This document shows positions 1 through 64,000 of a stretch of 64,000 bases of DNA, piece after piece; the first letter of the stretch is position 1; every line of letters begins with the position of its first letter. The stretch is from Sutcliffiella sp. FSL R7-0096 (GTDB lineage: Bacteria > Bacillota > Bacilli > Bacillales > Bacillaceae_I). Below the pieces are notes generated by a model. It worked only from the letters and a program-made list of their open reading frames with translations, was not told the origin of the DNA and did no database searches. The position numbers and the translations under genes were made by a program. The DNA is taken from the NCBI RefSeq assembly GCF_038595065.1, contig NZ_CP152003.1:1468001-1532000 (forward strand). The letters run 5' to 3'.

Positions 1-456
<456 letters not shown>

Positions 457-542
457 TCATATATAGCAAGGCTTTTAGCGAAGTTTGTTAATAGACTGTC
501 CATAATATCTATCACTATATTAAATTTTTTGAAAAAAACAGG

Positions 543-570
543 TTGTCAATTGGGCGAATACATGTATAAT
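543..570 (+). promoter_or_regulatory. SigA-type promoter of the maltodextrin operon
   Basis: TTGTCA at 543-548 and TATAAT at 565-570 are separated by 16 bases. Transcription would start near 577, placing the operators listed next inside the 5' leader. Confidence 0.65.
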
Positions 571-584
571 AAAAAGTGAAAGTT

Positions 585-600
585 GTGCAATCGTTTTCAC
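585..600. promoter_or_regulatory. LacI-family operator 1 before mdxE
   Basis: GTGCAATCGTTTTCAC is an imperfect palindrome around a central CG. It lies just downstream of the -10 element and shares the half-site TGCAATCG with the other two sites of this region. Confidence 0.5.
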
Positions 601-602
601 GA

Positions 603-637
603 AAAATGTAAGCGTTATATGGTTTCGCTTACATTTT
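603..637 (+). promoter_or_regulatory. Leader hairpin containing a cre-like sequence
   Basis: AAAATGTAAGCG (603-614) and CGCTTACATTTT (626-637) are perfect 12-base complements around an 11-base loop. The left arm plus loop, TGTAAGCGTTATAT at 607-620, matches the CcpA cre consensus at all but about one position. The element could act as DNA operator, RNA hairpin, or both. Confidence 0.5.
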
Positions 638-638
638 A

Positions 639-654
639 TGCAATCGTTTGTGCA
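639..654. promoter_or_regulatory. LacI-family operator 2 before mdxE
   Basis: TGCAATCGTTTGTGCA is a near-palindrome with central CG, 40 bases before the mdxE start codon and very similar to operator 1. Confidence 0.5.
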
Positions 655-693
655 TCTTAGTAGAAAGATTATTCAAATGACGGAGGGGTCAAA

Positions 694-1983
694 ATGAAAA
701 AATTCCTAGCAATGTTAATGGTTGCCGTTTTAACTTTAGGCGTCCTGGCTGCATGTGGTCCACAACGTGAGACAGGCAATGAAGGTGGCAACACTGGTGC
801 TGAAGGCGAAGGTACTACAACTGAGGGTGTAGATAAGCCAGAAAGCCTTACAGTATGGGTAAATGATGATGAGAAACAAAGAGCGGCACTAGATGAAATC
901 TTTGCAGCTTATACAGAAGAAACTGGTATTGAAGTTAAAGCGACTGGTATCTCCATGTTGGATCAAGTAGAAGCTCTTGCTCTTGATGGCCCTGCTGGAA
1001 AAGGTCCAGATGTATTCTTCGGTCCACATGACCGACTTGGTGATATCGTACTTCGTGGTCTTGCAGATCCAATCGACTTAGGGGAAGATGCTTCTCTTTA
1101 CAGCGAAACAGCAATCAATGCAGTAACAATTGATGGTGAAGCATATGGAGTACCACAAGTTATCGAAACTTACGGTATGTTCTACAATAAAGATCTTGTA
1201 TCTGCTGAAGAAATTGCAACTATGGAAGGTCTTATGACAGTTGCTGAAGAGCAAACAGATGCTAGTCAAGATAAATATGGATTCTTGATGGAAGCTACTA
1301 ACTTCTATTTCATCTATCCTTTCTTTGCTGGTAATGGCGGATATGTTTTCAATAACGATGGTTCTGGTTTTGATGCTTCTGACATCGGTCTTGCTAACGA
1401 AGGCGCTGTTGAAGGTGGAGAACTTGTACAATCTTGGTTCGACAATGGATACATCCCTAAAGAAATCAATGGCGATATCATGAGTGGATTATTCACTGAT
1501 GGCAAAGTTGCAACTGTTCTTACAGGTCCTTGGAACATCGCTACTTACAGAGATGCTTTGGGTGACAAATTGGGTACAGCTACACTTCCGAAACTGGATA
1601 ATGGAGACGTTCCTAAGTCTTTCGTTGGGGTAAAAGCTTGGATGTTAAGCTCATACTCTGAGAATCAGGAGTGGGCAATCGACTTAATGAAATTCATTAC
1701 AAACTATGACAATGCTATGAAATACTATCAAGCTGCTGGTGAAATGCCTGCACTTCAAGAAGCATTAGATAGCGAAGAAATTGCTAACGATGAAATCATC
1801 GGTGCATTCGCTGAGCAAACTCAATATGGTGAGCCAATGCCAAACATTCCACAAATGCAACAAGTTTGGGATCCTATGGGTAGCGCTCTTCAATTCATCG
1901 CTAACGGAGACGATGTTGGTGAAGTATTAGAAGAAGCGGTTCAAACAATCGAAGATAATATTGCAGCAAGTGGAGCTCAATAA
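694..1983 (+). CDS. mdxE: Maltodextrin-binding lipoprotein of an ABC importer
   Basis: This 429-residue protein is an extracytoplasmic solute-binding protein of the MalE type. It starts with a lipoprotein signal peptide ending in a lipobox LAAC (cysteine 21), followed by an acidic, glycine-rich linker (about residues 22-48) and a mature MalE-like fold. It would be anchored to the outer face of the membrane and deliver maltodextrins to the permeases encoded next. An ACGGAGGGG ribosome site precedes the ATG. It is first in the operon mdxE-mdxF-mdxG-amylase-lacI, controlled by the promoter and operators just upstream, and followed by a stable hairpin that may favour its expression over the permeases. 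Substrate is inferred from context with GH13 enzymes and a LacI regulator. Confidence 0.88.
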   Translation: MKKFLAMLMVAVLTLGVLAACGPQRETGNEGGNTGAEGEGTTTEGVDKPESLTVWVNDDEKQRAALDEIFAAYTEETGIEVKATGISMLDQVEALALDGPAGKGPDVFFGPHDRLGDIVLRGLADPIDLGEDASLYSETAINAVTIDGEAYGVPQVIETYGMFYNKDLVSAEEIATMEGLMTVAEEQTDASQDKYGFLMEATNFYFIYPFFAGNGGYVFNNDGSGFDASDIGLANEGAVEGGELVQSWFDNGYIPKEINGDIMSGLFTDGKVATVLTGPWNIATYRDALGDKLGTATLPKLDNGDVPKSFVGVKAWMLSSYSENQEWAIDLMKFITNYDNAMKYYQAAGEMPALQEALDSEEIANDEIIGAFAEQTQYGEPMPNIPQMQQVWDPMGSALQFIANGDDVGEVLEEAVQTIEDNIAASGAQ

Positions 1984-2000
1984 TTACTAACGATTAAACC

Positions 2001-2039
2001 TGGTGGATAGACTAAGCTGAGACGCTAGTCTATCCACCA
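2001..2039 (+). terminator. Stable intercistronic hairpin between mdxE and mdxF
   Basis: TGGTGGATAGACTA (2001-2014) pairs perfectly with TAGTCTATCCACCA (2026-2039). Only a poor T stretch follows, so it is more likely a partial terminator or mRNA-stabilising element, as often seen after binding-protein genes. Confidence 0.6.
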
Positions 2040-2064
2040 TATTTCTTTAAAAGGAGGATCTGCT

Positions 2065-3357
2065 ATGTCCGGCACAGCAACTGAAAAAATGCGCTCACAT
2101 AATCCAACCTTAGCAATGGTCCTTTCCATTATTTTTGCAGGGTTAGGTCAACTCTATAACCGCAGATATGCGAAAGGGATATCATTCATCATCATTGAAG
2201 CCGCATTTTTGATTACTTTTTTCGAGTTTCTTAACATTGGTTATTGGGGACTATTCACACTTGGAGAAATTCCTCGAGTAGACCACTCCATCTTTTTATT
2301 AATACAAGGATTGATTTCTGTTATTATCACTGTATTTGCAGTGGCCTTATACTATCTGAACGTAGTGGATGCAAGAAACAATGCAATCGACTTGAAGTTG
2401 GGAAAAGAAAAGCCAACTGTAAAAGAAGCATTCAAGAACTTTTATGACACTGGCTTCCCTTACTTAATGGTAATCCCAGGATTGATTTTACTATTATTCG
2501 TAGTAGTTCTACCACTAATGTTTATGGTTTCCTTGGCTTTTACAGATTACAACCTATATAACACGCCTCCAAGAGCGTTATTAAATTGGGTTGGCTTTGA
2601 GAACTTTACCAGTCTGGTATCGATTCCACTTTGGAAAACGACATTCATAAGTGTTTTTGCTTGGACGATTGTTTGGACCGTCTGCGCAACTACAGGACAA
2701 ATTGCGCTAGGATTATTCCTGGCATTGCTAGTAAATGACCCCCGTATAAAATATAAACGCTTTATTCGTACGATTTTAATTTTACCTTGGGCAGTACCAG
2801 CGTTCGTCACAATCTTGATCTTTGCTGCGATGTTCAATGACCGATTCGGTGCGATCAACCGTGACATCTTAAGTACCATTGGTGTAGCACTACCATGGTT
2901 GACTGATCCGTTTTATACAAAGATAGCAATAATCATGATTCAAACTTGGCTCGGCTTCCCGTTCGTTTTCGCACTATTTACAGGGGTACTTCAGAGTATC
3001 TCCAAGGATTGGTATGAAGCAGCGGATGTGGATGGCGGAACTCGTTTCCAAAAATTCCGTTTCATTACGATGCCACATCTTTTATATGCAACAGCTCCAC
3101 TATTGATCATGCAGTATGCAGGAAACTTTAATAACTTTAACATCATCTATCTGTTCAACCAAGGTGGTCCTGCAGTTCGTGGACAGAACGCAGGTGGTTC
3201 GGACATTCTGATTTCATGGGTTTATAAATTGACGTTCGATACGAGTAACTACAACATGGCAGCAGCAATATCCATCATACTCGGACTTATTGTAGCAGGA
3301 TTTGCCTTCTTCCAATTCCGTCGTACTCGTTCGTTTAAAGAGGAGGGTAATATATAA
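2065..3357 (+). CDS. mdxF: Maltodextrin ABC transporter permease, MalF type
   Basis: A 430-residue polytopic membrane protein of the sugar ABC permease family. Before the classical permease core it has an extra N-terminal region of about 110 residues with membrane segments and an AGLGQLYNRRYAKG motif, as in Bacillus MdxF and other Gram-positive MalF proteins. The EAA loop that contacts the ATPase starts near residue 318 (EAADVDGGTRFQKFRF). A ribosome site AAAGGAGG precedes the ATG. Its stop codon overlaps the start of mdxG by one base (TAATG), so the two are translationally coupled. No ATPase gene is in this cluster; a shared MsmX-type ATPase encoded elsewhere is the known solution in Bacillus and is inferred here. 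Confidence 0.9.
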   Translation: MSGTATEKMRSHNPTLAMVLSIIFAGLGQLYNRRYAKGISFIIIEAAFLITFFEFLNIGYWGLFTLGEIPRVDHSIFLLIQGLISVIITVFAVALYYLNVVDARNNAIDLKLGKEKPTVKEAFKNFYDTGFPYLMVIPGLILLLFVVVLPLMFMVSLAFTDYNLYNTPPRALLNWVGFENFTSLVSIPLWKTTFISVFAWTIVWTVCATTGQIALGLFLALLVNDPRIKYKRFIRTILILPWAVPAFVTILIFAAMFNDRFGAINRDILSTIGVALPWLTDPFYTKIAIIMIQTWLGFPFVFALFTGVLQSISKDWYEAADVDGGTRFQKFRFITMPHLLYATAPLLIMQYAGNFNNFNIIYLFNQGGPAVRGQNAGGSDILISWVYKLTFDTSNYNMAAAISIILGLIVAGFAFFQFRRTRSFKEEGNI

Positions 3358-4199
3358 TGAACCTTAAAACAAAATCTAAGATCGAAGTATCATTGATCTA
3401 TTTATTCCTAGGCTTCATGTTCATCATTATTGCCTACCCGCTTTTATGGACTATCGGCTTATCCCTTAACCCGGGAACAAGTCTTTACTCTGCATCGATG
3501 ATTCCTGAAAACTGGTCGCTTGTACATTATAAATGGCTATTTACAGATCCACAGAGTGATTACTTGACATGGTATAAAAACAGTATCATGGTCGCGGTTG
3601 CGAATTCATTCTTTTCAGTATTGATCACCGCGTTTGTAGCATATGCGTTCTCTCGCTACCGTTTTGTAGGAAGAACGTATGGATTATATGCATTCCTTCT
3701 ATTACAAATGTTCCCTGCTTTGATGGCGATGGTTGCAATCTACATCATGCTGAACATGGTCGGTTTATTGGATTCACTTGTAGGATTGACATTGGTTTAC
3801 ATCGGTGGACAAATACCATTTAATGCATGGCTTGTAAAAGGGTATTTCGATACCATCCCTAAAGAGTTGGATGAAGCGGCACGCATGGACGGAGCTGGAC
3901 ACTTTGGCGTATTCTTCAAAATCATGCTCCCTCTTGCCAAACCTATTCTTGCAGTGGTAGCACTATTTAACTTCATGGCACCATTTACAGACTTTATCCT
4001 GCCTCGGATTGTGTTGAGGAACCCGGAGAATTTCACGTTAGCCTTGGGATTATTCAACTTTATCAATGATCAGTTCGCTAACAACTTCACTCGTTTTGCG
4101 GCAGGTTCCATCCTGATTGCCATTCCGATTGCGTTGATGTTCTTGTTCTTGCAACGATATTTGATTGCCGGACTAACTGCAGGTGGAACAAAAGGATAA
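3357..4199 (+). CDS. mdxG: Maltodextrin ABC transporter permease, MalG type
   Basis: A 280-residue inner-membrane permease with about six membrane segments and the EAA loop DEAARMDGAGHFGVFFKIM from about residue 171. It pairs with MdxF to form the channel. The start ATG overlaps the mdxF stop by one base, and an AGAGGAGGG ribosome site lies at the end of mdxF. The length is normal for MalG proteins. Confidence 0.9.
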   Translation: MNLKTKSKIEVSLIYLFLGFMFIIIAYPLLWTIGLSLNPGTSLYSASMIPENWSLVHYKWLFTDPQSDYLTWYKNSIMVAVANSFFSVLITAFVAYAFSRYRFVGRTYGLYAFLLLQMFPALMAMVAIYIMLNMVGLLDSLVGLTLVYIGGQIPFNAWLVKGYFDTIPKELDEAARMDGAGHFGVFFKIMLPLAKPILAVVALFNFMAPFTDFILPRIVLRNPENFTLALGLFNFINDQFANNFTRFAAGSILIAIPIALMFLFLQRYLIAGLTAGGTKG

Positions 4200-4284
4200 G
4201 AATAGTATATAATCGTTTATGGAAAGTAAGGGTCTTTGACCGAATACTATAATACTAAAACGATTTTAAGGGAGGGAAGCGGAA

Positions 4285-5838
4285 TTGATGAAAAGAGTGA
4301 TGGGGCTCATTCTCGTTCCGTTTCTTCTTTTTTCTGCATGGTTTGTTCCACCCGTTCAACCTGTAAACGCCGAAAAAGAAGAACACGCATGGCAAGATGA
4401 GATTATTTATTTTATTATGATTGACCGCTTTAACAATGGGGACACATCCAATGACTTTGACGTGGACCGGGACGACCCGAAGGCCTACCACGGTGGGGAT
4501 TTTCGTGGGATCACAGAAAAACTGGATTACTTAAAGGATATGGGATTCACCGCACTATGGCTGACCCCTATTGTTCAAAATGAGGAAAAAGGGTACCATG
4601 GCTACTGGACAGAAGACTTCTATAAAACAGAAGAGCACTTTGGTACACTAGAGGAATTCAAGGAATTAGTTCAAGAAGCACACAAAAGAGATATTAAAAT
4701 TATCGTTGATTTGGTAGTCAACCATACGGGTTACCAGCATGCTTGGCTGAATGAAGAGGACAAACAAGATTGGTTCCACCCAAATGAACCTATTCGAAAT
4801 TGGGATGACCAAGAGCAAGTAGAAAATGGCTGGATCTATGGATTGCCGGATTTAAATCAGGATAACCCTGAGGTCAGGGAATATCTTTTGGATATGGCCA
4901 AATGGTGGATTGAAGAAACGGATATTGATGGATATAGACTTGATACTGTGAAGCATGTCCCAAAGGATTTTTGGAAAGAGTTTGCCAATGAGGTTAAATC
5001 GGTAAAGGAAGACTTTTTCTTAATCGGAGAGGTTTGGCATGATGATCCTAATTATGTGGCAGGATACCAAGAAACGGGCATTGACTCCTTTGTAGATTTT
5101 CCGACATACAACGAACTGACACGTGTATTTTCACAAGCGGACGAATCTTTAAGCCGATTGGACACACTTTTTTACCACAATCAAAACCTTTATGATAATC
5201 CTTATATATTGGGGACTTTTCTAGATAATCATGATGTGGAGCGTTTCACAAGAGCCGCCATCAAAAAGAAGCACCATCCTCCGACACGATTGAAACTTGC
5301 TCTCGCTTACATGTATACAGCACCTGGAATTCCAATTGTGTATTACGGAACAGAGATAGCTTTAGATGGTGGGGAAGATCCTGACAACCGCAGAGATATG
5401 AACTTCAGAGCAGACAAAGAGATAATAGATTATATCACTAAATTAGCTGAATTGCGCAAACAGATGCCAAGTCTGACACACGGCACCTATGAGATGGTTT
5501 ATGATAATGGCGCAATGGCTGTCATCAAACGTGAATATGAAGGGGAAGTCAGTTTTGTTGCTATCAACAACTCCAGTGAAACACAGGCAGCACCTATTGA
5601 TGCAGAGCTTGTAGGAGAAAGTATGGAACTGCGTGGTACCCTAGGGGACGAACTAGTACGTAATTCCAACGGTACTTATACCATCGGACTAGACCGTGAA
5701 ACAGCTGAGGTCTATACAGTAAAAGAAGACTCCGGCATCAATGTAGGCTTCGTCGGTGCCATGGCATTAATCTATGGAGGGTTTGTGGCATTTATCGTTG
5801 CTGCTGTCATTAGAAGAAAGAAAAAGAATAAAGAATAA
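4285..5838 (+). CDS. Secreted, membrane-anchored GH13 alpha-amylase
   Basis: This 517-residue protein hydrolyses alpha-1,4-glucans outside the cell, producing maltodextrins for the importer encoded upstream. It carries a Sec signal peptide (residues 1-29), the GH13 barrel with region I DLVVNH (142-147), the nucleophile D220 in GYRLD, the acid/base E249 in GEVW and D317 in FLDNHD, a short beta C-domain, and a C-terminal membrane segment (about 488-510) followed by RRKKKNKE, which should anchor it to the membrane with the tail inside. Two starts are possible: TTG at 4285, nine bases after GGAGG, or ATG at 4288; both give essentially the same protein. All catalytic residues are present. Its exact product specificity cannot be read from the sequence. 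Confidence 0.88.
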   Translation: MMKRVMGLILVPFLLFSAWFVPPVQPVNAEKEEHAWQDEIIYFIMIDRFNNGDTSNDFDVDRDDPKAYHGGDFRGITEKLDYLKDMGFTALWLTPIVQNEEKGYHGYWTEDFYKTEEHFGTLEEFKELVQEAHKRDIKIIVDLVVNHTGYQHAWLNEEDKQDWFHPNEPIRNWDDQEQVENGWIYGLPDLNQDNPEVREYLLDMAKWWIEETDIDGYRLDTVKHVPKDFWKEFANEVKSVKEDFFLIGEVWHDDPNYVAGYQETGIDSFVDFPTYNELTRVFSQADESLSRLDTLFYHNQNLYDNPYILGTFLDNHDVERFTRAAIKKKHHPPTRLKLALAYMYTAPGIPIVYYGTEIALDGGEDPDNRRDMNFRADKEIIDYITKLAELRKQMPSLTHGTYEMVYDNGAMAVIKREYEGEVSFVAINNSSETQAAPIDAELVGESMELRGTLGDELVRNSNGTYTIGLDRETAEVYTVKEDSGINVGFVGAMALIYGGFVAFIVAAVIRRKKKNKE

Positions 5839-5847
5839 AGAACAAGT

Positions 5848-5877
5848 GCCTACGTCCTTCCCAAGTGGAGGATAGGC
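5848..5877 (+). other. Intercistronic hairpin between amylase and lacI
   Basis: GCCTA-CG-TCCT (5848-5858) pairs with AGGA-TAGGC (5869-5877) with a two-base bulge. There is no T run, so it is probably an mRNA-processing or stabilising structure, not a terminator. Confidence 0.4.
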
Positions 5878-5969
5878 TCCGTTATATTTGAATGCGTTTC
5901 CAATTTAAAGATACGAATAAGCAACAACGTTTTCGAAAACAGCCATTAAAAAGGGGAGGGGATAGGTGC

Positions 5970-7001
5970 ATGGCAGTAACAATTAAAGATGTAGCGAAAA
6001 TGGCCAATGTTGCACCTTCCACAGTTTCTCGCGTCATCGCGAACAACCCGCGCATAAGTGAAAAGACAAAAAAACGCGTGAGAGAAGCAATGGAAGAGCT
6101 TGGATATCATCCAAACTTTATCGCACGAAGCCTGGCAAACCAATCTACACAAGTAATAGGACTTGTCATGCCGGCATCTGCAGATAAAACATTTCAAAAC
6201 CCATTTTTCCCGGAAGTATTAAGGGGAATAAGCACGGCCGCCCATGAAAAACAATATGCACTCCATATGTCCACAGGGGTAACAGGCAATGAAATATTGG
6301 AAGGGGTCATGCAAATGGTCCAGGGCCGTCGGGTAGACGGTATCATCCTTTTGTATTCAGCAGTGGAGGACAAAATCATCAAATACCTTCAAAAAGAGTG
6401 CTTCCCATTTGTCGTCATAGGAAAGCCATTTGAGCAGGTGGAAGAAATCACTCATGTCGACAATGATAACTACAGGGCTGCAAAAGAAGCTACCCAGCAT
6501 CTGATTACACTTGGGCATGAAAGAGTGGCATTTGTAGGAGGAAGCATCCAATTGGTGGTGACCATCGATCGGTTGCTTGGTTACGAGAAAGCGATCCGAG
6601 ATGCAGGAATTCAATACAGGGATGAATACATCATTCATGAAGAGTTCCTGAAAGAGGGTGGCCAAGAGGCGATTTCCGAATTACTCTCTTTAGAAGAGCC
6701 GCCAACGGCGCTTGTCGTTTCCGATGACCTGATGTCGCTTGGAATCCTTAATACATTGCATGACATGGGAATCTCCGTTCCGGATCAAATGTCCATTGTG
6801 AGCTTTAATAATGTGTTGCTTGCAGAAGTGGCTCGTCCGCCATTGACATCGGTGGACATCAACATCTTCCAACTGGGCTTTCAGGCTGCGAAGACTTTGA
6901 TCCAAAAGGTGAAGGATCCGTCTGAACCGACCAAACGGATTATCATCCCACACACGATGGTAAAGCGTCATACTTGTAAGGAAATGATGAAACAAAAATG
7001 A
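5970..7001 (+). CDS. LacI-family regulator of the maltodextrin genes
   Basis: A 343-residue repressor with the N-terminal helix-turn-helix and hinge (TIKDVAKMANVAPSTVSRV, IARSLANQ) and a periplasmic-binding-protein-like effector domain. I choose the ATG at 5970, because it follows a strong GGGGAGGGG ribosome site and opens directly with the canonical MAVTIKDVA; the open frame starts earlier at 5892 but that extension has no family match. It resembles YvdE/MalR proteins, which sense maltose or maltodextrins. As the last gene of the operon it probably binds the TGCAATCG-type palindromes at 277-292, 585-600 and 639-654, giving feedback control of both divergent units; this link is inferred. Confidence 0.88.
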   Translation: MAVTIKDVAKMANVAPSTVSRVIANNPRISEKTKKRVREAMEELGYHPNFIARSLANQSTQVIGLVMPASADKTFQNPFFPEVLRGISTAAHEKQYALHMSTGVTGNEILEGVMQMVQGRRVDGIILLYSAVEDKIIKYLQKECFPFVVIGKPFEQVEEITHVDNDNYRAAKEATQHLITLGHERVAFVGGSIQLVVTIDRLLGYEKAIRDAGIQYRDEYIIHEEFLKEGGQEAISELLSLEEPPTALVVSDDLMSLGILNTLHDMGISVPDQMSIVSFNNVLLAEVARPPLTSVDINIFQLGFQAAKTLIQKVKDPSEPTKRIIIPHTMVKRHTCKEMMKQK

Positions 7002-7027
7002 GATTGAAACATTGATTGAGAGATTGA

Positions 7028-7059
7028 AGCCGGCCTCAGATGATGGGGTTGGTTTTTTT
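7028..7059 (+). terminator. Rho-independent terminator after lacI
   Basis: AGCCGGCCTC (7028-7037) pairs, with G-U wobbles, with GGGGTTGGTT (7045-7054), followed by a run of seven T. Confidence 0.7.
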
Positions 7060-7104
7060 ATAATTTGGTGTTTTTCTTCAAATTTTAAAGGGGATTAAAG
7101 TAGG

Positions 7105-7158
7105 TTCGGACATATTACTTTTGAAAATCTTCGGACAGAAATCTAAAAACTTCGGACA
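7105..7158. repeat. Three short direct repeats TTCGGACA
   Basis: TTCGGACA occurs at 7105, 7130 and 7151 in an otherwise empty stretch between two terminators. No gene is visible here. Confidence 0.5.
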
Positions 7159-7198
7159 TTTCACCGCAATCACATCCCGAGTGTAATAAAAACAGACT

Positions 7199-7230
7199 AA
7201 AAAAGCGCCCCTTTAAATTCAAAGAGCGCT
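7199..7230 (-). terminator. Terminator of the SDR dehydrogenase gene
   Basis: On the minus strand AGCGCTC pairs with GGGCGCT around an AT-rich loop and is followed by TTTTTT. Confidence 0.65.
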
Positions 7231-7257
7231 AAGTAACAATCATCCCAATACAACTAC

Positions 7258-8121
7258 CTACCCATTCACAATCTTCCCGCCATTCACATGCAACATCTGG
7301 CCGCTCATGTAAGAAGCATCTTCACTTGCCAAAAAAACATAGCTCGGTGCTACCTCCTCGGGCTGACCGGGACGTTTCATTGGCGTATTCGCTCCGAAAC
7401 TTGCCACCTTTTGACTAGAAAAAGTCGAAGGAATCAAAGGTGTCCAAATCGGTCCAGGAGCGACTCCATTTACACGTATCCCTTTTCCAACCAGTTGCAG
7501 GGCCAGGGATCGAGTAAATGCGACAATGGCCCCTTTGGTTGCCGAGTAATCCACAAGCAGCTCATTCCCCGCATAAGCTGTCACGGAAGCAGTATTAATA
7601 ATGCTGCTCCCATTTCCCAGAAATGGAAGAGCCGCCTTTGTTAAATAAAAAAAAGAAAAAATATTCGTCCTGAAAGTCTTCTCAAGTTGTTCTGCTGTTA
7701 TATCCTCAATGCTCTCTTGTGGATGCTGCTCTGCCGCATTGTTGACAAGGATGTCTATTTTGTTAAAGTTGGCCATGGTTTCATCCACAATTTGCTTGCA
7801 AAATGCCTCCTCGCCAATATCCCCGGAAAGCAGGTGACACTTCCGCCCTTCTTGCTCCACCTGCTTTTGTGTCTCCTTTGCATCCTCATGTTCATTTAAA
7901 TAGACAACAACAACGTCTGCCCCTTCTTTTGCGTAATAAATGGCAACGGCTCTCCCGATGCCACTATCACCGCCAGTGATGATCGCGACCTTATCTTTTA
8001 ATTTTTCATTTCCCATATAGGTCGGGTCCTCTGACTTCGGCTTTGGTGTCATCTCGGACTCTAATCCCGGTTGCTGATTTTGATGCTGTGGTGGGAGTGT
8101 CTGTTTCTGCTGATCTGTCAT
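7258..8121 (-). CDS. Short-chain dehydrogenase, general-stress YhdF/YdaD type
   Basis: A 287-residue NAD(P)-dependent oxidoreductase of the classical SDR superfamily. After a polar Q/P-rich N-terminal extension (about 40 residues) it shows the Rossmann motif TGGDSGIGR, NNAA, and the catalytic pair in YSATK, ending with the usual LHVNGG. The long hydrophilic extension is typical of Bacillus stress-associated SDRs such as YhdF, YhxC and YdaD. I choose ATG 8121 because GGAGGTG lies seven bases upstream; the longer frame from TTG 8136 would overlap that ribosome site. Monocistronic with its own terminator. The substrate is unknown. Confidence 0.85.
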   Translation of the reverse strand: MTDQQKQTLPPQHQNQQPGLESEMTPKPKSEDPTYMGNEKLKDKVAIITGGDSGIGRAVAIYYAKEGADVVVVYLNEHEDAKETQKQVEQEGRKCHLLSGDIGEEAFCKQIVDETMANFNKIDILVNNAAEQHPQESIEDITAEQLEKTFRTNIFSFFYLTKAALPFLGNGSSIINTASVTAYAGNELLVDYSATKGAIVAFTRSLALQLVGKGIRVNGVAPGPIWTPLIPSTFSSQKVASFGANTPMKRPGQPEEVAPSYVFLASEDASYMSGQMLHVNGGKIVNG

Positions 8122-8203
8122 AATAAGCACCTCCAATAATCTTTTCTATTATTTGAAAAACACCTATAATTTATCCAATGGGAGAAAAAAGGGGAGAGTA
8201 AAT

Positions 8204-8707
8204 ATGAAGATTAGAGAAGCAAGAATAGAAGATGCAGAAGCACTCCTGACACATGCTAGAAAAGTATATGGAGAAGGGCGCAATCTATTAACGGCACCAG
8301 AAGAATTCAATGTCACCATCGAGCAGGAAGTACAGTGGTTACAAGAAAGTATGGATAAAGGACATTTGACCCTTATAGCAGAAGAAGGATCAAAAATAGT
8401 GGGAATGCTAAACGCCACAAAGGGATCCAGAAAAAGAGTTAGGCATATCTGCATGTTTGGTATCAGCATTCAAGAAGAATATTGTAACAATGGATTAGGA
8501 AGCAAAATGATTTTTCAACTGCTTGACTGGGCAAAAAGAGATTCCCATATTGAAAAGGTCTGCCTAGAAGTATTTGCCCATAACGAACGAGCGATACACG
8601 TTTACGAAAAGTTGGGATTTAGTATAGAAGGTAGAAAAGAACGTCATGTAAAGTTTGAGGATGGGACTTATTCTGATGAATTGCTTATGGGGCAGTTTGT
8701 AAAATAA
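8204..8707 (+). CDS. GNAT-family N-acetyltransferase
   Basis: A 167-residue single-domain acetyltransferase. It opens with MKIREARIEDAEALL, a typical GNAT start, and has the acetyl-CoA loop region around EEYCNNGLGSKMI and the C-terminal NERAIHVYEKLGFSIEGRK motif, as in ribosomal-protein and small-molecule acetyltransferases. ATG 8204 follows AAAGGGGAGAG; the frame extends upstream to 8153 but without a ribosome site. The acceptor substrate cannot be told. It is divergent from the SDR gene and appears monocistronic. Confidence 0.8.
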   Translation: MKIREARIEDAEALLTHARKVYGEGRNLLTAPEEFNVTIEQEVQWLQESMDKGHLTLIAEEGSKIVGMLNATKGSRKRVRHICMFGISIQEEYCNNGLGSKMIFQLLDWAKRDSHIEKVCLEVFAHNERAIHVYEKLGFSIEGRKERHVKFEDGTYSDELLMGQFVK

Positions 8708-8892
8708 GAGGCTATTAGCGTAAACTTTGTTGCTTATGAGCATTCTTACACTTACCGTTACACTTCTTACTGTCGTGCTCTTTTCCCTGCAATACTAAAT
8801 ATGCTACATGCAAATCTTAAGTAAGTACGAATTAAAAAGTCCAATTGCCGACTTTTTACTAGTGAATAGCAATAATCTTTGAGAAAAGAGCC

Positions 8893-8930
8893 AAATAAAA
8901 TGTGCCCACGTCACTATAGAACGGGGCACC
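8893..8930 (-). terminator. Terminator of the YajQ gene
   Basis: On the minus strand GTGCCCCGT pairs with ACGTGGGCAC (one bulged base), followed by ATTTTATTT. The rest of 8708-8944 shows nothing I can name. Confidence 0.55.
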
Positions 8931-8944
8931 GCTGTTACATTACC

Positions 8945-9436
8945 TTATCGGTAGTTCACAAACTGCAGGTCGATATCCAAGTCAGCCTCACGAAGGGCAG
9001 CAATCACCTGTTGAAGATCATCACGATTCTTCCCTGTTACGCGTACCTGATCGTCCTGAATTTGTGTTTTCACTTTTAAACCGGAGTTTTTGATGATGGT
9101 GTTTATTTTCTTCGTATTGTCCTTATCGATACCTTGAACAAGCTTTCCGCGTTGACGAACTGCGCCCTTGGAAGCATCTTCAATTTTACCGTATTGAATG
9201 TTTTTGGTTGGAACATTACGTTTGATCATTTTACTGACCATTACATCTTTCAGTTGATCCAGTTTGAACTCGCTATCAGAAAGAAGTACGATTTCTTCTT
9301 TTTCAAGTTTGATGTCACTGACAGATCCTTTGAAGTCAAATCGATTTTGAATTTCTTTTAACGCAATATTGATGGCGTTCGTCACTTCAGACAGATCGAC
9401 TTTAGAGACGATATCGAAAGAACTCTCTTTTGCCAT
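8945..9436 (-). CDS. yitK: YajQ-family nucleotide-binding protein (YitK)
   Basis: A 163-residue cytoplasmic protein recognisable by the N-terminal [20 protein letters not shown] and the later FDFKGS and [14 protein letters not shown] motifs, covering the full length of the family. YajQ proteins have two ferredoxin-like domains and bind nucleotides; some homologues bind cyclic-di-GMP, but the role in Bacillus is not settled. The ATG at 9436 has GGAGGG just upstream; the longer frame to 9493 is not supported. The next gene, cvfB (yitL), is divergent, as expected from yitK-yitL synteny. Confidence 0.9.
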
Positions 9437-9529
9437 GGAAATCCCTCCAGCATAGGTTAAAATTTTACCAAATGGTAATGGTAAGAAAAACATCGCTTTC
9501 TGTTCTTAATTATAGTAGAATAAAGCGGT

Positions 9530-9559
9530 TTGGACAACTTAATCAAAGTCAGGTACAAT
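9530..9559 (+). promoter_or_regulatory. Likely promoter of cvfB
   Basis: TTGGAC (9530-9535) and TACAAT (9554-9559) are spaced by 18 bases; a TATAAT at 9563-9568 is an alternative -10. The leader to the cvfB start would be about 145 bases. Confidence 0.45.
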
Positions 9560-9587
9560 TTATATAATACGTATTAATAAACAACGC

Positions 9588-9636
9588 TATTGATTTCCGC
9601 ACTAGGCTTCGCTTTCGCCTATTGCTCCAATCAACA
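9588..9636 (-). repeat. Reduced form of the dispersed structured repeat
   Basis: Read on the minus strand it opens TTGATTGGAGC and closes GCGGAAATCAA. The two ends pair (TTGATT/AATCAA), an inner helix TAGGC/GCCTA follows, and the loop is only GAAAGCGAA. This corresponds to the outer helices of the larger copies with the central domain missing. It lies between the putative cvfB promoter and its start codon. Confidence 0.6.
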
Positions 9637-9712
9637 GCTAGGTTGCTGCAATAATCAACAGTATTCTTTAACTGAACCATATAATCATGCGTAAAAAGGA
9701 AGGTACATAATA

Positions 9713-10570
9713 ATGATGGAAACAGGTACGGTATTGGAATTGACGGTCGATCGCGAGACACCGCTTGGATATATGTTAACTGATGGGGAAGAGACCATTC
9801 TTCTTCACAAAAATGAAGCGACACGGGAATTAGGGGAAGATGAAACGGTAGAGGTATTCTTATATGCGGACCAAAAAAGCCGCATCACTGCAACGATGAC
9901 TATTCCAAAGGGGCTTAATGGCCCTGAGTGGATGGAAGTGGTGGAAGTGTTGCCAGGGCTTGGTGCATTCATCAATATTGGCATCGCAAAGGATGCCCTC
10001 ATTCCCGCAGATGATCTCCCAGTATTTGAGAAAATATGGCCCCAAGTTGGCGACCACCTCCTTTGCCGTGTGAAAACGGATCGCCGTGGCAAGCTGATAG
10101 GAAAGCTTGCTACACAGGATGTAATGCTCGACCGATCTATCAAAGCACCATCCAATATCCTGAACCAAAACATTCAAGGGACCATCTACCGTCTTTTAAA
10201 GGTCGGTAGCTACATGATTTCGAATGAGGGTTATGTAGGCTTCATCCATAACTCCGAACGTAAGGAAGAGCCTAGATTGGGTCAGGTGGTAGAAGGAAGA
10301 GTCATTGATTTGAAGGACGACGGGACGATCAATGTATCATTGTTGCCACGCAAACAGGAAGCCATGGGTGATGATGCACAAGTGATCATGGATTACTTGG
10401 AGCTTAGAGGCGGAGCGATGCCCTACAGCGATAAAAGTACACCTGAAGATATCAAGGACCAATTCAATATTAGCAAAGCGGCATTTAAACGTGCGATAGG
10501 TAAGCTGTTGAAACAGGGCTTGATTAGGCAGTCAGAGGGCTGGACATATAAGAAGGAAGAAGAGAATTAA
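9713..10570 (+). CDS. cvfB: S1-domain RNA-binding protein CvfB (YitL)
   Basis: A 285-residue cytoplasmic protein with several S1-like OB-fold modules (about residues 3-60, 65-135 and 148-210) and a C-terminal winged-helix region (about 222-280). Motifs such as LGAFINIGIAKDALIP and YVGFIHNSERKEEPRLGQVVEGRVI are those of CvfB/YitL. In Staphylococcus CvfB binds RNA and affects virulence-factor expression; in Bacillus its role is less clear. Start ATG 9713 follows AAAGGAAGG at nine bases; ATG 9716 is equally possible. Confidence 0.88.
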   Translation: MMETGTVLELTVDRETPLGYMLTDGEETILLHKNEATRELGEDETVEVFLYADQKSRITATMTIPKGLNGPEWMEVVEVLPGLGAFINIGIAKDALIPADDLPVFEKIWPQVGDHLLCRVKTDRRGKLIGKLATQDVMLDRSIKAPSNILNQNIQGTIYRLLKVGSYMISNEGYVGFIHNSERKEEPRLGQVVEGRVIDLKDDGTINVSLLPRKQEAMGDDAQVIMDYLELRGGAMPYSDKSTPEDIKDQFNISKAAFKRAIGKLLKQGLIRQSEGWTYKKEEEN

Positions 10571-10581
10571 ATTTGTTGACA

Positions 10582-10614
10582 TGAGAGCAGTTCACTTAGT
10601 GGGCTGCTTTCTTG
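10582..10614 (+). terminator. Terminator of cvfB
   Basis: AGCAGTTCAC pairs with GTGGGCTGCT (two wobbles), followed by TTTCTT. Confidence 0.6.
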
Positions 10615-10617
10615 ATA

Positions 10618-10649
10618 CAAAAAAAGCCGCTCCCTAAAAGAAGCGACTC
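10618..10649 (-). terminator. Terminator of the small DUF3941-like gene
   Basis: On the minus strand AGTCGCTTC pairs with GGAGCGGCT, followed by seven T. Confidence 0.65.
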
Positions 10650-10663
10650 CCAAACCTATGTCC

Positions 10664-10795
10664 CTACAAATGATCCGTCTTCTTAGAATACTGGCGTTCA
10701 CCCTTTTGCTCATTCTTCTCACGTTGCATGTTTTTTTCATGTCGTTTAGCATTGTTGTCTTTTGCTTTTTTGTCGTTATCGCTTGTGTGTGGCAT
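10664..10795 (-). CDS. Small hydrophilic protein, DUF3941-like
   Basis: A 43-residue, highly charged protein starting MPHTSDNDKKAKDNN and ending QYSKKTDHL. It is almost entirely polar, with no membrane segment. The sequence resembles the small DUF3941 proteins of Bacillaceae, whose function is unknown. It has an AAAGGGGTAGG ribosome site and its own terminator, which support it as a real gene despite its size. It is convergent with cvfB. Confidence 0.7.
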   Translation of the reverse strand: MPHTSDNDKKAKDNNAKRHEKNMQREKNEQKGERQYSKKTDHL

Positions 10796-10859
10796 AGAAA
10801 AACCTACCCCTTTCTTAGATGGATAGGAATAGGTTGTCCTTTCAATATGATGTTATGAG

Positions 10860-11723
10860 TTACGCTTTTTTCCCGTTTAGGAAGAATAAGGCGATGGTTC
10901 CTGGGCCAGCATGTGCACCAACTGCAGAACCGATAGAGGTGATGGTGAAGTCTTTACAATCACAAGCCTCAACAATCATTTCCTTCAATGCCTGCGCGGT
11001 TGCCAGGTCGTCTCCATGGCTTATTCCAATCCGTTGCCCTGCACTATTAAAACCGTTACGGTCCCGCATGACTTCTACCATCCTGCGCAAGACTTTCTTT
11101 CGGCCCCGGATTTTCTCCAAAGGAATTAATTTTCCATCTTCCATATGCAGTAAAGGTTTGATATTCAATAATCCCCCTACAAATGCAGAGGCTTTGCTTA
11201 CCCGGCCGCCGCGGGCCAAGTAATCCAGGTTGTCCACAGTGAACACATGCTCCATATGGGTGATGTCGTATTCAATGGAAGCCAATAGATCTTCCTTTGA
11301 GCTCCCGCCATTAGCCAGCTCAGCAGCTTTTTTGACGACAAGACCATACCCAAGCGATGCACACTTGGAATCGATGATAGTCAAGTCAAGTTCCGGGTAC
11401 TCCTCCATAACTTCCTTTTGCATGAGAACCGCTGTTTGATATGTACCTGATAATTCGGAAGAAAAAGCTACGTAAACGGCGGTTTCCTGTTTCACTGCCA
11501 CTTCAGTGAAAAGCTCTTTCATAAACACTGGCGAGGCTTGAGATGTCTTGACCACTTGTCCCTCGCGCATGGCATTATACACTTTGGATGAATCAATGGT
11601 GACCATATCCTCATATTCGGTCTCACCGAACAGGACTTTCAGAGGGATAAGGTCCACCTTTTCGTTAGTGAAAAACTCTTTCGGTAAGTCGCTGGCACTA
11701 TCTGCAAAAATTCTTATTGTCAT
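10860..11723 (-). CDS. yitS: DegV-family fatty-acid-binding protein (YitS)
   Basis: A 287-residue cytoplasmic DegV/EDD-fold protein. It shows the N-terminal DSASDLPKE motif, the FSSELSGTYQTA segment that binds the lipid carboxylate, IDSKCASLGYGL, VDNLDYLARGGRVSKA and the C-terminal HAGPGTIALFF. DegV (FakB-type) proteins carry a bound fatty acid and present it to a kinase for phospholipid synthesis. The position next to yitT matches yitS of B. subtilis. ATG 11723 has GAAGGTGA upstream. Confidence 0.88.
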   Translation of the reverse strand: MTIRIFADSASDLPKEFFTNEKVDLIPLKVLFGETEYEDMVTIDSSKVYNAMREGQVVKTSQASPVFMKELFTEVAVKQETAVYVAFSSELSGTYQTAVLMQKEVMEEYPELDLTIIDSKCASLGYGLVVKKAAELANGGSSKEDLLASIEYDITHMEHVFTVDNLDYLARGGRVSKASAFVGGLLNIKPLLHMEDGKLIPLEKIRGRKKVLRRMVEVMRDRNGFNSAGQRIGISHGDDLATAQALKEMIVEACDCKDFTITSIGSAVGAHAGPGTIALFFLNGKKA

Positions 11724-11936
11724 AAGGTCACCTTCTTTATTATACTAACAAGCATGGGTTAAGCTGTACGTGAAAAACTGACGATCCTTCCATTAGAGGA
11801 ATAATGCTCCTTTTTTCAAGTTTACCTATTAATGAACCACTCTTCAAGAAAAGAAAACAAGTTTATCGTTTCAGAAGGGTAAAAAGAGGAAAAATACATA
11901 AAATAAGGCAATAGGCTGTTAGGAGGTTTTGGCCAA

Positions 11937-12782
11937 ATGGATGTACTACAACATATAAAAAAGGTGCTTATTGTATTAGTGGGAGCATTTTTAAATGCGA
12001 TTGCAATGAATTTCTTTTTGATTCCGGCGGATGTTTACGCTAGCGGGTTCACTGGTGTTTCCCAGCTGATTTTCCGTATTTCTGAGGATTTTCTGCCTTT
12101 TACGATATCCACGGGTATTACATTATTGCTTTTGAATATTCCCGTTACGATTTTAGCATGGAAGAAGGTAGGGCGGTCTTTTACCATTTATAGTTTCTTA
12201 AGTGTATTCCTTATGTCGTTCTTCTTGGAAGTTGTACCGATTTATTCATTCAATAATGATATTTTGCTTAACGCCGTATTCGGTGGTGTCATTGCAGCTG
12301 TTGGTGTCGGACTGACGCTTAAGTGGGGGGCATCCACAGGTGGATTGGATATCATCGCCATGATTTTATCAAGAATGAAGGACAAGCCTGTAGGAACATA
12401 CTTCTTTGCCTTAAATGCAGTGATCATTGTGACAGCAGGACTTGTATTTGGTTGGGAAAAAGCGTTGTATACCCTTGTGACCCTTTACGCATCCACTCGT
12501 GTCATTGACGCGATCCATACTCGTCATGAAAAGCTGACTGCGATGATTGTGACGAAAGAGGGGCAAGCGGTGAAGGAAGCCATTCATGCGAAAATGGTAC
12601 GTGGTATTACATCAGTTCCGGCACGGGGGGCATTTACTGGGGAAGATAAGGAGATGCTGATGATTGTTATCACCCGTTATGAAATGTATGATCTGGAGCG
12701 GATTTTAAAGGAAGCGGATCCGAATGCGTTTACTAATATTGTGCAGACGGCCGGTATTTTTGGCTTTTTCCGGAAGGATTAA
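11937..12782 (+). CDS. yitT: YitT-family membrane protein
   Basis: A 281-residue protein with about five to six N-terminal membrane segments (residues 8-195, the YitT/DUF161 module with FLIPADVYASGFTGVSQLI) and a C-terminal soluble DUF2179 domain (about 200-275) ending IVQTAGIFGFFRKD. The family is widespread in Firmicutes and its transport or signalling role is unknown. TAGGAGG precedes the ATG. Followed not by a clear terminator but by a copy of the dispersed repeat. Confidence 0.88.
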   Translation: MDVLQHIKKVLIVLVGAFLNAIAMNFFLIPADVYASGFTGVSQLIFRISEDFLPFTISTGITLLLLNIPVTILAWKKVGRSFTIYSFLSVFLMSFFLEVVPIYSFNNDILLNAVFGGVIAAVGVGLTLKWGASTGGLDIIAMILSRMKDKPVGTYFFALNAVIIVTAGLVFGWEKALYTLVTLYASTRVIDAIHTRHEKLTAMIVTKEGQAVKEAIHAKMVRGITSVPARGAFTGEDKEMLMIVITRYEMYDLERILKEADPNAFTNIVQTAGIFGFFRKD

Positions 12783-12799
12783 TTTGTTCTCTTTACTCC

Positions 12800-12912
12800 T
12801 GTTCGATTACGTTCCGGTGGTTTGCTTTCCGCGGGGCGGAGCTTGAGCATCCTCACAACGCTTTAGGGGGCTACCTCCCGCCGGAGTCAAACGACCTGCA
12901 CTACAAGGAACA
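12800..12912 (-). repeat. Dispersed structured repeat, copy 1
   Basis: Reads in the minus direction: GACTCCGGCGGGAGG, then AGCGTTGTGAGGATGCTC, then CGCCCCGCGGAAAGC. The inner arms GTTTG and CAAAC are complementary, as are the outermost TGTTC and GAACA. It sits between yitT and the convergent DUF3813-like gene. Confidence 0.75.
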
Positions 12913-12948
12913 AGGGATTAACGATGCTAGTAGAACCATCTATATGTA

Positions 12949-12985
12949 CAAAAACAGCGCATAGCCTAATGGCCGTGCGCTGTTT
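12949..12985 (-). terminator. Terminator of the DUF3813-like gene
   Basis: AAACAGCGCATAGCC pairs with GGCCGTGCGCTGTTT; on the minus strand a T run follows. Confidence 0.65.
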
Positions 12986-12990
12986 GCGTG

Positions 12991-13227
12991 TTACTTATCT
13001 TGCTGACTGTTGAAAAGTTCTTCCTGCAATTCCCTAAGCTGAACTTTTTCGGCTTCAGTGGAGTTTGCATAAGCGGAGGATAATGCGTTTTTGGCAACAC
13101 TCATCGAATTCGAATCGACTTCCGATGAATAATCATGTGTGTTGTTATGTTCAGGTGCAGAATCATGCTTGCCCTTTACCGCATTTTTGACGGCTTCACG
13201 AGCGGATTGGAATAATTGGTTTCCCAT
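12991..13227 (-). CDS. Small DUF3813-like protein (YitR-like)
   Basis: A 78-residue hydrophilic protein starting MGNQLFQSAREAVKNAVKG and rich in S, N, E and A, with no membrane segment. Its N-terminus and its position near yitS/yitT suggest the DUF3813 family to which B. subtilis YitR belongs; its function is unknown. It starts three bases after the stop of the upstream small gene, so the two form a unit. Confidence 0.6.
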   Translation of the reverse strand: MGNQLFQSAREAVKNAVKGKHDSAPEHNNTHDYSSEVDSNSMSVAKNALSSAYANSTEAEKVQLRELQEELFNSQQDK

Positions 13228-13229
13228 GA

Positions 13230-13382
13230 TTATATCCCTCCAAGAGAATTGAGTTCTGCTTGATGTGCTTTGCGCTCTTCTGCTTGTTCCATCGTCAAGT
13301 GATAAGGGATTTGTTGGTCATGAAGCTGTACAGAATTTTTACCCTGCTGAACAAAACGTTTTGATTTGCTGCTTCTACCCAT
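13230..13382 (-). CDS. Small basic hypothetical protein
   Basis: A 50-residue polar protein (MGRSSKSKRFVQQGKNSVQ...). I do not recognise a family. ATG 13382 follows an AAAAGGGGGGG ribosome site at eight bases, better than the longer frame from 13412. It is just upstream of the DUF3813-like gene with a two-base gap, implying co-expression. The basic N-terminus and small size recall Bacillus spore-associated small proteins, but that is only an impression. Confidence 0.6.
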   Translation of the reverse strand: MGRSSKSKRFVQQGKNSVQLHDQQIPYHLTMEQAEERKAHQAELNSLGGI

Positions 13383-13472
13383 TATGAAAGCCCCCCTTTT
13401 CAAATCGGACAATCACTTGCCCACTATGTAGTCTAAGTAAAAAAGGTTCTTTCTATAAGGGCAAATATTGGT

Positions 13473-14282
13473 CTAAAGGTTCAGCTTTTTCTCTAGGAAC
13501 ACGGCAATTCCATCTTCTTCATTGCTTAGCGTGATTTCATTGGCTTTGCCTTTCAGCCCATCGATGGCATTGCCCATGGCAACACCAGTTCCTGCATACT
13601 CAATCATTTCATAATCGTTATCCTCGTCACCAAAAGCGATGATATTTTCCTTTGGAATATTATAATGCGCGGCGACCCTTTTTAATCCAACGGCTTTGTT
13701 CATTCCTGTGCGAACAAGCTCAATGACATGCCAAGGTGCAGCCCAACGTCTGTGATCGATCACTTCGGCATGTACGTCAGATAAGTACTTCCTGATTTTT
13801 GGCACTTCTTCTTCGCTTGCATGGATAAGGATACATGTTGGATCCCTTTTTAACACTTGTCTAAGATCACCTGTTTCAATCTTTGGGTTGCCAAAGCCGA
13901 AGATATCCAATAGCTTTTCATCATGAAAATGAAAATAAACATCATCCATCACTTCGGCCAGGATATTATGTATTTTGTATTTTTCGCTTACTTCGATGAT
14001 TTCTTTTACTGTATCAATGGAAAGGGGCTCATGATAAACTCCCCAATCATCATTGCCAGGATAATGCACAAATGCACCGTTAAAGTTCACGATGGGAGAA
14101 GTAAGGTTCATTTCTTCATAATACATGATGCTCGCACGGTAAGGTCTTCCGGTCGCTATTACTACCTCATGTCCTTGATCCATCGCTTTTTGAATAGCCA
14201 ATTTGTTGCGTTTGGAGATTCTTTTGTCATCAGTTAGCAAAGTCCCGTCTAAGTCTACGGCAATCAGATGTTTTTCCACCAT
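13473..14282 (-). CDS. yitU: Cof-type HAD phosphatase (YitU)
   Basis: A 269-residue HAD-superfamily hydrolase of the Cof/IIB subfamily. Motif I is VDLDGTLLTDD with two aspartates, motif II ATGRP, the conserved lysine lies in GMNKAVGLKRV, and motif IV is FGDEDND near the C-terminus; the cap domain lies between about 85 and 190. Such enzymes dephosphorylate small phosphorylated metabolites (FMN precursors, sugar phosphates) in the cytoplasm. The name YitU rests on synteny with yitT and yitV. Confidence 0.85.
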   Translation of the reverse strand: MVEKHLIAVDLDGTLLTDDKRISKRNKLAIQKAMDQGHEVVIATGRPYRASIMYYEEMNLTSPIVNFNGAFVHYPGNDDWGVYHEPLSIDTVKEIIEVSEKYKIHNILAEVMDDVYFHFHDEKLLDIFGFGNPKIETGDLRQVLKRDPTCILIHASEEEVPKIRKYLSDVHAEVIDHRRWAAPWHVIELVRTGMNKAVGLKRVAAHYNIPKENIIAFGDEDNDYEMIEYAGTGVAMGNAIDGLKGKANEITLSNEEDGIAVFLEKKLNL

Positions 14283-14423
14283 ATCATAACTCCTTTTTTC
14301 CTACATAAAAAATATTCCTATTTCAAGTGTAACCTTTTTTAATTTTGCTTGTCTACATGATAAACTAGACAGGACTAGATTGAATAGGAAAAATGAGGTA
14401 AAAATAGGTCAGGGGGAAGTACA

Positions 14424-15236
14424 ATGATTAATGTTGTCAAACAGAAAGCGGGAGCGGTTTCTTATCTTCATGTCTGTGATGCACAATCCTTTTCAAAAGC
14501 GAAACCTACTGTTATCTTTATACATGGGTTTCAAAGTGTGAAGGAGAATAATCTGCACTATGCCTACCTTTTAGCAGAAAAGGGATTTCGGGTAATCCTT
14601 CCAGACTGTATTCATCATGGAGATCGGGACAGCGGGCTGAAGAATCACGAAATGATGCAGGCGTTCTGGGAAATTGTCATCCAAACTGTCCATGAAATAG
14701 ATATTCTAAAAGGATATCTGGTTGAAGCAGGTTTAACGAAGGAGACGGATATCGGTATTGCAGGTACTTCCATGGGTGGAATTGTGACTTTCGGTGCATT
14801 GAAAAGATATCCGTGGATAAAAGCGGCAGTCAGTTTGATGGGATGTCCAAATTATCGTGACTTTGCACGTTATAAAGTTGATAAATTCCTTGAAGCTGGA
14901 TTTGTGTTACCTTTTGATGAAATGCAGTTAGAATCATACTTTGCAAAACTAGATCCATATGATTTAGCCAACGATCCAGCCACCCTAAATGAAAGACCTT
15001 TGTTATGTTGGCACGGAAAACAGGACAAAGAGGTTCCGATTGATCCGCTACTGACGTTTGTAAAAGCGAATAAGGGTTATTATAAAAGTAAACCGAATAA
15101 TATTAAGGTACTCATAGATGAGCATTCTGATCATAAGGTAAGCAGGGAAGGTGTATTGGCCACCGTGGATTGGTTTGCAGAGTATCTTCTAGAAAGTGAA
15201 AAGGAGAGATATCATGCAGGAAGCACTAAAAGATAA
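14424..15236 (+). CDS. yitV: Alpha/beta-hydrolase esterase (YitV)
   Basis: A 270-residue serine hydrolase with oxyanion-loop motif IHGFQSVKENN, nucleophile elbow GTSMGG (about residue 117) and a late DEHSDHKVS segment supplying the histidine. Full length for the YitV family of putative cytoplasmic esterases. AGGGGGAAG precedes the ATG. Its last 23 bases overlap the start of yitW, which indicates translational coupling to the iron-sulfur-related gene. Confidence 0.85.
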   Translation: MINVVKQKAGAVSYLHVCDAQSFSKAKPTVIFIHGFQSVKENNLHYAYLLAEKGFRVILPDCIHHGDRDSGLKNHEMMQAFWEIVIQTVHEIDILKGYLVEAGLTKETDIGIAGTSMGGIVTFGALKRYPWIKAAVSLMGCPNYRDFARYKVDKFLEAGFVLPFDEMQLESYFAKLDPYDLANDPATLNERPLLCWHGKQDKEVPIDPLLTFVKANKGYYKSKPNNIKVLIDEHSDHKVSREGVLATVDWFAEYLLESEKERYHAGSTKR

Positions 15237-15525
15237 AGTGATGGAAATATTAGAGGAAGTGGAGGATCCGGAGCTTGGTGTCGATATAGTAAACCTTGGT
15301 CTGGTATATGATGTGGAAATTGATGCATCCAACAATGTGGATATTACCATGACATTGACCTCCATTGGCTGTCCGCTTGCAGGGGAAATTGTCGAGGACG
15401 TCAAAAAAAAGCTTGCACCAATGGAAGAAATCAATGATGTGGACGTTAACATCACGTTCAACCCGCCATGGAGCAAAGACCGAATGTCCCGCCTTGCAAA
15501 AATTGCATTGAACGTTACAGATTAA
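15214..15525 (+). CDS. yitW: MIP18/PaaD-like iron-sulfur assembly protein (YitW)
   Basis: A 103-residue DUF59-domain protein: DPELGVDIVNLGLVYDVEID and TMTLTSIGCPLAGEIVEDV, with the conserved cysteine, then FNPPWSKDRMS. This is the SufT/PaaD-like family that assists maturation of iron-sulfur proteins. I start at ATG 15214, seven bases after AAGGAGAG; the frame continues upstream to 15196 inside yitV without its own ribosome site. It overlaps yitV by 23 bases. Confidence 0.88.
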   Translation: MQEALKDKVMEILEEVEDPELGVDIVNLGLVYDVEIDASNNVDITMTLTSIGCPLAGEIVEDVKKKLAPMEEINDVDVNITFNPPWSKDRMSRLAKIALNVTD

Positions 15526-15560
15526 AAAATACATAAAAGAGTGAGAGGGGAGAAAGAAGC

Positions 15561-15899
15561 ATGAAAAACAAAGTGATTCTTGTCAGTTCCAATCGGCTAG
15601 GTAAAGGGGATGAAGCCTTAGGGGAAAGTGTCCTGGAAACATTTTTCACTATTCTGAAGCAACGTGAAGAAAAGCCAGCTGCAATTTTTCTTATGAATAC
15701 AGGAGTCTACACATTGACAGAGGATTCACTTGTTTCCGTGCACCTGAAAGAGATTCATGAATCAGGTGTCCATGTCTATGCATGCAAGACATGCGTAGAC
15801 CACTATGAAGTCGAACAGAGGCTTATTGGCGGCGAAATTAGCGGGATGAAACACTTCATTGATCTTGCAACAAAGCATGAAGTCCTGACAATTGCTTAA
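15561..15899 (+). CDS. DsrE/YedF-like sulfur-relay protein
   Basis: A 112-residue DsrE-fold protein (VILVSSNRLGKGDEALGESVLETFF ... IFLMNTGVYTL ... YACKTCVDHYEVEQRL). It corresponds to the C-terminal domain of YedF, which in other bacteria is fused to a TusA-like domain and linked to selenium or sulfur metabolism. Here the TusA part is absent. A CKTC pair (about residue 78) could carry a persulfide. It lies 35 bases after yitW with a GAGAGGGGAG ribosome site and probably shares its transcript. Confidence 0.75.
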   Translation: MKNKVILVSSNRLGKGDEALGESVLETFFTILKQREEKPAAIFLMNTGVYTLTEDSLVSVHLKEIHESGVHVYACKTCVDHYEVEQRLIGGEISGMKHFIDLATKHEVLTIA

Positions 15900-16036
15900 T
15901 AATGGATTCCCCACCGAACCTTAGATACGGTCATGAAAACCCCATATTTGGGAATGATAGTAGTGAGATATAAAGATCTCAATGCACATACTGTCTGCCT
16001 AAATGGTATATCATGATCTGTATAGGAGGGAATCGT

Positions 16037-16216
16037 ATGGGCCAGAATCAACAATTCAGACCGGGACAAAAAGCGCCTAATAACGGCATCTATTTGGAAA
16101 TCGGGGAGACTGGCAGTGGTGTTAAGAATCCTCAGAAGGTCAACCTGAAAGCTGGGGACACATTTCCCGAAACCTCCAATCATAACCGACTTTGGGCAAA
16201 GAAACGCCGTCCGTAA
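16037..16216 (+). CDS. yjzC: YjzC-family small protein
   Basis: A 59-residue basic, glycine/proline-rich protein with FRPGQKAPNNGIYLEIGETG and VNLKAGDTFPET, as in the conserved YjzC family of Bacillus, whose function is unknown. ATG 16037 follows ATAGGAGGG at six bases. A strong terminator follows. Confidence 0.8.
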   Translation: MGQNQQFRPGQKAPNNGIYLEIGETGSGVKNPQKVNLKAGDTFPETSNHNRLWAKKRRP

Positions 16217-16223
16217 TTGATAA

Positions 16224-16255
16224 GGTCATCCTCTTACTGGAGGGTGGCTTTTTTG
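16224..16255 (+). terminator. Terminator of yjzC
   Basis: GTCATCCTC pairs with GGAGGGTGGC (wobbles), then TTTTTT. Confidence 0.65.
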
Positions 16256-16408
16256 GATAGACTTGATGGAAACTTTTTTTAGAGTTGATTCGTAAAGAGA
16301 TATGAAGAAAAAATTAACCAGGAATGTGTATGATCCCCAAGCTCAAGATTTGGGCTAACCAAAGAATCGTTCTAAAATAAACTCACCTACCAAAAGGAGT
16401 GATACTAA

Positions 16409-19000
16409 ATGAACATCAACCAAATGACTACCAAGTTACAAGAAGCAATCGTAATGGCAAAGAGTCTTGCGGAAGAAATGAATCATCAGCAAATAGAGCA
16501 TGAACACCTTCTTCAAGCATTGCTTCAGCAACATGAAGGACTTGCCGAAAGAGTGTTGCAAAAGCTGAAGGTAGATCATCAATCACTTCAAAATGACTTA
16601 AAGCATCTACTTAGAGCAAAGCCTGAAGTAAGCGGCGCAACAAGTGATGCATATATAAGCAATCAACTGAACCAAACTTTCAAAAAAGCTGATGAATGGA
16701 AAAATGAATGGGAGGATGATTTTCTCTCCGTCGAACATATTCTTCTTGCTCTTTTCCATCAAAACAGCACGAGCCATCAATTAAAAAAGTTAAGTAATAC
16801 ATACAATCTCAATGAAGCATATTTACAGCAAGCCATACAGGAAATAAGGGGGAACCAGAAAGTGACTTCTAAAGAACCGGAATCTACATACGAAGCGTTA
16901 AAGAAATATGGAAGGGACTTGATTGAAGAGGTGAAAAGCGGCAAGCTTGATCCGGTTATCGGTAGAGATCAGGAAATCCGCAGGGTAATCAGAATCCTCT
17001 CCAGAAAGACAAAGAACAACCCTGTCCTTATCGGTGAACCAGGTGTTGGAAAAACGGCTATAGTGGAAGGATTGGCGCAGCGTATCGTGAGGAAGGATGT
17101 TCCAGATGGACTTAAGGACAAAACAATATTCTCCCTTGATCTTAGCTCGCTGGTGGCAGGCGCCAAATACAGGGGGGAGTTTGAAGAAAGATTGAAAGCC
17201 GTTCTGCAGGAAATCAAAAAAAGTGAAGGGCAGATCCTGCTTTTCATTGATGAACTTCACACAATTGTGGGTGCCGGTAAGACGGAAGGTTCAATGGATG
17301 CAGGGAATATGCTCAAACCGATGCTTGCCCGTGGGGAACTGCACTGCATTGGGGCCACTACCTTAAATGAGCACAGACAATATATCGAAAAAGATCCGGC
17401 TTTGGAGCGCCGTTTCCAACAGGTTCTTGTCCAAGAACCGACGGTAGAGGACACCATTTCCATTTTAAGAGGCCTTAAAGACCGCTTTGAGATCCATCAT
17501 GGTGTGAACATACATGACCGTGCCATCGTATCTGCCGCAGTTTTATCCAACCGGTACATTTCAGAACGTTTTTTACCGGATAAGGCAATTGACCTTGTGG
17601 ACGAAGCATGTGCCATGATCCGAACGGAAATAGATTCAATGCCATCTGAATTGGATGAAGTGACGAGAAGGGTGATGCAGCTGGAAATTGAAGAAGCTGC
17701 CATGAAGAAAGAGAAGGATCAAGCAAGCAAAGAAAGACTCATTCAGCTCCAAAAAGAATTGGCCAATCTCAAAGAACAGGCTGCCGCTATGAAGGCTCAA
17801 TGGCAGCTGGAGAAAGATGATATTCAATTAGTCAGAGTGAAACGGGAGGAGTTGGAGAAGTCCAAGCGTGATTTGGAAACGGCGGAAAACAATTATGATT
17901 TAAACAAAGCCGCAGAACTTAGGCATGGAAAAATACCAAGCCTTGAAAAAGAGCTATCACAATTGGAGGAAAAGGCTAAGCAGAAAAAAGAAACAAACCA
18001 GCTCCTACGCGAAGAGGTAACAGAAGAAGAAATTGCTGGCATTGTGGCAAAGTGGACAGGCATACCTGTTACAAAGCTTGTGGAAGGAGAAAGAGAAAAG
18101 CTATTGAAGCTGGAGGAAATCCTGCATGAAAGAGTTGTAGGGCAGGAAGAAGCAGTACAGCTTGTTTCCGAGGCGGTCATCCGTGCAAGAGCAGGTATCA
18201 AGGATCCAAATCGTCCGATCGGTTCCTTCATCTTTCTTGGACCTACAGGTGTCGGGAAAACAGAGCTTGCCAGAGCGCTTGCTCAATCCCTTTTTGATAG
18301 TGAGGAGCAGATTATCCGGATTGACATGTCCGAGTATATGGAGAAACACGCGGTATCAAGGCTGATCGGAGCGCCCCCAGGGTATGTTGGCTACGAAGAA
18401 GGGGGGCAGCTTACAGAAGCGGTAAGAAGGAAGCCATATTCCGTCGTCTTGTTGGATGAAGTGGAAAAAGCCCATCCGGAAGTATTTAATATCCTGCTAC
18501 AAATGTTGGATGATGGCAGAATAACGGACGCACAAGGAAAGACGGTCGATTTTAAAAATACTGTTATCATCATGACCTCCAACATCGGTTCACCCATCTT
18601 ACTGGAAAATACGGAGGATGTCATTTCGGAGGAAGCTAAAGAAAAAGTGCTTCAACAGTTACGAAATCATTTCAGACCTGAATTATTAAACCGGATTGAT
18701 GATACTGTTATCTTTTCACCATTATCCAAAAATCAGATCGGTCTTATTGTGGAAAAGTTAATCAAGGATTTACAGAAACGATTAGAAGACAAGCACCTAA
18801 CATTACATCTTACAGAAGATGCGAAGATCTTTATTGCTGACAATGCCTATGATCCTGTTTATGGAGCCAGACCGTTGAAGAGGTTCATTCAAAAACACAT
18901 GGAAACCCTTATTGCAAAGGAAATAATAAAAGGTACCATCCAAGATTTTCAAGAAATAATTATCAAGGTGAAAGAAGGAAAACTCGTGATCGGTGACTAA
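16409..19000 (+). CDS. clpB: Disaggregating chaperone ClpB
   Basis: An 863-residue AAA+ protein that, with DnaK, pulls polypeptides out of aggregates. It has the double-repeat Clp N domain (about 1-145), the first AAA module with Walker A GEPGVGKT (about 209), a long coiled-coil middle domain (about 400-530) that separates ClpB from ClpA/ClpC, the second AAA module with GPTGVGKT (about 611), and the arginine finger and D2-small domain up to 860. It lacks the IGF/IGL loop expected of ClpP partners as far as I can see. AAAAGGAGTG precedes the ATG. I see neither a CIRCE element nor a clear CtsR heptad repeat in the 150 bases upstream. B. subtilis lacks clpB, so its presence separates this genome from that species. 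Confidence 0.95.
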
Positions 19001-19012
19001 TAAATATAAAGA

Positions 19013-19053
19013 CAAAAAAAAGAACTTGTCCCTGGGGAGCAAGTTCTTTTTTC
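19013..19053. terminator. Bidirectional terminator between clpB and yjzD
   Basis: AAGAACTTG and CAAGTTCTT form a stem flanked by A and T runs, serving the two convergent genes. Confidence 0.75.
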
Positions 19054-19058
19054 AGATA

Positions 19059-19241
19059 TTAGTGCTTTTCAACGGGTTCGTTTGGTAACGCTTCCCCGAT
19101 CAGCATGACTAATACAGCAAAAACGACCGCAATGATAGAAGCTAATACGTAGTTATATGTATCACCCTGCATGTTAGCAACAACATAAGCAACCATGTTT
19201 ATAAGAAGAAGTGACCAGAAAATAGTCCAGAATGCGCGCAT
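19059..19241 (-). CDS. yjzD: YjzD-family small membrane protein
   Basis: A 60-residue protein with two predicted membrane segments (about 5-22 and 31-51) and a short polar tail, matching YjzD (DUF2929) of Bacillus. A GGAGGGGGAG ribosome site lies before the ATG. Function unknown; the position beside yjaU fits B. subtilis synteny. Confidence 0.8.
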   Translation of the reverse strand: MRAFWTIFWSLLLINMVAYVVANMQGDTYNYVLASIIAVVFAVLVMLIGEALPNEPVEKH

Positions 19242-19355
19242 TGTGACTCCCCCTCCATTTAATTATTTCGAAACTCATTCAGAGGATATTTTACCACAAC
19301 TAGCACATATAATAAATGTAAATATGTTTAACTTAGTCGAAAAAGGGGTTGTTAA

Positions 19356-19493
19356 ATGATGAATAGTAATGAAAAGCTTCTTGAACTGAAAATGCTACTT
19401 GATCAAGAGGTAAGTAATTTGACGGAACTAGGGCAACGGACTTTGGAGATGTTAAGGGAAGAGCTTCAATACGATGAAGTGGGAAGGGATTAA
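19356..19493 (+). CDS. Small hypothetical protein with helical character
   Basis: A 45-residue, leucine- and glutamate-rich frame (MMNSNEKLLELKMLLDQEV...) with an AAAAGGGG ribosome site 8-12 bases before ATG 19356/19359. It would form one or two amphipathic helices. I considered a Spo0E-like phosphatase because of the size, but the SQxxD signature is absent. I do not recognise a family; the ribosome site and clean frame make it a plausible gene. Confidence 0.5.
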   Translation: MMNSNEKLLELKMLLDQEVSNLTELGQRTLEMLREELQYDEVGRD

Positions 19494-19535
19494 ATTTGCA
19501 CCTTCCTTTTTCTTATTACATTAAACTTCCCGTAG

Positions 19536-19650
19536 TCTTCCGTTTCAGGTGTTCTGCTTTCCGCGGGGCGAGTGGTTGAGCCTCCTCACAACGCTTCAGG
19601 GGTCTCAACCTACCGCCGGAGTCTCACACCTTGCATTCAGACCACAGGGG
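19536..19650 (-). repeat. Dispersed structured repeat, copy 2
   Basis: Minus-direction copy with inner arms AGGTGT/ACACCT and central arms GGTTGAG/CTCAACC around GCGTTGTGAGGAGG. It fills the gap before yjaU. Confidence 0.8.
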
Positions 19651-19767
19651 GATTGGATCTTCAAATTTCATACTAATTTTTTATTGTCGCATTTGGTAAT
19701 TTGTCTTTGGCATCACAATGCCTATCTACATAGCATAGAGTATAGAGTTCGTGAATTGGAGGGTATG

Positions 19768-20517
19768 GTGAATCGGATGAGCATAAATCAACGCTTTTTT
19801 CAAATGGGCGGTCAATGGAATGCTGTACATGTACCGGAAAAGCCTAATGGTTTTGGCTGTCTTATCATCGGGGATACTAACCATTTCGTTGATGAACAGA
19901 ATAGTCTGTGGTTACAGCATATTGGTCGGAACAGAATTGTGGAAGAAATATTGAAATGTGGGTATACACTTTTTTATTCCAATCTTTACGGGGCGCATTG
20001 GGGGAGCAGTAAATCGGTACTGCATGCCAAGCAGCTTTATCATATCATGATGAAACAGGAAATATTGAACGATAAAATTCATATTATTGCAGAAGGTATG
20101 GGGGCGCTGACAGCACTGCAATTGATGGAGGAACTAGGGGAACAAATTCGTTCGGTCGCCCTCATCAATCCTTGTATGGACTTGAAAGCCCAACTGGCTC
20201 AAGAAAAAGATAGGAAATTTTTCTATAAAAAAGTCAGGAATGAGATAGCGAAGGCTTACAATGTACCTATTAATGAATTTGAGGAGTATGAAGGTTTTCC
20301 CGAACTCCATCGGTTCCAGCATAATTCGTTGCCGGTGAAAATATGGCAAACCACAACCAATTTCTCCTTTGACCCAAATCTTCATTGCAAAAGGTATGAA
20401 GAGCTTCGCCAACAAAATAAATCCCCAATTGCGGTTACCTATCACCTTGTGGAGAAAAGGTATTCATACGGTCCATCTATATGTCAGTTCTTTAAAAAAT
20501 ATGAACAGAAATTATGA
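19768..20517 (+). CDS. yjaU: Alpha/beta-hydrolase-like protein (YjaU)
   Basis: About 250 residues with an alpha/beta-hydrolase pattern: LIIGDTNHF, LFYSNLYGAHWGS, and IIAEGMGALTALQLMEEL, where the nucleophile elbow reads EGMGA instead of GxSxG, so the catalytic serine appears to be replaced. This suggests a non-enzymatic or divergent member. The open frame extends upstream to 19549 but that part runs into repeat copy 2; GGAGG at 19758-19762 supports GTG 19768 (or ATG 19765 or 19777). Position before yjaV, med and comZ matches yjaU of B. subtilis. Confidence 0.7.
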   Translation: MNRMSINQRFFQMGGQWNAVHVPEKPNGFGCLIIGDTNHFVDEQNSLWLQHIGRNRIVEEILKCGYTLFYSNLYGAHWGSSKSVLHAKQLYHIMMKQEILNDKIHIIAEGMGALTALQLMEELGEQIRSVALINPCMDLKAQLAQEKDRKFFYKKVRNEIAKAYNVPINEFEEYEGFPELHRFQHNSLPVKIWQTTTNFSFDPNLHCKRYEELRQQNKSPIAVTYHLVEKRYSYGPSICQFFKKYEQKL

Positions 20518-20520
20518 AAA

Positions 20521-20558
20521 GTCCCATTTCATCTCTCATGGAATAGGGACTATTATTA
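20521..20558 (+). terminator. Hairpin after yjaU, weak terminator
   Basis: GTCCC-ATTtCAT pairs with ATGgAATaGGGAC, followed by TATTATTAT, not a true T run. Confidence 0.35.
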
Positions 20559-20611
20559 TGCTTCCATGCATAAGGATACAATATCAATGATGATGGATGG
20601 AGTGGAAAGTG

Positions 20612-21376
20612 ATGAAAAATGCTGTGGTTGTCGGTGCTACAACACAAGTTGGTTTTGCACTTTGTCAAGAGCTCATGAATCATGAAGTGGAAGTAACAGG
20701 GTTCGAATGGTCAGAAAAGATGGACGAAAGAGCAGATGAAATGTTGATGGGAATCGGACGAAACGCTTTTTTTCATCTTCAACTGGATCAGCCTTTAGAG
20801 AACAATGCCGATATTGCATTTTACTTTATTGATAGAATAGAGCGATTGGACCAGACCAATGAAGAGGCATATTTTTCTATTGCAGAGAAAGCTAAGAAGC
20901 TTGTAATTATCTCTTCCTATCATAACTACAGAAAGAACATCGACTTTACGAATAAGTTAAAAAAGAAACAGAAGGATGAAGCTAATTGCTTGTCCATCTA
21001 TTTACCGATGGTAGTCGGACCGTGGCAAGGAAAAGAGGAAGCGGTCCATAGAAGGCTTCAAGCAGAGATGGATGAAAAAGAACGTCAACCTATAGCCATC
21101 CAAGATACGGATGTATTATATGTTGAGGACGTTGTAAAAGCTATTTACGAACTCTCAAATACGGAAGGCCAAGAAAAAGTAGTCCGCTTAAAAAACGAAA
21201 ATCCAGAAGCGCTTAAGGAATTAATGGATGTACTCCACTTTACTTTACTAGCAGATGCAAATCCTGACGGTGAATGGGATAAGGTGACAGTTTACAAGGT
21301 GCGGCAAAGTTTGACGATGAAAGAAAGTCTTCAAGCACAGAGAAAACAAATGAGGCAAAAACTGAGACTGGATTAA
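20612..21376 (+). CDS. yjaV: NAD(P)-binding epimerase-like protein (YjaV)
   Basis: A 254-residue protein with an N-terminal Rossmann start KNAVVVGATTQVGFALCQEL and a YxxxK-like segment YHNYRKN near residue 108, resembling extended SDR/epimerases that have lost clear catalytic signatures. ATG 20612 follows GGAGTGG; the frame opens at 20597 with an ATG lying over that site. Its place before med agrees with yjaV. Function unknown. Confidence 0.75.
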   Translation: MKNAVVVGATTQVGFALCQELMNHEVEVTGFEWSEKMDERADEMLMGIGRNAFFHLQLDQPLENNADIAFYFIDRIERLDQTNEEAYFSIAEKAKKLVIISSYHNYRKNIDFTNKLKKKQKDEANCLSIYLPMVVGPWQGKEEAVHRRLQAEMDEKERQPIAIQDTDVLYVEDVVKAIYELSNTEGQEKVVRLKNENPEALKELMDVLHFTLLADANPDGEWDKVTVYKVRQSLTMKESLQAQRKQMRQKLRLD

Positions 21377-21517
21377 AAGACAACAGAGAATCCCTCTCGT
21401 GTCCAAATGGTTTTTACAGAATATTAACTTTTCCTTTGTATTCAAAGCATGTACAATATAAGATGTAGGATAGGAAATATGAGGGATTCCTTTGGGGCAC
21501 TAGGGGGTGGTACATAC

Positions 21518-22471
21518 ATGAAAAAAACAATAATGGCAATAATTCTATTAATACTTCTTTTATCTGCATGTGGACAAACTACTCCTGATAGTGGAGATCA
21601 AAAGGTCGGATTACTAGTTCCGGATACAGTGAGTGATCAAGTATGGGGAACCAAGGGATATAAGGGCCTTTTGCGCATACAGACCGAATACGACCTTGAT
21701 GTGTATTACAAAGAAGGAATACATACAGATTCATCTATTAAAAAAGCGGTGGAAGATTTTCATAAGGATGGGGTTACCTTAATTTTTGGACATGGAAGTG
21801 AATATGCCCAGACATTCAACTCTATCTCATCAGATTATCCAAATATCCATTTTGTATGTTTCAATTCAGAAGCTCAAGGAGAAAATGTAACAAGCTTAAA
21901 CTTTGAAGCCAACGCAATGGGGTTCTTTGGGGGAATGGTCGCAGGTCATATGAGTAAAACCAATAACATAGGGATCATTGCAGCCTTTGAATGGCAGCCG
22001 GAAGTGGATGGCTTCTTTGAAGGTGTGCTACATGAAAACCCGGATGCGAGGGTGTTGATAGACTACACCCAGGATTGGGATGACCCGGATAAGGCCTTGG
22101 CCATACTGGACAATATGATTGAGCAGGAAGTGGATGTTGTATACCCTGCTGGCGACGGCTTTAATGTTCCAATTATTAATAGTTTGAAGGAAAAAGGGCT
22201 TTATGCCGTGGGGTTTGTCTCCGATCAGTCCGACCTTGGGGAGAACACAGTTATTACAAGTACGGTCCAACATGTCCCTGCTTTATATGAACTAGTGGCA
22301 AGGCGTCATTTTACAGGCGAACTGGATTCAGGAAATTTATATTTTGACTTCAAAGATGATGTGATATCTCTTGGTAAATTCAGTCCATTGGTAAGCAAAG
22401 AGTACCAAGAAAACATCCATAACCAAATTGAGGAATACAAAAATTCCGGTTTATTACCGAATGAAAAATAG
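21518..22471 (+). CDS. med: Med, lipoprotein-type regulator of competence
   Basis: A 317-residue Bmp/basic-membrane-protein-type binding protein with an N-terminal hydrophobic segment ending in a lipobox-like LLSAC and a periplasmic-binding fold (VGLLVPDTVSDQVWGTKGYKG, FGHGSEYAQTF, GFFGGMVAGHMSKT). In B. subtilis Med raises comK expression and is co-transcribed with comZ, as here. ATG 21518 follows GGGGGTGG; the open frame from 21449 has no ribosome site. Whether it senses a ligand is not known. Confidence 0.9.
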   Translation: MKKTIMAIILLILLLSACGQTTPDSGDQKVGLLVPDTVSDQVWGTKGYKGLLRIQTEYDLDVYYKEGIHTDSSIKKAVEDFHKDGVTLIFGHGSEYAQTFNSISSDYPNIHFVCFNSEAQGENVTSLNFEANAMGFFGGMVAGHMSKTNNIGIIAAFEWQPEVDGFFEGVLHENPDARVLIDYTQDWDDPDKALAILDNMIEQEVDVVYPAGDGFNVPIINSLKEKGLYAVGFVSDQSDLGENTVITSTVQHVPALYELVARRHFTGELDSGNLYFDFKDDVISLGKFSPLVSKEYQENIHNQIEEYKNSGLLPNEK

Positions 22472-22486
22472 AAAGTAGGTTATCAA

Positions 22487-22675
22487 ATGGAACAAGATAG
22501 AACCATGCAATATATGGCAATAGCTATGAAATACTTACCAGAAGCAAAACAGATGCTTGATGAAACAGGGTTAGAGCTAGAGCCGCAACATATTCAGCCA
22601 TTGGTCTCTCTATTGACCAAAGTGATGGACGAAGCATACGAACTGGGAAAACAAAATGCATTAGATATAGATTAA
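22487..22675 (+). CDS. comZ: ComZ, competence regulator
   Basis: A 62-residue helical protein (MEQDRTMQYMAIAMKYLPEAK ... LVSLLTKVMDEAYELGKQN), essentially the length of ComZ. In B. subtilis ComZ lowers comG expression. It starts 15 bases after med with a GAAAGTAGG ribosome site and is followed by a terminator. Confidence 0.9.
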   Translation: MEQDRTMQYMAIAMKYLPEAKQMLDETGLELEPQHIQPLVSLLTKVMDEAYELGKQNALDID

Positions 22676-22680
22676 TGAAA

Positions 22681-22727
22681 AAAGAGGACTGTTCAGAATG
22701 TCAATACCATTCTGGACAGCCTCTTTA
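22681..22727 (+). terminator. Terminator of med-comZ
   Basis: A long stem, AGAGG-CTGTTCAGAATG with CATTCTGGACAG-CCTCT, followed by TTTATT. Confidence 0.75.
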
Positions 22728-22754
22728 TTCATCGTAATGATTGCAGTAACTTAG

Positions 22755-22878
22755 CTGATGATTGGAGCGAAAGGAAAGACTGCAGCGAAAGGTAGCGGCA
22801 GGTTGAGACCCCCGAGCGTTGTGAGGAGGCTCAAGCACCGCCCCGCGGAAAGCAAAGTCTGACGAAGAAATCAACAGC
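22755..22878 (+). repeat. Dispersed structured repeat, copy 3
   Basis: Plus-direction copy. Inner arms AGACT/AGTCT, central arms TTGAG/CTCAA, and a conserved GAGCGTTGTGAGGAGG. Lies between comZ and the convergent yjzB. Confidence 0.8.
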
Positions 22879-22900
22879 GGTGCTACATTAAGTTAAGTTC

Positions 22901-23143
22901 CTATTTCTTAAAATAATCCAATAGCGGAGAGAATTCCTTTAACATTGGCTTTAATTTATTTACTGAATCCATAATGGAGTCCACCTGTTCCATAAGCGCA
23001 TAATAGTCCCCTTGGGTTTTTTCGGGGCTGTTCGCTGGATTTTCTTCTATATTTTCTCTTCTAGGCGGACCTCCAAACATCATTCTTGTGAACGGATCCA
23101 CTTCCCGTTCTTCCTTTATCGCTTCTTGTTGTTCTTCACTCAT
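22901..23143 (-). CDS. yjzB: YjzB-like hypothetical protein
   Basis: An 80-residue hydrophilic protein (MSEEQQEAIKEEREVDPFTRMMFGGPPRR ... LKPMLKEFSPLLDYFKK). Function unknown. Size and position between comZ and fabH match yjzB. I start at ATG 23143, eight bases after GGAGAGG, not at 23170. Confidence 0.65.
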   Translation of the reverse strand: MSEEQQEAIKEEREVDPFTRMMFGGPPRRENIEENPANSPEKTQGDYYALMEQVDSIMDSVNKLKPMLKEFSPLLDYFKK

Positions 23144-23265
23144 ATAGATATCACCTCTCCAAGTCAACATTTATCCCCTCTTGAGACTATCATATGCTGG
23201 CTGTAAAAAATGGGATGGGCTTTGGTCTAAAAGTGGAGCTTCCTTATAAAATAGGCATTTATATA

Positions 23266-23294
23266 TTGTCAAGATGATAAGAATACGTTAAAAT
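23266..23294 (+). promoter_or_regulatory. SigA-type promoter of fabH-fabF
   Basis: TTGTCA (23266-23271) and TAAAAT (23289-23294) with a 17-base spacer. Transcription should begin near 23301, leaving a leader of about 230 bases that includes repeat copy 4. Confidence 0.65.
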
Positions 23295-23311
23295 TAGTAC
23301 CAAGTCATAAT
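23294..23311 (+). promoter_or_regulatory. FapR-type operator
   Basis: TTAGTACCAAGTCATAAT resembles the FapR sites (TTAGTACC...) of Bacillus fatty-acid genes and starts at the last base of the -10 element. FapR repression relieved by malonyl-CoA is the known control of fabH-fabF. Confidence 0.65.
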
Positions 23312-23335
23312 AATTGATAATAAAATTAGATAAGT

Positions 23336-23462
23336 GGATTGAAGCGGAAGGCACTCGACTCCGGCGGGAGGTAAGAGGGAATCGGGAGACCCCGCAGGCT
23401 TGCCGAGGAGGCTCCCGGCCCTCCCCGAGGAAAGCGAGTGCATGTAGCGGAAAGAAACGGCC
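23336..23462 (+). repeat. Dispersed structured repeat, copy 4, inside the fabH leader
   Basis: Plus-direction copy with inner arms GCACTCG/CGAGTGC and central arms CGGGAG/CTCCCG. It ends 70 bases before the fabH start codon and would be transcribed in the sense direction. Confidence 0.8.
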
Positions 23463-23532
23463 AAACTATAAAGCTAAAACCACTTTAGATAATCTTTTAA
23501 AAAAGTCCAAAAGAGAGATAGGTGTTATATCT

Positions 23533-24465
23533 ATGAATGCAGGGATTCTAGGAATTGGAAGATATGTACCTGAAAAAGTATTAACCAATGCAGACCTTGA
23601 AAAAATGGTCGACACGACAGATGAATGGATAAAAACAAGAACCGGTATAGAAGAAAGAAGAATTGCAACAGATGAAGTGGATACTTCGCATATGGCATTT
23701 TTTGCAGCAGAAAAGGCTATGAAGGATGCTGGTATTACGGCAGAAGAACTAGATATGATTATTGTCGCTACAGTAACCCCGGATAACCCCTTTCCTAGTG
23801 TTGCCTGCATGATCCAGGAACGCCTTGGGGCTAAAAAGGCATGTGCTTTTGATATGAGCGCTGCCTGCGCTGGGTTCATGTATGGAATTATTACAGCGAA
23901 GCAATTTGTGGAAGCTGGGACTTATAAACATGTACTTGTGGTAGGAGTAGAGAAGCTTTCCAAGATTACAGACTGGGAAGATCGCAACACGGCTGTTTTG
24001 TTCGGTGACGGAGCTGGCGCAACCATTATCGGTCCGGTATCAGAGGGAAGAGGTATATTATCTTTTGAACTCGGTGCAGACGGAACAGGGGCAAAACATT
24101 TATATCAAGATGAAACCATTGTGATGAATGGTCGGGAAGTGTTCAAGTTTGCAGTCCGCCAAATGGGTGAGTCGGCAGTAAATGTACTCGAGAAGGCCGG
24201 CCTAACAAAAGAGGATGTGGACTTCCTTATCCCTCATCAAGCTAATATTCGAATCATGGAAGCTGCAAGGGAAAGGCTTGGCCTCCCTCTAGAGAAAATG
24301 TCCATGACCGTACAGAAATATGGAAACACATCCGCAGCATCCATACCGATATCCATTGTGGAGGAATTGGAAAATGGAAAAATACATGACGATGATTTAG
24401 TAGTTATGGTAGGATTTGGTGGAGGATTAACATGGGGAGCAATTGCCATCAGATGGGGAAGATAA
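23533..24465 (+). CDS. fabH: Beta-ketoacyl-ACP synthase III
   Basis: A 310-residue condensing enzyme that joins acyl-CoA primers to malonyl-ACP to start fatty-acid synthesis. The catalytic triad is intact: C112 in SAACAG, H235 in PHQANIR, N265 in YGNTSA. The start is ATG 23533, which gives the family length and [16 protein letters not shown]; the open frame runs upstream to 23314 through repeat copy 4 and should not be taken as coding. Followed 43 bases later by fabF. FapR-type control is expected. Confidence 0.95.
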
Positions 24466-24508
24466 TAAATATTAATTCGGATACAACGGTGGAAGGAGCA
24501 GGACAATT

Positions 24509-25753
24509 ATGCAAATGCCTAAAAGAAGAGTAGTAGTAACAGGGCTTGGAGCAGTGACTCCAATTGGATTGAATGTAAATGAGGCATGGGAGAACGCCAT
24601 AAAAGGAGTTTCGGGAGTTGGCCCACTGACAAGGGTTGATATCGAAAAATTCCCTGCGAAAGTAGCTGCCGAAATTACGAACTTCAATGCCGAAGACTTT
24701 ATGGATAAAAAAGAAGCGAGAAGAATGGATCGCTTTACACAATATGCCATCGCAGCTTCGTTCATGGCTGTAAAAGATGCCAACTTAGAAATTACAGATG
24801 AAATCGCCCCTAGAGTGGGAGTTTGGGTAGGTTCTGGGATAGGTGGAATGGAAACCTTTGAACAACAATATAAAACATTTTTAGAAAAAGGTGCACGCCG
24901 TGTAAGCCCGTTTTTCGTACCGATGATGATTCCTGATATGGCAACAGGTCAAATCAGTATCGCCTTAGGTGCGAAAGGGGTGAACTCCTGTACTGTTACA
25001 GCTTGTGCCACGGGAACGAACTCTATAGGAGATGCTTTCAAAGTTATTCAACGCGGAGATGCCGATGTCATGGTCTCTGGAGGAACGGAAGCCCCACTTA
25101 CGGAAATGTCTTTTGCGGGATTCAGCTCGGCAAAAGCATTATCTTTAAATCCTGATCCAAAAACAGCAAGCAGACCTTTCGATGCTAACCGTGATGGTTT
25201 TGTCATGGGGGAAGGCGCCGGGATTATCGTTTTAGAAGACCTGGAACACGCATTAGCACGTGGTGCTCGCATCTACGCAGAGATCGTCGGATATGGCGCT
25301 ACAGGGGATGCTCATCATATTACGGCACCTGCTCCAGGTGGAGAAGGCGGAGTGCGTGCGATGAAAATGGCCATTGAAGATGCGGACCTTGAACCAGGCG
25401 ATATCGATTATATAAATGCACACGGTACAAGCACCGAGTATAACGACAAGTTTGAAACACTTGCAATTAAAGAAGTGCTTGGTTCCCATGCGAATAATGT
25501 AGCCATTAGTTCCACAAAATCGATGACAGGACATTTGCTTGGAGCCGCAGGTGGTGTGGAGGCGATCTTTACCATTAAGGCTATTGAGAATGGAATCATT
25601 CCTCCAACGATCAATCTGGATACACCAGATCCTGAGTGCGATCTTGATTACGTACCGAACGAAGCCCGCCATAAAGAGGTCAGAGCTGCGATGAGCAACT
25701 CACTCGGCTTTGGCGGCCATAATGCAACGATTGTGTTTAAAAAATACGAGTAA
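24509..25753 (+). CDS. fabF: Beta-ketoacyl-ACP synthase II
   Basis: A 414-residue elongating condensing enzyme with the nucleophile C166 (TACATG), H305 (NAHGTST) and H342 ([10 protein letters not shown]). It extends acyl-ACP chains with malonyl-ACP and affects membrane lipid composition. GGAAGGAG precedes the ATG at 24509; ATG 24515 is also possible. Forms an operon with fabH and ends in a strong terminator. Confidence 0.95.
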
Positions 25754-25761
25754 GCGTATCA

Positions 25762-25797
25762 AGCAGTAGGGAATGATTAACATCCCTGCTGCTTTTT
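25762..25797 (+). terminator. Terminator of fabH-fabF
   Basis: AGCAGTAGGGA pairs with TCCCTGCTGCT, followed by TTTTTGTGTTTT. Confidence 0.75.
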
Positions 25798-25865
25798 GTG
25801 TTTTGGAATATGAAAGTGAGTTTTTTAGAGTAAGCAAACCAATTTTGAAGATCTATCGTTTGTAT

Positions 25866-26268
25866 AAAGACAATCTTCGGTGAAAAATCGAAATGAGATT
25901 GTCATTATAAGGTGCATAAAGACAATCTTGGGTGAAAAATCGAAATGAGATTGTCATTATAAGGTGCATAAAGACAATCTTGGGTGAAAAATCGGAATGA
26001 GATTGTCATTATAAGGTGCATAAAGACAATCTTGGGTGAAAAATCAGAATGAGATTGTCATTATAAGGTGCGTAAAGACAATCTTCGATGAAAAATCGGA
26101 ATGAGATTGTCATTATAAGGGACATAAAGACAATCTTGGGTGAAAAATCAGAATGAGATCGTCATTATAAGGTGCATAAAGACAATCTTGAGTGAAAAAT
26201 CGGAATGAGATTGTCATTATAAGGGACATAAAGACAATCTTGGGTGAAAAATCAAATTGAGAATGTAA
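25866..26268. repeat. Tandem array A: eight 52-bp hairpin units
   Basis: Units start at 25866, 25918, 25970, 26022, 26074, 26126, 26178 and 26230, exactly 52 bp apart; the last is degenerate. Each has GACAATCT, an A-rich loop of 19 bases with GTGAAAAATC, AGATTGTC (complementary to the first arm), then a 17-base spacer ATTATAAGGTGCATAAA with small changes. No open frame crosses it. It lies downstream of the fabF terminator. 26269-26452 shows nothing further that I can name. Confidence 0.9.
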
Positions 26269-26452
26269 CCATCCATCAATCAAAAATTTAAAGAAAAGGT
26301 ACTTAGTACTTTATCAACTACCAAGCATAAAATCTTACCGAAATTCTCAACCCCCGTATTCCTCCTCAACCCAATAACCATTTACCCACCTCACCAATCC
26401 GCCCTCCTCATCATACAATGACATCAAAAAGCAAAGAAAAGGGCTGTAGAAC

Positions 26453-27235
26453 ATGAGTATTATTCATACAGATCGATGGTTGGAGGAGGACTATCATCAG
26501 CCATTGAATATTTCAAAGAGATTGCTGAAGTACTTTGAGGACGTCACTGCAGCGGAACTTTATGATTATCTCATCATGCATGGAATGTACCGGCCAGTAA
26601 GGGATGGAAAAGGGACAGTGGAAAAGTTAAAAGAGTTGGATTGTTGGAATATTGTTTTGGCAGAATCAAAGCGTTTGAAGAAACTTTGGAATGGACCAGA
26701 CATCCCAATCTTCATCTTCCCTTCGGATAAATACAACAACCAAATTAAAAGGGACTTTAAAGGAAAAGCGGGAGTGGCTTTCAAAGATAAATTGTTCATG
26801 TTCCTCCCAGAAGATATTGATATCAATGAAATGAAAGCATTATTGACTCACGAATATAACCATATATGTGTATTGTCCAAATATAAAAGAAAAGATGACC
26901 AATATACGCTCCTTGATTCCGTCATCATAGAGGGGTTAGCGGAGAGTGCCGTAAAAGAACTTCTTGGAGTAGAATATACCTCTACATGGACTTCCTACTA
27001 TACAGATAAAGAGCTTGAAATCTTTTTTAAAAAATTCATCATACCTAATAAAGATGTGAAGAAAAATGAAAGAGATCACATGAAGCTCCTTTACGGAAAA
27101 GGTTTTTATCCCAAGATGCTTGGATATTGTGTAGGTTACTATCTCATTCAAAAAATATTAAAAACGAAAAAAGTAAGTTATGCAGTATTGATGTCAAAAA
27201 GTCTGACAGAGATAACAAAACTATTAGCCGAATAA
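26453..27235 (+). CDS. yjaZ: DUF2268 putative zinc metalloprotease (YjaZ)
   Basis: A 260-residue protein with a zinc-protease signature HEYNH (H133, E134, H137) and a downstream IIEGLAES that could supply the third ligand, as in the DUF2268 family to which B. subtilis YjaZ belongs. No signal peptide is visible, so it is probably cytoplasmic. Its substrate is unknown. Its position between fabF and appD matches B. subtilis. Confidence 0.82.
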   Translation: MSIIHTDRWLEEDYHQPLNISKRLLKYFEDVTAAELYDYLIMHGMYRPVRDGKGTVEKLKELDCWNIVLAESKRLKKLWNGPDIPIFIFPSDKYNNQIKRDFKGKAGVAFKDKLFMFLPEDIDINEMKALLTHEYNHICVLSKYKRKDDQYTLLDSVIIEGLAESAVKELLGVEYTSTWTSYYTDKELEIFFKKFIIPNKDVKKNERDHMKLLYGKGFYPKMLGYCVGYYLIQKILKTKKVSYAVLMSKSLTEITKLLAE

Positions 27236-27265
27236 TTCTTTGAGGAATAGGAGAAAAATAACAAA

Positions 27266-27303
27266 AAACAAAAAATCTAGCAAAAAAAGCTAGTTTTTTT
27301 GTT
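27266..27303. terminator. Terminator after yjaZ
   Basis: CTAGC and GCTAG flanked by A and T runs. Confidence 0.65.
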
Positions 27304-27385
27304 TTTTTTTGTATATAATCAGTTTTTGTAGAAGATTGTTGCAAGTTCCAATAAAAAAAATATTTAGTTTATTTTCAAAATAAGC

Positions 27386-27414
27386 TTGAACTTGTAACGG
27401 AATTGTAATAATAT
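27386..27414 (+). promoter_or_regulatory. Promoter of the app operon
   Basis: TTGAAC (27386-27391) and TAATAT (27409-27414), 17-base spacer. The leader to appD is about 240 bases and AT-rich; apart from the two sites listed next I see no gene in 27303-27663. Confidence 0.55.
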
Positions 27415-27430
27415 ACAAGCAGATGATAAT

Positions 27431-27445
27431 TATTTTCCGATAATT
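27431..27445. promoter_or_regulatory. CodY-box-like site 1
   Basis: TATTTTCCGATAATT matches the CodY consensus AATTTTCWGAAAATT at 12 of 15 positions, just after the expected transcription start of the app operon. Confidence 0.4.
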
Positions 27446-27470
27446 TAGTTTTTACAGTAAATTTCGGGTA

Positions 27471-27485
27471 AATGGACAGAAAATT
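27471..27485. promoter_or_regulatory. CodY-box-like site 2
   Basis: AATGGACAGAAAATT matches the CodY consensus at 12 of 15 positions. Confidence 0.35.
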
Positions 27486-27663
27486 TCGTAATAATTAGCA
27501 TGGAAAATCTATAAATGCAAGATTTAAATAGATTAATAGCTAGTAGTTATATAAATTTGTAATATAAAGGTTAAGATTAAGTTAAATTTTCACAATCTTT
27601 AAATTACATTTTTAGACATCATACAGACCATGCATCGAAAGAAAAAAGGATGGTGAAGGCTAA

Positions 27664-28644
27664 ATGTCAGCTTTATTGGAAGTGAGAAACCTAAAAACTC
27701 ACTTTTTTAGAAAAAAGCAAGCTATTCCAGCAGTAGATGGTGTAGATATCTCCATTAAAAAAGGGGAAACTGTAGCACTTGTTGGAGAATCAGGATCTGG
27801 TAAATCCATTACTTCCCTATCGATCATGGGGCTTGTACCTAGCCCAGGTGGGAAGATCGTTGATGGGGAAATCCTATTTGACGGTCAGGATCTTGTGAAA
27901 CTGACAGAAAACCAATTATGTAAAGTTCGTGGAAATGATATATCAATGATCTTCCAAGAGCCGATGACATCATTGAACCCGGTACTGACAATAGGTGAAC
28001 AGATTACGGAAGTACTGATCCTTCACCAAAAAATGACCAAGACAGCAGCCATAAAAAAAGCAATTGAAATGTTGGAGGTTGTAGGGTTTTCAAGAGCAGC
28101 GGAAATCGTAAATGACTACCCGCACCGTCTATCAGGCGGGATGAGACAAAGGGTAATGATTGCGATGGCGATGAGCTGTAATCCGAAGTTATTGATTGCG
28201 GATGAGCCGACCACTGCACTGGATGTTACCATCCAAGCGCAAATATTAGATCTGATGAAAGATTTAAGTCATAAATTTGACACTTCCATACTATTAATTA
28301 CTCATGATTTAGGGGTTGTATCAGAAGTAGCAGATAGAGTAGTAGTTATGTATTGTGGCCAGGTAGTGGAAGAGGCATCGGTAGACGATTTGTTTGAAGA
28401 ACCGATGCATCCATATACTTTAGGATTGATGGGGTCCATCCCTGACATAGATGGAGATATTGGCCGTCTTCAATCCATTGAAGGAAATGTACCACCACCG
28501 ACAAACTTGCCTCAGGGCTGCAGATTTGCCCCGCGTTGTCCGAAAGCATTCGACCGTTGCCATAGCGAGATTCCAGAGTTAATCAGCCAAGGTGGAAACC
28601 GCTCCGTTCGATGCTTCTTATACGAAGGCGAGGAGGCGAAATAA
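27664..28644 (+). CDS. appD: Oligopeptide ABC transporter ATPase AppD
   Basis: A 326-residue ATPase of the DppD/OppD type with Walker A GESGSGKS (41-48), signature LSGGMRQR, Walker B LLIADEPT, and the C-terminal peptide-importer extension with cysteines in [17 protein letters not shown] that in this family can hold an iron-sulfur cluster. It works with AppF to energise peptide uptake. First gene of appDFABC; its stop overlaps the appF start by one base. Confidence 0.92.
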
Positions 28645-29666
28645 TGACAGCAACTGAGATCAAGACAGAAAAATTAAAAATAGAAACGAATCCAGATAAT
28701 ATCCTCGAGGTACGTGGATTAAAAAAGTATTTCCCTATCAAAGCCGGATTGCTTCAAAGGCATGTAGGTAATGTAAAAGCGGTAGATGACCTGAACTTCT
28801 ATATAAAAAAAGGGGAAACCCTAGGACTTGTAGGAGAGTCAGGTTGTGGTAAATCGACCACAGGACGTACGATTATCCGATTATATGAGCCAACTGAAGG
28901 TAACATCATCTTTAAGGGCAGGGACATTGCCACGATGGGCGAAGGAGAACTTAGAAAGACCGTCCGTAAAGACATACAGATGGTATTCCAAGACCCTTTC
29001 GCTACATTGAACCCAAGAAAAACATTAAGGTCCATCCTGAAGGAGCCATATAACACTCATAACATGTTCACCAAAAGAGAACGTGAGGAAAAGGTACAGG
29101 AGCTACTAGCAAAAGTTGGATTGGATCCGAGTTTCATTAATCGCTACCCACATGAATTTTCGGGTGGTCAGCGACAGCGTATCGGAATTGCAAGGGCTTT
29201 GGCGCTTAATCCTGAAATGATCATTGCCGATGAAGCTGTATCAGCCTTGGACGTTTCGATACAAGCTCAAATTATCAACTTAATGCAAGACCTACAACGT
29301 GAAATGGGACTATCTTATATCTTTATTTCACATGATTTAAGCGTTGTACGTCATATTAGTGACAGAGTTGGCGTAATGTATCTTGGACGCATGATGGAGC
29401 TGGCTACCAAGCATGACCTATATGACGAGCCACTTCATCCATATACACAGGCATTACTGTCTGCTGTACCATCCACTCGCCGCAAAGGGCAAGTGAAGAG
29501 AGAGCGTATCGTTTTGAAAGGTGAATTGCCAAGTCCGGCAAACCCGCCAACAGGATGCGTGTTCCATACTAGATGTCCTGCAGCAATGGATGTCTGTAAG
29601 CAGATTGTTCCACAATTCAAAGAGGTTAAACCAGATCATTTTGTTGCTTGTCACCTATATGAATAG
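28644..29666 (+). CDS. appF: Oligopeptide ABC transporter ATPase AppF
   Basis: A 340-residue OppF/DppF-type ATPase with GESGCGKST, the signature [15 protein letters not shown] and the C-terminal [17 protein letters not shown] segment. The start ATG 28644 shares its A with the appD stop (TAATG) and follows GAGGAGG; the frame reaching 28611 lies within appD. Partner of AppD. Confidence 0.92.
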
Positions 29667-29776
29667 GTGGCAAGTACATAAAATATATACCCTTTGAAAG
29701 GGGGAGATAATCCAAAAGTCAACTTTCTTTACCTTTCATTTTCAGAACATTAAAAATTTTTTTAGGGGGAGTAAAC

Positions 29777-31468
29777 GTGAAGCAAAAATCATTACTACTT
29801 ATCGTGCTGACGTTGGTATTGTCTTTGTTCTTAGCTGCTTGTAGCGGATCCAATACAAGTACAACACCAAACAACAGCAACAACGAAACAAACGGAGAAA
29901 ACACTGGTAACAACGGTGAAGAAACAGACGAAGAAGATGCTACAACTGGTGAGCCAGTTCAAGGTGGAGACCTAGTATTAGGTTCTACTGGTAGCCCAAC
30001 AATGTTCAACCCGCTTTACTCTGCAGATACTGCAAGTTCTGCAATCGAAGGTTTCATTTTTGACGGATTATTAACAAGCGACACTTCTTTCGAAACACAA
30101 TTAAACATGGCTGAGAGCTGGGATATCTCTGACGATGACCTAGTTCACACATTGAAAATCAAAGAAGGAATCAAGTTCCACGATGGTGAAACTTTAGATG
30201 CTGATGACGTTGTCTTCACACTAAGCATTCCTTTAAGCGATGACTATGATGGTCCTCGTGCTGGTTACTTCGAGAAAATCGAAAAAGTTGAAAAAATCGA
30301 TGATTTAACTGTACAAGTTACACTTAATGCTGTAGACCCAAAAATCCATATCGCATTAGGTTACCCTATCCTTCCTGAGCACATCTTAGGTGAGGTTGCG
30401 ATTGCTGACCTTGGTGAGTACACTGAGTTCAACACGAAAAACCCAATTGGAGCTGGTCCTTTCAAGTTTGACAAATGGGAAGATGGTCAATACGTACGCG
30501 TAGTTGCAAACGACGACTATTGGGATGGCCGTCCATACTTAGATTCTTTAACTTACCGCATTATTCCTGATGCAGATGCTCTAATGACTGCATTAGCTGC
30601 TGGAGATGTACACTACTACACTGTTCCTGCTTCTGATATTGCAACTGCAAAAGAGTGGGAAGCTAATGGTCAATTGAAAATCGAATCTGGTTTAGCATTA
30701 TCTTACTCTTACCTAGGGTACAACCTACGTAACCCATTATTTGAAGACAAATCAGTACGTCAAGCATTAACTCACGCTCTTGATCGTGAACTTATCGTTG
30801 AGTCTGTAATGGATGGAGACGGTGAAGTTGCAGATGTTCCAGAATCTCCACTAAGCTGGGCTTATGACGAAGATGTTCCACGTTTTGAGTACGATGTAGA
30901 AAAAGCTAAAGCAATGCTTGAAGAGGCTGGATGGACTCCAGGTGCTGACGGTACGCTTGAAAAAGACGGACAAAAATTCGAATTTACTTTAAAAACGAAC
31001 CAAGGAAACAAAGTTCGTGAAGATATCGCTGTAGTAGTTCAAGAGCAGTTCGCTGAGCTTGGAATCAAAGTAACTCCAGAAATCATGGAATGGTCCGCAT
31101 TCTTGGCTGACGTTGATCCTCCAGCATGGAACTTCGACGCTATCATCCTAGGATGGGCATTATCTACAGATCCAGATCCAAGTGGAATCTTCCACACTAA
31201 AGAAATCGCAGAAGGTTTGAACTTTGTTGGTTGGTCTAATGCTGAAGCTGATAAGCTAATGGACGAAGCTAACCTGACAATGGATCAAGACGAGCGTGCT
31301 GAGAAGATCCAAGCAATCAACAGAATCATTGCTGAAGAGCAACCATATACTTTCTTGTACTATCCAAATGCACACCGTGCAATGCCTACTAACCTAGAAG
31401 GCTTTGAGTTCCACGCACGCCAGGAGCACTATAACATCCACAAATGGTGGTTAGACGAGAATAACTAA
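29777..31468 (+). CDS. appA: Oligopeptide-binding lipoprotein AppA
   Basis: A 563-residue family-5 solute-binding protein with a lipoprotein signal ending LAAC (cysteine 22), an N/T/E-rich linker (about 25-57), and the family motif in DDVVFTLSIPL. It binds extracellular oligopeptides for import. The start is GTG 29777, seven bases after AGGGGGAGT. A partial terminator separates it from appB. In B. subtilis App can replace Opp for peptide uptake in competence and sporulation. Confidence 0.92.
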   Translation: MKQKSLLLIVLTLVLSLFLAACSGSNTSTTPNNSNNETNGENTGNNGEETDEEDATTGEPVQGGDLVLGSTGSPTMFNPLYSADTASSAIEGFIFDGLLTSDTSFETQLNMAESWDISDDDLVHTLKIKEGIKFHDGETLDADDVVFTLSIPLSDDYDGPRAGYFEKIEKVEKIDDLTVQVTLNAVDPKIHIALGYPILPEHILGEVAIADLGEYTEFNTKNPIGAGPFKFDKWEDGQYVRVVANDDYWDGRPYLDSLTYRIIPDADALMTALAAGDVHYYTVPASDIATAKEWEANGQLKIESGLALSYSYLGYNLRNPLFEDKSVRQALTHALDRELIVESVMDGDGEVADVPESPLSWAYDEDVPRFEYDVEKAKAMLEEAGWTPGADGTLEKDGQKFEFTLKTNQGNKVREDIAVVVQEQFAELGIKVTPEIMEWSAFLADVDPPAWNFDAIILGWALSTDPDPSGIFHTKEIAEGLNFVGWSNAEADKLMDEANLTMDQDERAEKIQAINRIIAEEQPYTFLYYPNAHRAMPTNLEGFEFHARQEHYNIHKWWLDENN

Positions 31469-31486
31469 TTTAACCCCCGTTAAAAG

Positions 31487-31530
31487 GTAAAAGAAGAGGG
31501 GAGGGGACATTCCCCTTCCTTCTTTTTTAC
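31487..31530 (+). terminator. Internal terminator between appA and appB
   Basis: A long purine-arm stem (AAGAAGAGGGGAGGGG with CCCCTTCCTTCTT) ending TTTTTT. It probably leaks, letting the binding protein be made in excess over the permeases. The 186 bases after it show no clear extra promoter. Confidence 0.65.
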
Positions 31531-31716
31531 TGACATGAAAAACCCTAGACACTTTTTCATTGGTACAGAAAGAATGCATTTGTGTTGGACGAGCCATTCT
31601 TTCGCTAAACTTGACCACATTACTGTGTGACGTCGCGAAAATGCACAGTATTAAAATAAACCATTCACGTTTACTTATTACCTTCCTAAAGTAAAGACAG
31701 AAAAGGAGAATCAGCT

Positions 31717-32667
31717 ATGATCTCATATATCATCCGCCGTTGCTTAATGGCGATTCCCCTATTATTCGGTATTACAGTATTATCATTCGCCATCATACAG
31801 ATGGCACCAGGTGGTCCTACTTCCCTAATGATGGATCCGAATATTAGTAAAGAAGCAATGAAGAAATTTGAAGAGCGTTATGGGTTAAACGACCCTGTCC
31901 ATGTACAGTATTATAAATGGGTAAGCAATATGGCTAAAGGGGACTTTGGAGAATCCTTGATCCGCCGTGGCGTACCGGTAAGTGAAATGATCATGAACCG
32001 ATTACCTAATACATTGTTATTGATGATAGTATCAACCATATTGGCAGTCATTGTCGCAATACCTTTTGGGGTCATATCGGCCCGGAAGCAGTACAGTTTG
32101 ACAGATTATACGGTTACCGTCACATCCTTTTTGGGGCTCGCAACACCTAACTTCTGGATTGGTCTTGTATTAATCATGGTTTTTGCTGTACAGCTACAAT
32201 GGTTCCCTACAGGTGGAGTCTCGACTTTGAATGCAGACTTCAGTATTCTTGATCGGATCCATCATCTAGTATTACCGGCATTTGTATTGGCAACAGCCGA
32301 TATGGCTGGACTGACAAGATATACCCGCTCCAGTATGCTTGAGGTGTTAAAACAAGACTACATGCGTACTGCGAGAGCAAAGGGATTAAAAGAAAGAAAA
32401 GTAACGTATAAACATGGTTTAAGAAATGGATTAATTCCTGTAATCACTATTTTTGGATTAATGCTACCCGGTTTCATTGGGGGATCGGTCATTGTTGAAA
32501 GAATATTTGCTTGGCCTGGTATAGGATTATTATTCTTTGAGTCTGCATTCCAGCGCGACTATCCAGTTATCATGGCACTAACAGTAATCTCAGCGGTCTT
32601 TGTAGTTATCGGAAACTTGGTTGCCGATATACTTTATGCAATCTTTGACCCGAGAATTGAGTACTAA
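31717..32667 (+). CDS. appB: Oligopeptide ABC permease AppB
   Basis: A 316-residue OppB/DppB-type permease: N-terminal membrane helix, large loop, then five more helices with the coupling loop in [15 protein letters not shown] and the C-terminal [19 protein letters not shown] precedes the ATG. Pairs with AppC. Confidence 0.92.
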
Positions 32668-32681
32668 AAGGGGGATCATCG

Positions 32682-33593
32682 ATGCAAACTCAACCATCAA
32701 CTCAACCAAACAATCAATCGTTAAACCCCAATGTCAAGAAAAACCCTGATACATTAACGAAAATTACGATTAACAAATTCATGAAGAACAAATTAGCTGT
32801 AATAGGGGCTGTAATGCTTTTTATCATTATCACACTAGCTTTACTGGCTCCATGGATTACTCAATTCGAACCACAAAAACAAAGTTTGTTGAATAAGTTA
32901 CAATCTCCAGGTGGCGAACATTGGCTTGGAACTGACCGTTTTGGTCGAGATGTATTTTCCCGTATTCTCTTTGGAGCAAGGATTTCCCTTCTTGTAGGAT
33001 TCGCTTCTGTAGCAGGTTCCATTACAATTGGTACAGTTATCGGAGCTATCGCTGGATATTTTGGAGGGAAAATTGATGCAATTTTGATGCGTATCGTAGA
33101 TGTCATCATTTCCATTCCGACTATCTTCTTGCTTATCACGTTGGTAACCATCTTCCAACCAGGTGTGGACAAGCTGATCTTGATTTTCGCTTTAACTGGG
33201 TGGACCTTTACAGCCCGTCTTGTACGTGGTGAATTCTTATCTCTTCGTTCCCGTGAATTCGTTCTTGCTTCTAAGACGATTGGAACAAGAAGCCATACGA
33301 TTATTTTCTCTCACATTCTCCCGAATGCAATGGGACCGATCATCGTATCTGCTACATTAGGGGTGGGTGGGGTTATCCTCGCTGAATCCGCCTTGAGTTA
33401 TCTTGGATTAGGGATTCAACCTCCTACACCAAGTTGGGGGAATATGCTGCAAGATGCTCAGAACTTTACCATCATGTTAAAGCACTGGTGGTATCCGTTA
33501 TTTCCTGGATTAATGATTTTAATAACAGTGTTGAGTTTCAACTTTGTTGGAGACGGATTACGTGATGCACTTGATCCAAAGACACTAGATTAG
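32682..33593 (+). CDS. appC: Oligopeptide ABC permease AppC
   Basis: A 303-residue OppC/DppC-type permease with a polar N-terminal tail, the [14 protein letters not shown] motif, coupling loop [13 protein letters not shown] and the ending [22 protein letters not shown] precedes the ATG, 15 bases after appB. Last gene of the operon. Confidence 0.92.
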
Positions 33594-33626
33594 AAAAGCT
33601 GAGAGCCGATCTCGGCTTTTCTTTTT
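33592..33626 (+). terminator. Terminator of the app operon
   Basis: AGAAAAGC...GCTTTTCT with inner AGAGC/CTCGG pairing, then TTTTT. Confidence 0.65.
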
Positions 33627-33707
33627 GCCTATTTATCATAGAACTTGTCATTTTTTTAGAGACGAGTCATAAAGTAATAGTAATAGAATGGACAAGGGGA
33701 TAATAGT

Positions 33708-33746
33708 ATGTGCATAATCAGGATTTATTTTGTGAGTGATGGCTGA
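33708..33746 (+). CDS. Possible 12-codon upstream reading frame
   Basis: ATG TGC ... GGC TGA encodes MCIIRIYFVSDG. It has an AAGGGG ribosome site at about eight bases, and its TGA overlaps the ATG of the next gene (TGATG). This looks like translational coupling of a poorly initiated gene. Confidence 0.35.
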   Translation: MCIIRIYFVSDG

Positions 33747-33973
33747 TGATAAGGGGATTTCTTTTTTTGACAGGCTTTGGGCTTTCAGTTGCTGGGGGTA
33801 TAAGTACGATTGCCTATTTGAATCTTTTTGCAACAGGATTGAGTATGATAGAGGTTATGACATTTCTAGTTTCAAGACCTGAATGTTACCTTTTACCAAT
33901 TGGAGTATTGCTTATTGCCGGTAGTATCTATTTATCTGGGAACCAGGAACCGACTTTTCGCGACGAAGAATAG
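33746..33973 (+). CDS. Small two-helix membrane protein, unknown
   Basis: A 75-residue protein with hydrophobic segments at about 4-27 and 47-63 and an acidic C-terminal tail. I do not recognise a named family. It has no strong ribosome site of its own; its start overlaps the stop of the 12-codon frame. It sits between appC and yjbA. Confidence 0.6.
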   Translation: MIRGFLFLTGFGLSVAGGISTIAYLNLFATGLSMIEVMTFLVSRPECYLLPIGVLLIAGSIYLSGNQEPTFRDEE

Positions 33974-34072
33974 TCATAAGGAAAAATTATTGGTTTTAAT
34001 GGAATATTTTTGCACTTCACTGTTCATACTGTTGGATAAATAAAAGAGTAGATGTGAAGTGAGGGGTATGAT

Positions 34073-34822
34073 ATGTTGTATCTTCATGACGTATGGGTAA
34101 ATTGGTTTGAAGGAGAAGAAAACGGTTATAATGTTTGTCATTTTCATGAGTGGAGAAAAGATGATAGCGTAGAGCTGTTGGATCAAGTACCGCTATTGAA
34201 AGTGGATTCTGTCCTGTTCAACTATATAGAAAACGACCTCCAAGAGCTGCCTCCATCTTTGCTGGAAGACATTTTTCAAAAAAGCTACATTCGAAAAAAC
34301 CATGAAAGAATTCAATTGGATTACTGTTTTGTCGTAACGGATGGACAAGGTATCCTTGCGGTGGACACTATTGGATACAATATTCCAATCCGAAAAAGCA
34401 GGCTCATTCCAAGGCAAGAACAGTTAGTGTATGATATGGTAGAAAATCACGACGCTGAAAAGTATTCTTTCTCACCAACCAGCAAATCACAAAAAGACTA
34501 CCATATATTATCCCCATCACCAGAGATCATGCACGGTTTGACGAGAAAAGAAAGACAATTGAAACAGCTTCTTTTCATGGCAATGGATCAACTAAGATCA
34601 ACATGCAATGTTGCCCAAATTAGATATTGGTACACGGAATGGAATCCGATCCATTACAGAGAAATTCAGTCAATGAGTTTTGAAGAAGTATGGTCTCAAT
34701 TGATCGAGGAAATAAGAGATGGCTGGTCGGAGAAGCATCAGGACTTCTGTGAACATTTAGTGAAAGGTCAACCGTTTTTTGAAAAGCTCTGGGAATTGGA
34801 GCAACATCCTAAAGTCAATTAG
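34073..34822 (+). CDS. yjbA: YjbA family protein (UPF0736)
   Basis: A 249-residue soluble protein starting [21 protein letters not shown], characteristic of YjbA/DUF3603. Its function is unknown. A GTGAGGGG ribosome site precedes the ATG at 34073. Location between app and trpS is as in B. subtilis. Confidence 0.85.
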
Positions 34823-34844
34823 AATATTTCCTAGGGAAATAATG

Positions 34845-34881
34845 AAAAGCTGTCAGATTTTATCAGTCTGACAGCTTTTTT
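34845..34881. terminator. Bidirectional terminator between yjbA and trpS
   Basis: AAAAGCTGTCAGA and TCTGACAGCTTTT form a 13-base stem with A and T runs on both sides of two convergent genes. Confidence 0.75.
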
Positions 34882-34887
34882 CAATGG

Positions 34888-36066
<1,179 letters not shown>

Positions 36067-36089
36067 ACCATACTTACTATAAATCCGAT

Positions 36090-36335
36090 AAAAATATAAA
36101 AAGGCCCATTCATCCCTAAAAAAAGGGACGAATGGACCGTGGTACCACCCTTATTATTTCATACAAAATATTGCAGAAATCACTTAACCTTGTAACGTAA
36201 GGATACGTCACAGCCTACTGATATACGGTTCAGCCGTGAAGCTCAGAAGTCCATTCCTAAACGATAGTTGTTTGTTCCCACCAACCACAAACTCTCTATA
36301 AACTATGCTGTTTAGTACTACTCTTCATCATTGCT
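36090..36335 (-). ncRNA. Tryptophan T-box leader of trpS
   Basis: On the minus strand there is an AGAGAG-type stem I start with GTTGGTG, the specifier region GAA-TGG-AC with the Trp codon TGG at 36253-36251, the T-box core AAGGGTGGTACCACGG (around 36152-36137), and a terminator stem (36137-36103, CCATTCGTCCCT with AGGGATGAATGG) followed by a T-rich run. Uncharged tRNA-Trp would pair with specifier and T-box, stabilise the antiterminator and allow read-through into trpS. Confidence 0.9.
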
Positions 36336-36358
36336 TATAAATTAATAAATATTCTCCT

Positions 36359-36387
36359 ATTATAGCCAATTCTTTGGAAAATATCAA
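36359..36387 (-). promoter_or_regulatory. Promoter of the trpS T-box transcript
   Basis: Minus strand TTGATA (36387-36382) and TATAAT (36364-36359) with 17-base spacing. Confidence 0.75.
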
Positions 36388-36761
36388 CTATTGTAATAAA
36401 TAAAAAGAGATACCAGCATACATAGAAATAACAAAAGAGATGCGAATAGCATTGGCTGGGTAGAAAGTGGCTGGAGTAACTCCGATGGAGGTCTCATCTC
36501 GTTTCTAATATCATCTTCCAGTTGTTTATCAGGCTGACTTGAAGCGAAGATTCTACGAAAGCTGTATGTAATACCGTCAAAGAACCCCCTTTTGGTAACT
36601 GTTGTCAGCAATGACAGGAATAAAAGGATACTGGAATAAGTAAAAGAAGTGTTAATGAAAGCCAGCAAATTAATGGTTTCATAATAGAAATAGCCCGTTA
36701 TAAGCGTTATGCCTAATAGTACAAAGAAAAATATAATGGAAACTTTAAAAGAATTTTTCAT
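36384..36761 (-). CDS. DUF3899-like membrane protein
   Basis: A 125-residue protein with three predicted membrane segments (about 6-27, 33-55 and 100-122) separated by a polar segment with FRRIFASSQPDKQLEDDI. It resembles small DUF3899 proteins of Bacillaceae; function unknown. ATG 36761 follows AGGAGG at four bases; the frame upstream to 36857 lacks a ribosome site. Its end overlaps the trpS promoter. Confidence 0.65.
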   Translation of the reverse strand: MKNSFKVSIIFFFVLLGITLITGYFYYETINLLAFINTSFTYSSILLFLSLLTTVTKRGFFDGITYSFRRIFASSQPDKQLEDDIRNEMRPPSELLQPLSTQPMLFASLLLFLCMLVSLFIYYNS

Positions 36762-36795
36762 AGTTCCTCCTATAAAAGAAAAGACTCTAAAATGT

Positions 36796-36960
36796 ATTGT
36801 AATGAAATGAATAGAATAAGACAAATTTAAAGAAACTATAAAGGTCATTACTTGCAAAAATACTATGTAAAATTATTGTAATGTTTGTAAATGAATTGTA
36901 ATGAATGGGTAAAAATCTATAATTATTTTATAGGTATTTAGAACTATTTTTGTAATGAAA
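36796..36960. promoter_or_regulatory. Four copies of TTGTAATG upstream of oppA
   Basis: TTGTAATG occurs near 36797, 36876, 36895 and 36950, three times followed by AA, within about 160 bases. A TATAAT lies further down at about 37030. The motif may be an operator for the opp operon or the divergent DUF3899 gene. Confidence 0.35.
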
Positions 36961-37094
36961 ATTCTTGGAATAACAGTATTTTGTAAAATTGACGTTAAAA
37001 TTATGAATGCACAATGTTTAGAAAACTTGTATAATAAAATTCGTTACCTCGAAAACAAACAATTTTCGACATAATTTTCTAGGGGGTTAAGCAA

Positions 37095-38786
37095 ATGAAA
37101 AAGTCAAAATATTTACTTCTTTTAGCGCTTACACTTGTACTTAGTGCATTTCTAGCTGCATGTGGCGGTGGAAATCAAGGAGCGCAAAACGATAGCGGAC
37201 AAGGGGATGAACTTCCTGCAGGTGAGGGAGAACCAACAGGTCCACAAGTACTTAATGTAGTTGATTCTGCTGAAATTCCAACGATGGATTCCGTCCAAGG
37301 TACAGATGCAGTAGCGTTTAACGTTATGAACAACGTTTTTGAAGGTCTTTACAGACTTGGAGAAAATGACGAAGTAGTAGAGGGAGTCGCGAAAAGTCAT
37401 GAAGTATCTGAAGACGGTCTAACGTATACGTTTACATTACGTGAAGATTCCGTTTGGTCCAATGGTGATTCTGTAACGGCAAACGATTTCGTATTTGCTT
37501 GGCAGCGTGCTGTAGATCCAAATTCCGGTTCTGAGTATGGCCCTTATATGATGAATGGCAAAATTAAAAATGCTACACAAGTTTCTGCTGGTGAATTACC
37601 ACTTGAAGAACTTGGTGTAAAAGCACTTGATGATTATACTCTTGAGGTAACACTTGAGCAACCAGTTGCTTATTTCGAATCATTAATGACATTCCCTACG
37701 TTCTTCCCGCAAAACCAAAAGTTTTATGAAGAACAAGGTGACAAATATGCTCTTGAAGCAGACACTTTAATCTACAATGGTCCGTTCACATTAGACAGCT
37801 GGGAGCATGAAGTAGGCTGGACGATGAAGAAGAATGAAGATTATTGGGATGCTGAAACTGTTAAATTAGATGAAGTCAATGTAAAAGTTGTTAAAGAAGT
37901 TTCTACTGGGGTTAACTTATACACTGCACAACAAATTGATATTTCTCCTGGTTTGACTTCTGAGTTTGTAACTCAATACCAAGAAGATCCAGATTTGATT
38001 TCTTACCTGGAGCCAACTATTTTCTGGTTTAAATTTAACCAAACAAAGAATGAAGCATTAGCAAATGTTAATATCCGTAGAGCGATTTCCATGGGCTTCA
38101 ATAAGCAAGACATGGCTGATTATGTACTGAACAACGGTTCTATTCCGGCAAACTATTCTGTACCAGTTGAATTTGTTCAACACTCTGAAACGGGAGAAGA
38201 CTTCCGTGAGAAAAACGGCGATTTCAATGAATTCGATGCTGGAAAAGCAAAAGAGCATTGGGAAAAAGGTCTAGAAGAATTAGGTACGGACGCTGTTACA
38301 ATTGAAATACTTGGTGGAGACACTGAAACAGCTAAAACTATGCAAGAATATCTTCAAAACCAGTTGCAAGAGAACCTTCCTGGTTTAACAATCAAGTTGA
38401 AAGAAGTACCATTTGCTCAACGTTTAGACTTAGATTCTGCAATGGACTATGACATGCAACTTGCTGGATGGGGTCCTGACTATCTTGATGCGATTTCTTT
38501 CTCTAACCTTTGGATTACAGATGGTGGAAACAACAAGATGGGTTATTCTAACGAAGAGTACGATAAGTTATTGAACGACGTAATGACTACGTATGCGAAC
38601 GATCCTGCAAAACGTTTTGAAGCGATGCAAGAAGCAGAGAGAATCTTACTTGAAGAGGACGCTGCGATTGCACCGATCTACCAACGTGGTACGACAAGAC
38701 TTTGGAAGCCTTACGTACAAAACGTTTACCGTCATAACTTCGGTCCTGACTTCAGCTACAAATGGGCTTACATCAGCGGTAAATAA
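37095..38786 (+). CDS. oppA: Oligopeptide-binding lipoprotein OppA
   Basis: A 563-residue family-5 solute-binding protein with a lipoprotein signal ending LAAC (cysteine 23), an acidic G/E/Q linker, and motifs VTANDFVFAWQRAVDP and the C-terminal YSYKWAYI-type end (DFSYKWAYISGK). It captures extracellular oligopeptides, including signalling peptides in Bacillus (Opp equals Spo0K). GGGGG precedes the ATG. A strong hairpin separates it from oppB. Confidence 0.94.
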   Translation: MKKSKYLLLLALTLVLSAFLAACGGGNQGAQNDSGQGDELPAGEGEPTGPQVLNVVDSAEIPTMDSVQGTDAVAFNVMNNVFEGLYRLGENDEVVEGVAKSHEVSEDGLTYTFTLREDSVWSNGDSVTANDFVFAWQRAVDPNSGSEYGPYMMNGKIKNATQVSAGELPLEELGVKALDDYTLEVTLEQPVAYFESLMTFPTFFPQNQKFYEEQGDKYALEADTLIYNGPFTLDSWEHEVGWTMKKNEDYWDAETVKLDEVNVKVVKEVSTGVNLYTAQQIDISPGLTSEFVTQYQEDPDLISYLEPTIFWFKFNQTKNEALANVNIRRAISMGFNKQDMADYVLNNGSIPANYSVPVEFVQHSETGEDFREKNGDFNEFDAGKAKEHWEKGLEELGTDAVTIEILGGDTETAKTMQEYLQNQLQENLPGLTIKLKEVPFAQRLDLDSAMDYDMQLAGWGPDYLDAISFSNLWITDGGNNKMGYSNEEYDKLLNDVMTTYANDPAKRFEAMQEAERILLEEDAAIAPIYQRGTTRLWKPYVQNVYRHNFGPDFSYKWAYISGK

Positions 38787-38825
38787 TATTATATTGATAT
38801 AAAAATAATTCTTTTAAAAAAGAGA

Positions 38826-38863
38826 GAAAGAGAGTATATTTGAAGCATATACTCTCTTTTTCC
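38826..38863 (+). terminator. Internal terminator between oppA and oppB
   Basis: AAAGAGAGTATAT pairs with ATATACTCTCTTT, then T run; probably partial, allowing excess OppA. Confidence 0.7.
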
Positions 38864-38935
38864 CTGTAATGAAATTGTCGAATTTTAGGGAAAATTTAAA
38901 ACTATTCGACGCATTATTTTTTAGGAGGTGCAATG

Positions 38936-39865
38936 ATGACAAAGTATTTGTTGCAACGTATCTTTTACATGTTTATCACCTTGTTCTTAATTGCCTCATT
39001 TACATTCTTCCTGATGAAAATGATGCCGGGTTCTCCATTTACGATGCAAGATAAACTGTCGGATGCACAGAAAATTATTCTAAATGAAAAGTATGGGCTT
39101 AATGATCCTGTACCAGTACAATATGCAAAATATATCGTGAGTCTAGCACAAGGTGATCTTGGGATCTCGTTCCAATATGATAACCGAAGTGTTACAAGCT
39201 TGATTATGCAACGTATCGGTCCATCAGCTCAACTTGGATTTCAAGCGATGTTCTTCGGTACAATAATCGGAATATTCTTAGGTGTGATTGCTGCATTAAG
39301 GCAGAACACTTGGGTGGACTATGGTTCAACGATCATGGCTGTACTTGGTAAATCCATTCCTTCCTTTGTATTCGCAGGATTATTACAATATTGGATCGGG
39401 GTAAAACTAGGCTGGTTCCCTGTTGCTTTCTGGTCAGGCTGGGAATTCACAGTATTGCCAACGATTGCACTAGCAATGTTCCCAATAGCCATCGCTGCAC
39501 GCTTTATGCGTACGGAGATGATTGAAGTGTTGGGGTCGGATTATATTACTTTGGCACGTGCAAAAGGTGCTTCCAACTATGATATCGCGGTGAAACATGC
39601 ATTACGAAATGCGTTGATTCCAGTAGTGACGGTTCTTGGGCCGTTGGCTGTAAGTTTGATGACCGGAACACTTGTAGTTGAAAAGATTTTTTCTATCCCA
39701 GGCCTTGGAGAACAGTTTGTGCGTTCCATTACTACAAACGACTATCCAGTAATTATGGGAACGACATTGTTCTTTGCGGCTTTATTCATTGTCATTGTTC
39801 TTTTAGTTGATATTCTTTATGGAATTATCGACCCGCGTATTCGCTTGGCAGGAGGTAAGAAATAA
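38936..39865 (+). CDS. oppB: Oligopeptide ABC permease OppB
   Basis: A 309-residue permease of the OppB/DppB family with coupling loop YITLARAKGASNYDI and ending in LYGIIDPRIRLAGG. Two ATGs compete; ATG 38936 is seven bases after GGAGG and preferred over 38933 (four bases). The stop overlaps the oppC start by one base. Confidence 0.93.
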   Translation: MTKYLLQRIFYMFITLFLIASFTFFLMKMMPGSPFTMQDKLSDAQKIILNEKYGLNDPVPVQYAKYIVSLAQGDLGISFQYDNRSVTSLIMQRIGPSAQLGFQAMFFGTIIGIFLGVIAALRQNTWVDYGSTIMAVLGKSIPSFVFAGLLQYWIGVKLGWFPVAFWSGWEFTVLPTIALAMFPIAIAARFMRTEMIEVLGSDYITLARAKGASNYDIAVKHALRNALIPVVTVLGPLAVSLMTGTLVVEKIFSIPGLGEQFVRSITTNDYPVIMGTTLFFAALFIVIVLLVDILYGIIDPRIRLAGGKK

Positions 39866-40875
39866 TGAATAACAACAACTTTGATAAACTGCCAAAGGAA
39901 TTATTTCAACCGGCGGTGCAAGACCCAAATAAAAGTGAGAAAATTGCAAAACCAAGTTTGACTTATTGGCAAACAGCATGGTTGCGCATCAAGAAAAATA
40001 AAGCGGCAATCGCAGGTTGCATTGTGTTGATTGTCATTGCATTCTTAGCAATCTTTGGTCCATTCATGAACGACCACGGTTTTAACAACCAAAACGTAGC
40101 ACAAGGTAATCTCCCTCCTAAAGTTCCTGGAATCGAGAAACTTGGTATCATGGATGGAACTAGGAATGGAGTAGACGTTTACGACCAACGTGGAGTAACA
40201 GATTATTATTGGTTCGGTACAGACAGTCTTGGACGTGACTTATGGACACGTGTTTGGACAGGTACACGAATCTCCTTATATATTGCACTACTCGCAGCAT
40301 TCATTGATATGGTAATCGGTGTTGCCTATGGTGGTATTTCCGGATTTTACGGGGGACGTACCGATAACATCATGCAACGTATTATCGAGGTATTGGTTGG
40401 AATCCCTAACTTGGTTATTGTAATATTGATGATTCTTGTGCTTGAACCGGGAATAATTGCCATCACCATTGCCTTGACCATAACTGGATGGGTCGGAATG
40501 GCCAGGGTCGTCCGGGGACAGGTTCTCAAGCTCAAAAGCCAGGAATATGTCCTCGCATCCAAGACACTTGGTTCGACCAACAATCGAATTATAACGAAAC
40601 ATTTATTGCCAAACGTGGTCGGCGTCGTCATCATCAATACGATGTTCACGATTCCAAGTGCCATTTTCTTCGAAGCATTCTTAAGCTTCATCGGACTGGG
40701 ATTGAAGCCTCCGATGGCATCACTAGGTACGTTAATAGATGATGGATTTAAATCCTTGCAGATCTTCCCGCACATCATGGTATTCCCTGCAATTATCATC
40801 AGTTTGTTGATGATTGCATTTAACCTTGTAGCGGACGGATTCCGTGATGCATTAGATCCTAAAATGAAAGACTAG
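39865..40875 (+). CDS. oppC: Oligopeptide ABC permease OppC
   Basis: A 336-residue OppC-type permease with a long polar N-terminus, FGTDSLGRDLWTRVW, coupling loop EYVLASKTLGSTN and GFRDALDPKMKD at the end. Coupled to oppB by a TAATG overlap; forms the channel with it. Confidence 0.93.
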   Translation: MNNNNFDKLPKELFQPAVQDPNKSEKIAKPSLTYWQTAWLRIKKNKAAIAGCIVLIVIAFLAIFGPFMNDHGFNNQNVAQGNLPPKVPGIEKLGIMDGTRNGVDVYDQRGVTDYYWFGTDSLGRDLWTRVWTGTRISLYIALLAAFIDMVIGVAYGGISGFYGGRTDNIMQRIIEVLVGIPNLVIVILMILVLEPGIIAITIALTITGWVGMARVVRGQVLKLKSQEYVLASKTLGSTNNRIITKHLLPNVVGVVIINTMFTIPSAIFFEAFLSFIGLGLKPPMASLGTLIDDGFKSLQIFPHIMVFPAIIISLLMIAFNLVADGFRDALDPKMKD

Positions 40876-40897
40876 TTATAAAGGCAGGTGGATGACA

Positions 40898-41965
40898 GTG
40901 GAAAAAATTCTTGAAGTCAAAAACTTACATGTTTCTTTTGATACATTCGGTGGTGAAGTGAAAGCCATCCGTGGAGTAGACTTTGATTTGAAAAAAGGGG
41001 AGACCCTTGCAATCGTAGGAGAGTCCGGTTCTGGTAAGTCTGTTACGACAAAGACGGTGATGCGCTTATTACCGAAAAATAACTCCAACATCAAGCAAGG
41101 GGAAATCCTTTTTGATGGAAAAGACCTTACCAAGTTAACGGAAAAGCAAATGCAGGGTATCCGGGGGAAGGATATCGCGATGATATTCCAAGATCCAATG
41201 ACGTCCTTGAATCCAACCATGACGGTAGGAAAACAAATCATGGAAGGAATCATCAAGCATCAAAAGCTGAGCAAGGGCGCCGCTACAGAAAAGGCCATTG
41301 ATTTGCTACGTCTTGTGGGAATCCCAATGCCGGAGGAGCGTTTTAAACAATATCCTCACCAATTCTCTGGTGGTATGAGACAAAGGGTGGTAATAGCAAT
41401 CTCTCTTGCTTGTAACCCGAAGGTATTGATTGCCGATGAGCCAACGACAGCTCTTGACGTTACGATACAGGCGCAAATCCTTGATTTGATGAAGGATCTT
41501 CAGAAGAAAATCGACACATCGATTATCTTTATAACACATGACCTTGGTGTTGTAGCAAATGTAGCCGATCGAGTGGCTGTTATGTATGGCGGACAAATAA
41601 TTGAGACTGGTACGGTGGATGAAATTTTCTATGACCCACGTCATCCATACACATGGGGATTGTTAAGTTCCATGCCAGATCTTGAGCTTGGAGACGAAGT
41701 TGAACTATATGCCATTCCTGGTTCTCCGCCGGATTTATCGGATCCTCCAAAAGGGGATGCATTTGCAGCACGTAACGAATTTGCGATGCAAATTGACTTG
41801 GAGATGGAACCACCAATGTTCCAAATTTCCAAGACCCACTTTGCCAAGACTTGGTTGTTACATGAAGATGCACCTGCTGTAGAGCCTCCATTGGCAGTAC
41901 AGAAACGTCGTCGCGAAATGCCGCAAAACTTCGAAAAGCCTGTTATGGTAAAGGAAGGTGAGTAA
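40898..41965 (+). CDS. oppD: Oligopeptide ABC ATPase OppD
   Basis: A 355-residue ATPase with [25 protein letters not shown] and the OppD C-terminal extension. The C-terminal part is unusual: where AppD has its cysteine cluster, this one reads PPKGDAFAARNEFAMQIDLEMEPPMF with no cysteines, so the iron-sulfur-type motif is missing. I prefer GTG 40898, six bases after AGGTGG; ATG 40892 directly abuts that site. Confidence 0.92.
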   Translation: MEKILEVKNLHVSFDTFGGEVKAIRGVDFDLKKGETLAIVGESGSGKSVTTKTVMRLLPKNNSNIKQGEILFDGKDLTKLTEKQMQGIRGKDIAMIFQDPMTSLNPTMTVGKQIMEGIIKHQKLSKGAATEKAIDLLRLVGIPMPEERFKQYPHQFSGGMRQRVVIAISLACNPKVLIADEPTTALDVTIQAQILDLMKDLQKKIDTSIIFITHDLGVVANVADRVAVMYGGQIIETGTVDEIFYDPRHPYTWGLLSSMPDLELGDEVELYAIPGSPPDLSDPPKGDAFAARNEFAMQIDLEMEPPMFQISKTHFAKTWLLHEDAPAVEPPLAVQKRRREMPQNFEKPVMVKEGE

Positions 41966-41966
41966 C

Positions 41967-42911
41967 ATGGCAACGAATGAAAAGCTATTGGAAATTCGTA
42001 ACCTGAAACAATATTTTAACGAAGGAAAGCCGAATATGGTTAAGGCTGTAGATGGTTTGAACTTTGATATCTATCGCGGTGAAACACTTGGTCTGGTTGG
42101 AGAGTCCGGATGTGGAAAGTCCACCACAGGGCGCACGATCATCCGGCTTTACGACGCAACTGATGGTGAGGTTCTTTTTGAAGGTGAAAATGTCCATGGC
42201 AAGAAGTCAAAAAAAGACCTTTTGAAATTCAACCGTAAGATGCAAATGATCTTCCAAGATCCTTCTGCTTCATTGAATCCACGTATGACTGTTGCCGACT
42301 GCATTGCAGAAGGAATCGACATTCATGGACTGGCGAAGTCGAAGAAAGAGCGCCTGGCACGTGTGCACGAATTGCTCGAGACCGTTGGTTTGAATAAAGA
42401 GCATGCCAACCGCTATCCGCACGAATTTAGTGGTGGTCAGCGTCAACGTATCGGTATTGCTCGTGCACTAGCTGTGGAACCCGATTTCATCATTGCCGAT
42501 GAGCCAATCTCAGCATTGGACGTTTCCATTCAGGCACAGGTAGTTAACTTGATGAAAAAACTTCAAAAGGAAAAAGGGCTAACATATTTGTTCATTGCCC
42601 ATGACCTTTCAATGGTAAAATACATCTCCGACCGGATTGGAGTAATGTATTTCGGGAAAATTGTCGAGCTTGCCGACAGTGACGAGCTTTATAATACTCC
42701 GATTCATCCGTATACAAAATCTTTGTTATCCGCTATCCCGCAACCGGATCCAGATACCGAGCGGTCTCGTAAGCGTTTTGCCTACGATCCAGCATCCCAT
42801 GGTTATGCCAAGGATGAGGAATTGGAATTGCGTGAAGTGAAGCCTGGTCACTTTGTATTGTGTTCAGAAGCGGAGTATAAGAGATACCAAGCAGAATATG
42901 CTGGAAAGTAA
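41967..42911 (+). CDS. oppF: Oligopeptide ABC ATPase OppF
   Basis: A 314-residue ATPase with [24 protein letters not shown] and ADEPISALD. ATG 41967 is six bases after AAGGAAGGTG and one base after the oppD stop. As in OppD, the C-terminal cysteine motif of other DppF/OppF members is reduced (a single Cys in LCSEAEYKRYQ). Last gene of opp. Confidence 0.93.
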   Translation: MATNEKLLEIRNLKQYFNEGKPNMVKAVDGLNFDIYRGETLGLVGESGCGKSTTGRTIIRLYDATDGEVLFEGENVHGKKSKKDLLKFNRKMQMIFQDPSASLNPRMTVADCIAEGIDIHGLAKSKKERLARVHELLETVGLNKEHANRYPHEFSGGQRQRIGIARALAVEPDFIIADEPISALDVSIQAQVVNLMKKLQKEKGLTYLFIAHDLSMVKYISDRIGVMYFGKIVELADSDELYNTPIHPYTKSLLSAIPQPDPDTERSRKRFAYDPASHGYAKDEELELREVKPGHFVLCSEAEYKRYQAEYAGK

Positions 42912-42928
42912 TTGCTTTGGTTTAAGTG

Positions 42929-42963
42929 GACCGATCCTCATTAGTGTGGGGGTCGGTTTTTTT
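42929..42963 (+). terminator. Terminator of the opp operon
   Basis: GACCGATCCTCA pairs with TGGGGGTCGGT, then seven T. Confidence 0.7.
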
Positions 42964-43234
42964 GCGTAAATTATAGAAAGTCCGCACAGTGAGAGAAGAG
43001 GGCTTCAGGAGAGGGGAAAAGACCTCCGTGACGTGTAAAAGGAAAGGGTCTTCATGTAAGATGACAGGACCACACAAACAAGGGATTTTTCAAAATAAAT
43101 GGACCAAGCGGTTTTCAGCTGGTGAACTCTAGTACTCTAGGATTATTTTGCAGTAATTTGTTGAAAAAGGTAAAATCCTAACGATTTTCCAGTATAATAG
43201 AACTAACACTTAAGAGAAGGGATTTTGAAACGCA

Positions 43235-44446
43235 ATGATGAAAAAAATGATCGGTGGTCTGGTTGCAGCAGTCGGAATACTTGCTTTTAGTGGAACGCTT
43301 GCACAAGCAGATGAAGAAGTAGTGGAAGCGTCCAAGCATGCTACAAAAAATGTCCAAATGGAAGCACGCGAACTGCCGGTATCCATGGCAAGGTTCGCTT
43401 TTGATTCAGGTTATACTTTTGCATATCCTGATGCTGTTAGAGGGATCTATGTTACAGGACACTCTGCTGGAGGGGAAAGGTTTCCGCGTTTACTGGAGCT
43501 ACTGAACAAAACAGACTTGAACGCAATGGTTATTGATATCAAAGATGATCATGGATACTTGACGTACATACCGGAGGAAGAAGATTCCCCATTCATGGAT
43601 ATCGCACAGCCATATATCAAAGATCCTGCAGGTATGATGGAAACCTTAGAGGAAAACGAAGTATATCCAATTGGTAGAATCGTAGTTTTTAAGGATTCCG
43701 TTTTGGCGAAAGCACGACCAGACTTATCGTTTAAGGACAACGGAAAAGTCTGGGTGAACGGGCGTGGAGAGGCATTTGTAAATCCTTTCCTAAAAGAAGT
43801 TTGGGATTACAATATTGATATAGCGATTGAAGCGGCAAAAATGGGCTTTCAGGAAATCCAGTTCGACTATGTCCGTTTTCCAGAGGGCTTTGAAAAGAGA
43901 GACACTTCTTTAGAGTACGGCTATGGTGAATACAAAGAGATGGACATGGACAATGTTCAGAAGAGAGTTGAATCGGTAACAGATTTTGTGGAATATGCAA
44001 GGGAACGACTGGAGCCTTATAATGTCCAAGTTTCGGTTGATATTTTTGGCTACACAGCTACCCTGCCGGAAGCACCGGGTATCGGCCAGAACTTCAGCCG
44101 AATATCAGAGCATGTGGATGTCATTTCATCGATGATCTATCCGAGTCACTGGACTTCGTATTTTGGCATAGCAAAACCTGATACAGAACCTTATAAACTA
44201 ATTGCGGAGTACGCAAAGCTTGAAAATGCCAAGCTGGATGAACTGGAAAACAGACCTGTTTCAAGACCATGGATTCAAGACTTCACGGCTACATGGTTGG
44301 GCGCAGGCAATTATATCCCATATGGACCAAAAGAAGTGGAAGATCAGATCCGCGCGTTAAACGAGAATGGAATTGACGAATACCTAATTTGGAATGCAGG
44401 TAATTCCTACACAGAAGGACTAGATTTTACACCTTTGAATGACTAA
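43235..44446 (+). CDS. Secreted putative glycoside hydrolase, DUF4015 type
   Basis: A 403-residue protein with a Sec signal peptide (about 1-25, cleavage after AQA) and a TIM-barrel-like body: AVRGIYVTGHSAGG, LNAMVIDIKDDHGYLTY, IQFDYVRFPEG, VSVDIFGYTA and RPWIQDFTATWLG. These are features of the DUF4015 family of putative glycoside hydrolases in Firmicutes, thought to act on polysaccharide; acidic residues in VIDIKDD and FDYVRFPE are plausible active-site groups. A TATAAT lies at about 43194 upstream; the ribosome site (GAAGGG) is rather far from the start. It lies between opp and yjbC, where B. subtilis has other genes. Confidence 0.78.
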   Translation: MMKKMIGGLVAAVGILAFSGTLAQADEEVVEASKHATKNVQMEARELPVSMARFAFDSGYTFAYPDAVRGIYVTGHSAGGERFPRLLELLNKTDLNAMVIDIKDDHGYLTYIPEEEDSPFMDIAQPYIKDPAGMMETLEENEVYPIGRIVVFKDSVLAKARPDLSFKDNGKVWVNGRGEAFVNPFLKEVWDYNIDIAIEAAKMGFQEIQFDYVRFPEGFEKRDTSLEYGYGEYKEMDMDNVQKRVESVTDFVEYARERLEPYNVQVSVDIFGYTATLPEAPGIGQNFSRISEHVDVISSMIYPSHWTSYFGIAKPDTEPYKLIAEYAKLENAKLDELENRPVSRPWIQDFTATWLGAGNYIPYGPKEVEDQIRALNENGIDEYLIWNAGNSYTEGLDFTPLND

Positions 44447-44450
44447 CTAT

Positions 44451-44479
44451 AAAAAGCTGCCTTACTCGGCAGCTTTTTT
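44451..44479. terminator. Bidirectional terminator
   Basis: AAAAAGCTGCC and GGCAGCTTTTTT between convergent genes. Confidence 0.75.
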
Positions 44480-44486
44480 CTTTTAT

Positions 44487-44678
44487 TTATTTTTTCCCCC
44501 CGACACTTTTCCAGCCAGCTTGCATACTAGCGGACTTATCAAAGCTTTCAGTTCCTTTTTTCCTTCCAAAAAACTTTTCCCCGATTCCATTTGTCAAAAC
44601 TCCCATTACCGCGGTAATGCCAATTACTAATATTGCTACGATAGTGAAATCAATAAAATATTCGATCAAACCATACAT
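44487..44678 (-). CDS. Small single-helix membrane protein, unknown
   Basis: A 63-residue protein with one membrane segment (about 9-32) and a basic, polar C-terminal tail (FFGRKKGTESFDKSAS). No family recognised. AAAAGGGGATG-type ribosome site before the ATG and a shared terminator support it. Confidence 0.6.
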   Translation of the reverse strand: MYGLIEYFIDFTIVAILVIGITAVMGVLTNGIGEKFFGRKKGTESFDKSASMQAGWKSVGGKK

Positions 44679-44838
44679 CCCCTTTTAAGTATGTAATCGC
44701 ATACAAAGATATTTATGCTTCTATTGTAGGCTATGTTTAAGAGAAAAGGAAGAGGGCATATTAACACTGAGGTGTGTTCAAGTTTGTTATACTTAATATG
44801 TACATAGATAAAAAACGAAAGGGGAGTCTTGCAACATA

Positions 44839-45414
44839 ATGAATTGGTATGAGAAATTAAATCAGTATTTTCCTGTGGAAGAAATGAAATCAAGAGAGCA
44901 TATGGAGCTTCTTTTAAAAGAAAAAGGCGATATTTATCATAAAGATGAGGGGGAGCATCATGTACTGATGTATGTGGAGCTTGATAATTTCATTTTTATC
45001 GACTACTTATTTGTTTCGAAAGATGCTAGAGGGATGGGGCTTGGCCATAAGCTACTGGACAAAATGAAAGAAAAAGGGAAGGCGATCATTCTAGAGGTAG
45101 AGCCTGTCGATTACGAAGATACGGATACGGAAAAACGCCTTCGTTTCTACAAAAGAGAGGGATTTGAGCATGCTTCTTCCATCGGCTATCGCCGACGTTC
45201 TCTTGCAACAAATGAAGTGAATCCAATGGAGATTCTCTACTGGTCACCTACTGATGCAGGGGAGGAAGCCATCTACGAAGGAATGAAAGCTACATACGAG
45301 CAAATACATACATATAAAGATAAAGAATTATATGGTGAGTCTTATGATAAAGTGGATAAGGTATTAACATATGATGAAGATGATAACAACGAGGATATAT
45401 TATCGAAATTGTAA
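44839..45414 (+). CDS. yjbC: GNAT-family acetyltransferase YjbC
   Basis: A 191-residue protein: GNAT core with FIDYLFVSKDARGMGLGHKLLDKM (acetyl-CoA loop) and RLRFYKREGFEHASS, followed by an acidic C-terminal tail (DEDDNNEDILSKL). It corresponds to YjbC, which in B. subtilis directly precedes spxA and shares transcription with it. Here it ends in its own terminator and about 10 kb separates it from spxA. The acceptor is unknown. Confidence 0.8.
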   Translation: MNWYEKLNQYFPVEEMKSREHMELLLKEKGDIYHKDEGEHHVLMYVELDNFIFIDYLFVSKDARGMGLGHKLLDKMKEKGKAIILEVEPVDYEDTDTEKRLRFYKREGFEHASSIGYRRRSLATNEVNPMEILYWSPTDAGEEAIYEGMKATYEQIHTYKDKELYGESYDKVDKVLTYDEDDNNEDILSKL

Positions 45415-45435
45415 AAAGTGATCTATAAGATTTAT

Positions 45436-45467
45436 AAGAACCATTAACCTCGGTTAATGGTTCTTTT
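45436..45467 (+). terminator. Terminator of yjbC
   Basis: AAGAACCATTAACC pairs perfectly with GGTTAATGGTTCTT, then TT. Confidence 0.7.
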
Positions 45468-45477
45468 GAAAAAATAT

Positions 45478-45493
45478 ACTTGCATAAACAAGT
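45478..45493. promoter_or_regulatory. MarR-type operator A, before the marR gene
   Basis: ACTTGCATAAACAAGT, inverted repeat ACTTG-N6-CAAGT. Two related palindromes follow the gene, making an autoregulatory MarR circuit likely. Confidence 0.6.
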
Positions 45494-45533
45494 AATTTTA
45501 GATAAAATAAAATCGCTGAGAGGAGTTGAGAAA

Positions 45534-45977
45534 GTGAAAAGTGAAGATAACTATAGGTTAGATAATTCGATAGGTTATAAACTTTTCCATGCATCTAGAC
45601 TAATCAATAATCGCATAAACAAATATTTTAAAGAGAATAATTTTCCAGTAACCTATGAACAATGGCAAATATTAAGTAGGTTGTATGAGAAAGACGGGCT
45701 TACGCAAAATCAAATTGCAGAACTGAATGAGAAAGATCAGCCAAGTGTATCTCGTTTAATTGTGAACATGGTAAACAGAGGATTGGTTATAAGGTCACCA
45801 CATCCTTCAGATGCGAGAATTAATATTATTAATCTCACAGAACATGCAAAAGAGTCTGAGCATGCTCTTAAGAGCCTTGCTAATCAAACAATACAGGACG
45901 CAACGAGAGAGATAGATTCCGAAGATGTGGCACAATGTCTTAGAATGCTGGACCAGATAAGAGAGAATCTAAAATAA
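45534..45977 (+). CDS. MarR-family regulator of the siderophore importer
   Basis: A 147-residue winged-helix protein with the MarR pattern: FPVTYEQWQILSRLYEKDGLTQNQIAELNEKDQPSVSRLIVNMVNRGLVIR and the wing HPSDARINIINLT. I take GTG 45534, eight bases after GAGAGGAG; the longer frame from TTG 45480 would run through operator A. Palindromes of the ACTTGTTTAAACAAGT type lie before the gene and twice in front of the yclN-like operon, so it probably represses both. The ligand is unknown. Confidence 0.82.
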   Translation: MKSEDNYRLDNSIGYKLFHASRLINNRINKYFKENNFPVTYEQWQILSRLYEKDGLTQNQIAELNEKDQPSVSRLIVNMVNRGLVIRSPHPSDARINIINLTEHAKESEHALKSLANQTIQDATREIDSEDVAQCLRMLDQIRENLK

Positions 45978-45981
45978 AAGT

Positions 45982-45997
45982 GTTTGTTTAAGCAAGT
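45982..45997. promoter_or_regulatory. MarR-type operator B
   Basis: GTTTGTTTAAGCAAGT, a 13 of 16 match to the palindrome ACTTGTTTAAACAAGT. Confidence 0.55.
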
Positions 45998-46015
45998 AAT
46001 AAAGTGAAGGTTATT

Positions 46016-46031
46016 AGTTGTTTAAACAAGT
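46016..46031. promoter_or_regulatory. MarR-type operator C
   Basis: AGTTGTTTAAACAAGT, a 15 of 16 match to the palindrome; the core TTGTTTAAACAA is perfect. Confidence 0.6.
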
Positions 46032-46093
46032 ATTTTTTCAAATATTTCTATGAAGTTAAAAATATAGTTTGGCCTATTTTTTTTGATCTTAAT

Positions 46094-46108
46094 TGAGAAT
46101 GATTATCT
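46094..46108. promoter_or_regulatory. Fur box before the siderophore importer
   Basis: TGAGAATGATTATCT matches the 7-1-7 Fur consensus TGATAATNATTATCA at 13 positions, 32 bases before the first gene. Iron repression is expected. Confidence 0.75.
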
Positions 46109-46140
46109 ATTTCAAATACAATGTTAGGAAGGAACACATA

Positions 46141-47103
46141 ATGAAGAAAAGGTATCTGTTTATCATACTAATTACATTATCATTTATCTCTTTATTTGTT
46201 GGGGTAACCGAAATAAAGGCATGGAAATTGTGGCAGGGAATAAGTGAACAGCAACTACAAATTCTTTTGCTGAGCAGAATCCCAAGACTGCTTAGTATTA
46301 TTATCGCTGGTATTGGAATGAGTGTTTGTGGACTGATTATGCAGCAGCTCACTAGGAACAAATTTGTCTCACCAACTACTGCTGGAACAATGGATTCTGC
46401 AAGACTCGGAGTGTTAGTGTCCCTCCTGCTTTTTTCCTCTGCTGGAATGTTACTTAAAGCTTCCATTGCCTTTTTCTTCGCTTTGGCAGGGACATTCATT
46501 TTCATGAAGATTTTAGACAGGATAAAGTTCAAGGACGTAATTTTCATCCCTCTTGTGGGGCTGATGTTTGGTAGTATTGTAGGGTCAATCACTACATTTT
46601 TTGCCTATAAATACGATCTTATTCAGAACATGTCATCATGGTTGCAGGGTAATTTCTCGCTAATCATTAAAGGAAGATATGAGTTACTTTACATAAGTGT
46701 TCCTTTGCTTATAATAACATATCTTTATGCAAACAGATTTACCGTTGCCGGGATGGGAGAAGAGTTCTCCATCAACCTGGGGCTGAAATATAAACAAGTA
46801 GTCAATATTGGCCTTGTCATTGTGGCAGCTGTAACATCTATCGTCATTTTGACTGTTGGAATGATTCCATTCCTAGGCCTGATCGTCCCTAATATTGTGA
46901 GTATCTTTCGAGGAGATCACTTGAAAGATAACCTGCCATATACAGCGATGATTGGAGCAATCTTTGTCCTTGCTTGCGATATTCTAGGAAGAATTATCAT
47001 TTATCCATACGAAATACCAATTGGTCTGACTGTCGGGGTAATAGGTAGTGCGTTATTTCTTTATCTTTTATTTAGGAGAAGTACATATGAAGCTAAATCA
47101 TAA
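46141..47103 (+). CDS. Iron-siderophore ABC permease, YclN-like
   Basis: A 320-residue FecCD-family permease with about nine membrane segments and motifs SRIPRLLSIIIAGIGMSVCGLIMQQLTRNKFVSP and GMIPFLGLIVPNIV. ATG 46141 follows GGAAGG at seven bases. With the next three genes it matches the petrobactin importer YclNOPQ in order and in sequence style. Controlled by the Fur box and MarR-type sites upstream. Overlaps the next gene by 17 bases. Confidence 0.85.
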   Translation: MKKRYLFIILITLSFISLFVGVTEIKAWKLWQGISEQQLQILLLSRIPRLLSIIIAGIGMSVCGLIMQQLTRNKFVSPTTAGTMDSARLGVLVSLLLFSSAGMLLKASIAFFFALAGTFIFMKILDRIKFKDVIFIPLVGLMFGSIVGSITTFFAYKYDLIQNMSSWLQGNFSLIIKGRYELLYISVPLLIITYLYANRFTVAGMGEEFSINLGLKYKQVVNIGLVIVAAVTSIVILTVGMIPFLGLIVPNIVSIFRGDHLKDNLPYTAMIGAIFVLACDILGRIIIYPYEIPIGLTVGVIGSALFLYLLFRRSTYEAKS

Positions 47104-48043
47104 GATTTATCTATTAATAAGTATACTAGTAATCTCGGTTTCTCTTTTTTTATTCTACGACCTTGGTTCAAATTGGGATTACGCACTCCCAAGAAGGGCA
47201 ATGAAAGTACTTGCTATCATACTGACTGGTGGCTCCATTGCTTTTTCCACCGTGATCTTTCAAACGATTACTAGTAATAGAATATTGACGCCAAGCATTA
47301 TCGGACTCGATTCTCTTTATCTGCTTGTCCAGACGTTTATTATATTCGTTTTTGGTTCAGCAAGTTTTATAGTAGCTAACAAGGAAGTTAATTTCCTCCT
47401 TTCCGTGTCTTGCATGGTATTGTTCGCGCTTCTCCTTTATAAGTTCCTATTCAAAGGAGAGGGGCGAAATATTTATTTCTTGCTTCTGGTGGGCATAGTC
47501 TTTGGAACTTTATTCGGCAGTCTATCTACGTTTATGCAGGTCCTGATTGATCCCAATGAATTCATGCTTGTCCAGGACAGGATGTTTGCAAGTTTTAATA
47601 ACGTCAACACGGAACTTTTATTTGTTTCCATTGTTCTTTTAATAGGGATAGGGTTTTATGTATCTCGTTATTTGAAGTATTTAGATGTACTGGCGCTTGG
47701 AAGGGAACAGGCCATCAACCTTGGAGTGCCCTACAATTTCATAGTTCAAAGGTTTTTGATCATTATTGCCATACTTGTTTCCATAGCGACTGCCTTAGTT
47801 GGTCCAATAACATTTTTAGGGCTGCTTGTTGCAAATATTACGTATCAATTTATGAAAACTTATCGTCATATATACCTATTGACTGCCTCCATTCTTATAA
47901 GCGTCGTAGCGCTTGTTGGGGGGCAACTGATTGTGGAAAGAGTATTTACATTCTCCACTACGCTAAGTGTCATCATCAATTTTACTGGCGGTGTCTATTT
48001 TATTTATCTTTTATTAAAGGAGAGTAAATCATGGTCGAAGTAA
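47087..48043 (+). CDS. Iron-siderophore ABC permease, YclO-like
   Basis: A 318-residue FecCD-type permease (RAMKVLAIILTGGSIAFSTVIFQTITSNRILTPSIIGLD; VGPITFLGLLVANI). ATG 47087 follows AGGAGAAG and lies inside the end of the previous gene, showing translational coupling; the longer frame from 47048 is not supported. Second half of the import channel. Confidence 0.85.
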   Translation: MKLNHKIYLLISILVISVSLFLFYDLGSNWDYALPRRAMKVLAIILTGGSIAFSTVIFQTITSNRILTPSIIGLDSLYLLVQTFIIFVFGSASFIVANKEVNFLLSVSCMVLFALLLYKFLFKGEGRNIYFLLLVGIVFGTLFGSLSTFMQVLIDPNEFMLVQDRMFASFNNVNTELLFVSIVLLIGIGFYVSRYLKYLDVLALGREQAINLGVPYNFIVQRFLIIIAILVSIATALVGPITFLGLLVANITYQFMKTYRHIYLLTASILISVVALVGGQLIVERVFTFSTTLSVIINFTGGVYFIYLLLKESKSWSK

Positions 48044-48789
48044 AGAATCTTACGAAAAGCTATGGAAACAAAAAAGTGGTGGATCAGGTTAGCACTACAG
48101 TGAAGAAGGGGCGCATCACTTCCTTTATTGGACCAAACGGGGCAGGTAAAAGCACCTTGTTGTCCATGATGAGCAGATTAATAGAAATGGACTCCGGTGA
48201 AGTGTACTTAGATGGAGAAGATATTGTTAAGCAAAAAAGCAATATCTTGGCGAAGAAGTTATCCATTTTGAAACAGTCTAACCATATGCCAATTCGTTTG
48301 ACCATAAGGGAGCTTGTCAGTTTCGGAAGGTTTCCCCATTCACAAGGGAACCTCACGGCAGAAGATTGGAGAGAGGTAGATGGAGCAATTGCTTACATGC
48401 AACTGGAAAAAATGCAGCATAAGTTTTTGGACCAGTTAAGTGGAGGGCAAAAGCAAAGGGCGTTCATTGCCATGGTGATTGCGCAGAACACAGAATATAT
48501 CCTATTGGATGAGCCGTTGAATAATCTGGATATGAAGCATTCGGTTCAGATAATGAAAGTACTGAGAAAGCTCGTTGATGAAACGGGAAAGACCGTTATC
48601 ATCGTTATCCATGATATTAACTTCGCATCTGTTTATTCCGACTATATTGTGGCTTTGAAAAATGGAAAATTAGTAAAGCAAGGTAAAACAGAGGATATCA
48701 TCAAAGAAGACGTTTTAAAGGAAATCTATGATATTGATATTATAGTGAAAGAAATAGACGGAAAAAATATCTGTATCTATTTTTCATAA
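48031..48789 (+). CDS. Iron-siderophore ABC ATPase, YclP-like
   Basis: A 252-residue FepC-type ATPase with GPNGAGKST, LSGGQKQRAFIAMV and LLDEPLNNLD. AAAGGAG precedes ATG 48031, which overlaps the previous gene by 13 bases. Drives the YclNO-like permease. Confidence 0.9.
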   Translation: MVEVKNLTKSYGNKKVVDQVSTTVKKGRITSFIGPNGAGKSTLLSMMSRLIEMDSGEVYLDGEDIVKQKSNILAKKLSILKQSNHMPIRLTIRELVSFGRFPHSQGNLTAEDWREVDGAIAYMQLEKMQHKFLDQLSGGQKQRAFIAMVIAQNTEYILLDEPLNNLDMKHSVQIMKVLRKLVDETGKTVIIVIHDINFASVYSDYIVALKNGKLVKQGKTEDIIKEDVLKEIYDIDIIVKEIDGKNICIYFS

Positions 48790-48801
48790 GGAGGAGAGAC
48801 G

Positions 48802-48920
48802 ATGCTAACCTACAGGAATGCTATCCCTTGATGAATTTTTCCAGAACTGGCGCCACCTTTTTGTGGAAGGAGAAGAACGGAAGCAAAAGGGAGTTCAAGA
48901 GAAAAGTAATCAGTATTAGC
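48802..48920 (+). pseudogene. Possible frameshifted small gene between ATPase and binding protein
   Basis: A strong ribosome site AAGGAGGAGAG precedes ATG 48802, which encodes only MLTYRNAIP before a stop. Shifting by one base near 48823 continues as SLDEFFQNWRHLFVEGEERK and on to a stop near 48920. Together they read like one protein of about 40 residues broken by a single-base indel. No family recognised. Confidence 0.35.
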
Positions 48921-48950
48921 GTTATCCAACTATATCATGAGGTGAGGAAA

Positions 48951-49919
48951 ATGAAGAAAAACCTATCCATATTATTTTTAGCTTTCTTATTGTCTTTAGT
49001 TGCTGCTGCATGCGGTGCAAATAATAATGCAACAAGTGGATCCGAAAATGCTTCAGCAGAAGCGAAAACTACTGGGAATACAGAAAAAATGACTATCGAA
49101 CATCAATTAGGAAAGACAGATATTACGAAATCCCCTGAAAACGTCATTGTGTTTGATTTCGGAATATTGGATTCCTTGGACAAATTGGGAGTGAATGTTT
49201 TAGGAGTGCCTCAAGCGAACATACCTCCTTACTTATCAAAATATGAAGACGCAACGTATGAGAATGTGGGAAGTTTGAAAGAGCCTGATTTTGAGAAAAT
49301 ACATTCACTTGACCCAGAGTTAATCATAATTTCCGGTAGACAAGCGGATTCGTATGAGGAGCTCTCAAAAATAGCTCCAACTATCTTCATGGGAGTAGAT
49401 ACAAATAACTATCTTCCATCGTACAAGGAAAATATGGCATTGCTTGGTGAGATTTTCAATAAAGAGTCCGAAGTTGCTGGAGAGTTGGCGAAAGTAGAAA
49501 AATCCATTGAAGATCTAAAATCCAAAGCAAGTGCCTCCGGGAAGAAGGCATTGATTGTTCTTGCCAATGAAGGGAATATAAGTGCATATGGTCCCGGTTC
49601 CCGTTTTGGAATCATCCATGATGAGTTTGGATTAACCCCAGTGGATGACGGGATAGAAGTGTCAACGCATGGCCAAAATGTTTCCTTCGAATACATTCTT
49701 GAAAAGAACCCTGATTACTTATTTGTCATTGACAGGGGAGCTGCAGTAGAAGGGGAATCGAGTGCAAAAGCGTTATTGGATAATGATATTATCAATCAGA
49801 TTAATGCAAGTAAAGAGGATAACATTGTGTATCTAGATCCTAACTATTGGTACTTATCAGGTGGAGGGCTCATTTCTGTTTCGGAAATGGTCAAAGAAAT
49901 CGAGTCCAGCTTGGAATAA
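48951..49919 (+). CDS. Iron-siderophore-binding lipoprotein, YclQ-like
   Basis: A 322-residue lipoprotein: signal ending AAAC, T/N/A-rich linker, then the class III binding fold (VIVFDFGILDSLDKLGVNVLGVP, LDPELIIISGRQ, GPGSRFGIIHDEFGL, GGGLISVSEMVKEIE). It is close in style to YclQ, which binds petrobactin and its precursors. ATG 48951 follows GAGGTGAGG; the open frame reaches 48828 but that part overlaps the broken small gene. The ligand is inferred from similarity only. Confidence 0.87.
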   Translation: MKKNLSILFLAFLLSLVAAACGANNNATSGSENASAEAKTTGNTEKMTIEHQLGKTDITKSPENVIVFDFGILDSLDKLGVNVLGVPQANIPPYLSKYEDATYENVGSLKEPDFEKIHSLDPELIIISGRQADSYEELSKIAPTIFMGVDTNNYLPSYKENMALLGEIFNKESEVAGELAKVEKSIEDLKSKASASGKKALIVLANEGNISAYGPGSRFGIIHDEFGLTPVDDGIEVSTHGQNVSFEYILEKNPDYLFVIDRGAAVEGESSAKALLDNDIINQINASKEDNIVYLDPNYWYLSGGGLISVSEMVKEIESSLE

Positions 49920-49956
49920 TTGTGACAAAACCATACAGTATCTAGATGATAGAGAA

Positions 49957-50006
49957 AAAGAAACTCCACCGGCTAGCAACTACTAGTAAGGGTGGAGTTT
50001 CTTCTA
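49957..50006. terminator. Bidirectional terminator between yclQ-like and GDSL genes
   Basis: AAGAAACTCCACC pairs perfectly with GGTGGAGTTTCTT around a 20-base loop. Confidence 0.7.
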
Positions 50007-50735
50007 TTCTTGGTTATTATCGTAAGCTTTTTTCATCAACTGTGTAATCTCGGTATAGCCTCTATCATTCGGATGGATGTCATCTGTTGAGATATGTGTC
50101 CACTCCAATGCATTCCCCGTGAACGTATCATAGGGATCAATTACCAGTGTTTTTTCTTCCTCTGCATATTCCTCGATAAAGCCATTAAACAATGGTGCGT
50201 ACTTTGCTCCAAGATCCGTCAGTTCATGTCCATCAGGATAGGGATTGTAAAGTCCTAGTAAGATGATGGTTGCATCAGGGTTCAATTCCCGTAGCAGCTT
50301 GTATGTTTCTTGATAGGTTCTTTTCAGTATTTCCATTCGAAGGTTGAGTGCTGACTCATCTTCCCCCTCCGGTACAGAGCGGATGGTCTGCAGAAAATCA
50401 TTGCCACCTATGGAAACAGATATGACTCCAGCTGTTTTTAATCGGTTTTGCAATGCTTCATCCGCAGTAAGCAGTGTAAGTAATCCGGGGGAAGAAAGGC
50501 CTGGTATTCCATAATTCTCAACAGTGACATTGTGGTCTTCACGCAAATATTTCGTGAACTGAGGTACAAATCCGTGCATGCGTAAATGATTCTCCTCAGA
50601 AGACCCAAGCCCTGCAGTCAATGAATCCCCTATGGCGATGTAAATGATTTGCTTAGGGGATTCCGCTATCGCGGGAGGGTAGATAAGAAAGCTTGAAACG
50701 AGCAGTAATATAGTTAAACTCCATTTTTTCAGCAT
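50004..50735 (-). CDS. Secreted GDSL/SGNH esterase-lipase
   Basis: A 243-residue secreted hydrolase (signal peptide about 1-25) with block I AIGDSLTAGLG, block III SIGGNDFL and block V DDIHPNDRGY, so the Ser-Asp-His set is complete. It resembles Bacillus YpmR-like SGNH hydrolases that act on esters or lipids outside the cell. Two starts: ATG 50744 abuts AGGGAGAGG, ATG 50735 is nine bases after it and preferred. It lies 15 bases after the RND pump gene on the same strand, so it may be the third gene of that operon. Confidence 0.8.
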   Translation of the reverse strand: MLKKWSLTILLLVSSFLIYPPAIAESPKQIIYIAIGDSLTAGLGSSEENHLRMHGFVPQFTKYLREDHNVTVENYGIPGLSSPGLLTLLTADEALQNRLKTAGVISVSIGGNDFLQTIRSVPEGEDESALNLRMEILKRTYQETYKLLRELNPDATIILLGLYNPYPDGHELTDLGAKYAPLFNGFIEEYAEEEKTLVIDPYDTFTGNALEWTHISTDDIHPNDRGYTEITQLMKKAYDNNQE

Positions 50736-50759
50736 GTTCTTCATCCTCTCCCTGGTTTG

Positions 50760-53700
50760 TTACACATCAAGCTTTTCCAACTTCTTCTGCCTTCTTTTTT
50801 CCTTAAACGAATCAAATAAATAATAAACGACCGGTATCAATATCAACGTGATGATGGTTGCAAAACTTAATCCGAATACAATAACGATTGCCATCGGCTG
50901 CTGGATCTCCATCCCTTCCCCGAAACCAAGGGTTAACGGAATGAGGCCGAGTATGGTTGTCAGGGCGGTCATGAAAATTGGTCGCAAACGAGTTGGACCT
51001 GCGATAAGTATAGCTTCCCAAGTTGATTTGCCGTCCCTTTTCATCATATTCACATAGTCAACGAATACGATGGCATTATTGACGACTATCCCTGTAAGTA
51101 TGAGCATCCCCACGAGTGAGCCGACACCGAGTGGCTGGGAGGTGACAAGCAGGCCAAAGATGATTCCAATAATGGTTAACGGTACTGCAAACATGATGAT
51201 GAATGGATAGAAATACGACTCGAACTGGCCGGCCATCACCATATATACAAGTACGACGGCCAGTGCCAATGCGCCTCCAAGCTTGAAGAAAGCGTCATTC
51301 ATCTGTTCATCTTGTCCACCGATCGTGATTTTATATTGGTTGTTTGGGATATAAATGTTTTCTTTCAAGGTTTTTTCTACATCATCAATGACACTTCCAA
51401 GGTCACGATTGACGATGTCGGCATTGACTGTAATTTCACGGTTCCGGTTCGTTCTGGATATCTGGCTTGGACCTTGACCTCTTTCTACCGTCGCAACAGC
51501 TTGAAGGGGAATGTTTTCTCCTGTCGGTGTATTGATCAACAGCTTTTCCAGGTCCTCAATCGAAGCCGTATAAGTGTCTTCGATGGTCAAGCGTATATCT
51601 AATTCTGCTCCATCTCGGGCCATTCTCGTTGCAACCAAACCTTTCGTGGCGCTAGAGACGGCTGAGGCGATCTGTCCGCTACCAATACCAAACTGGCTGG
51701 CTTTCACCCGGTCAATATCCACGACTATTTCGGGGTTGCCCTCCGTATAATTTGACGTTGGCTCACGGATTCCTTCTATTTCAGATAAAAGATTGACCGT
51801 ATCGTCTGCTAAAGACTTAAGAGTGGTCAAATCCGGACCGGTTATACTTAAGGATACAGGGTTTTGGGAGAAACCCGAGTCACCGGAGGAAAGGCGAATT
51901 TCTGCTCCCGGAATATTTTCAAGCTTTTTCCTAATTTCATCCCCTATGATTTTATCCGAACGACTACGCTCTGTTACCGGTGTTAAAAGAATACTGTAAT
52001 TAGCTCGGTTTGTCTGTGTCCCTGCTGAAACGGAGAAGTTGTCTGTTCCACCGACCGTGACAAAAGCAAGGTCAATTTCAGAGATCTCTTCCAATCTTTC
52101 ATCAATTTCTTCCATGACATCATAGGTGGCATCAAGGGAACTACCATCCGGTAATCGTACGGTCATGGAAATGAAGCTCTGATCCTGTTGTGGCAAGAAT
52201 TCTTTACCGATGAATGGAATGCCCGCCAAGGAAATCAGGAAAAGGATAATGATAGAGGTTACTGTTTTCTTCGGATTTCTTAATGTTTTTTCCAAAATAG
52301 AACGATACCAATTGGTAAAGCCTGAAAACCGTTCTTCAAATCGGGATGTACTTGTGTTCACTTTTAATAAAAGTGAAGAGAACAAAGGTACAATAATCAA
52401 TGCTGTAAACAAGGACGCAAGCAAAGAGAACGAAACCACTAAGGCCAATGGCTTGAACAGCTGAGCGGCCAAACCATCCACAAATACGATAGGAAGGAAC
52501 ACGATAACCGTAGTCAGAGTCGAAGCAATGATGGCAGGCCCGACCTCACTTGTCCCTTCAATGGCTGCATCCTTCATGGTATAGCCTTTTTGCCGCAGTC
52601 GATAAATATTTTCGAGAATGACGATGGCGTTATCCACCATCATACCAATTCCAAGTGCAAGTCCACCCAGAGTTAATAAATTTAAAGTTTGACCACTGAA
52701 GTACATGAAAATAAACGTAGCGACAATGGAAACAGGAATCGAAAATAAAATGATCAAGGTACTGCGGATATTTCTTAAAAAGAAGAATAGAACCAAAGCT
52801 GCAAGCAAACTACCAACAATCATATTGGTTGCTACTGCACGAATGGATTTCTCGATAAATTCACTTTGATCAAATATTGGTTTGATATCCACCCCTGGAG
52901 GAAGTGTCTTCCTGATTTCATCAAGTTTCTTCTCAATATTGTTTGCAACTGTCACTGTGTTACTTCCCGACTGCTTCAGGATGGACATCCCTACAGCCGG
53001 TTCCCCGTTCAAATAACTGAGCTGGGAGGTCGGCTGCAACGTTTCCTTCACTTCCCCGAGCTGATCGAGCTGGATGACTCCTTTGGAAGTAGGGATGGGA
53101 AGTGTTTGAATATCAAGGATGGATTGATATTCACCAGTAATCCTGATCGGCAGGTTCTGATTCTGATCTGTCAGAGATCCGCCAGGCAGGTTTAAGTTTT
53201 CGGAAGCGATGATTTGCTGTAACTGATCTATGGTAATGTCAAAGGAAGACAAGGCATTGGGGTCCAAGGTGATCCTTACCTCATTTTCAGCGCCACCTTC
53301 CACAGAAATGGAGGCAATGCCATCCACGCTGCTCAATTGAGGTTCTATATCCTGTTCTGCCAATTGCTTTGCCTTTGTCATTTCCCCGGAAGGATCGGTT
53401 ATGGCAAGCTGCACGATTGGAAGGTCGCTTGGATTAAAGCGAAGGACCCTTGGGAGATTCGCACCAGGAGGCAGAAAGTCCCTGACTGAATCAATGCGCT
53501 CACGCATATCTAACGATGCAAAATCCATGTCCGTCCCCCAGGTGAAGGAGACGAGTACAAGCGAACCTCCTGTACGGGAAATGGATGTGACAGATTCCAC
53601 ATTAGGGAGAGTGCTCATGGCGTCCTCCAGTGGAGAGGAAATCAGATTTTCTATTTCCTCGGGCCCAGCCCCCTCATAGGTGGTGGTGACCGCTACGATC

Positions 53701-53828
53701 GGAAACGTCAGTTCCGGAAACAAATCGACCGGCATCCCGCGCATGCTGACCGCGCCGAGAATTAACATAAGTATAATCACCATTGACATGGCAATGGGAC
53801 GTAATACGGAAAGCCTCGCTATTTTCAT
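50760..53828 (-). CDS. RND-family efflux pump (SwrC/YerP-like)
   Basis: A 1022-residue transporter of the HAE1/AcrB type with 12 membrane segments and two large external loops. TM4 carries GLALGIGMMVDNAIVILENI with the proton-relay aspartates, and the repeat in the second half reads LILTGIVVNNAIVFVDYV. In B. subtilis the single close relative SwrC (YerP) exports surfactin. The start ATG 53828 is nine bases after the stop of the adaptor gene, without a strong ribosome site, so translation is probably coupled. Substrate unknown. Confidence 0.88.
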   Translation of the reverse strand: MKIARLSVLRPIAMSMVIILMLILGAVSMRGMPVDLFPELTFPIVAVTTTYEGAGPEEIENLISSPLEDAMSTLPNVESVTSISRTGGSLVLVSFTWGTDMDFASLDMRERIDSVRDFLPPGANLPRVLRFNPSDLPIVQLAITDPSGEMTKAKQLAEQDIEPQLSSVDGIASISVEGGAENEVRITLDPNALSSFDITIDQLQQIIASENLNLPGGSLTDQNQNLPIRITGEYQSILDIQTLPIPTSKGVIQLDQLGEVKETLQPTSQLSYLNGEPAVGMSILKQSGSNTVTVANNIEKKLDEIRKTLPPGVDIKPIFDQSEFIEKSIRAVATNMIVGSLLAALVLFFFLRNIRSTLIILFSIPVSIVATFIFMYFSGQTLNLLTLGGLALGIGMMVDNAIVILENIYRLRQKGYTMKDAAIEGTSEVGPAIIASTLTTVIVFLPIVFVDGLAAQLFKPLALVVSFSLLASLFTALIIVPLFSSLLLKVNTSTSRFEERFSGFTNWYRSILEKTLRNPKKTVTSIIILFLISLAGIPFIGKEFLPQQDQSFISMTVRLPDGSSLDATYDVMEEIDERLEEISEIDLAFVTVGGTDNFSVSAGTQTNRANYSILLTPVTERSRSDKIIGDEIRKKLENIPGAEIRLSSGDSGFSQNPVSLSITGPDLTTLKSLADDTVNLLSEIEGIREPTSNYTEGNPEIVVDIDRVKASQFGIGSGQIASAVSSATKGLVATRMARDGAELDIRLTIEDTYTASIEDLEKLLINTPTGENIPLQAVATVERGQGPSQISRTNRNREITVNADIVNRDLGSVIDDVEKTLKENIYIPNNQYKITIGGQDEQMNDAFFKLGGALALAVVLVYMVMAGQFESYFYPFIIMFAVPLTIIGIIFGLLVTSQPLGVGSLVGMLILTGIVVNNAIVFVDYVNMMKRDGKSTWEAILIAGPTRLRPIFMTALTTILGLIPLTLGFGEGMEIQQPMAIVIVFGLSFATIITLILIPVVYYLFDSFKEKRRQKKLEKLDV

Positions 53829-53837
53829 TTATTAGGT

Positions 53838-55058
53838 TCACTCACTTTGTTCTGATATTTCAGCACCGTCTTTTAAGCGTTCTTTTCCATTAACTGCTAC
53901 TGTCTGACCTTTTTTCAGACCTTCAATAATTTGCATATATTCATTGTCTCTAAAGCCTGTGGTTACATCTTGTCTTACTGCTTTGCCTTCTTCAATGATA
54001 TAAACATATGAATTGGTTTCTTCATATAAAATGGCATCCATCGGGACGACCGTCTGTGCTTCAAGATTATCCACCGCGACAAATGCTGTTGCCCTCATGC
54101 CGCCTTTAATGGCTGACTCGGTATTGCTGATCGGTACTGTAACAGAAAACATATTGGTCTGTTGGTTTACTGTAGGCGAGACCGTTTCGATTTTTGATTC
54201 AAACGTCTCTGCAAGCCCTTCAAAAGAAATCGTTGCATCCTGACCAGCCTTCAACTTGCTTACTTGGTAGCTGTTCACTTGGAAGGTTGCTGCAATGGTG
54301 TCTAATTGAATAATCGTACCAATTGGCACATTAGGGGAAGCAATACCATCAGCGACGACATTCAGTTCTGAGACAATACCATCTATCGGACTAGTGATGG
54401 AGGTGGCATCCGCCATCTGCTGCGCCTGTTTCAAACCTTGTCGGGCCTGGTTCAATTGTGCTTCCATTTCCATAGTATTAAACGTAGGTATTTGTTGGAC
54501 CTGGCTTGCTGCATTCGCAAGCTGAGCCTGTTTCACCATTACATCAACTGTACTTTGCACCAGATCAAGTGAAGTGACGGCGCCTGTATCCACACCATCC
54601 AGAAGCGCTTGAGATTTTTCTAAACTTTGGTTTAATTCTTCTTGTAACTTGGGTATATCAGAAAGAGAGGCCTGATTCTCAGCTGCCTGCTGTACTTCTT
54701 TCATTTTAGAAAGGGCATTTTCTAATTCTGTCACTGCACTCTGAGCTTGATTCACCTGCTCGGTTGCGGCTTCAGAATCCAATGAAACAATCAAATCGCC
54801 CTTTTTTACTATATCACCAATTTTTACATGAACAGATTCAACGGTAAGGGGGGAGGTAGTTAGGAGTGGTACTTGTGTTTCCGGTACAGCCAGTCCCACC
54901 AACTCAATGGTATTGCTGATGTTCTTTTCCGTCACTTCAGCAACTGTAACCGGGATTTTATTGGTCTCTGTATTCTGGCTTGTAATCTCTTTCTGACTGC
55001 AAGCGGTTGAAAATAAGAGCACGAACATAGCTGGAAGCAGCCAATACTTTTTCAACAT
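53838..55058 (-). CDS. RND efflux adaptor lipoprotein (membrane-fusion protein)
   Basis: A 406-residue adaptor: lipobox STAC (about C20), biotinyl-lipoyl halves (VESVHVKIGDIVKKGDLIVSLD and ATSITSPIDGIVSELNV), a coiled-coil hairpin rich in Q, A and E (about 95-205), and a beta-barrel C-terminus (GMRATAFVAVDN). It would connect to the RND pump encoded downstream on the same strand. In Gram-positives such adaptors are lipid-anchored outside the membrane. First gene of a pump operon. Confidence 0.87.
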   Translation of the reverse strand: MLKKYWLLPAMFVLLFSTACSQKEITSQNTETNKIPVTVAEVTEKNISNTIELVGLAVPETQVPLLTTSPLTVESVHVKIGDIVKKGDLIVSLDSEAATEQVNQAQSAVTELENALSKMKEVQQAAENQASLSDIPKLQEELNQSLEKSQALLDGVDTGAVTSLDLVQSTVDVMVKQAQLANAASQVQQIPTFNTMEMEAQLNQARQGLKQAQQMADATSITSPIDGIVSELNVVADGIASPNVPIGTIIQLDTIAATFQVNSYQVSKLKAGQDATISFEGLAETFESKIETVSPTVNQQTNMFSVTVPISNTESAIKGGMRATAFVAVDNLEAQTVVPMDAILYEETNSYVYIIEEGKAVRQDVTTGFRDNEYMQIIEGLKKGQTVAVNGKERLKDGAEISEQSE

Positions 55059-55298
55059 ATATCACCTCATACTTATCTTGTCTAAATATAAAACTAACAT
55101 GTATTACAAACCCTTACAATTACTAACTATCGGACGGTATTCGAAAGCGTTCAATTGTTACTACTTTGTGAACATACAAAAAAAGAATGAGGACTGACTT
55201 CATTTTTATGAAACTTTCAAGGACAACCAAACGTCTGTATATATGTAAGGCAAGCAGTAAGTAAAATTAGTAAAATATTTAAATGGTCTATAAGAATT

Positions 55299-55430
55299 CC
55301 CCTTTAGATTGTAGTGCAAGGTGTGAGACTCCTGAGGGAGATAGCGGTAGCTTGAGACCCCCGAGCGAAGTGAGGAGGCTCAAGCACCGCCCCTAGGAAA
55401 GCGAACACCTGGAACGGAAATCTAAAGGGA
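55299..55430 (+). repeat. Dispersed structured repeat, copy 6
   Basis: Plus-direction copy with an 11-base outer stem CCCTTTAGATT/AATCTAAAGGG, inner arms AGGTGT/ACACCT, central arms GCTTGAG/CTCAAGC and loop GCGAAGTGAGGAGG. Lies between the RND operon and spxA. Confidence 0.85.
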
Positions 55431-55628
55431 GTAAAAGTAGAAAAATTTGAACATGTTGTGACAACTCGTCCGACTTTAAAAATACTATACCTTTTTAGTC
55501 GGAAATCGTGTATAATAAACAATAGATATTACTTCTTTAGAGTAATTTCAAATTGAGAGCGATTCACAATTAGAAACGTTCAGCATGTTCTTTTCGAATA
55601 ATACTAGATAAAAAGGAGAGGAAAGTTC

Positions 55629-56027
55629 ATGGTAACCCTATATACATCTCCAAGTTGTACTTCTTGTCGTAAAGCGAAAAATTGGTTAGAAGAACATAAC
55701 ATTCCATATACAGAAAGAAACATTTTCTCTGAGTCCTTATCCATCGATGAGATTAAAGAGATTTTGCGAATGACGGAGGACGGAACTGATGAGATCATCT
55801 CAACTAGATCTAAAATCTTCCAAAAACTGAATATAAATGTGGAAGCAATGCCACTTCAAGAATTATATTCTGTCATCAAAGAACACCCAGGTCTTTTGAG
55901 AAGACCAATCATTATAGACGAAAAACGACTGCAAGTAGGGTACAACGAAGATGAAATCCGCCGCTTCTTACCAAGAAAAGTAAGAACGTTCCAATTAAGA
56001 GAAGCACAGCGCTTAGTGAATAGCTAA
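55629..56027 (+). CDS. spxA: Redox-sensing transcription factor SpxA
   Basis: A 132-residue ArsC-fold protein, with the redox switch C10-T-S-C13 and the usual [20 protein letters not shown]. Spx binds the alpha subunit C-terminal domain of RNA polymerase, activating thiol-stress genes and blocking activator contacts; it is degraded by ClpXP with the help of SpxH, partly encoded at the right edge. AAAAGGAGAGG precedes the ATG. A TATAAT lies about 110 bases upstream. Ends in a terminator. Confidence 0.95.
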
Positions 56028-56033
56028 TATAAA

Positions 56034-56072
56034 CAAAAAACTTCTACATGCATGCCATGTAGAAGTTTTTTT
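56034..56072 (+). terminator. Terminator of spxA
   Basis: AAAAACTTCTACATG pairs with CATGTAGAAGTTTTT. Confidence 0.8.
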
Positions 56073-56089
56073 ATCCCTATAGTTTCCTT

Positions 56090-56150
56090 ATTGAGGAGGT
56101 TTAAGTACCGCTCACTGGATAAGCGAACACCTGAAACGTCAGAGTTGAAC
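56090..56150 (+). repeat. Degenerate 3' remnant of the dispersed repeat, copy 7
   Basis: TTGAGGAGGTTTAAGTACCG ... AAGCGAACACCTGAAACG aligns with the second half of copy 6; the first half is absent. Confidence 0.6.
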
Positions 56151-56162
56151 CAGCAATGCCAA

Positions 56163-56825
56163 TCAGCGAATCTTTAAAAGCTGTTTCTTAAGCACTCCGG
56201 TATAAACTAACACGCCTGCTATTAGTAAAAAGGGAAAAACCATTTGCCAGTCGCCAGCTGGAAGCATCACAGAAACCCGTGGCTCATTAATAATCATCTT
56301 ACCGGCCGTGTAGCATAGAATGCTTGCTCCAAAATAAATAATTATAGGATATTTCTCCATTGCCACTAATATAATCTTACTCCCCCATATAATGATTGGA
56401 ATGGAAAATACCAATCCAATGATTACCAAATAAAAATTACCGTGTGCAGCACCGGCAACTGCCATAAAATTATCGATTCCCATGACTATATCGGCAACCA
56501 CAATGGTCTTAATGGCGACTCCAAGTGAGCTGCTACCCTTTACAAGCGTCTCTTCTCCTTGGTCCATGATTAGTTGTACAGCTATATAAATCAACAATAT
56601 CCCACCAACAAACTGGAGGAATGGGATCGCTAAAAGGTATACTGCTCCAACAGTCAGTATGATCCTGCAAAGGATAGCAAGCAGTGTTCCAATGACAATC
56701 GCTTTATTCCGATAACGTTCTGGGAGATTTCTGCATGCTAGTGCTATGACGATGGCGTTATCTCCGCCTAGTACAATATCAATACCTATTATAATAAGAA
56801 TGGAAGTAATCAGTTCTAGCTCCAC
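56163..56825 (-). CDS. yjbE: TerC-family membrane protein (YjbE)
   Basis: A 220-residue integral membrane protein with about seven helices and the TerC hallmark acidic motifs IGIDIVLGGDNAIVIALAC and IVMGIDNFMAVAGAAHG. TerC proteins of Bacillus are linked to manganese export and metalation of exported proteins; the specific role of YjbE is not established. It is on the opposite strand from spxA and mecA. I see no manganese riboswitch upstream. Confidence 0.85.
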   Translation of the reverse strand: MELELITSILIIIGIDIVLGGDNAIVIALACRNLPERYRNKAIVIGTLLAILCRIILTVGAVYLLAIPFLQFVGGILLIYIAVQLIMDQGEETLVKGSSSLGVAIKTIVVADIVMGIDNFMAVAGAAHGNFYLVIIGLVFSIPIIIWGSKIILVAMEKYPIIIYFGASILCYTAGKMIINEPRVSVMLPAGDWQMVFPFLLIAGVLVYTGVLKKQLLKIR

Positions 56826-57358
56826 TATATCGCCCCTTCTTGTCCCAGTCCTATATAAATATAGTGGTTTAGAAAGGATAATATGACTGATTATTTAATC
56901 GCGTTGGGCATTTTAACGATTTTTGAATTTATGAGCATTTTTGTTTCCATTCTTCCTTTTTTTATCATAAAATAACAGTACAAGTATAAAACTTTATAGT
57001 ACAATGTGCTTTATATATGTTGCGGTCATGGTACAGCTTAGAAGGCTGGGTACTTGAGGTCACAAATCGTCTCTAACCGGGATGCATACTATCTATGTTT
57101 TTTGCCTAATGGACCGGAACCAACCGCATACGCTTTTCTTTTTGCATAGAATGTAGGTTTACTCACTATGCTAAATGGATAAATTGAAACAATAAGGTAT
57201 GAGAAAATTGTGGAGGGTCCCTTCCAAGGAAAGACGGAGGAAAATGAGGAGCGGACAATAAGAGACTGACATATCTCATGGAAAGCATTTATCAATATGA
57301 GGTTTGTTCGAAAAAGAGCACGCTAATCATTTACCTATTCAGAAGGGAGTTGTAAAGA
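56826..57358. other. Non-coding region between yjbE and mecA
   Basis: About 530 bases without a convincing gene. Visible items: GTACAGC...GCTGGGTAC hairpin near 57030-57053 and a -10-like TACAAT near 57000. I cannot assign a function. Confidence 0.4.
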
Positions 57359-58051
57359 ATGGAAATTGAACGTATCAATGATCATACAGTAAAATTTTAC
57401 ATTTCATATGGTGATATAGAGGAGCGCGGATTTGACCGTGAGGAAATCTGGTATAACCGTGAACGCAGTGAAGAACTGTTCTGGGAAATGATGGATGAGG
57501 CGCACGATGAAGAGGATTTTATGGTGGAAGGACCACTATGGATCCAGGTTCAGGCCCTTGATAAAGGGTTGGAAGTCATCGTGACCCGAGCCCAACTATC
57601 AAAGGATGGAAAAAACTTTGAAGTCCCAGTTTCAGATGATAAGAGAATTGACATACCAGTCGATGAAAGAATAGAGGCACTTCTGGACCAACATTTCAAT
57701 TCCGCCGCAAAAGCAGATGAATCAAAGGACGAAAAGTTGGATGAGGAAAAAGATCTTCTTCAGTTCATGATCCGATTCAAAGATTTGGAGTATATCATTT
57801 CTGCTAGTCATCGTCTGCAACACTTAGAGAATCTAAGCAACGATTTATACTTCTATGAGAAGAACTATTATCTCTATGTCGATTTTTCAAGTGAACACTA
57901 TACCGATGAGGCAATCGATAATGTGTTAAGTGTATTACTCGAATTTGGAGAAGAGTCGGCCATCTCCATTCACCGTCTGCAAGAGTATGGATCGGAAGTT
58001 GCCAGGGATGATGCAATGAAGGAAATGACCAAACATTTTCCTCTAAAATAA
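57359..58051 (+). CDS. mecA: Adaptor protein MecA
   Basis: A 230-residue adaptor beginning MEIERINDHTVKFYISYGDIE, with an N-terminal target-binding domain (about 1-80), an acidic linker and a C-terminal ClpC-binding domain (about 120-225). MecA delivers ComK, ComS and other targets to ClpCP and so limits competence. GAAGGGAG precedes the ATG. Followed by a strong terminator. Confidence 0.93.
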   Translation: MEIERINDHTVKFYISYGDIEERGFDREEIWYNRERSEELFWEMMDEAHDEEDFMVEGPLWIQVQALDKGLEVIVTRAQLSKDGKNFEVPVSDDKRIDIPVDERIEALLDQHFNSAAKADESKDEKLDEEKDLLQFMIRFKDLEYIISASHRLQHLENLSNDLYFYEKNYYLYVDFSSEHYTDEAIDNVLSVLLEFGEESAISIHRLQEYGSEVARDDAMKEMTKHFPLK

Positions 58052-58057
58052 TGGGAG

Positions 58058-58090
58058 ACCGATTTCACGATGTTGAAATCGGTTTTTTTC
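58058..58090 (+). terminator. Terminator of mecA
   Basis: ACCGATTTCA pairs with TGAAATCGGT, then a T run. Confidence 0.75.
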
Positions 58091-58152
58091 AAATTCAGGA
58101 TAGTTTAATTGATCAGAGCACTTTTGCTTTTGGATGAGGAGATGAGATTCAT

Positions 58153-59664
58153 TTGAAAAACACCATTCGGGTTATTGTATTTATTTTAGTCATCGGGGCG
58201 ATTTTATTCGCCACTCAAGGTCTTTGGGAAGGATGGCTACTCGGATCCATTTCCGTATTTTTTACGATATCCGTCGTTTTTATCGCTTTCTTAATTTCAC
58301 TGGAAAACCGACACCCTACCAGGACGTTGACATGGCTTGTCGTTCTTGGAAGTTTTCCTGTACTTGGTTTCTTTTTTTACTTGATTTTTGGAAGGAATGT
58401 AAGGAAGCGAAGACTATTCCAAAGAAAAGCATTACTAGATAAAGAAGTGCTGGAAGAAGTGGAAGGATCCAGGGAGTACTCAGAAGAAGATATGCGACTT
58501 CTTGATGAAAGCAAGAAAGGTATGTTCCAATTGTCTCAAAACATTGGTAGAAGTCCCATTTCCTTTGAAACAGAGACCGTGGTACTGACAAATGGAAATC
58601 AGACCTTCACAAGAATATTGGAGGAAATCAGCAAGGCAAAACATCACATTCATTTTGAATATTATATTGTTAGAGACGATGAGATCGGTACGCAGATTAA
58701 GGAGTTACTCATCGAAAAAGCTAAAAGCGGCGTGCAGGTAAGGTTTCTATTCGACGCAGTGGGCAGCTTTCAATTAGGAAGTAGATACATAAAGGAACTT
58801 CGTGCGGCAGGAGTGGAGATCATTTCTTTTTCTCCAGTCAGGATACCAGTATTCAATAACAAAATTAACTTCCGTAATCACCGCAAAATAATTGTAGTGG
58901 ATGGGGATGTAGGATTTGTGGGTGGATTGAATATAGGGGATGAATACCTCGGACGGGATGATTACTTTGGCTTTTGGAGGGACACGCACCTTTATGTGAG
59001 AGGGGAAGCGGTAAGGACCCTTCAGCTCATTTTTTTGCAGGATTGGTATTATGCAACCGACGAATCCCTCCTCACTCCAACCTATCTGACCCCAACACCT
59101 GCCGATGAGAAAAAATATGGTGGCGTTCAGATGATAGCGGGGGGACCGGACCAGGAATGGGAAGTAATTAAAAGCTTATATTTTTCCATGATTACTTCTG
59201 CGAGAAAGTCCATTTGGATTGCATCTCCTTATTTTGTACCTGATGATGATATTTTTACCGCTCTCAAGGTGGCAGCTTTAAGTGGATTGGATGTAAGGTT
59301 GCTTGTACCGAAAAGGCCGGACAAGCGAATAGTCTATTATGCCTCCAGATCATACTTTCCTGAAATGATGGAGGCAGGTGTGAAAATCTTTCAATATGAA
59401 AAAGGATTTCTTCATAGCAAGGTCGTGATTGTAGATGACCAAGTTGCTTCCATCGGGACTGCCAATATGGACATGCGCAGCTTCCATTTGAACTTCGAGG
59501 TAAATGCTTTCCTTTACAATACGGATAGTGTGGAGACACTGGTGGAGGATTATGAACAGGATCTTCATGATGCAAAACCGATTGCAAAAGAGGTATTCGC
59601 AAACCGTCCATTTTATCAGAAGGTGTTTGAATCGTTGTCTCGATTGGCGTCTCCGCTACTATAG
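58153..59664 (+). CDS. cls: Cardiolipin synthase
   Basis: A 503-residue phospholipase-D-superfamily enzyme that condenses two phosphatidylglycerols to cardiolipin. Two N-terminal membrane helices (about 5-22 and 30-50, then 58-78 hydrophobic) are followed by two HKD motifs: H243-K245-D250 (NHRKIIVVD) and H421-K423-D428 (HSKVVIVDD). Start is a TTG at 58153 after GAGGAG at a somewhat long distance. Full length. Confidence 0.9.
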   Translation: MKNTIRVIVFILVIGAILFATQGLWEGWLLGSISVFFTISVVFIAFLISLENRHPTRTLTWLVVLGSFPVLGFFFYLIFGRNVRKRRLFQRKALLDKEVLEEVEGSREYSEEDMRLLDESKKGMFQLSQNIGRSPISFETETVVLTNGNQTFTRILEEISKAKHHIHFEYYIVRDDEIGTQIKELLIEKAKSGVQVRFLFDAVGSFQLGSRYIKELRAAGVEIISFSPVRIPVFNNKINFRNHRKIIVVDGDVGFVGGLNIGDEYLGRDDYFGFWRDTHLYVRGEAVRTLQLIFLQDWYYATDESLLTPTYLTPTPADEKKYGGVQMIAGGPDQEWEVIKSLYFSMITSARKSIWIASPYFVPDDDIFTALKVAALSGLDVRLLVPKRPDKRIVYYASRSYFPEMMEAGVKIFQYEKGFLHSKVVIVDDQVASIGTANMDMRSFHLNFEVNAFLYNTDSVETLVEDYEQDLHDAKPIAKEVFANRPFYQKVFESLSRLASPLL

Positions 59665-59681
59665 GTGTTAAGCTACATGCA

Positions 59682-59720
59682 AATAATAAAATGCTGGATT
59701 TCCCGGCATTTTATTTTTTT
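59682..59720 (+). terminator. Terminator of cls
   Basis: AATAAAATGC pairs with GCATTTTATT around TGGATTTCCCG, then T run. Confidence 0.7.
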
Positions 59721-59800
59721 GAAGATTTTTGCAGGAATTTGACTTATCGTGACGAAAAGGAACAGAGGAAAGAAAATATGAATAGGAAAGGTGTGTTTGA

Positions 59801-60994
59801 ATGTTTGTTGCCAAAAAAAAAGATGGTTCCTACTTTTCCCTTTTGGACTGGAAAAGAAGAGAGGAGTTGGAATGTATGACTAAAGAGGAGACCTTTTACT
59901 GCCCGGCCTGCAACAGCGCGCTTTTACTTAAGCAAGGTCAGGTCCGCCGAATCCACTTTGCCCATCAATTTAACTCCTGCACAGCATCCTCTGATCCCGA
60001 AAGCCCTTATCATCTTGAGGGAAAAGTTAAGTTATATGAAAGTCTCCTTCCATACAACCAACCAATTCTAGAACATTACATTCCTAACTCCAATCAACGC
60101 GCAGATGTATACGTGGAAACAGACTATGGCAGATATGCTTTTGAGTTTCAATGTTCAAACCTTTCTGCAGCAGATTTCAATAGGCGCACAAAACTCTATG
60201 AAAAAGAAGGAATTCTCCCTATCTGGATCATCGGACACCAAAAGCTGGGGCCGCATGACAGGAACGTTTCCCCGCTCAAATTATCACCATTTCAATGGCG
60301 GTTTCTGCAAAGACCTTCTCCCCAAAGTCCACCATTCATCTTGAGTTTCTGCCCACAACGCTCTTTATTTTCCTATCACCAACCCACTTTCTCCATTAAT
60401 AGTTCCACCACGTATTTGAACTCCCAACCAAGTGAACATTGGTTAGAAAAGCCTACCCTTATAAAACCACATGCACCTTTATGGAAAGAGCACTACCTTC
60501 ACTATAAAAAGAAATGGAGATATCAATATTCGTTTTATAAACCTCACCAGAAACTTAGAAGTTACTGCTATGGGAAGATGACAATTCCCTTGTCCCTTTT
60601 CCCTTCAGAAATTGGTCTCCCGGTATCATCCTTTTATCATATACACACTTCCCTTATTGAATGGCAGGCATGGTTATATTTTGATTCTATCTACCATACC
60701 GCTACTTTTTCATTGATCCACTTACCTTCTGTGTTAAAAAACTTCCGTCTCCGTTTAAAGACTTCCGATATTACTTTAAGAAATTTACCACTTGTGAAAG
60801 TAGGTTCCTATGAGGATGCGGTTGTGGAGTATCTGAATGCTTTAGTGGGATTAGGGATGTTAAAAAGGGAAACACCCACCATCTACCGCGTGCTCCAAAA
60901 GAGTTTGTCCCTATCATCATTGGAGCAAGCACATATACAGGACCGGTTAGTTCTGGAAACCTTGTTAAGAACAAAACAATCTACCGGTTATTAA
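59801..60994 (+). CDS. coiA: Competence protein CoiA
   Basis: A 397-residue protein with a zinc-ribbon-like N-terminus (C34-x-x-C37 in YCPACNS, HFAH at 52-55) and a restriction-nuclease-like core with ADVYVETDYGRYAFEFQCSNL, where D and ExQ form the likely catalytic site. CoiA promotes recombination of incoming DNA during transformation. Preceded by AAGGTG; the start follows the cls terminator. The C-terminal third is divergent and rich in aromatic and histidine residues. Confidence 0.88.
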   Translation: MFVAKKKDGSYFSLLDWKRREELECMTKEETFYCPACNSALLLKQGQVRRIHFAHQFNSCTASSDPESPYHLEGKVKLYESLLPYNQPILEHYIPNSNQRADVYVETDYGRYAFEFQCSNLSAADFNRRTKLYEKEGILPIWIIGHQKLGPHDRNVSPLKLSPFQWRFLQRPSPQSPPFILSFCPQRSLFSYHQPTFSINSSTTYLNSQPSEHWLEKPTLIKPHAPLWKEHYLHYKKKWRYQYSFYKPHQKLRSYCYGKMTIPLSLFPSEIGLPVSSFYHIHTSLIEWQAWLYFDSIYHTATFSLIHLPSVLKNFRLRLKTSDITLRNLPLVKVGSYEDAVVEYLNALVGLGMLKRETPTIYRVLQKSLSLSSLEQAHIQDRLVLETLLRTKQSTGY

Positions 60995-61070
60995 AAGAAA
61001 AAAGGGAATAATAAGGTTGCGTCGAATAATTAATATGGATGCATTTTTTATTTTCGAAGGGGGTTTAACA

Positions 61071-62885
61071 ATGGCGGAACAGACTGCTGTTAAGAAATTA
61101 CAAGAGCGAAAAGACATTTCTGTGGAAGATACATGGAGATTAGAAGATATTTTCTCAAGTGATGAGGCTTGGGAAAAAGAGTTTCAAGAAGTAAAGGGTA
61201 TGATTGCAAAGATCAAGGATTATGAAGGAAAGCTATCCGAATCCGCAGATACATTATACGAAGCATTGCAATATCAAGATTCTATTTCCAGCCGATTAGG
61301 AAAGCTATATACATATGCTCATATGCGTTATGACCAAGATACGACCAATTCTTTTTACCAGGGATTGAATGATCGAGCGACAAACTTGTACACACAAGTG
61401 GCAAGTGCCCTATCATTCGTCGTACCTGAAATCCTTACGATGAAGGAAGAGGAAATCGCAAAGTTCCTTCAAGAAAAGAAAGAGCTAGCTCTATATGAGC
61501 ATACCTTGGACGAAATCAACCGTCAGCGCCCACACGTGTTATCTGCAAAGGAAGAAGCGCTTCTTGCTGAAGCATCCGAAGTATTATCTGCTTCCTCCAA
61601 TACATTCGGCATGCTTAATAATGCCGATATCACATTTCCGTCAGTAAAAGACGAGAGTGGGGAAGAAGTAGAAATCACCCACGGCCGTTATATCCGCTTC
61701 CTTGAAAGCGAAGACCAAGAAGTGCGCAAAAATGCATTCAAAGCTGTCTATGAAACATATGGACAGTATCGAAATACGTTCTCGAGCACACTTGGTGGGG
61801 CTGTGAAAAAAGACAACTTCCAAGCGAAGGTCAGAAACTATGATTCTGCCCGTCAGGCTGCATTAAGCAACAATAATATCCCGGAAACGGTCTACGACAA
61901 CCTGGTGAATACAATCAACAAAAATCTTCACCTGTTGCACCGCTATGTGGACCTACGTAAAAAAGTCCTTGGCGTAGAAGAGTTGCATATGTATGACCTT
62001 TACACGCCACTTGTCAAAGAGGCGAACATGAATGTGTCCTATGAAGAGGCGAAGGATTATTTATTGAAAGGCCTTGCACCACTTGGACAAGAATACCTTG
62101 ATATTGTTAAAGAAGGCTTTGATAACAGATGGGTGGACGTTCAAGAAAACAAAGGCAAGCGATCTGGTGCATACTCTTCCGGAACATATGGTACAAATCC
62201 ATATATCCTGATGAACTGGCAGGACAATGTGAATAACCTATTCACACTTGCCCATGAGTTCGGACATTCCGTACACAGTTATTACACAAGGAAAACACAA
62301 CCATACCCGTATGGAAACTACTCTATCTTCGTAGCGGAAGTTGCTTCCACTTGTAACGAAGCATTGTTAAATGATTATCTGTTAAAGACAATTGATGACG
62401 ATAAAAAGCGTCTGTACTTATTGAACCATTACCTAGAAGGGTTCCGTGGAACGGTATTCCGTCAAACGATGTTTGCTGAATTTGAGCACAAGATTCATGA
62501 GCTTGCTCAAAATGGCGAAGCATTGACTGCCGACCTGTTAACAGAAACTTACTATGAATTGAACAAGAAATACTTTGGTGAGAACATCACGATTGATGAA
62601 GAAATCGGATTAGAGTGGGCGAGAATCCCTCACTTCTACTACAATTATTATGTGTACCAATATGCAACAGGGTACAGTGCAGCAACGGCGCTAAGCAAGC
62701 AGATCCTTGAAGAAGGACAGCCGGCCGTTGATCGTTATCTGGAATTCCTAAAAGCGGGAAGCTCCGATTATCCAATTGAAGTGCTGAAAAAGGCTGGAGT
62801 GGACATGACTGATTCTAATCCAATCGAAGAGGCGTGCAAAGTATTCGAAGAGAAGTTGAAAGAGATGGAAGAGTTGCTTTCCTAA
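61071..62885 (+). CDS. pepF: Oligoendopeptidase F
   Basis: A 604-residue M3-family metallopeptidase with the zinc motif HEFGH (H395, E396, H399) and the downstream FVAEVASTCNEALL. It cuts peptides of about 7-17 residues in the cytoplasm; B. subtilis PepF (YjbG) affects sporulation signalling peptides. ATG 61071 is six bases after AAGGGGG; the open frame starting at 61017 has no ribosome site. Follows coiA directly. Confidence 0.93.
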   Translation: MAEQTAVKKLQERKDISVEDTWRLEDIFSSDEAWEKEFQEVKGMIAKIKDYEGKLSESADTLYEALQYQDSISSRLGKLYTYAHMRYDQDTTNSFYQGLNDRATNLYTQVASALSFVVPEILTMKEEEIAKFLQEKKELALYEHTLDEINRQRPHVLSAKEEALLAEASEVLSASSNTFGMLNNADITFPSVKDESGEEVEITHGRYIRFLESEDQEVRKNAFKAVYETYGQYRNTFSSTLGGAVKKDNFQAKVRNYDSARQAALSNNNIPETVYDNLVNTINKNLHLLHRYVDLRKKVLGVEELHMYDLYTPLVKEANMNVSYEEAKDYLLKGLAPLGQEYLDIVKEGFDNRWVDVQENKGKRSGAYSSGTYGTNPYILMNWQDNVNNLFTLAHEFGHSVHSYYTRKTQPYPYGNYSIFVAEVASTCNEALLNDYLLKTIDDDKKRLYLLNHYLEGFRGTVFRQTMFAEFEHKIHELAQNGEALTADLLTETYYELNKKYFGENITIDEEIGLEWARIPHFYYNYYVYQYATGYSAATALSKQILEEGQPAVDRYLEFLKAGSSDYPIEVLKKAGVDMTDSNPIEEACKVFEEKLKEMEELLS

Positions 62886-62897
62886 AAATATATATGG

Positions 62898-62942
62898 GGG
62901 CCACCATGTGCAGGAATTTTCTGTGCGAGGTGGTTTTTTCTT
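62898..62942 (+). terminator. Terminator of pepF
   Basis: CCACC...GGTGG with inner GCAG/CTG-GC pairing, then TTTTTT. Confidence 0.65.
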
Positions 62943-62962
62943 TTAAAGTGGAAGAGAAGGAG

Positions 62963-63139
62963 CTATTTAAACCCTTTAAAACGTCGCTGATTGTTCAATA
63001 GTGCAATAAGTAAAAACAAAGAAAAAAATAACAAAGGGGAAGTCAAATAGATGGGGTACAGCTTCATGAGTCCCAGGACATTCATAAAGAGGCTGAACAG
63101 AATAAATGCTATACAAAGGATGAAGGGCATTTTGGACAT
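62963..63139 (-). CDS. yjzH: Small two-helix membrane protein (YjzH-like)
   Basis: A 58-residue protein, MSKMPFILCIAFILFSLFMN at the start and LNNQRRFKGFK at the end, with two membrane segments (about 5-24 and 31-48). ATG 63139 follows AAGGAGC at seven bases. Size, topology and position between pepF and spxH fit yjzH of B. subtilis. Function unknown. Confidence 0.7.
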   Translation of the reverse strand: MSKMPFILCIAFILFSLFMNVLGLMKLYPIYLTSPLLFFSLFLLIALLNNQRRFKGFK

Positions 63140-63275
63140 AGGGATAGCTCCTTTTTAATATACTTGTACATCTACTAGTTATTTGTACGTTAAAGCTTTA
63201 CGTTTCATTACGAAAAATTCTAAAAAAACTATTTAATTGGTTTGTGACAATGTTGTGAATTAGAAGTCTAACCAC

Positions 63276-63430
63276 TTGTCAAAAGTCGACAACATCTGAT
63301 ATATTTATAACTGTGAAACGATTCACAAACAAACATATACCCCTTTGTTTGACCGTGAAAAATTTCTCCCATCCCCTTTGTTGTCTTTAATGACAATAGA
63401 TTAGCCCTGGTCCCGTTGACCAGGGCTTTT
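63276..63430 (+). ncRNA. Candidate small RNA with own promoter and terminator
   Basis: TTGTCA (63276-63281) and TATATT (63300-63305) form a promoter-like pair. About 120 bases follow, opening with the hairpin TGTGAA-ACGA-TTCACA (63312-63327) and closing with the perfect 10-base stem AGCCCTGGTC/GACCAGGGCT (63403-63427) and TTTT. No credible reading frame with a ribosome site lies inside. Confidence 0.4.
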
Positions 63431-63460
63431 CCTATGTTTAAACCTTCACCAAAACTAAAA

Positions 63461-63716
63461 TGAAGACTTCTTGAACATGAAAAAAGACAAGCAGAAGTCT
63501 TCATTGACAGCATCTCAAGACCTCACTATCATGAAAAAGAGCTAACAGGTGTCTTCATAGACAGTATGAAGACCTCTCTAGCATAAAAAAAAGGCCAACA
63601 GAGGTCTTCATAGACAGCATGAAGACCTCTCTAACATAAAAAAGGGCCAACAGAGGTCTTCATCGACCCAATGAAGACCTACCAGACATAAAAAATCCCT
63701 AGTAGAGGTCTTCATC
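63461..63716. repeat. Tandem array B: five hairpin units of 52-54 bp
   Basis: Units start at 63461, 63515, 63567, 63620 and 63672. Typical unit: TGAAGACCTCT, an A-rich loop of about 21 bases, AGAGGTCTTCA, short spacer. Unit 1 has CTTCT in one arm and AGAAG in the other, keeping full pairing. It lies downstream of spxH. Confidence 0.85.
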
Positions 63717-63737
63717 AAATGTCTTAAATCAGAAATA

Positions 63738-63772
63738 CAAAAAAGCGAAGTGGAATAAAATCCTCTCCGCTC
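63738..63772 (-). terminator. Terminator of spxH
   Basis: Minus strand AGCGGAG pairs with CTTCGCT (wobble) plus inner pairs, followed by TTTTTT. Confidence 0.6.
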
Positions 63773-63784
63773 TCTGCATTACTA

Positions 63785-64000
63785 TCAATTAGCAATATAT
63801 CTCCAAAACGTCCCGTACTTTACTGGGACTTTTTCCACACGCTGCGCAAGTTGAAGCTTCTTTAACTCATGTTCCACTTCCACAATCGGAAGGTTATATA
63901 CAACAGAGATTTCCTTTGTTGCTACAAACGAGAACTGAGATAGGAAATCCTCTAAAGGAGGCAATATTTTTGGAAATGGCTGTTCCCCGAGCATGTCCTG
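63785..64000 (-). CDS. spxH: ClpXP adaptor SpxH (YjbH), C-terminal end only
   Basis: The last 71 codons, open to the right edge. [31 protein letters not shown] and [20 protein letters not shown] correspond closely to the C-terminal region of B. subtilis YjbH (SpxH), a DsbA-like protein that delivers Spx to ClpXP. The N-terminal thioredoxin part with its cysteines is outside the window. The protein ends soon after FWRYIAN, a little shorter than in B. subtilis. Confidence 0.88.

Follow-up and report, generated by a model that had tools for sequence, protein, structure and literature searches.

A rod-like hairpin repeat of Bacillales, probably a module of IS1182-family transposons and their transposase-less derivatives

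What kind of element is a dispersed repeat whose arms differ from copy to copy while their pairing is kept? We addressed this question in a window of 64,000 nucleotides (G000:C1:1468001-1532000, part of a single 4.9-Mb contig), for which an initial annotation made from the letters alone had described six intergenic copies, taken their compensatory arm changes as the mark of a fold under selection, and proposed a probable structured RNA family. Our analysis bears out the copies, the fold and the covariation; it suggests, with reasonable confidence, that this rod-like hairpin, about 130 nt long, is a module of Bacillales IS1182-family transposons and of their transposase-less derivatives (MITEs).

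Copies, spread and fold of the repeat

All six copies were found within a few bases of where they had been reported (Table 1), with E-values from 2.1e-18 to 2.3e-36 and scores of 79-148 bits against our covariance model R1, to whose training set all six belonged. Their arm sequences occur exactly as first quoted, both orientations are represented, and every copy is intergenic within the limits of our own simple gene scorer. The word GTGAGGAGG is present five times in the window versus 0.30 expected, and four of the five occurrences lie inside rods. Model R1 comprises 38 copies from the window genome, namely 37 of the 51 core matches that were read plus the window copy at 22751; it leaves out 12 near-identical type-3 copies (types are described below), the odd copy L008 and a deletion variant in L010. 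Among the 51 core matches are two, L005 and L017, that resemble coding sequence, not rods.

Table 1. Rod copies, partial copies and empty hairpin sites in the window (positions are those of the window; the last two were counted by hand from the alignment).
Feature	Coordinates	Strand	R1 score (bits)	Context
Rod, filed as type 2	12796..12917	-	79.3	between convergent genes
Rod, filed as type 2	19527..19651	-	84.3	downstream of clpB
Rod, filed as type 1	22751..22880	+	103.2	between convergent genes
Rod, filed as type 2	23328..23463	+	99.7	upstream of fabH; absent in sister genome G013
Rod, filed as type 2	35937..36070	+	95.3	trpS leader, between T-box and start codon, antisense to trpS
Rod, filed as type 2	55298..55430	+	147.6	upstream of spx; orthologous in 7 species
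58-bp remnant of a type-1 rod, reduced to the outer helices	9584..9641	-	37.2	missed by the initial annotation
Half-copy downstream of spx	56093..56142	+		by eye; no R1 match; missed by the initial annotation
Terminator-like hairpin, empty site	59688..59713	+		type-3 MITE at this site in G013
Terminator-like hairpin, empty site	34845..34881	+		rod element and diverged hairpin duplicate in G013

The window genome holds at least 150 copies of the repeat: of 1116 first-look candidates 150 were scored, and R1 matches each of them at E <= 1.2e-14; a 13-base core occurs 157 times genome-wide versus once for its reversed control. The initial annotation had described similar GC-rich repeats as common in Bacillaceae chromosomes. 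The rod is widely spread: it was found in 35 of 41 genomes, and 20 of the order's 26 sampled genera have it. Rod matches also occur in 13 plasmid records; in plasmid regions H12, H8 and H1 the rod is adjoined by ordinary genes, and in the Paenibacillus region, one of these three, a Tn3 transposase lies about 3 kb from it. The comparison with Rfam that had been recommended revealed no known family matching the rod (Rfam 15): at the gathering threshold the window contains matches to T-box and RsaE only, and four rod-bearing loci searched at E-values up to 1 gave no match. We did not find the repeat described in the open-access literature, including searches with the literal sequence, and an earlier description is possible.

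Folds of single sequences and the alignment both give one unbranched, interrupted rod of about 130 nt with five helices. Near its base, a two-pair step is placed between two 3x3 loops, mostly of the GNA/GNA form, and conserved unpaired letters (GAGAC and GGAAAGCGAA) are found deeper in the rod; the internal-loop letters are conserved across rod types. Because RNAalifold gave only a partial consensus on alignment A1 (the 38 own-genome copies aligned by MAFFT; the consensus for the 51-copy set was weak), the structure was set by hand from single-sequence folds, and it therefore derives from the same sequences on which pairing was first counted. In A1, 84.9% of 1512 pair cells are standard pairs and 26 of the 42 pairs include changes on both sides. 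The covariation score of 0.216 is above all 500 shuffles (0.108) and every slid register (0.037-0.063).

Since the structure came from the A1 sequences, we also ran a stricter, tree-based test, in which substitutions are reshuffled along the branches and covariation is measured by a G statistic with average-product correction (our own script, not R-scape). The test set comprised 116 of 150 rows from the window genome and related genomes, after removal of rows more than 90% identical, in an alignment fitted to the model. Significant covariation, on which the initial annotation had staked its proposal, was detected at E 0.05 in seven column pairs, six of them in the fold and one adjacent to it. 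When column rates were kept, four pairs were significant, all four in the fold, and fold pairs account for 20 of the top 40 in the 116-copy test. In an unfitted alignment of 67 copies a single pair was significant, consistent with the fold. Covariation is real among paralogous and orthologous copies of the rod.

Mobile elements that carry the rod

We sorted 110 distinct matches of the window genome roughly by their arms into type 1 (38 copies), type 2 (42 copies) and type 3 (30 copies); a few copies are misfiled, because types were assigned crudely, from the first bases. Type-3 rods sit in a MITE with imperfect ends CAGTGTGTAGACAAAG/TTTGTCAACAGTCTG, type-1b MITEs have GGCCACTGAAAAA at their ends, and whole elements of either kind measure about 210-220 bp. 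Copies of both kinds have terminal inverted repeats and, judged by size, no coding sequence.

The type-3 MITEs are flanked by target-site duplications. Among copies with both ends found (leaving out the artefact row L055, of negative length), direct flanking repeats reached a score of at least 12 (median 22) in 36 of 36 cases; with swapped flanks, this happened in 1 of 202 controls. These repeats, of 12-34 bp, fold alone at -3 kcal/mol or below in 31 of the 36 cases, and they are mostly whole terminator-like hairpins. Comparison with the sister genome G013 supplied a filled counterpart for each of the two empty sites of Table 1: at the first, a type-3 MITE (R1 match at L241 17007-17143) has the hairpin of about 26 bp on both sides, and the second (L224 16300-16430) is an older, diverged case.

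Type-1b MITEs are often located within the tip of another rod, the duplicated tip, of 8-9 bp, appearing as GGCGTAGCC or CAACGAAG (by eye). A strict motif placed 9 of 18 paired-end type-1b candidates in a rod tip, some of the 18 being chance matches such as the one at window position 2075 inside a gene; L056 and L101 were added by eye. Tandem arrays and nested copies of rods also occur. As judged from their sequences, then, rod elements sit at DNA hairpins, either terminator-like or the rod's own tip, and duplicate the hairpin, and MITEs with matching ends retain the rod and the ends and lack the transposase.

A third MITE group has ends GGCTTTGTTAAA and mostly 8-bp repeats: of six such elements, three have a perfect 8-bp repeat, two are one base off and one has none (by eye). 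We found no transposase for this group, which counts against an IS1182 origin. ISL3 was considered as its carrier and rejected, as the ends mismatch and no rod was found in the 26 of 30 ISL3 loci that were searched with R1 (PF01610 is present in 12 of 41 genomes; L293, L302, L303 and L309 fell outside the R1 search).

We also surveyed the genomes for IS1182-family transposase genes. PF13751 is absent from the window genome by profile search, so that no autonomous partner is present there, a point against the IS1182 reading; apart from L093, a 633-bp relic with type-1b ends, no trace of a longer copy was noticed in this genome. L053 was considered as an autonomous type-3 parent and discarded, since its open frames show no transposase (by eye).

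The domain is present in 23 of the 41 genomes, and partners with corresponding ends were found in relatives. The elements L268 (in G014) and L269 (in G013) each measure about 1.86 kb and combine exact GGCCACTGAAAAA type-1b ends with an open IS1182-family transposase gene (NF033551 scores of 358.9 and 355.6 bits, respectively; cut-off 270). Both are inserted in a rod tip (by eye), and both contain a rod of their own (R1 scores of 108 and 121 bits) between one end and the transposase start, upstream of the gene and antisense to it, with a further hairpin between rod and gene. L258 comes from another family of the order and is, by eye, an IS1182 element with an internal deletion, type-3-like ends and a duplicated hairpin; its rod occupies the same place as in L268 and L269, and its arms are quite different. 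No rod was found in L254 (482.7 bits with NF033551) or L255, two IS1182-type elements whose ends are type-3-like and whose hairpins are duplicated. The type-3-like ends of L254, L255 and L258 have 1-2 mismatches. Overall, 3 of 30 PF13751 loci contain a rod, upstream of and antisense to the transposase, and L267 has a partial match; the other 26 gave no rod match, which weighs against the IS1182 reading, several of them being contig-end fragments or elements with other ends.

The solo copies fit less well. Type-2 rods, including the one at 55298, have direct flank repeats in 4 of 38 cases, of which two belong to a tandem array and two are type-3 copies that were misfiled. Their flanks are inverted in 1 of 38, again a misfiled copy, and they lack the ends and duplications of a MITE. 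Type-1 copies as a class have direct flank repeats in 0 of 32 and inverted flanks in 3 of 32. Both results speak against the IS1182 reading, and the link of five of the six window copies to IS1182 elements therefore rests on shared fold and sequence.

Taking the carriers and the duplicated hairpins together, the transposase would recognize an extruded hairpin and cut at its base, so that new insertions would end up at safe sites and nested within each other. Pairing could be kept in the face of diverging rod arms because the shape of the fold would be important to an active transposon, in which the rod may serve as a target, as a shield or regulator of the transposase, or as a landing pad. Many solo rods would then be decaying descendants, a few of them perhaps retained by the host. 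If so, a GC-rich, high-copy repeat of many Bacillales genomes gains a home, in a transposon family that reads DNA shape.

A more specific proposal, which we hold tentatively and regard as doubtful, is that the rod is a transposon-borne landing pad that draws insertions to its own tip, and that solo rods in the trpS and spx leaders have become host regulators. If true, rod copies would nest in one another harmlessly, and the module would be common to Bacillales transposons with different ends.

Orthologous sites and gene context

The block clpB-fabH-trpS-spx is syntenic across the genus, which allowed us to compare individual rod sites between species. Among named TrpS proteins the nearest, at 95%, is that of Sutcliffiella horikoshii DSM 8719, in keeping with Sutcliffiella as the probable genus. 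The rod upstream of spx is present in the same orientation in 7 of 10 same-genus genomes (G000, G013, G002, G008, G001, G014 and G003), G010 has a degenerate rod-like remnant at the site (by eye), and the rod is absent in G015 and G011 of the same genus and in G016 and G017 of the same family. Pairing holds in 98.0% of 293 cells in the orthologues of the seven species, with both sides changed in 6 of the 42 pairs; one of the five measures in the test of this site (further pair types) was not raised, with 255 of 500 shuffles. The inner-helix changes occur partly in blocks common to other copies (by eye, alignment A4), which suggests some exchange between rod copies at this site. Downstream of spx, three related species have full rods, and G000 and G013 have half of one. 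The fabH gap contains a type-1 rod in G007, G009, G008, G004 and G012, partly deleted in three of these; the window genome has a different rod there and G013 has none. In the trpS leader, 3' of the T-box, a rod is present in 11 of 16 same-genus genomes and in none of the other five, and it is absent in two same-family genomes. Six of these trpS leader rods point with trpS and five against it, with flanks that differ (by eye).

The initial annotation had also made its proposal depend on a non-random relation to neighboring genes, and such a relation was seen for types 1 and 2 taken jointly, which share the strand of co-directional neighbors in 38 of 52 cases (p=0.0012; gene calls from the scorer mentioned above). 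By type, agreement was 21/26 for type 1, 17/26 for type 2 (p=0.17) and 9/14 for type 3. The bias of types 1 and 2 may reflect insertion bias, selection or a role of the RNA, and thus leaves room for an effect at the RNA level. Type-3 copies are mostly at gene ends (14 of 28 between convergent genes).

That a rod is retained at spx in seven species and is present in the trpS leader of 11 of 16 same-genus genomes could mean that the host uses some rods, a point against the IS1182 reading. One explanation of the whole family would be a host-used structured RNA, in which transcribed rods act on the mRNA through processing, stability or attenuation and mobility explains the spread only. The paired changes at spx, the occupied trpS leaders, the strand agreement of types 1 and 2 and the conserved internal-loop letters are all consistent with it; however, the trpS leader rods point both ways between different flanks, the fabH and spx-downstream copies are lost or half-deleted in sister species, and type-3 copies lie mostly at gene ends between duplicated hairpins. 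We consider this explanation unlikely.

Origin of the covariation and comparison with known elements

The proposal of a structured RNA family is upheld as far as a conserved fold, covariation, absence from Rfam and wide spread are concerned. It is unsupported as it was stated, because much of the family is mobile, as indicated by the duplication of target hairpins, an empty site, ends of several kinds, insertions nested in one another and rod-carrying IS1182 transposons, and because the fold could act as DNA. The further step of taking covariation as proof of a fold under selection is likewise unsupported, since mobile copies allow other causes: their covariation may stem from constraint in an active transposon, from exchange between copies or from repair of imperfect palindromes. 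Compensatory change in dispersed repeats, therefore, need not imply a host regulatory RNA.

It is conceivable that mutation is sufficient, with template-switch repair of palindromes and block exchange keeping the pairing in inert mobile DNA. The rod is a long, imperfect palindrome, partners for exchange are available in tandem arrays and among nested copies, and the block-wise changes at spx agree with this explanation; yet the internal loops, which such repair would remove, are conserved across types, and L258 retains the fold despite its different arms, so that we judge it quite improbable. It is very improbable that another mover (RAYT/REP-like or a further transposase) spread the repeat with IS1182 as a secondary passenger carrier: type-2 rods without ends and duplications and the MITE group with other ends and 8-bp repeats would suit it, but the lone Y1_Tnp gene is adjoined by other palindromes, its locus (L041) having no R1 match, the ISL3 loci searched lack the rod, and IS1182 elements from two families hold it at the same place.

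The reading that fits best is that the repeat is a module of IS1182-type mobile elements that target hairpins, and that the host possibly uses it at a few sites. Within this family, IS1272/TnSha1 of staphylococci is reported to target terminator hairpins by shape and not by sequence, to make blunt cuts with loss of part of the hairpin, and to produce no duplication (PMC4923244); a 2015 review cited there describes some IS1182 members as targeting palindromic sequences (PMC4923244). In sequence at least, the rod carriers resemble IS1272 in having an IS1182 transposase (NF033551) and in sitting at hairpins. In contrast to IS1272, they duplicate the hairpin, without the blunt deletion, and hold an internal rod, of which the cited sections of PMC4923244 make no mention for IS1272. 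Duplication of a whole hairpin and an internal rod thus appear to be the differences from IS1272. Together with insertion into the element's own rod, such duplication makes the target choice of hairpin-seeking transposases directly testable.

Some bacterial MITEs have structured interiors. The MITEs that we used for comparison are bcr1 (B. cereus group), RUP, NEMIS and ERIC, all named in PMC3733652, and BOX (PMC3049150). Like these, the rod repeats are short, non-coding, dispersed, mostly intergenic and non-autonomous; unlike them, their fold is common to at least three end sequences and to transposase-bearing transposons, occurs in 20 of the 26 sampled genera, and in turn serves as a target for later insertions. 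Another class of palindromic, intergenic, high-copy repeats is formed by REP/BIME repeats, which are associated with RAYT. The rod shares these three properties and differs from REP/BIME in size, fold, ends and transposase class.

Tandem copies of the rod and nested insertions

Tandem arrays of the rod, the dispersed unbranched hairpin repeat, occur in the Sutcliffiella sp. FSL R7-0096 genome (L065) and also in other species of the same genus (L116 and G009). The conserved GACTCC loop of some rods is itself the site of extra inserted sequence, which is a further nested mobile piece. In addition, the Sutcliffiella sp. FSL R7-0096 genome carries a relic with 1b ends, the terminal sequences of type-1b MITEs, whose rod-distal end is, by eye, similar to the corresponding end of the IS1182-family transposon in L269.

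Features of the rod and of associated loci
Feature	Location	Strand	Details
Rod array	G000:C1:3190505-3190970 (L065)		3 tandem copies, period 166 bp
Tandem rod array	L116 1501-2130		
Tandem rod array	G009:C87:84481-85439		
Loop insert	L224 17525-17657		
Loop insert	L080 near 2936		
Loop insert	L230 near 17630		G004 trpS leader
1b relic	L093 2077-2710		633 bp
Partial rod	L141 and L142 3501-3580		flanked by gnd and a hypothetical gene
trpS T-box leader	window 36121-36340	-	158 bits
RsaE/RoxS small RNA (Rfam RF01820)	window 63313-63431	+	92.7 bits
Y1 (RAYT-like) transposase gene	L041 about 1500-1830		

Genetic settings of the rod

The partial rod adjoining gnd lies within a pentose-phosphate gene cluster, which is located on plasmids in B. 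subtilis and Paenibacillus urinalis. In the trpS leader of the window, the T-box terminator is followed by the rod and then by the start codon. The same window holds an RsaE/RoxS match.

Y1 transposase locus

Inspection of the Y1 transposase gene and its flanks revealed a nearby palindrome, GGGTCTGACCCC, which is unlike the rod.
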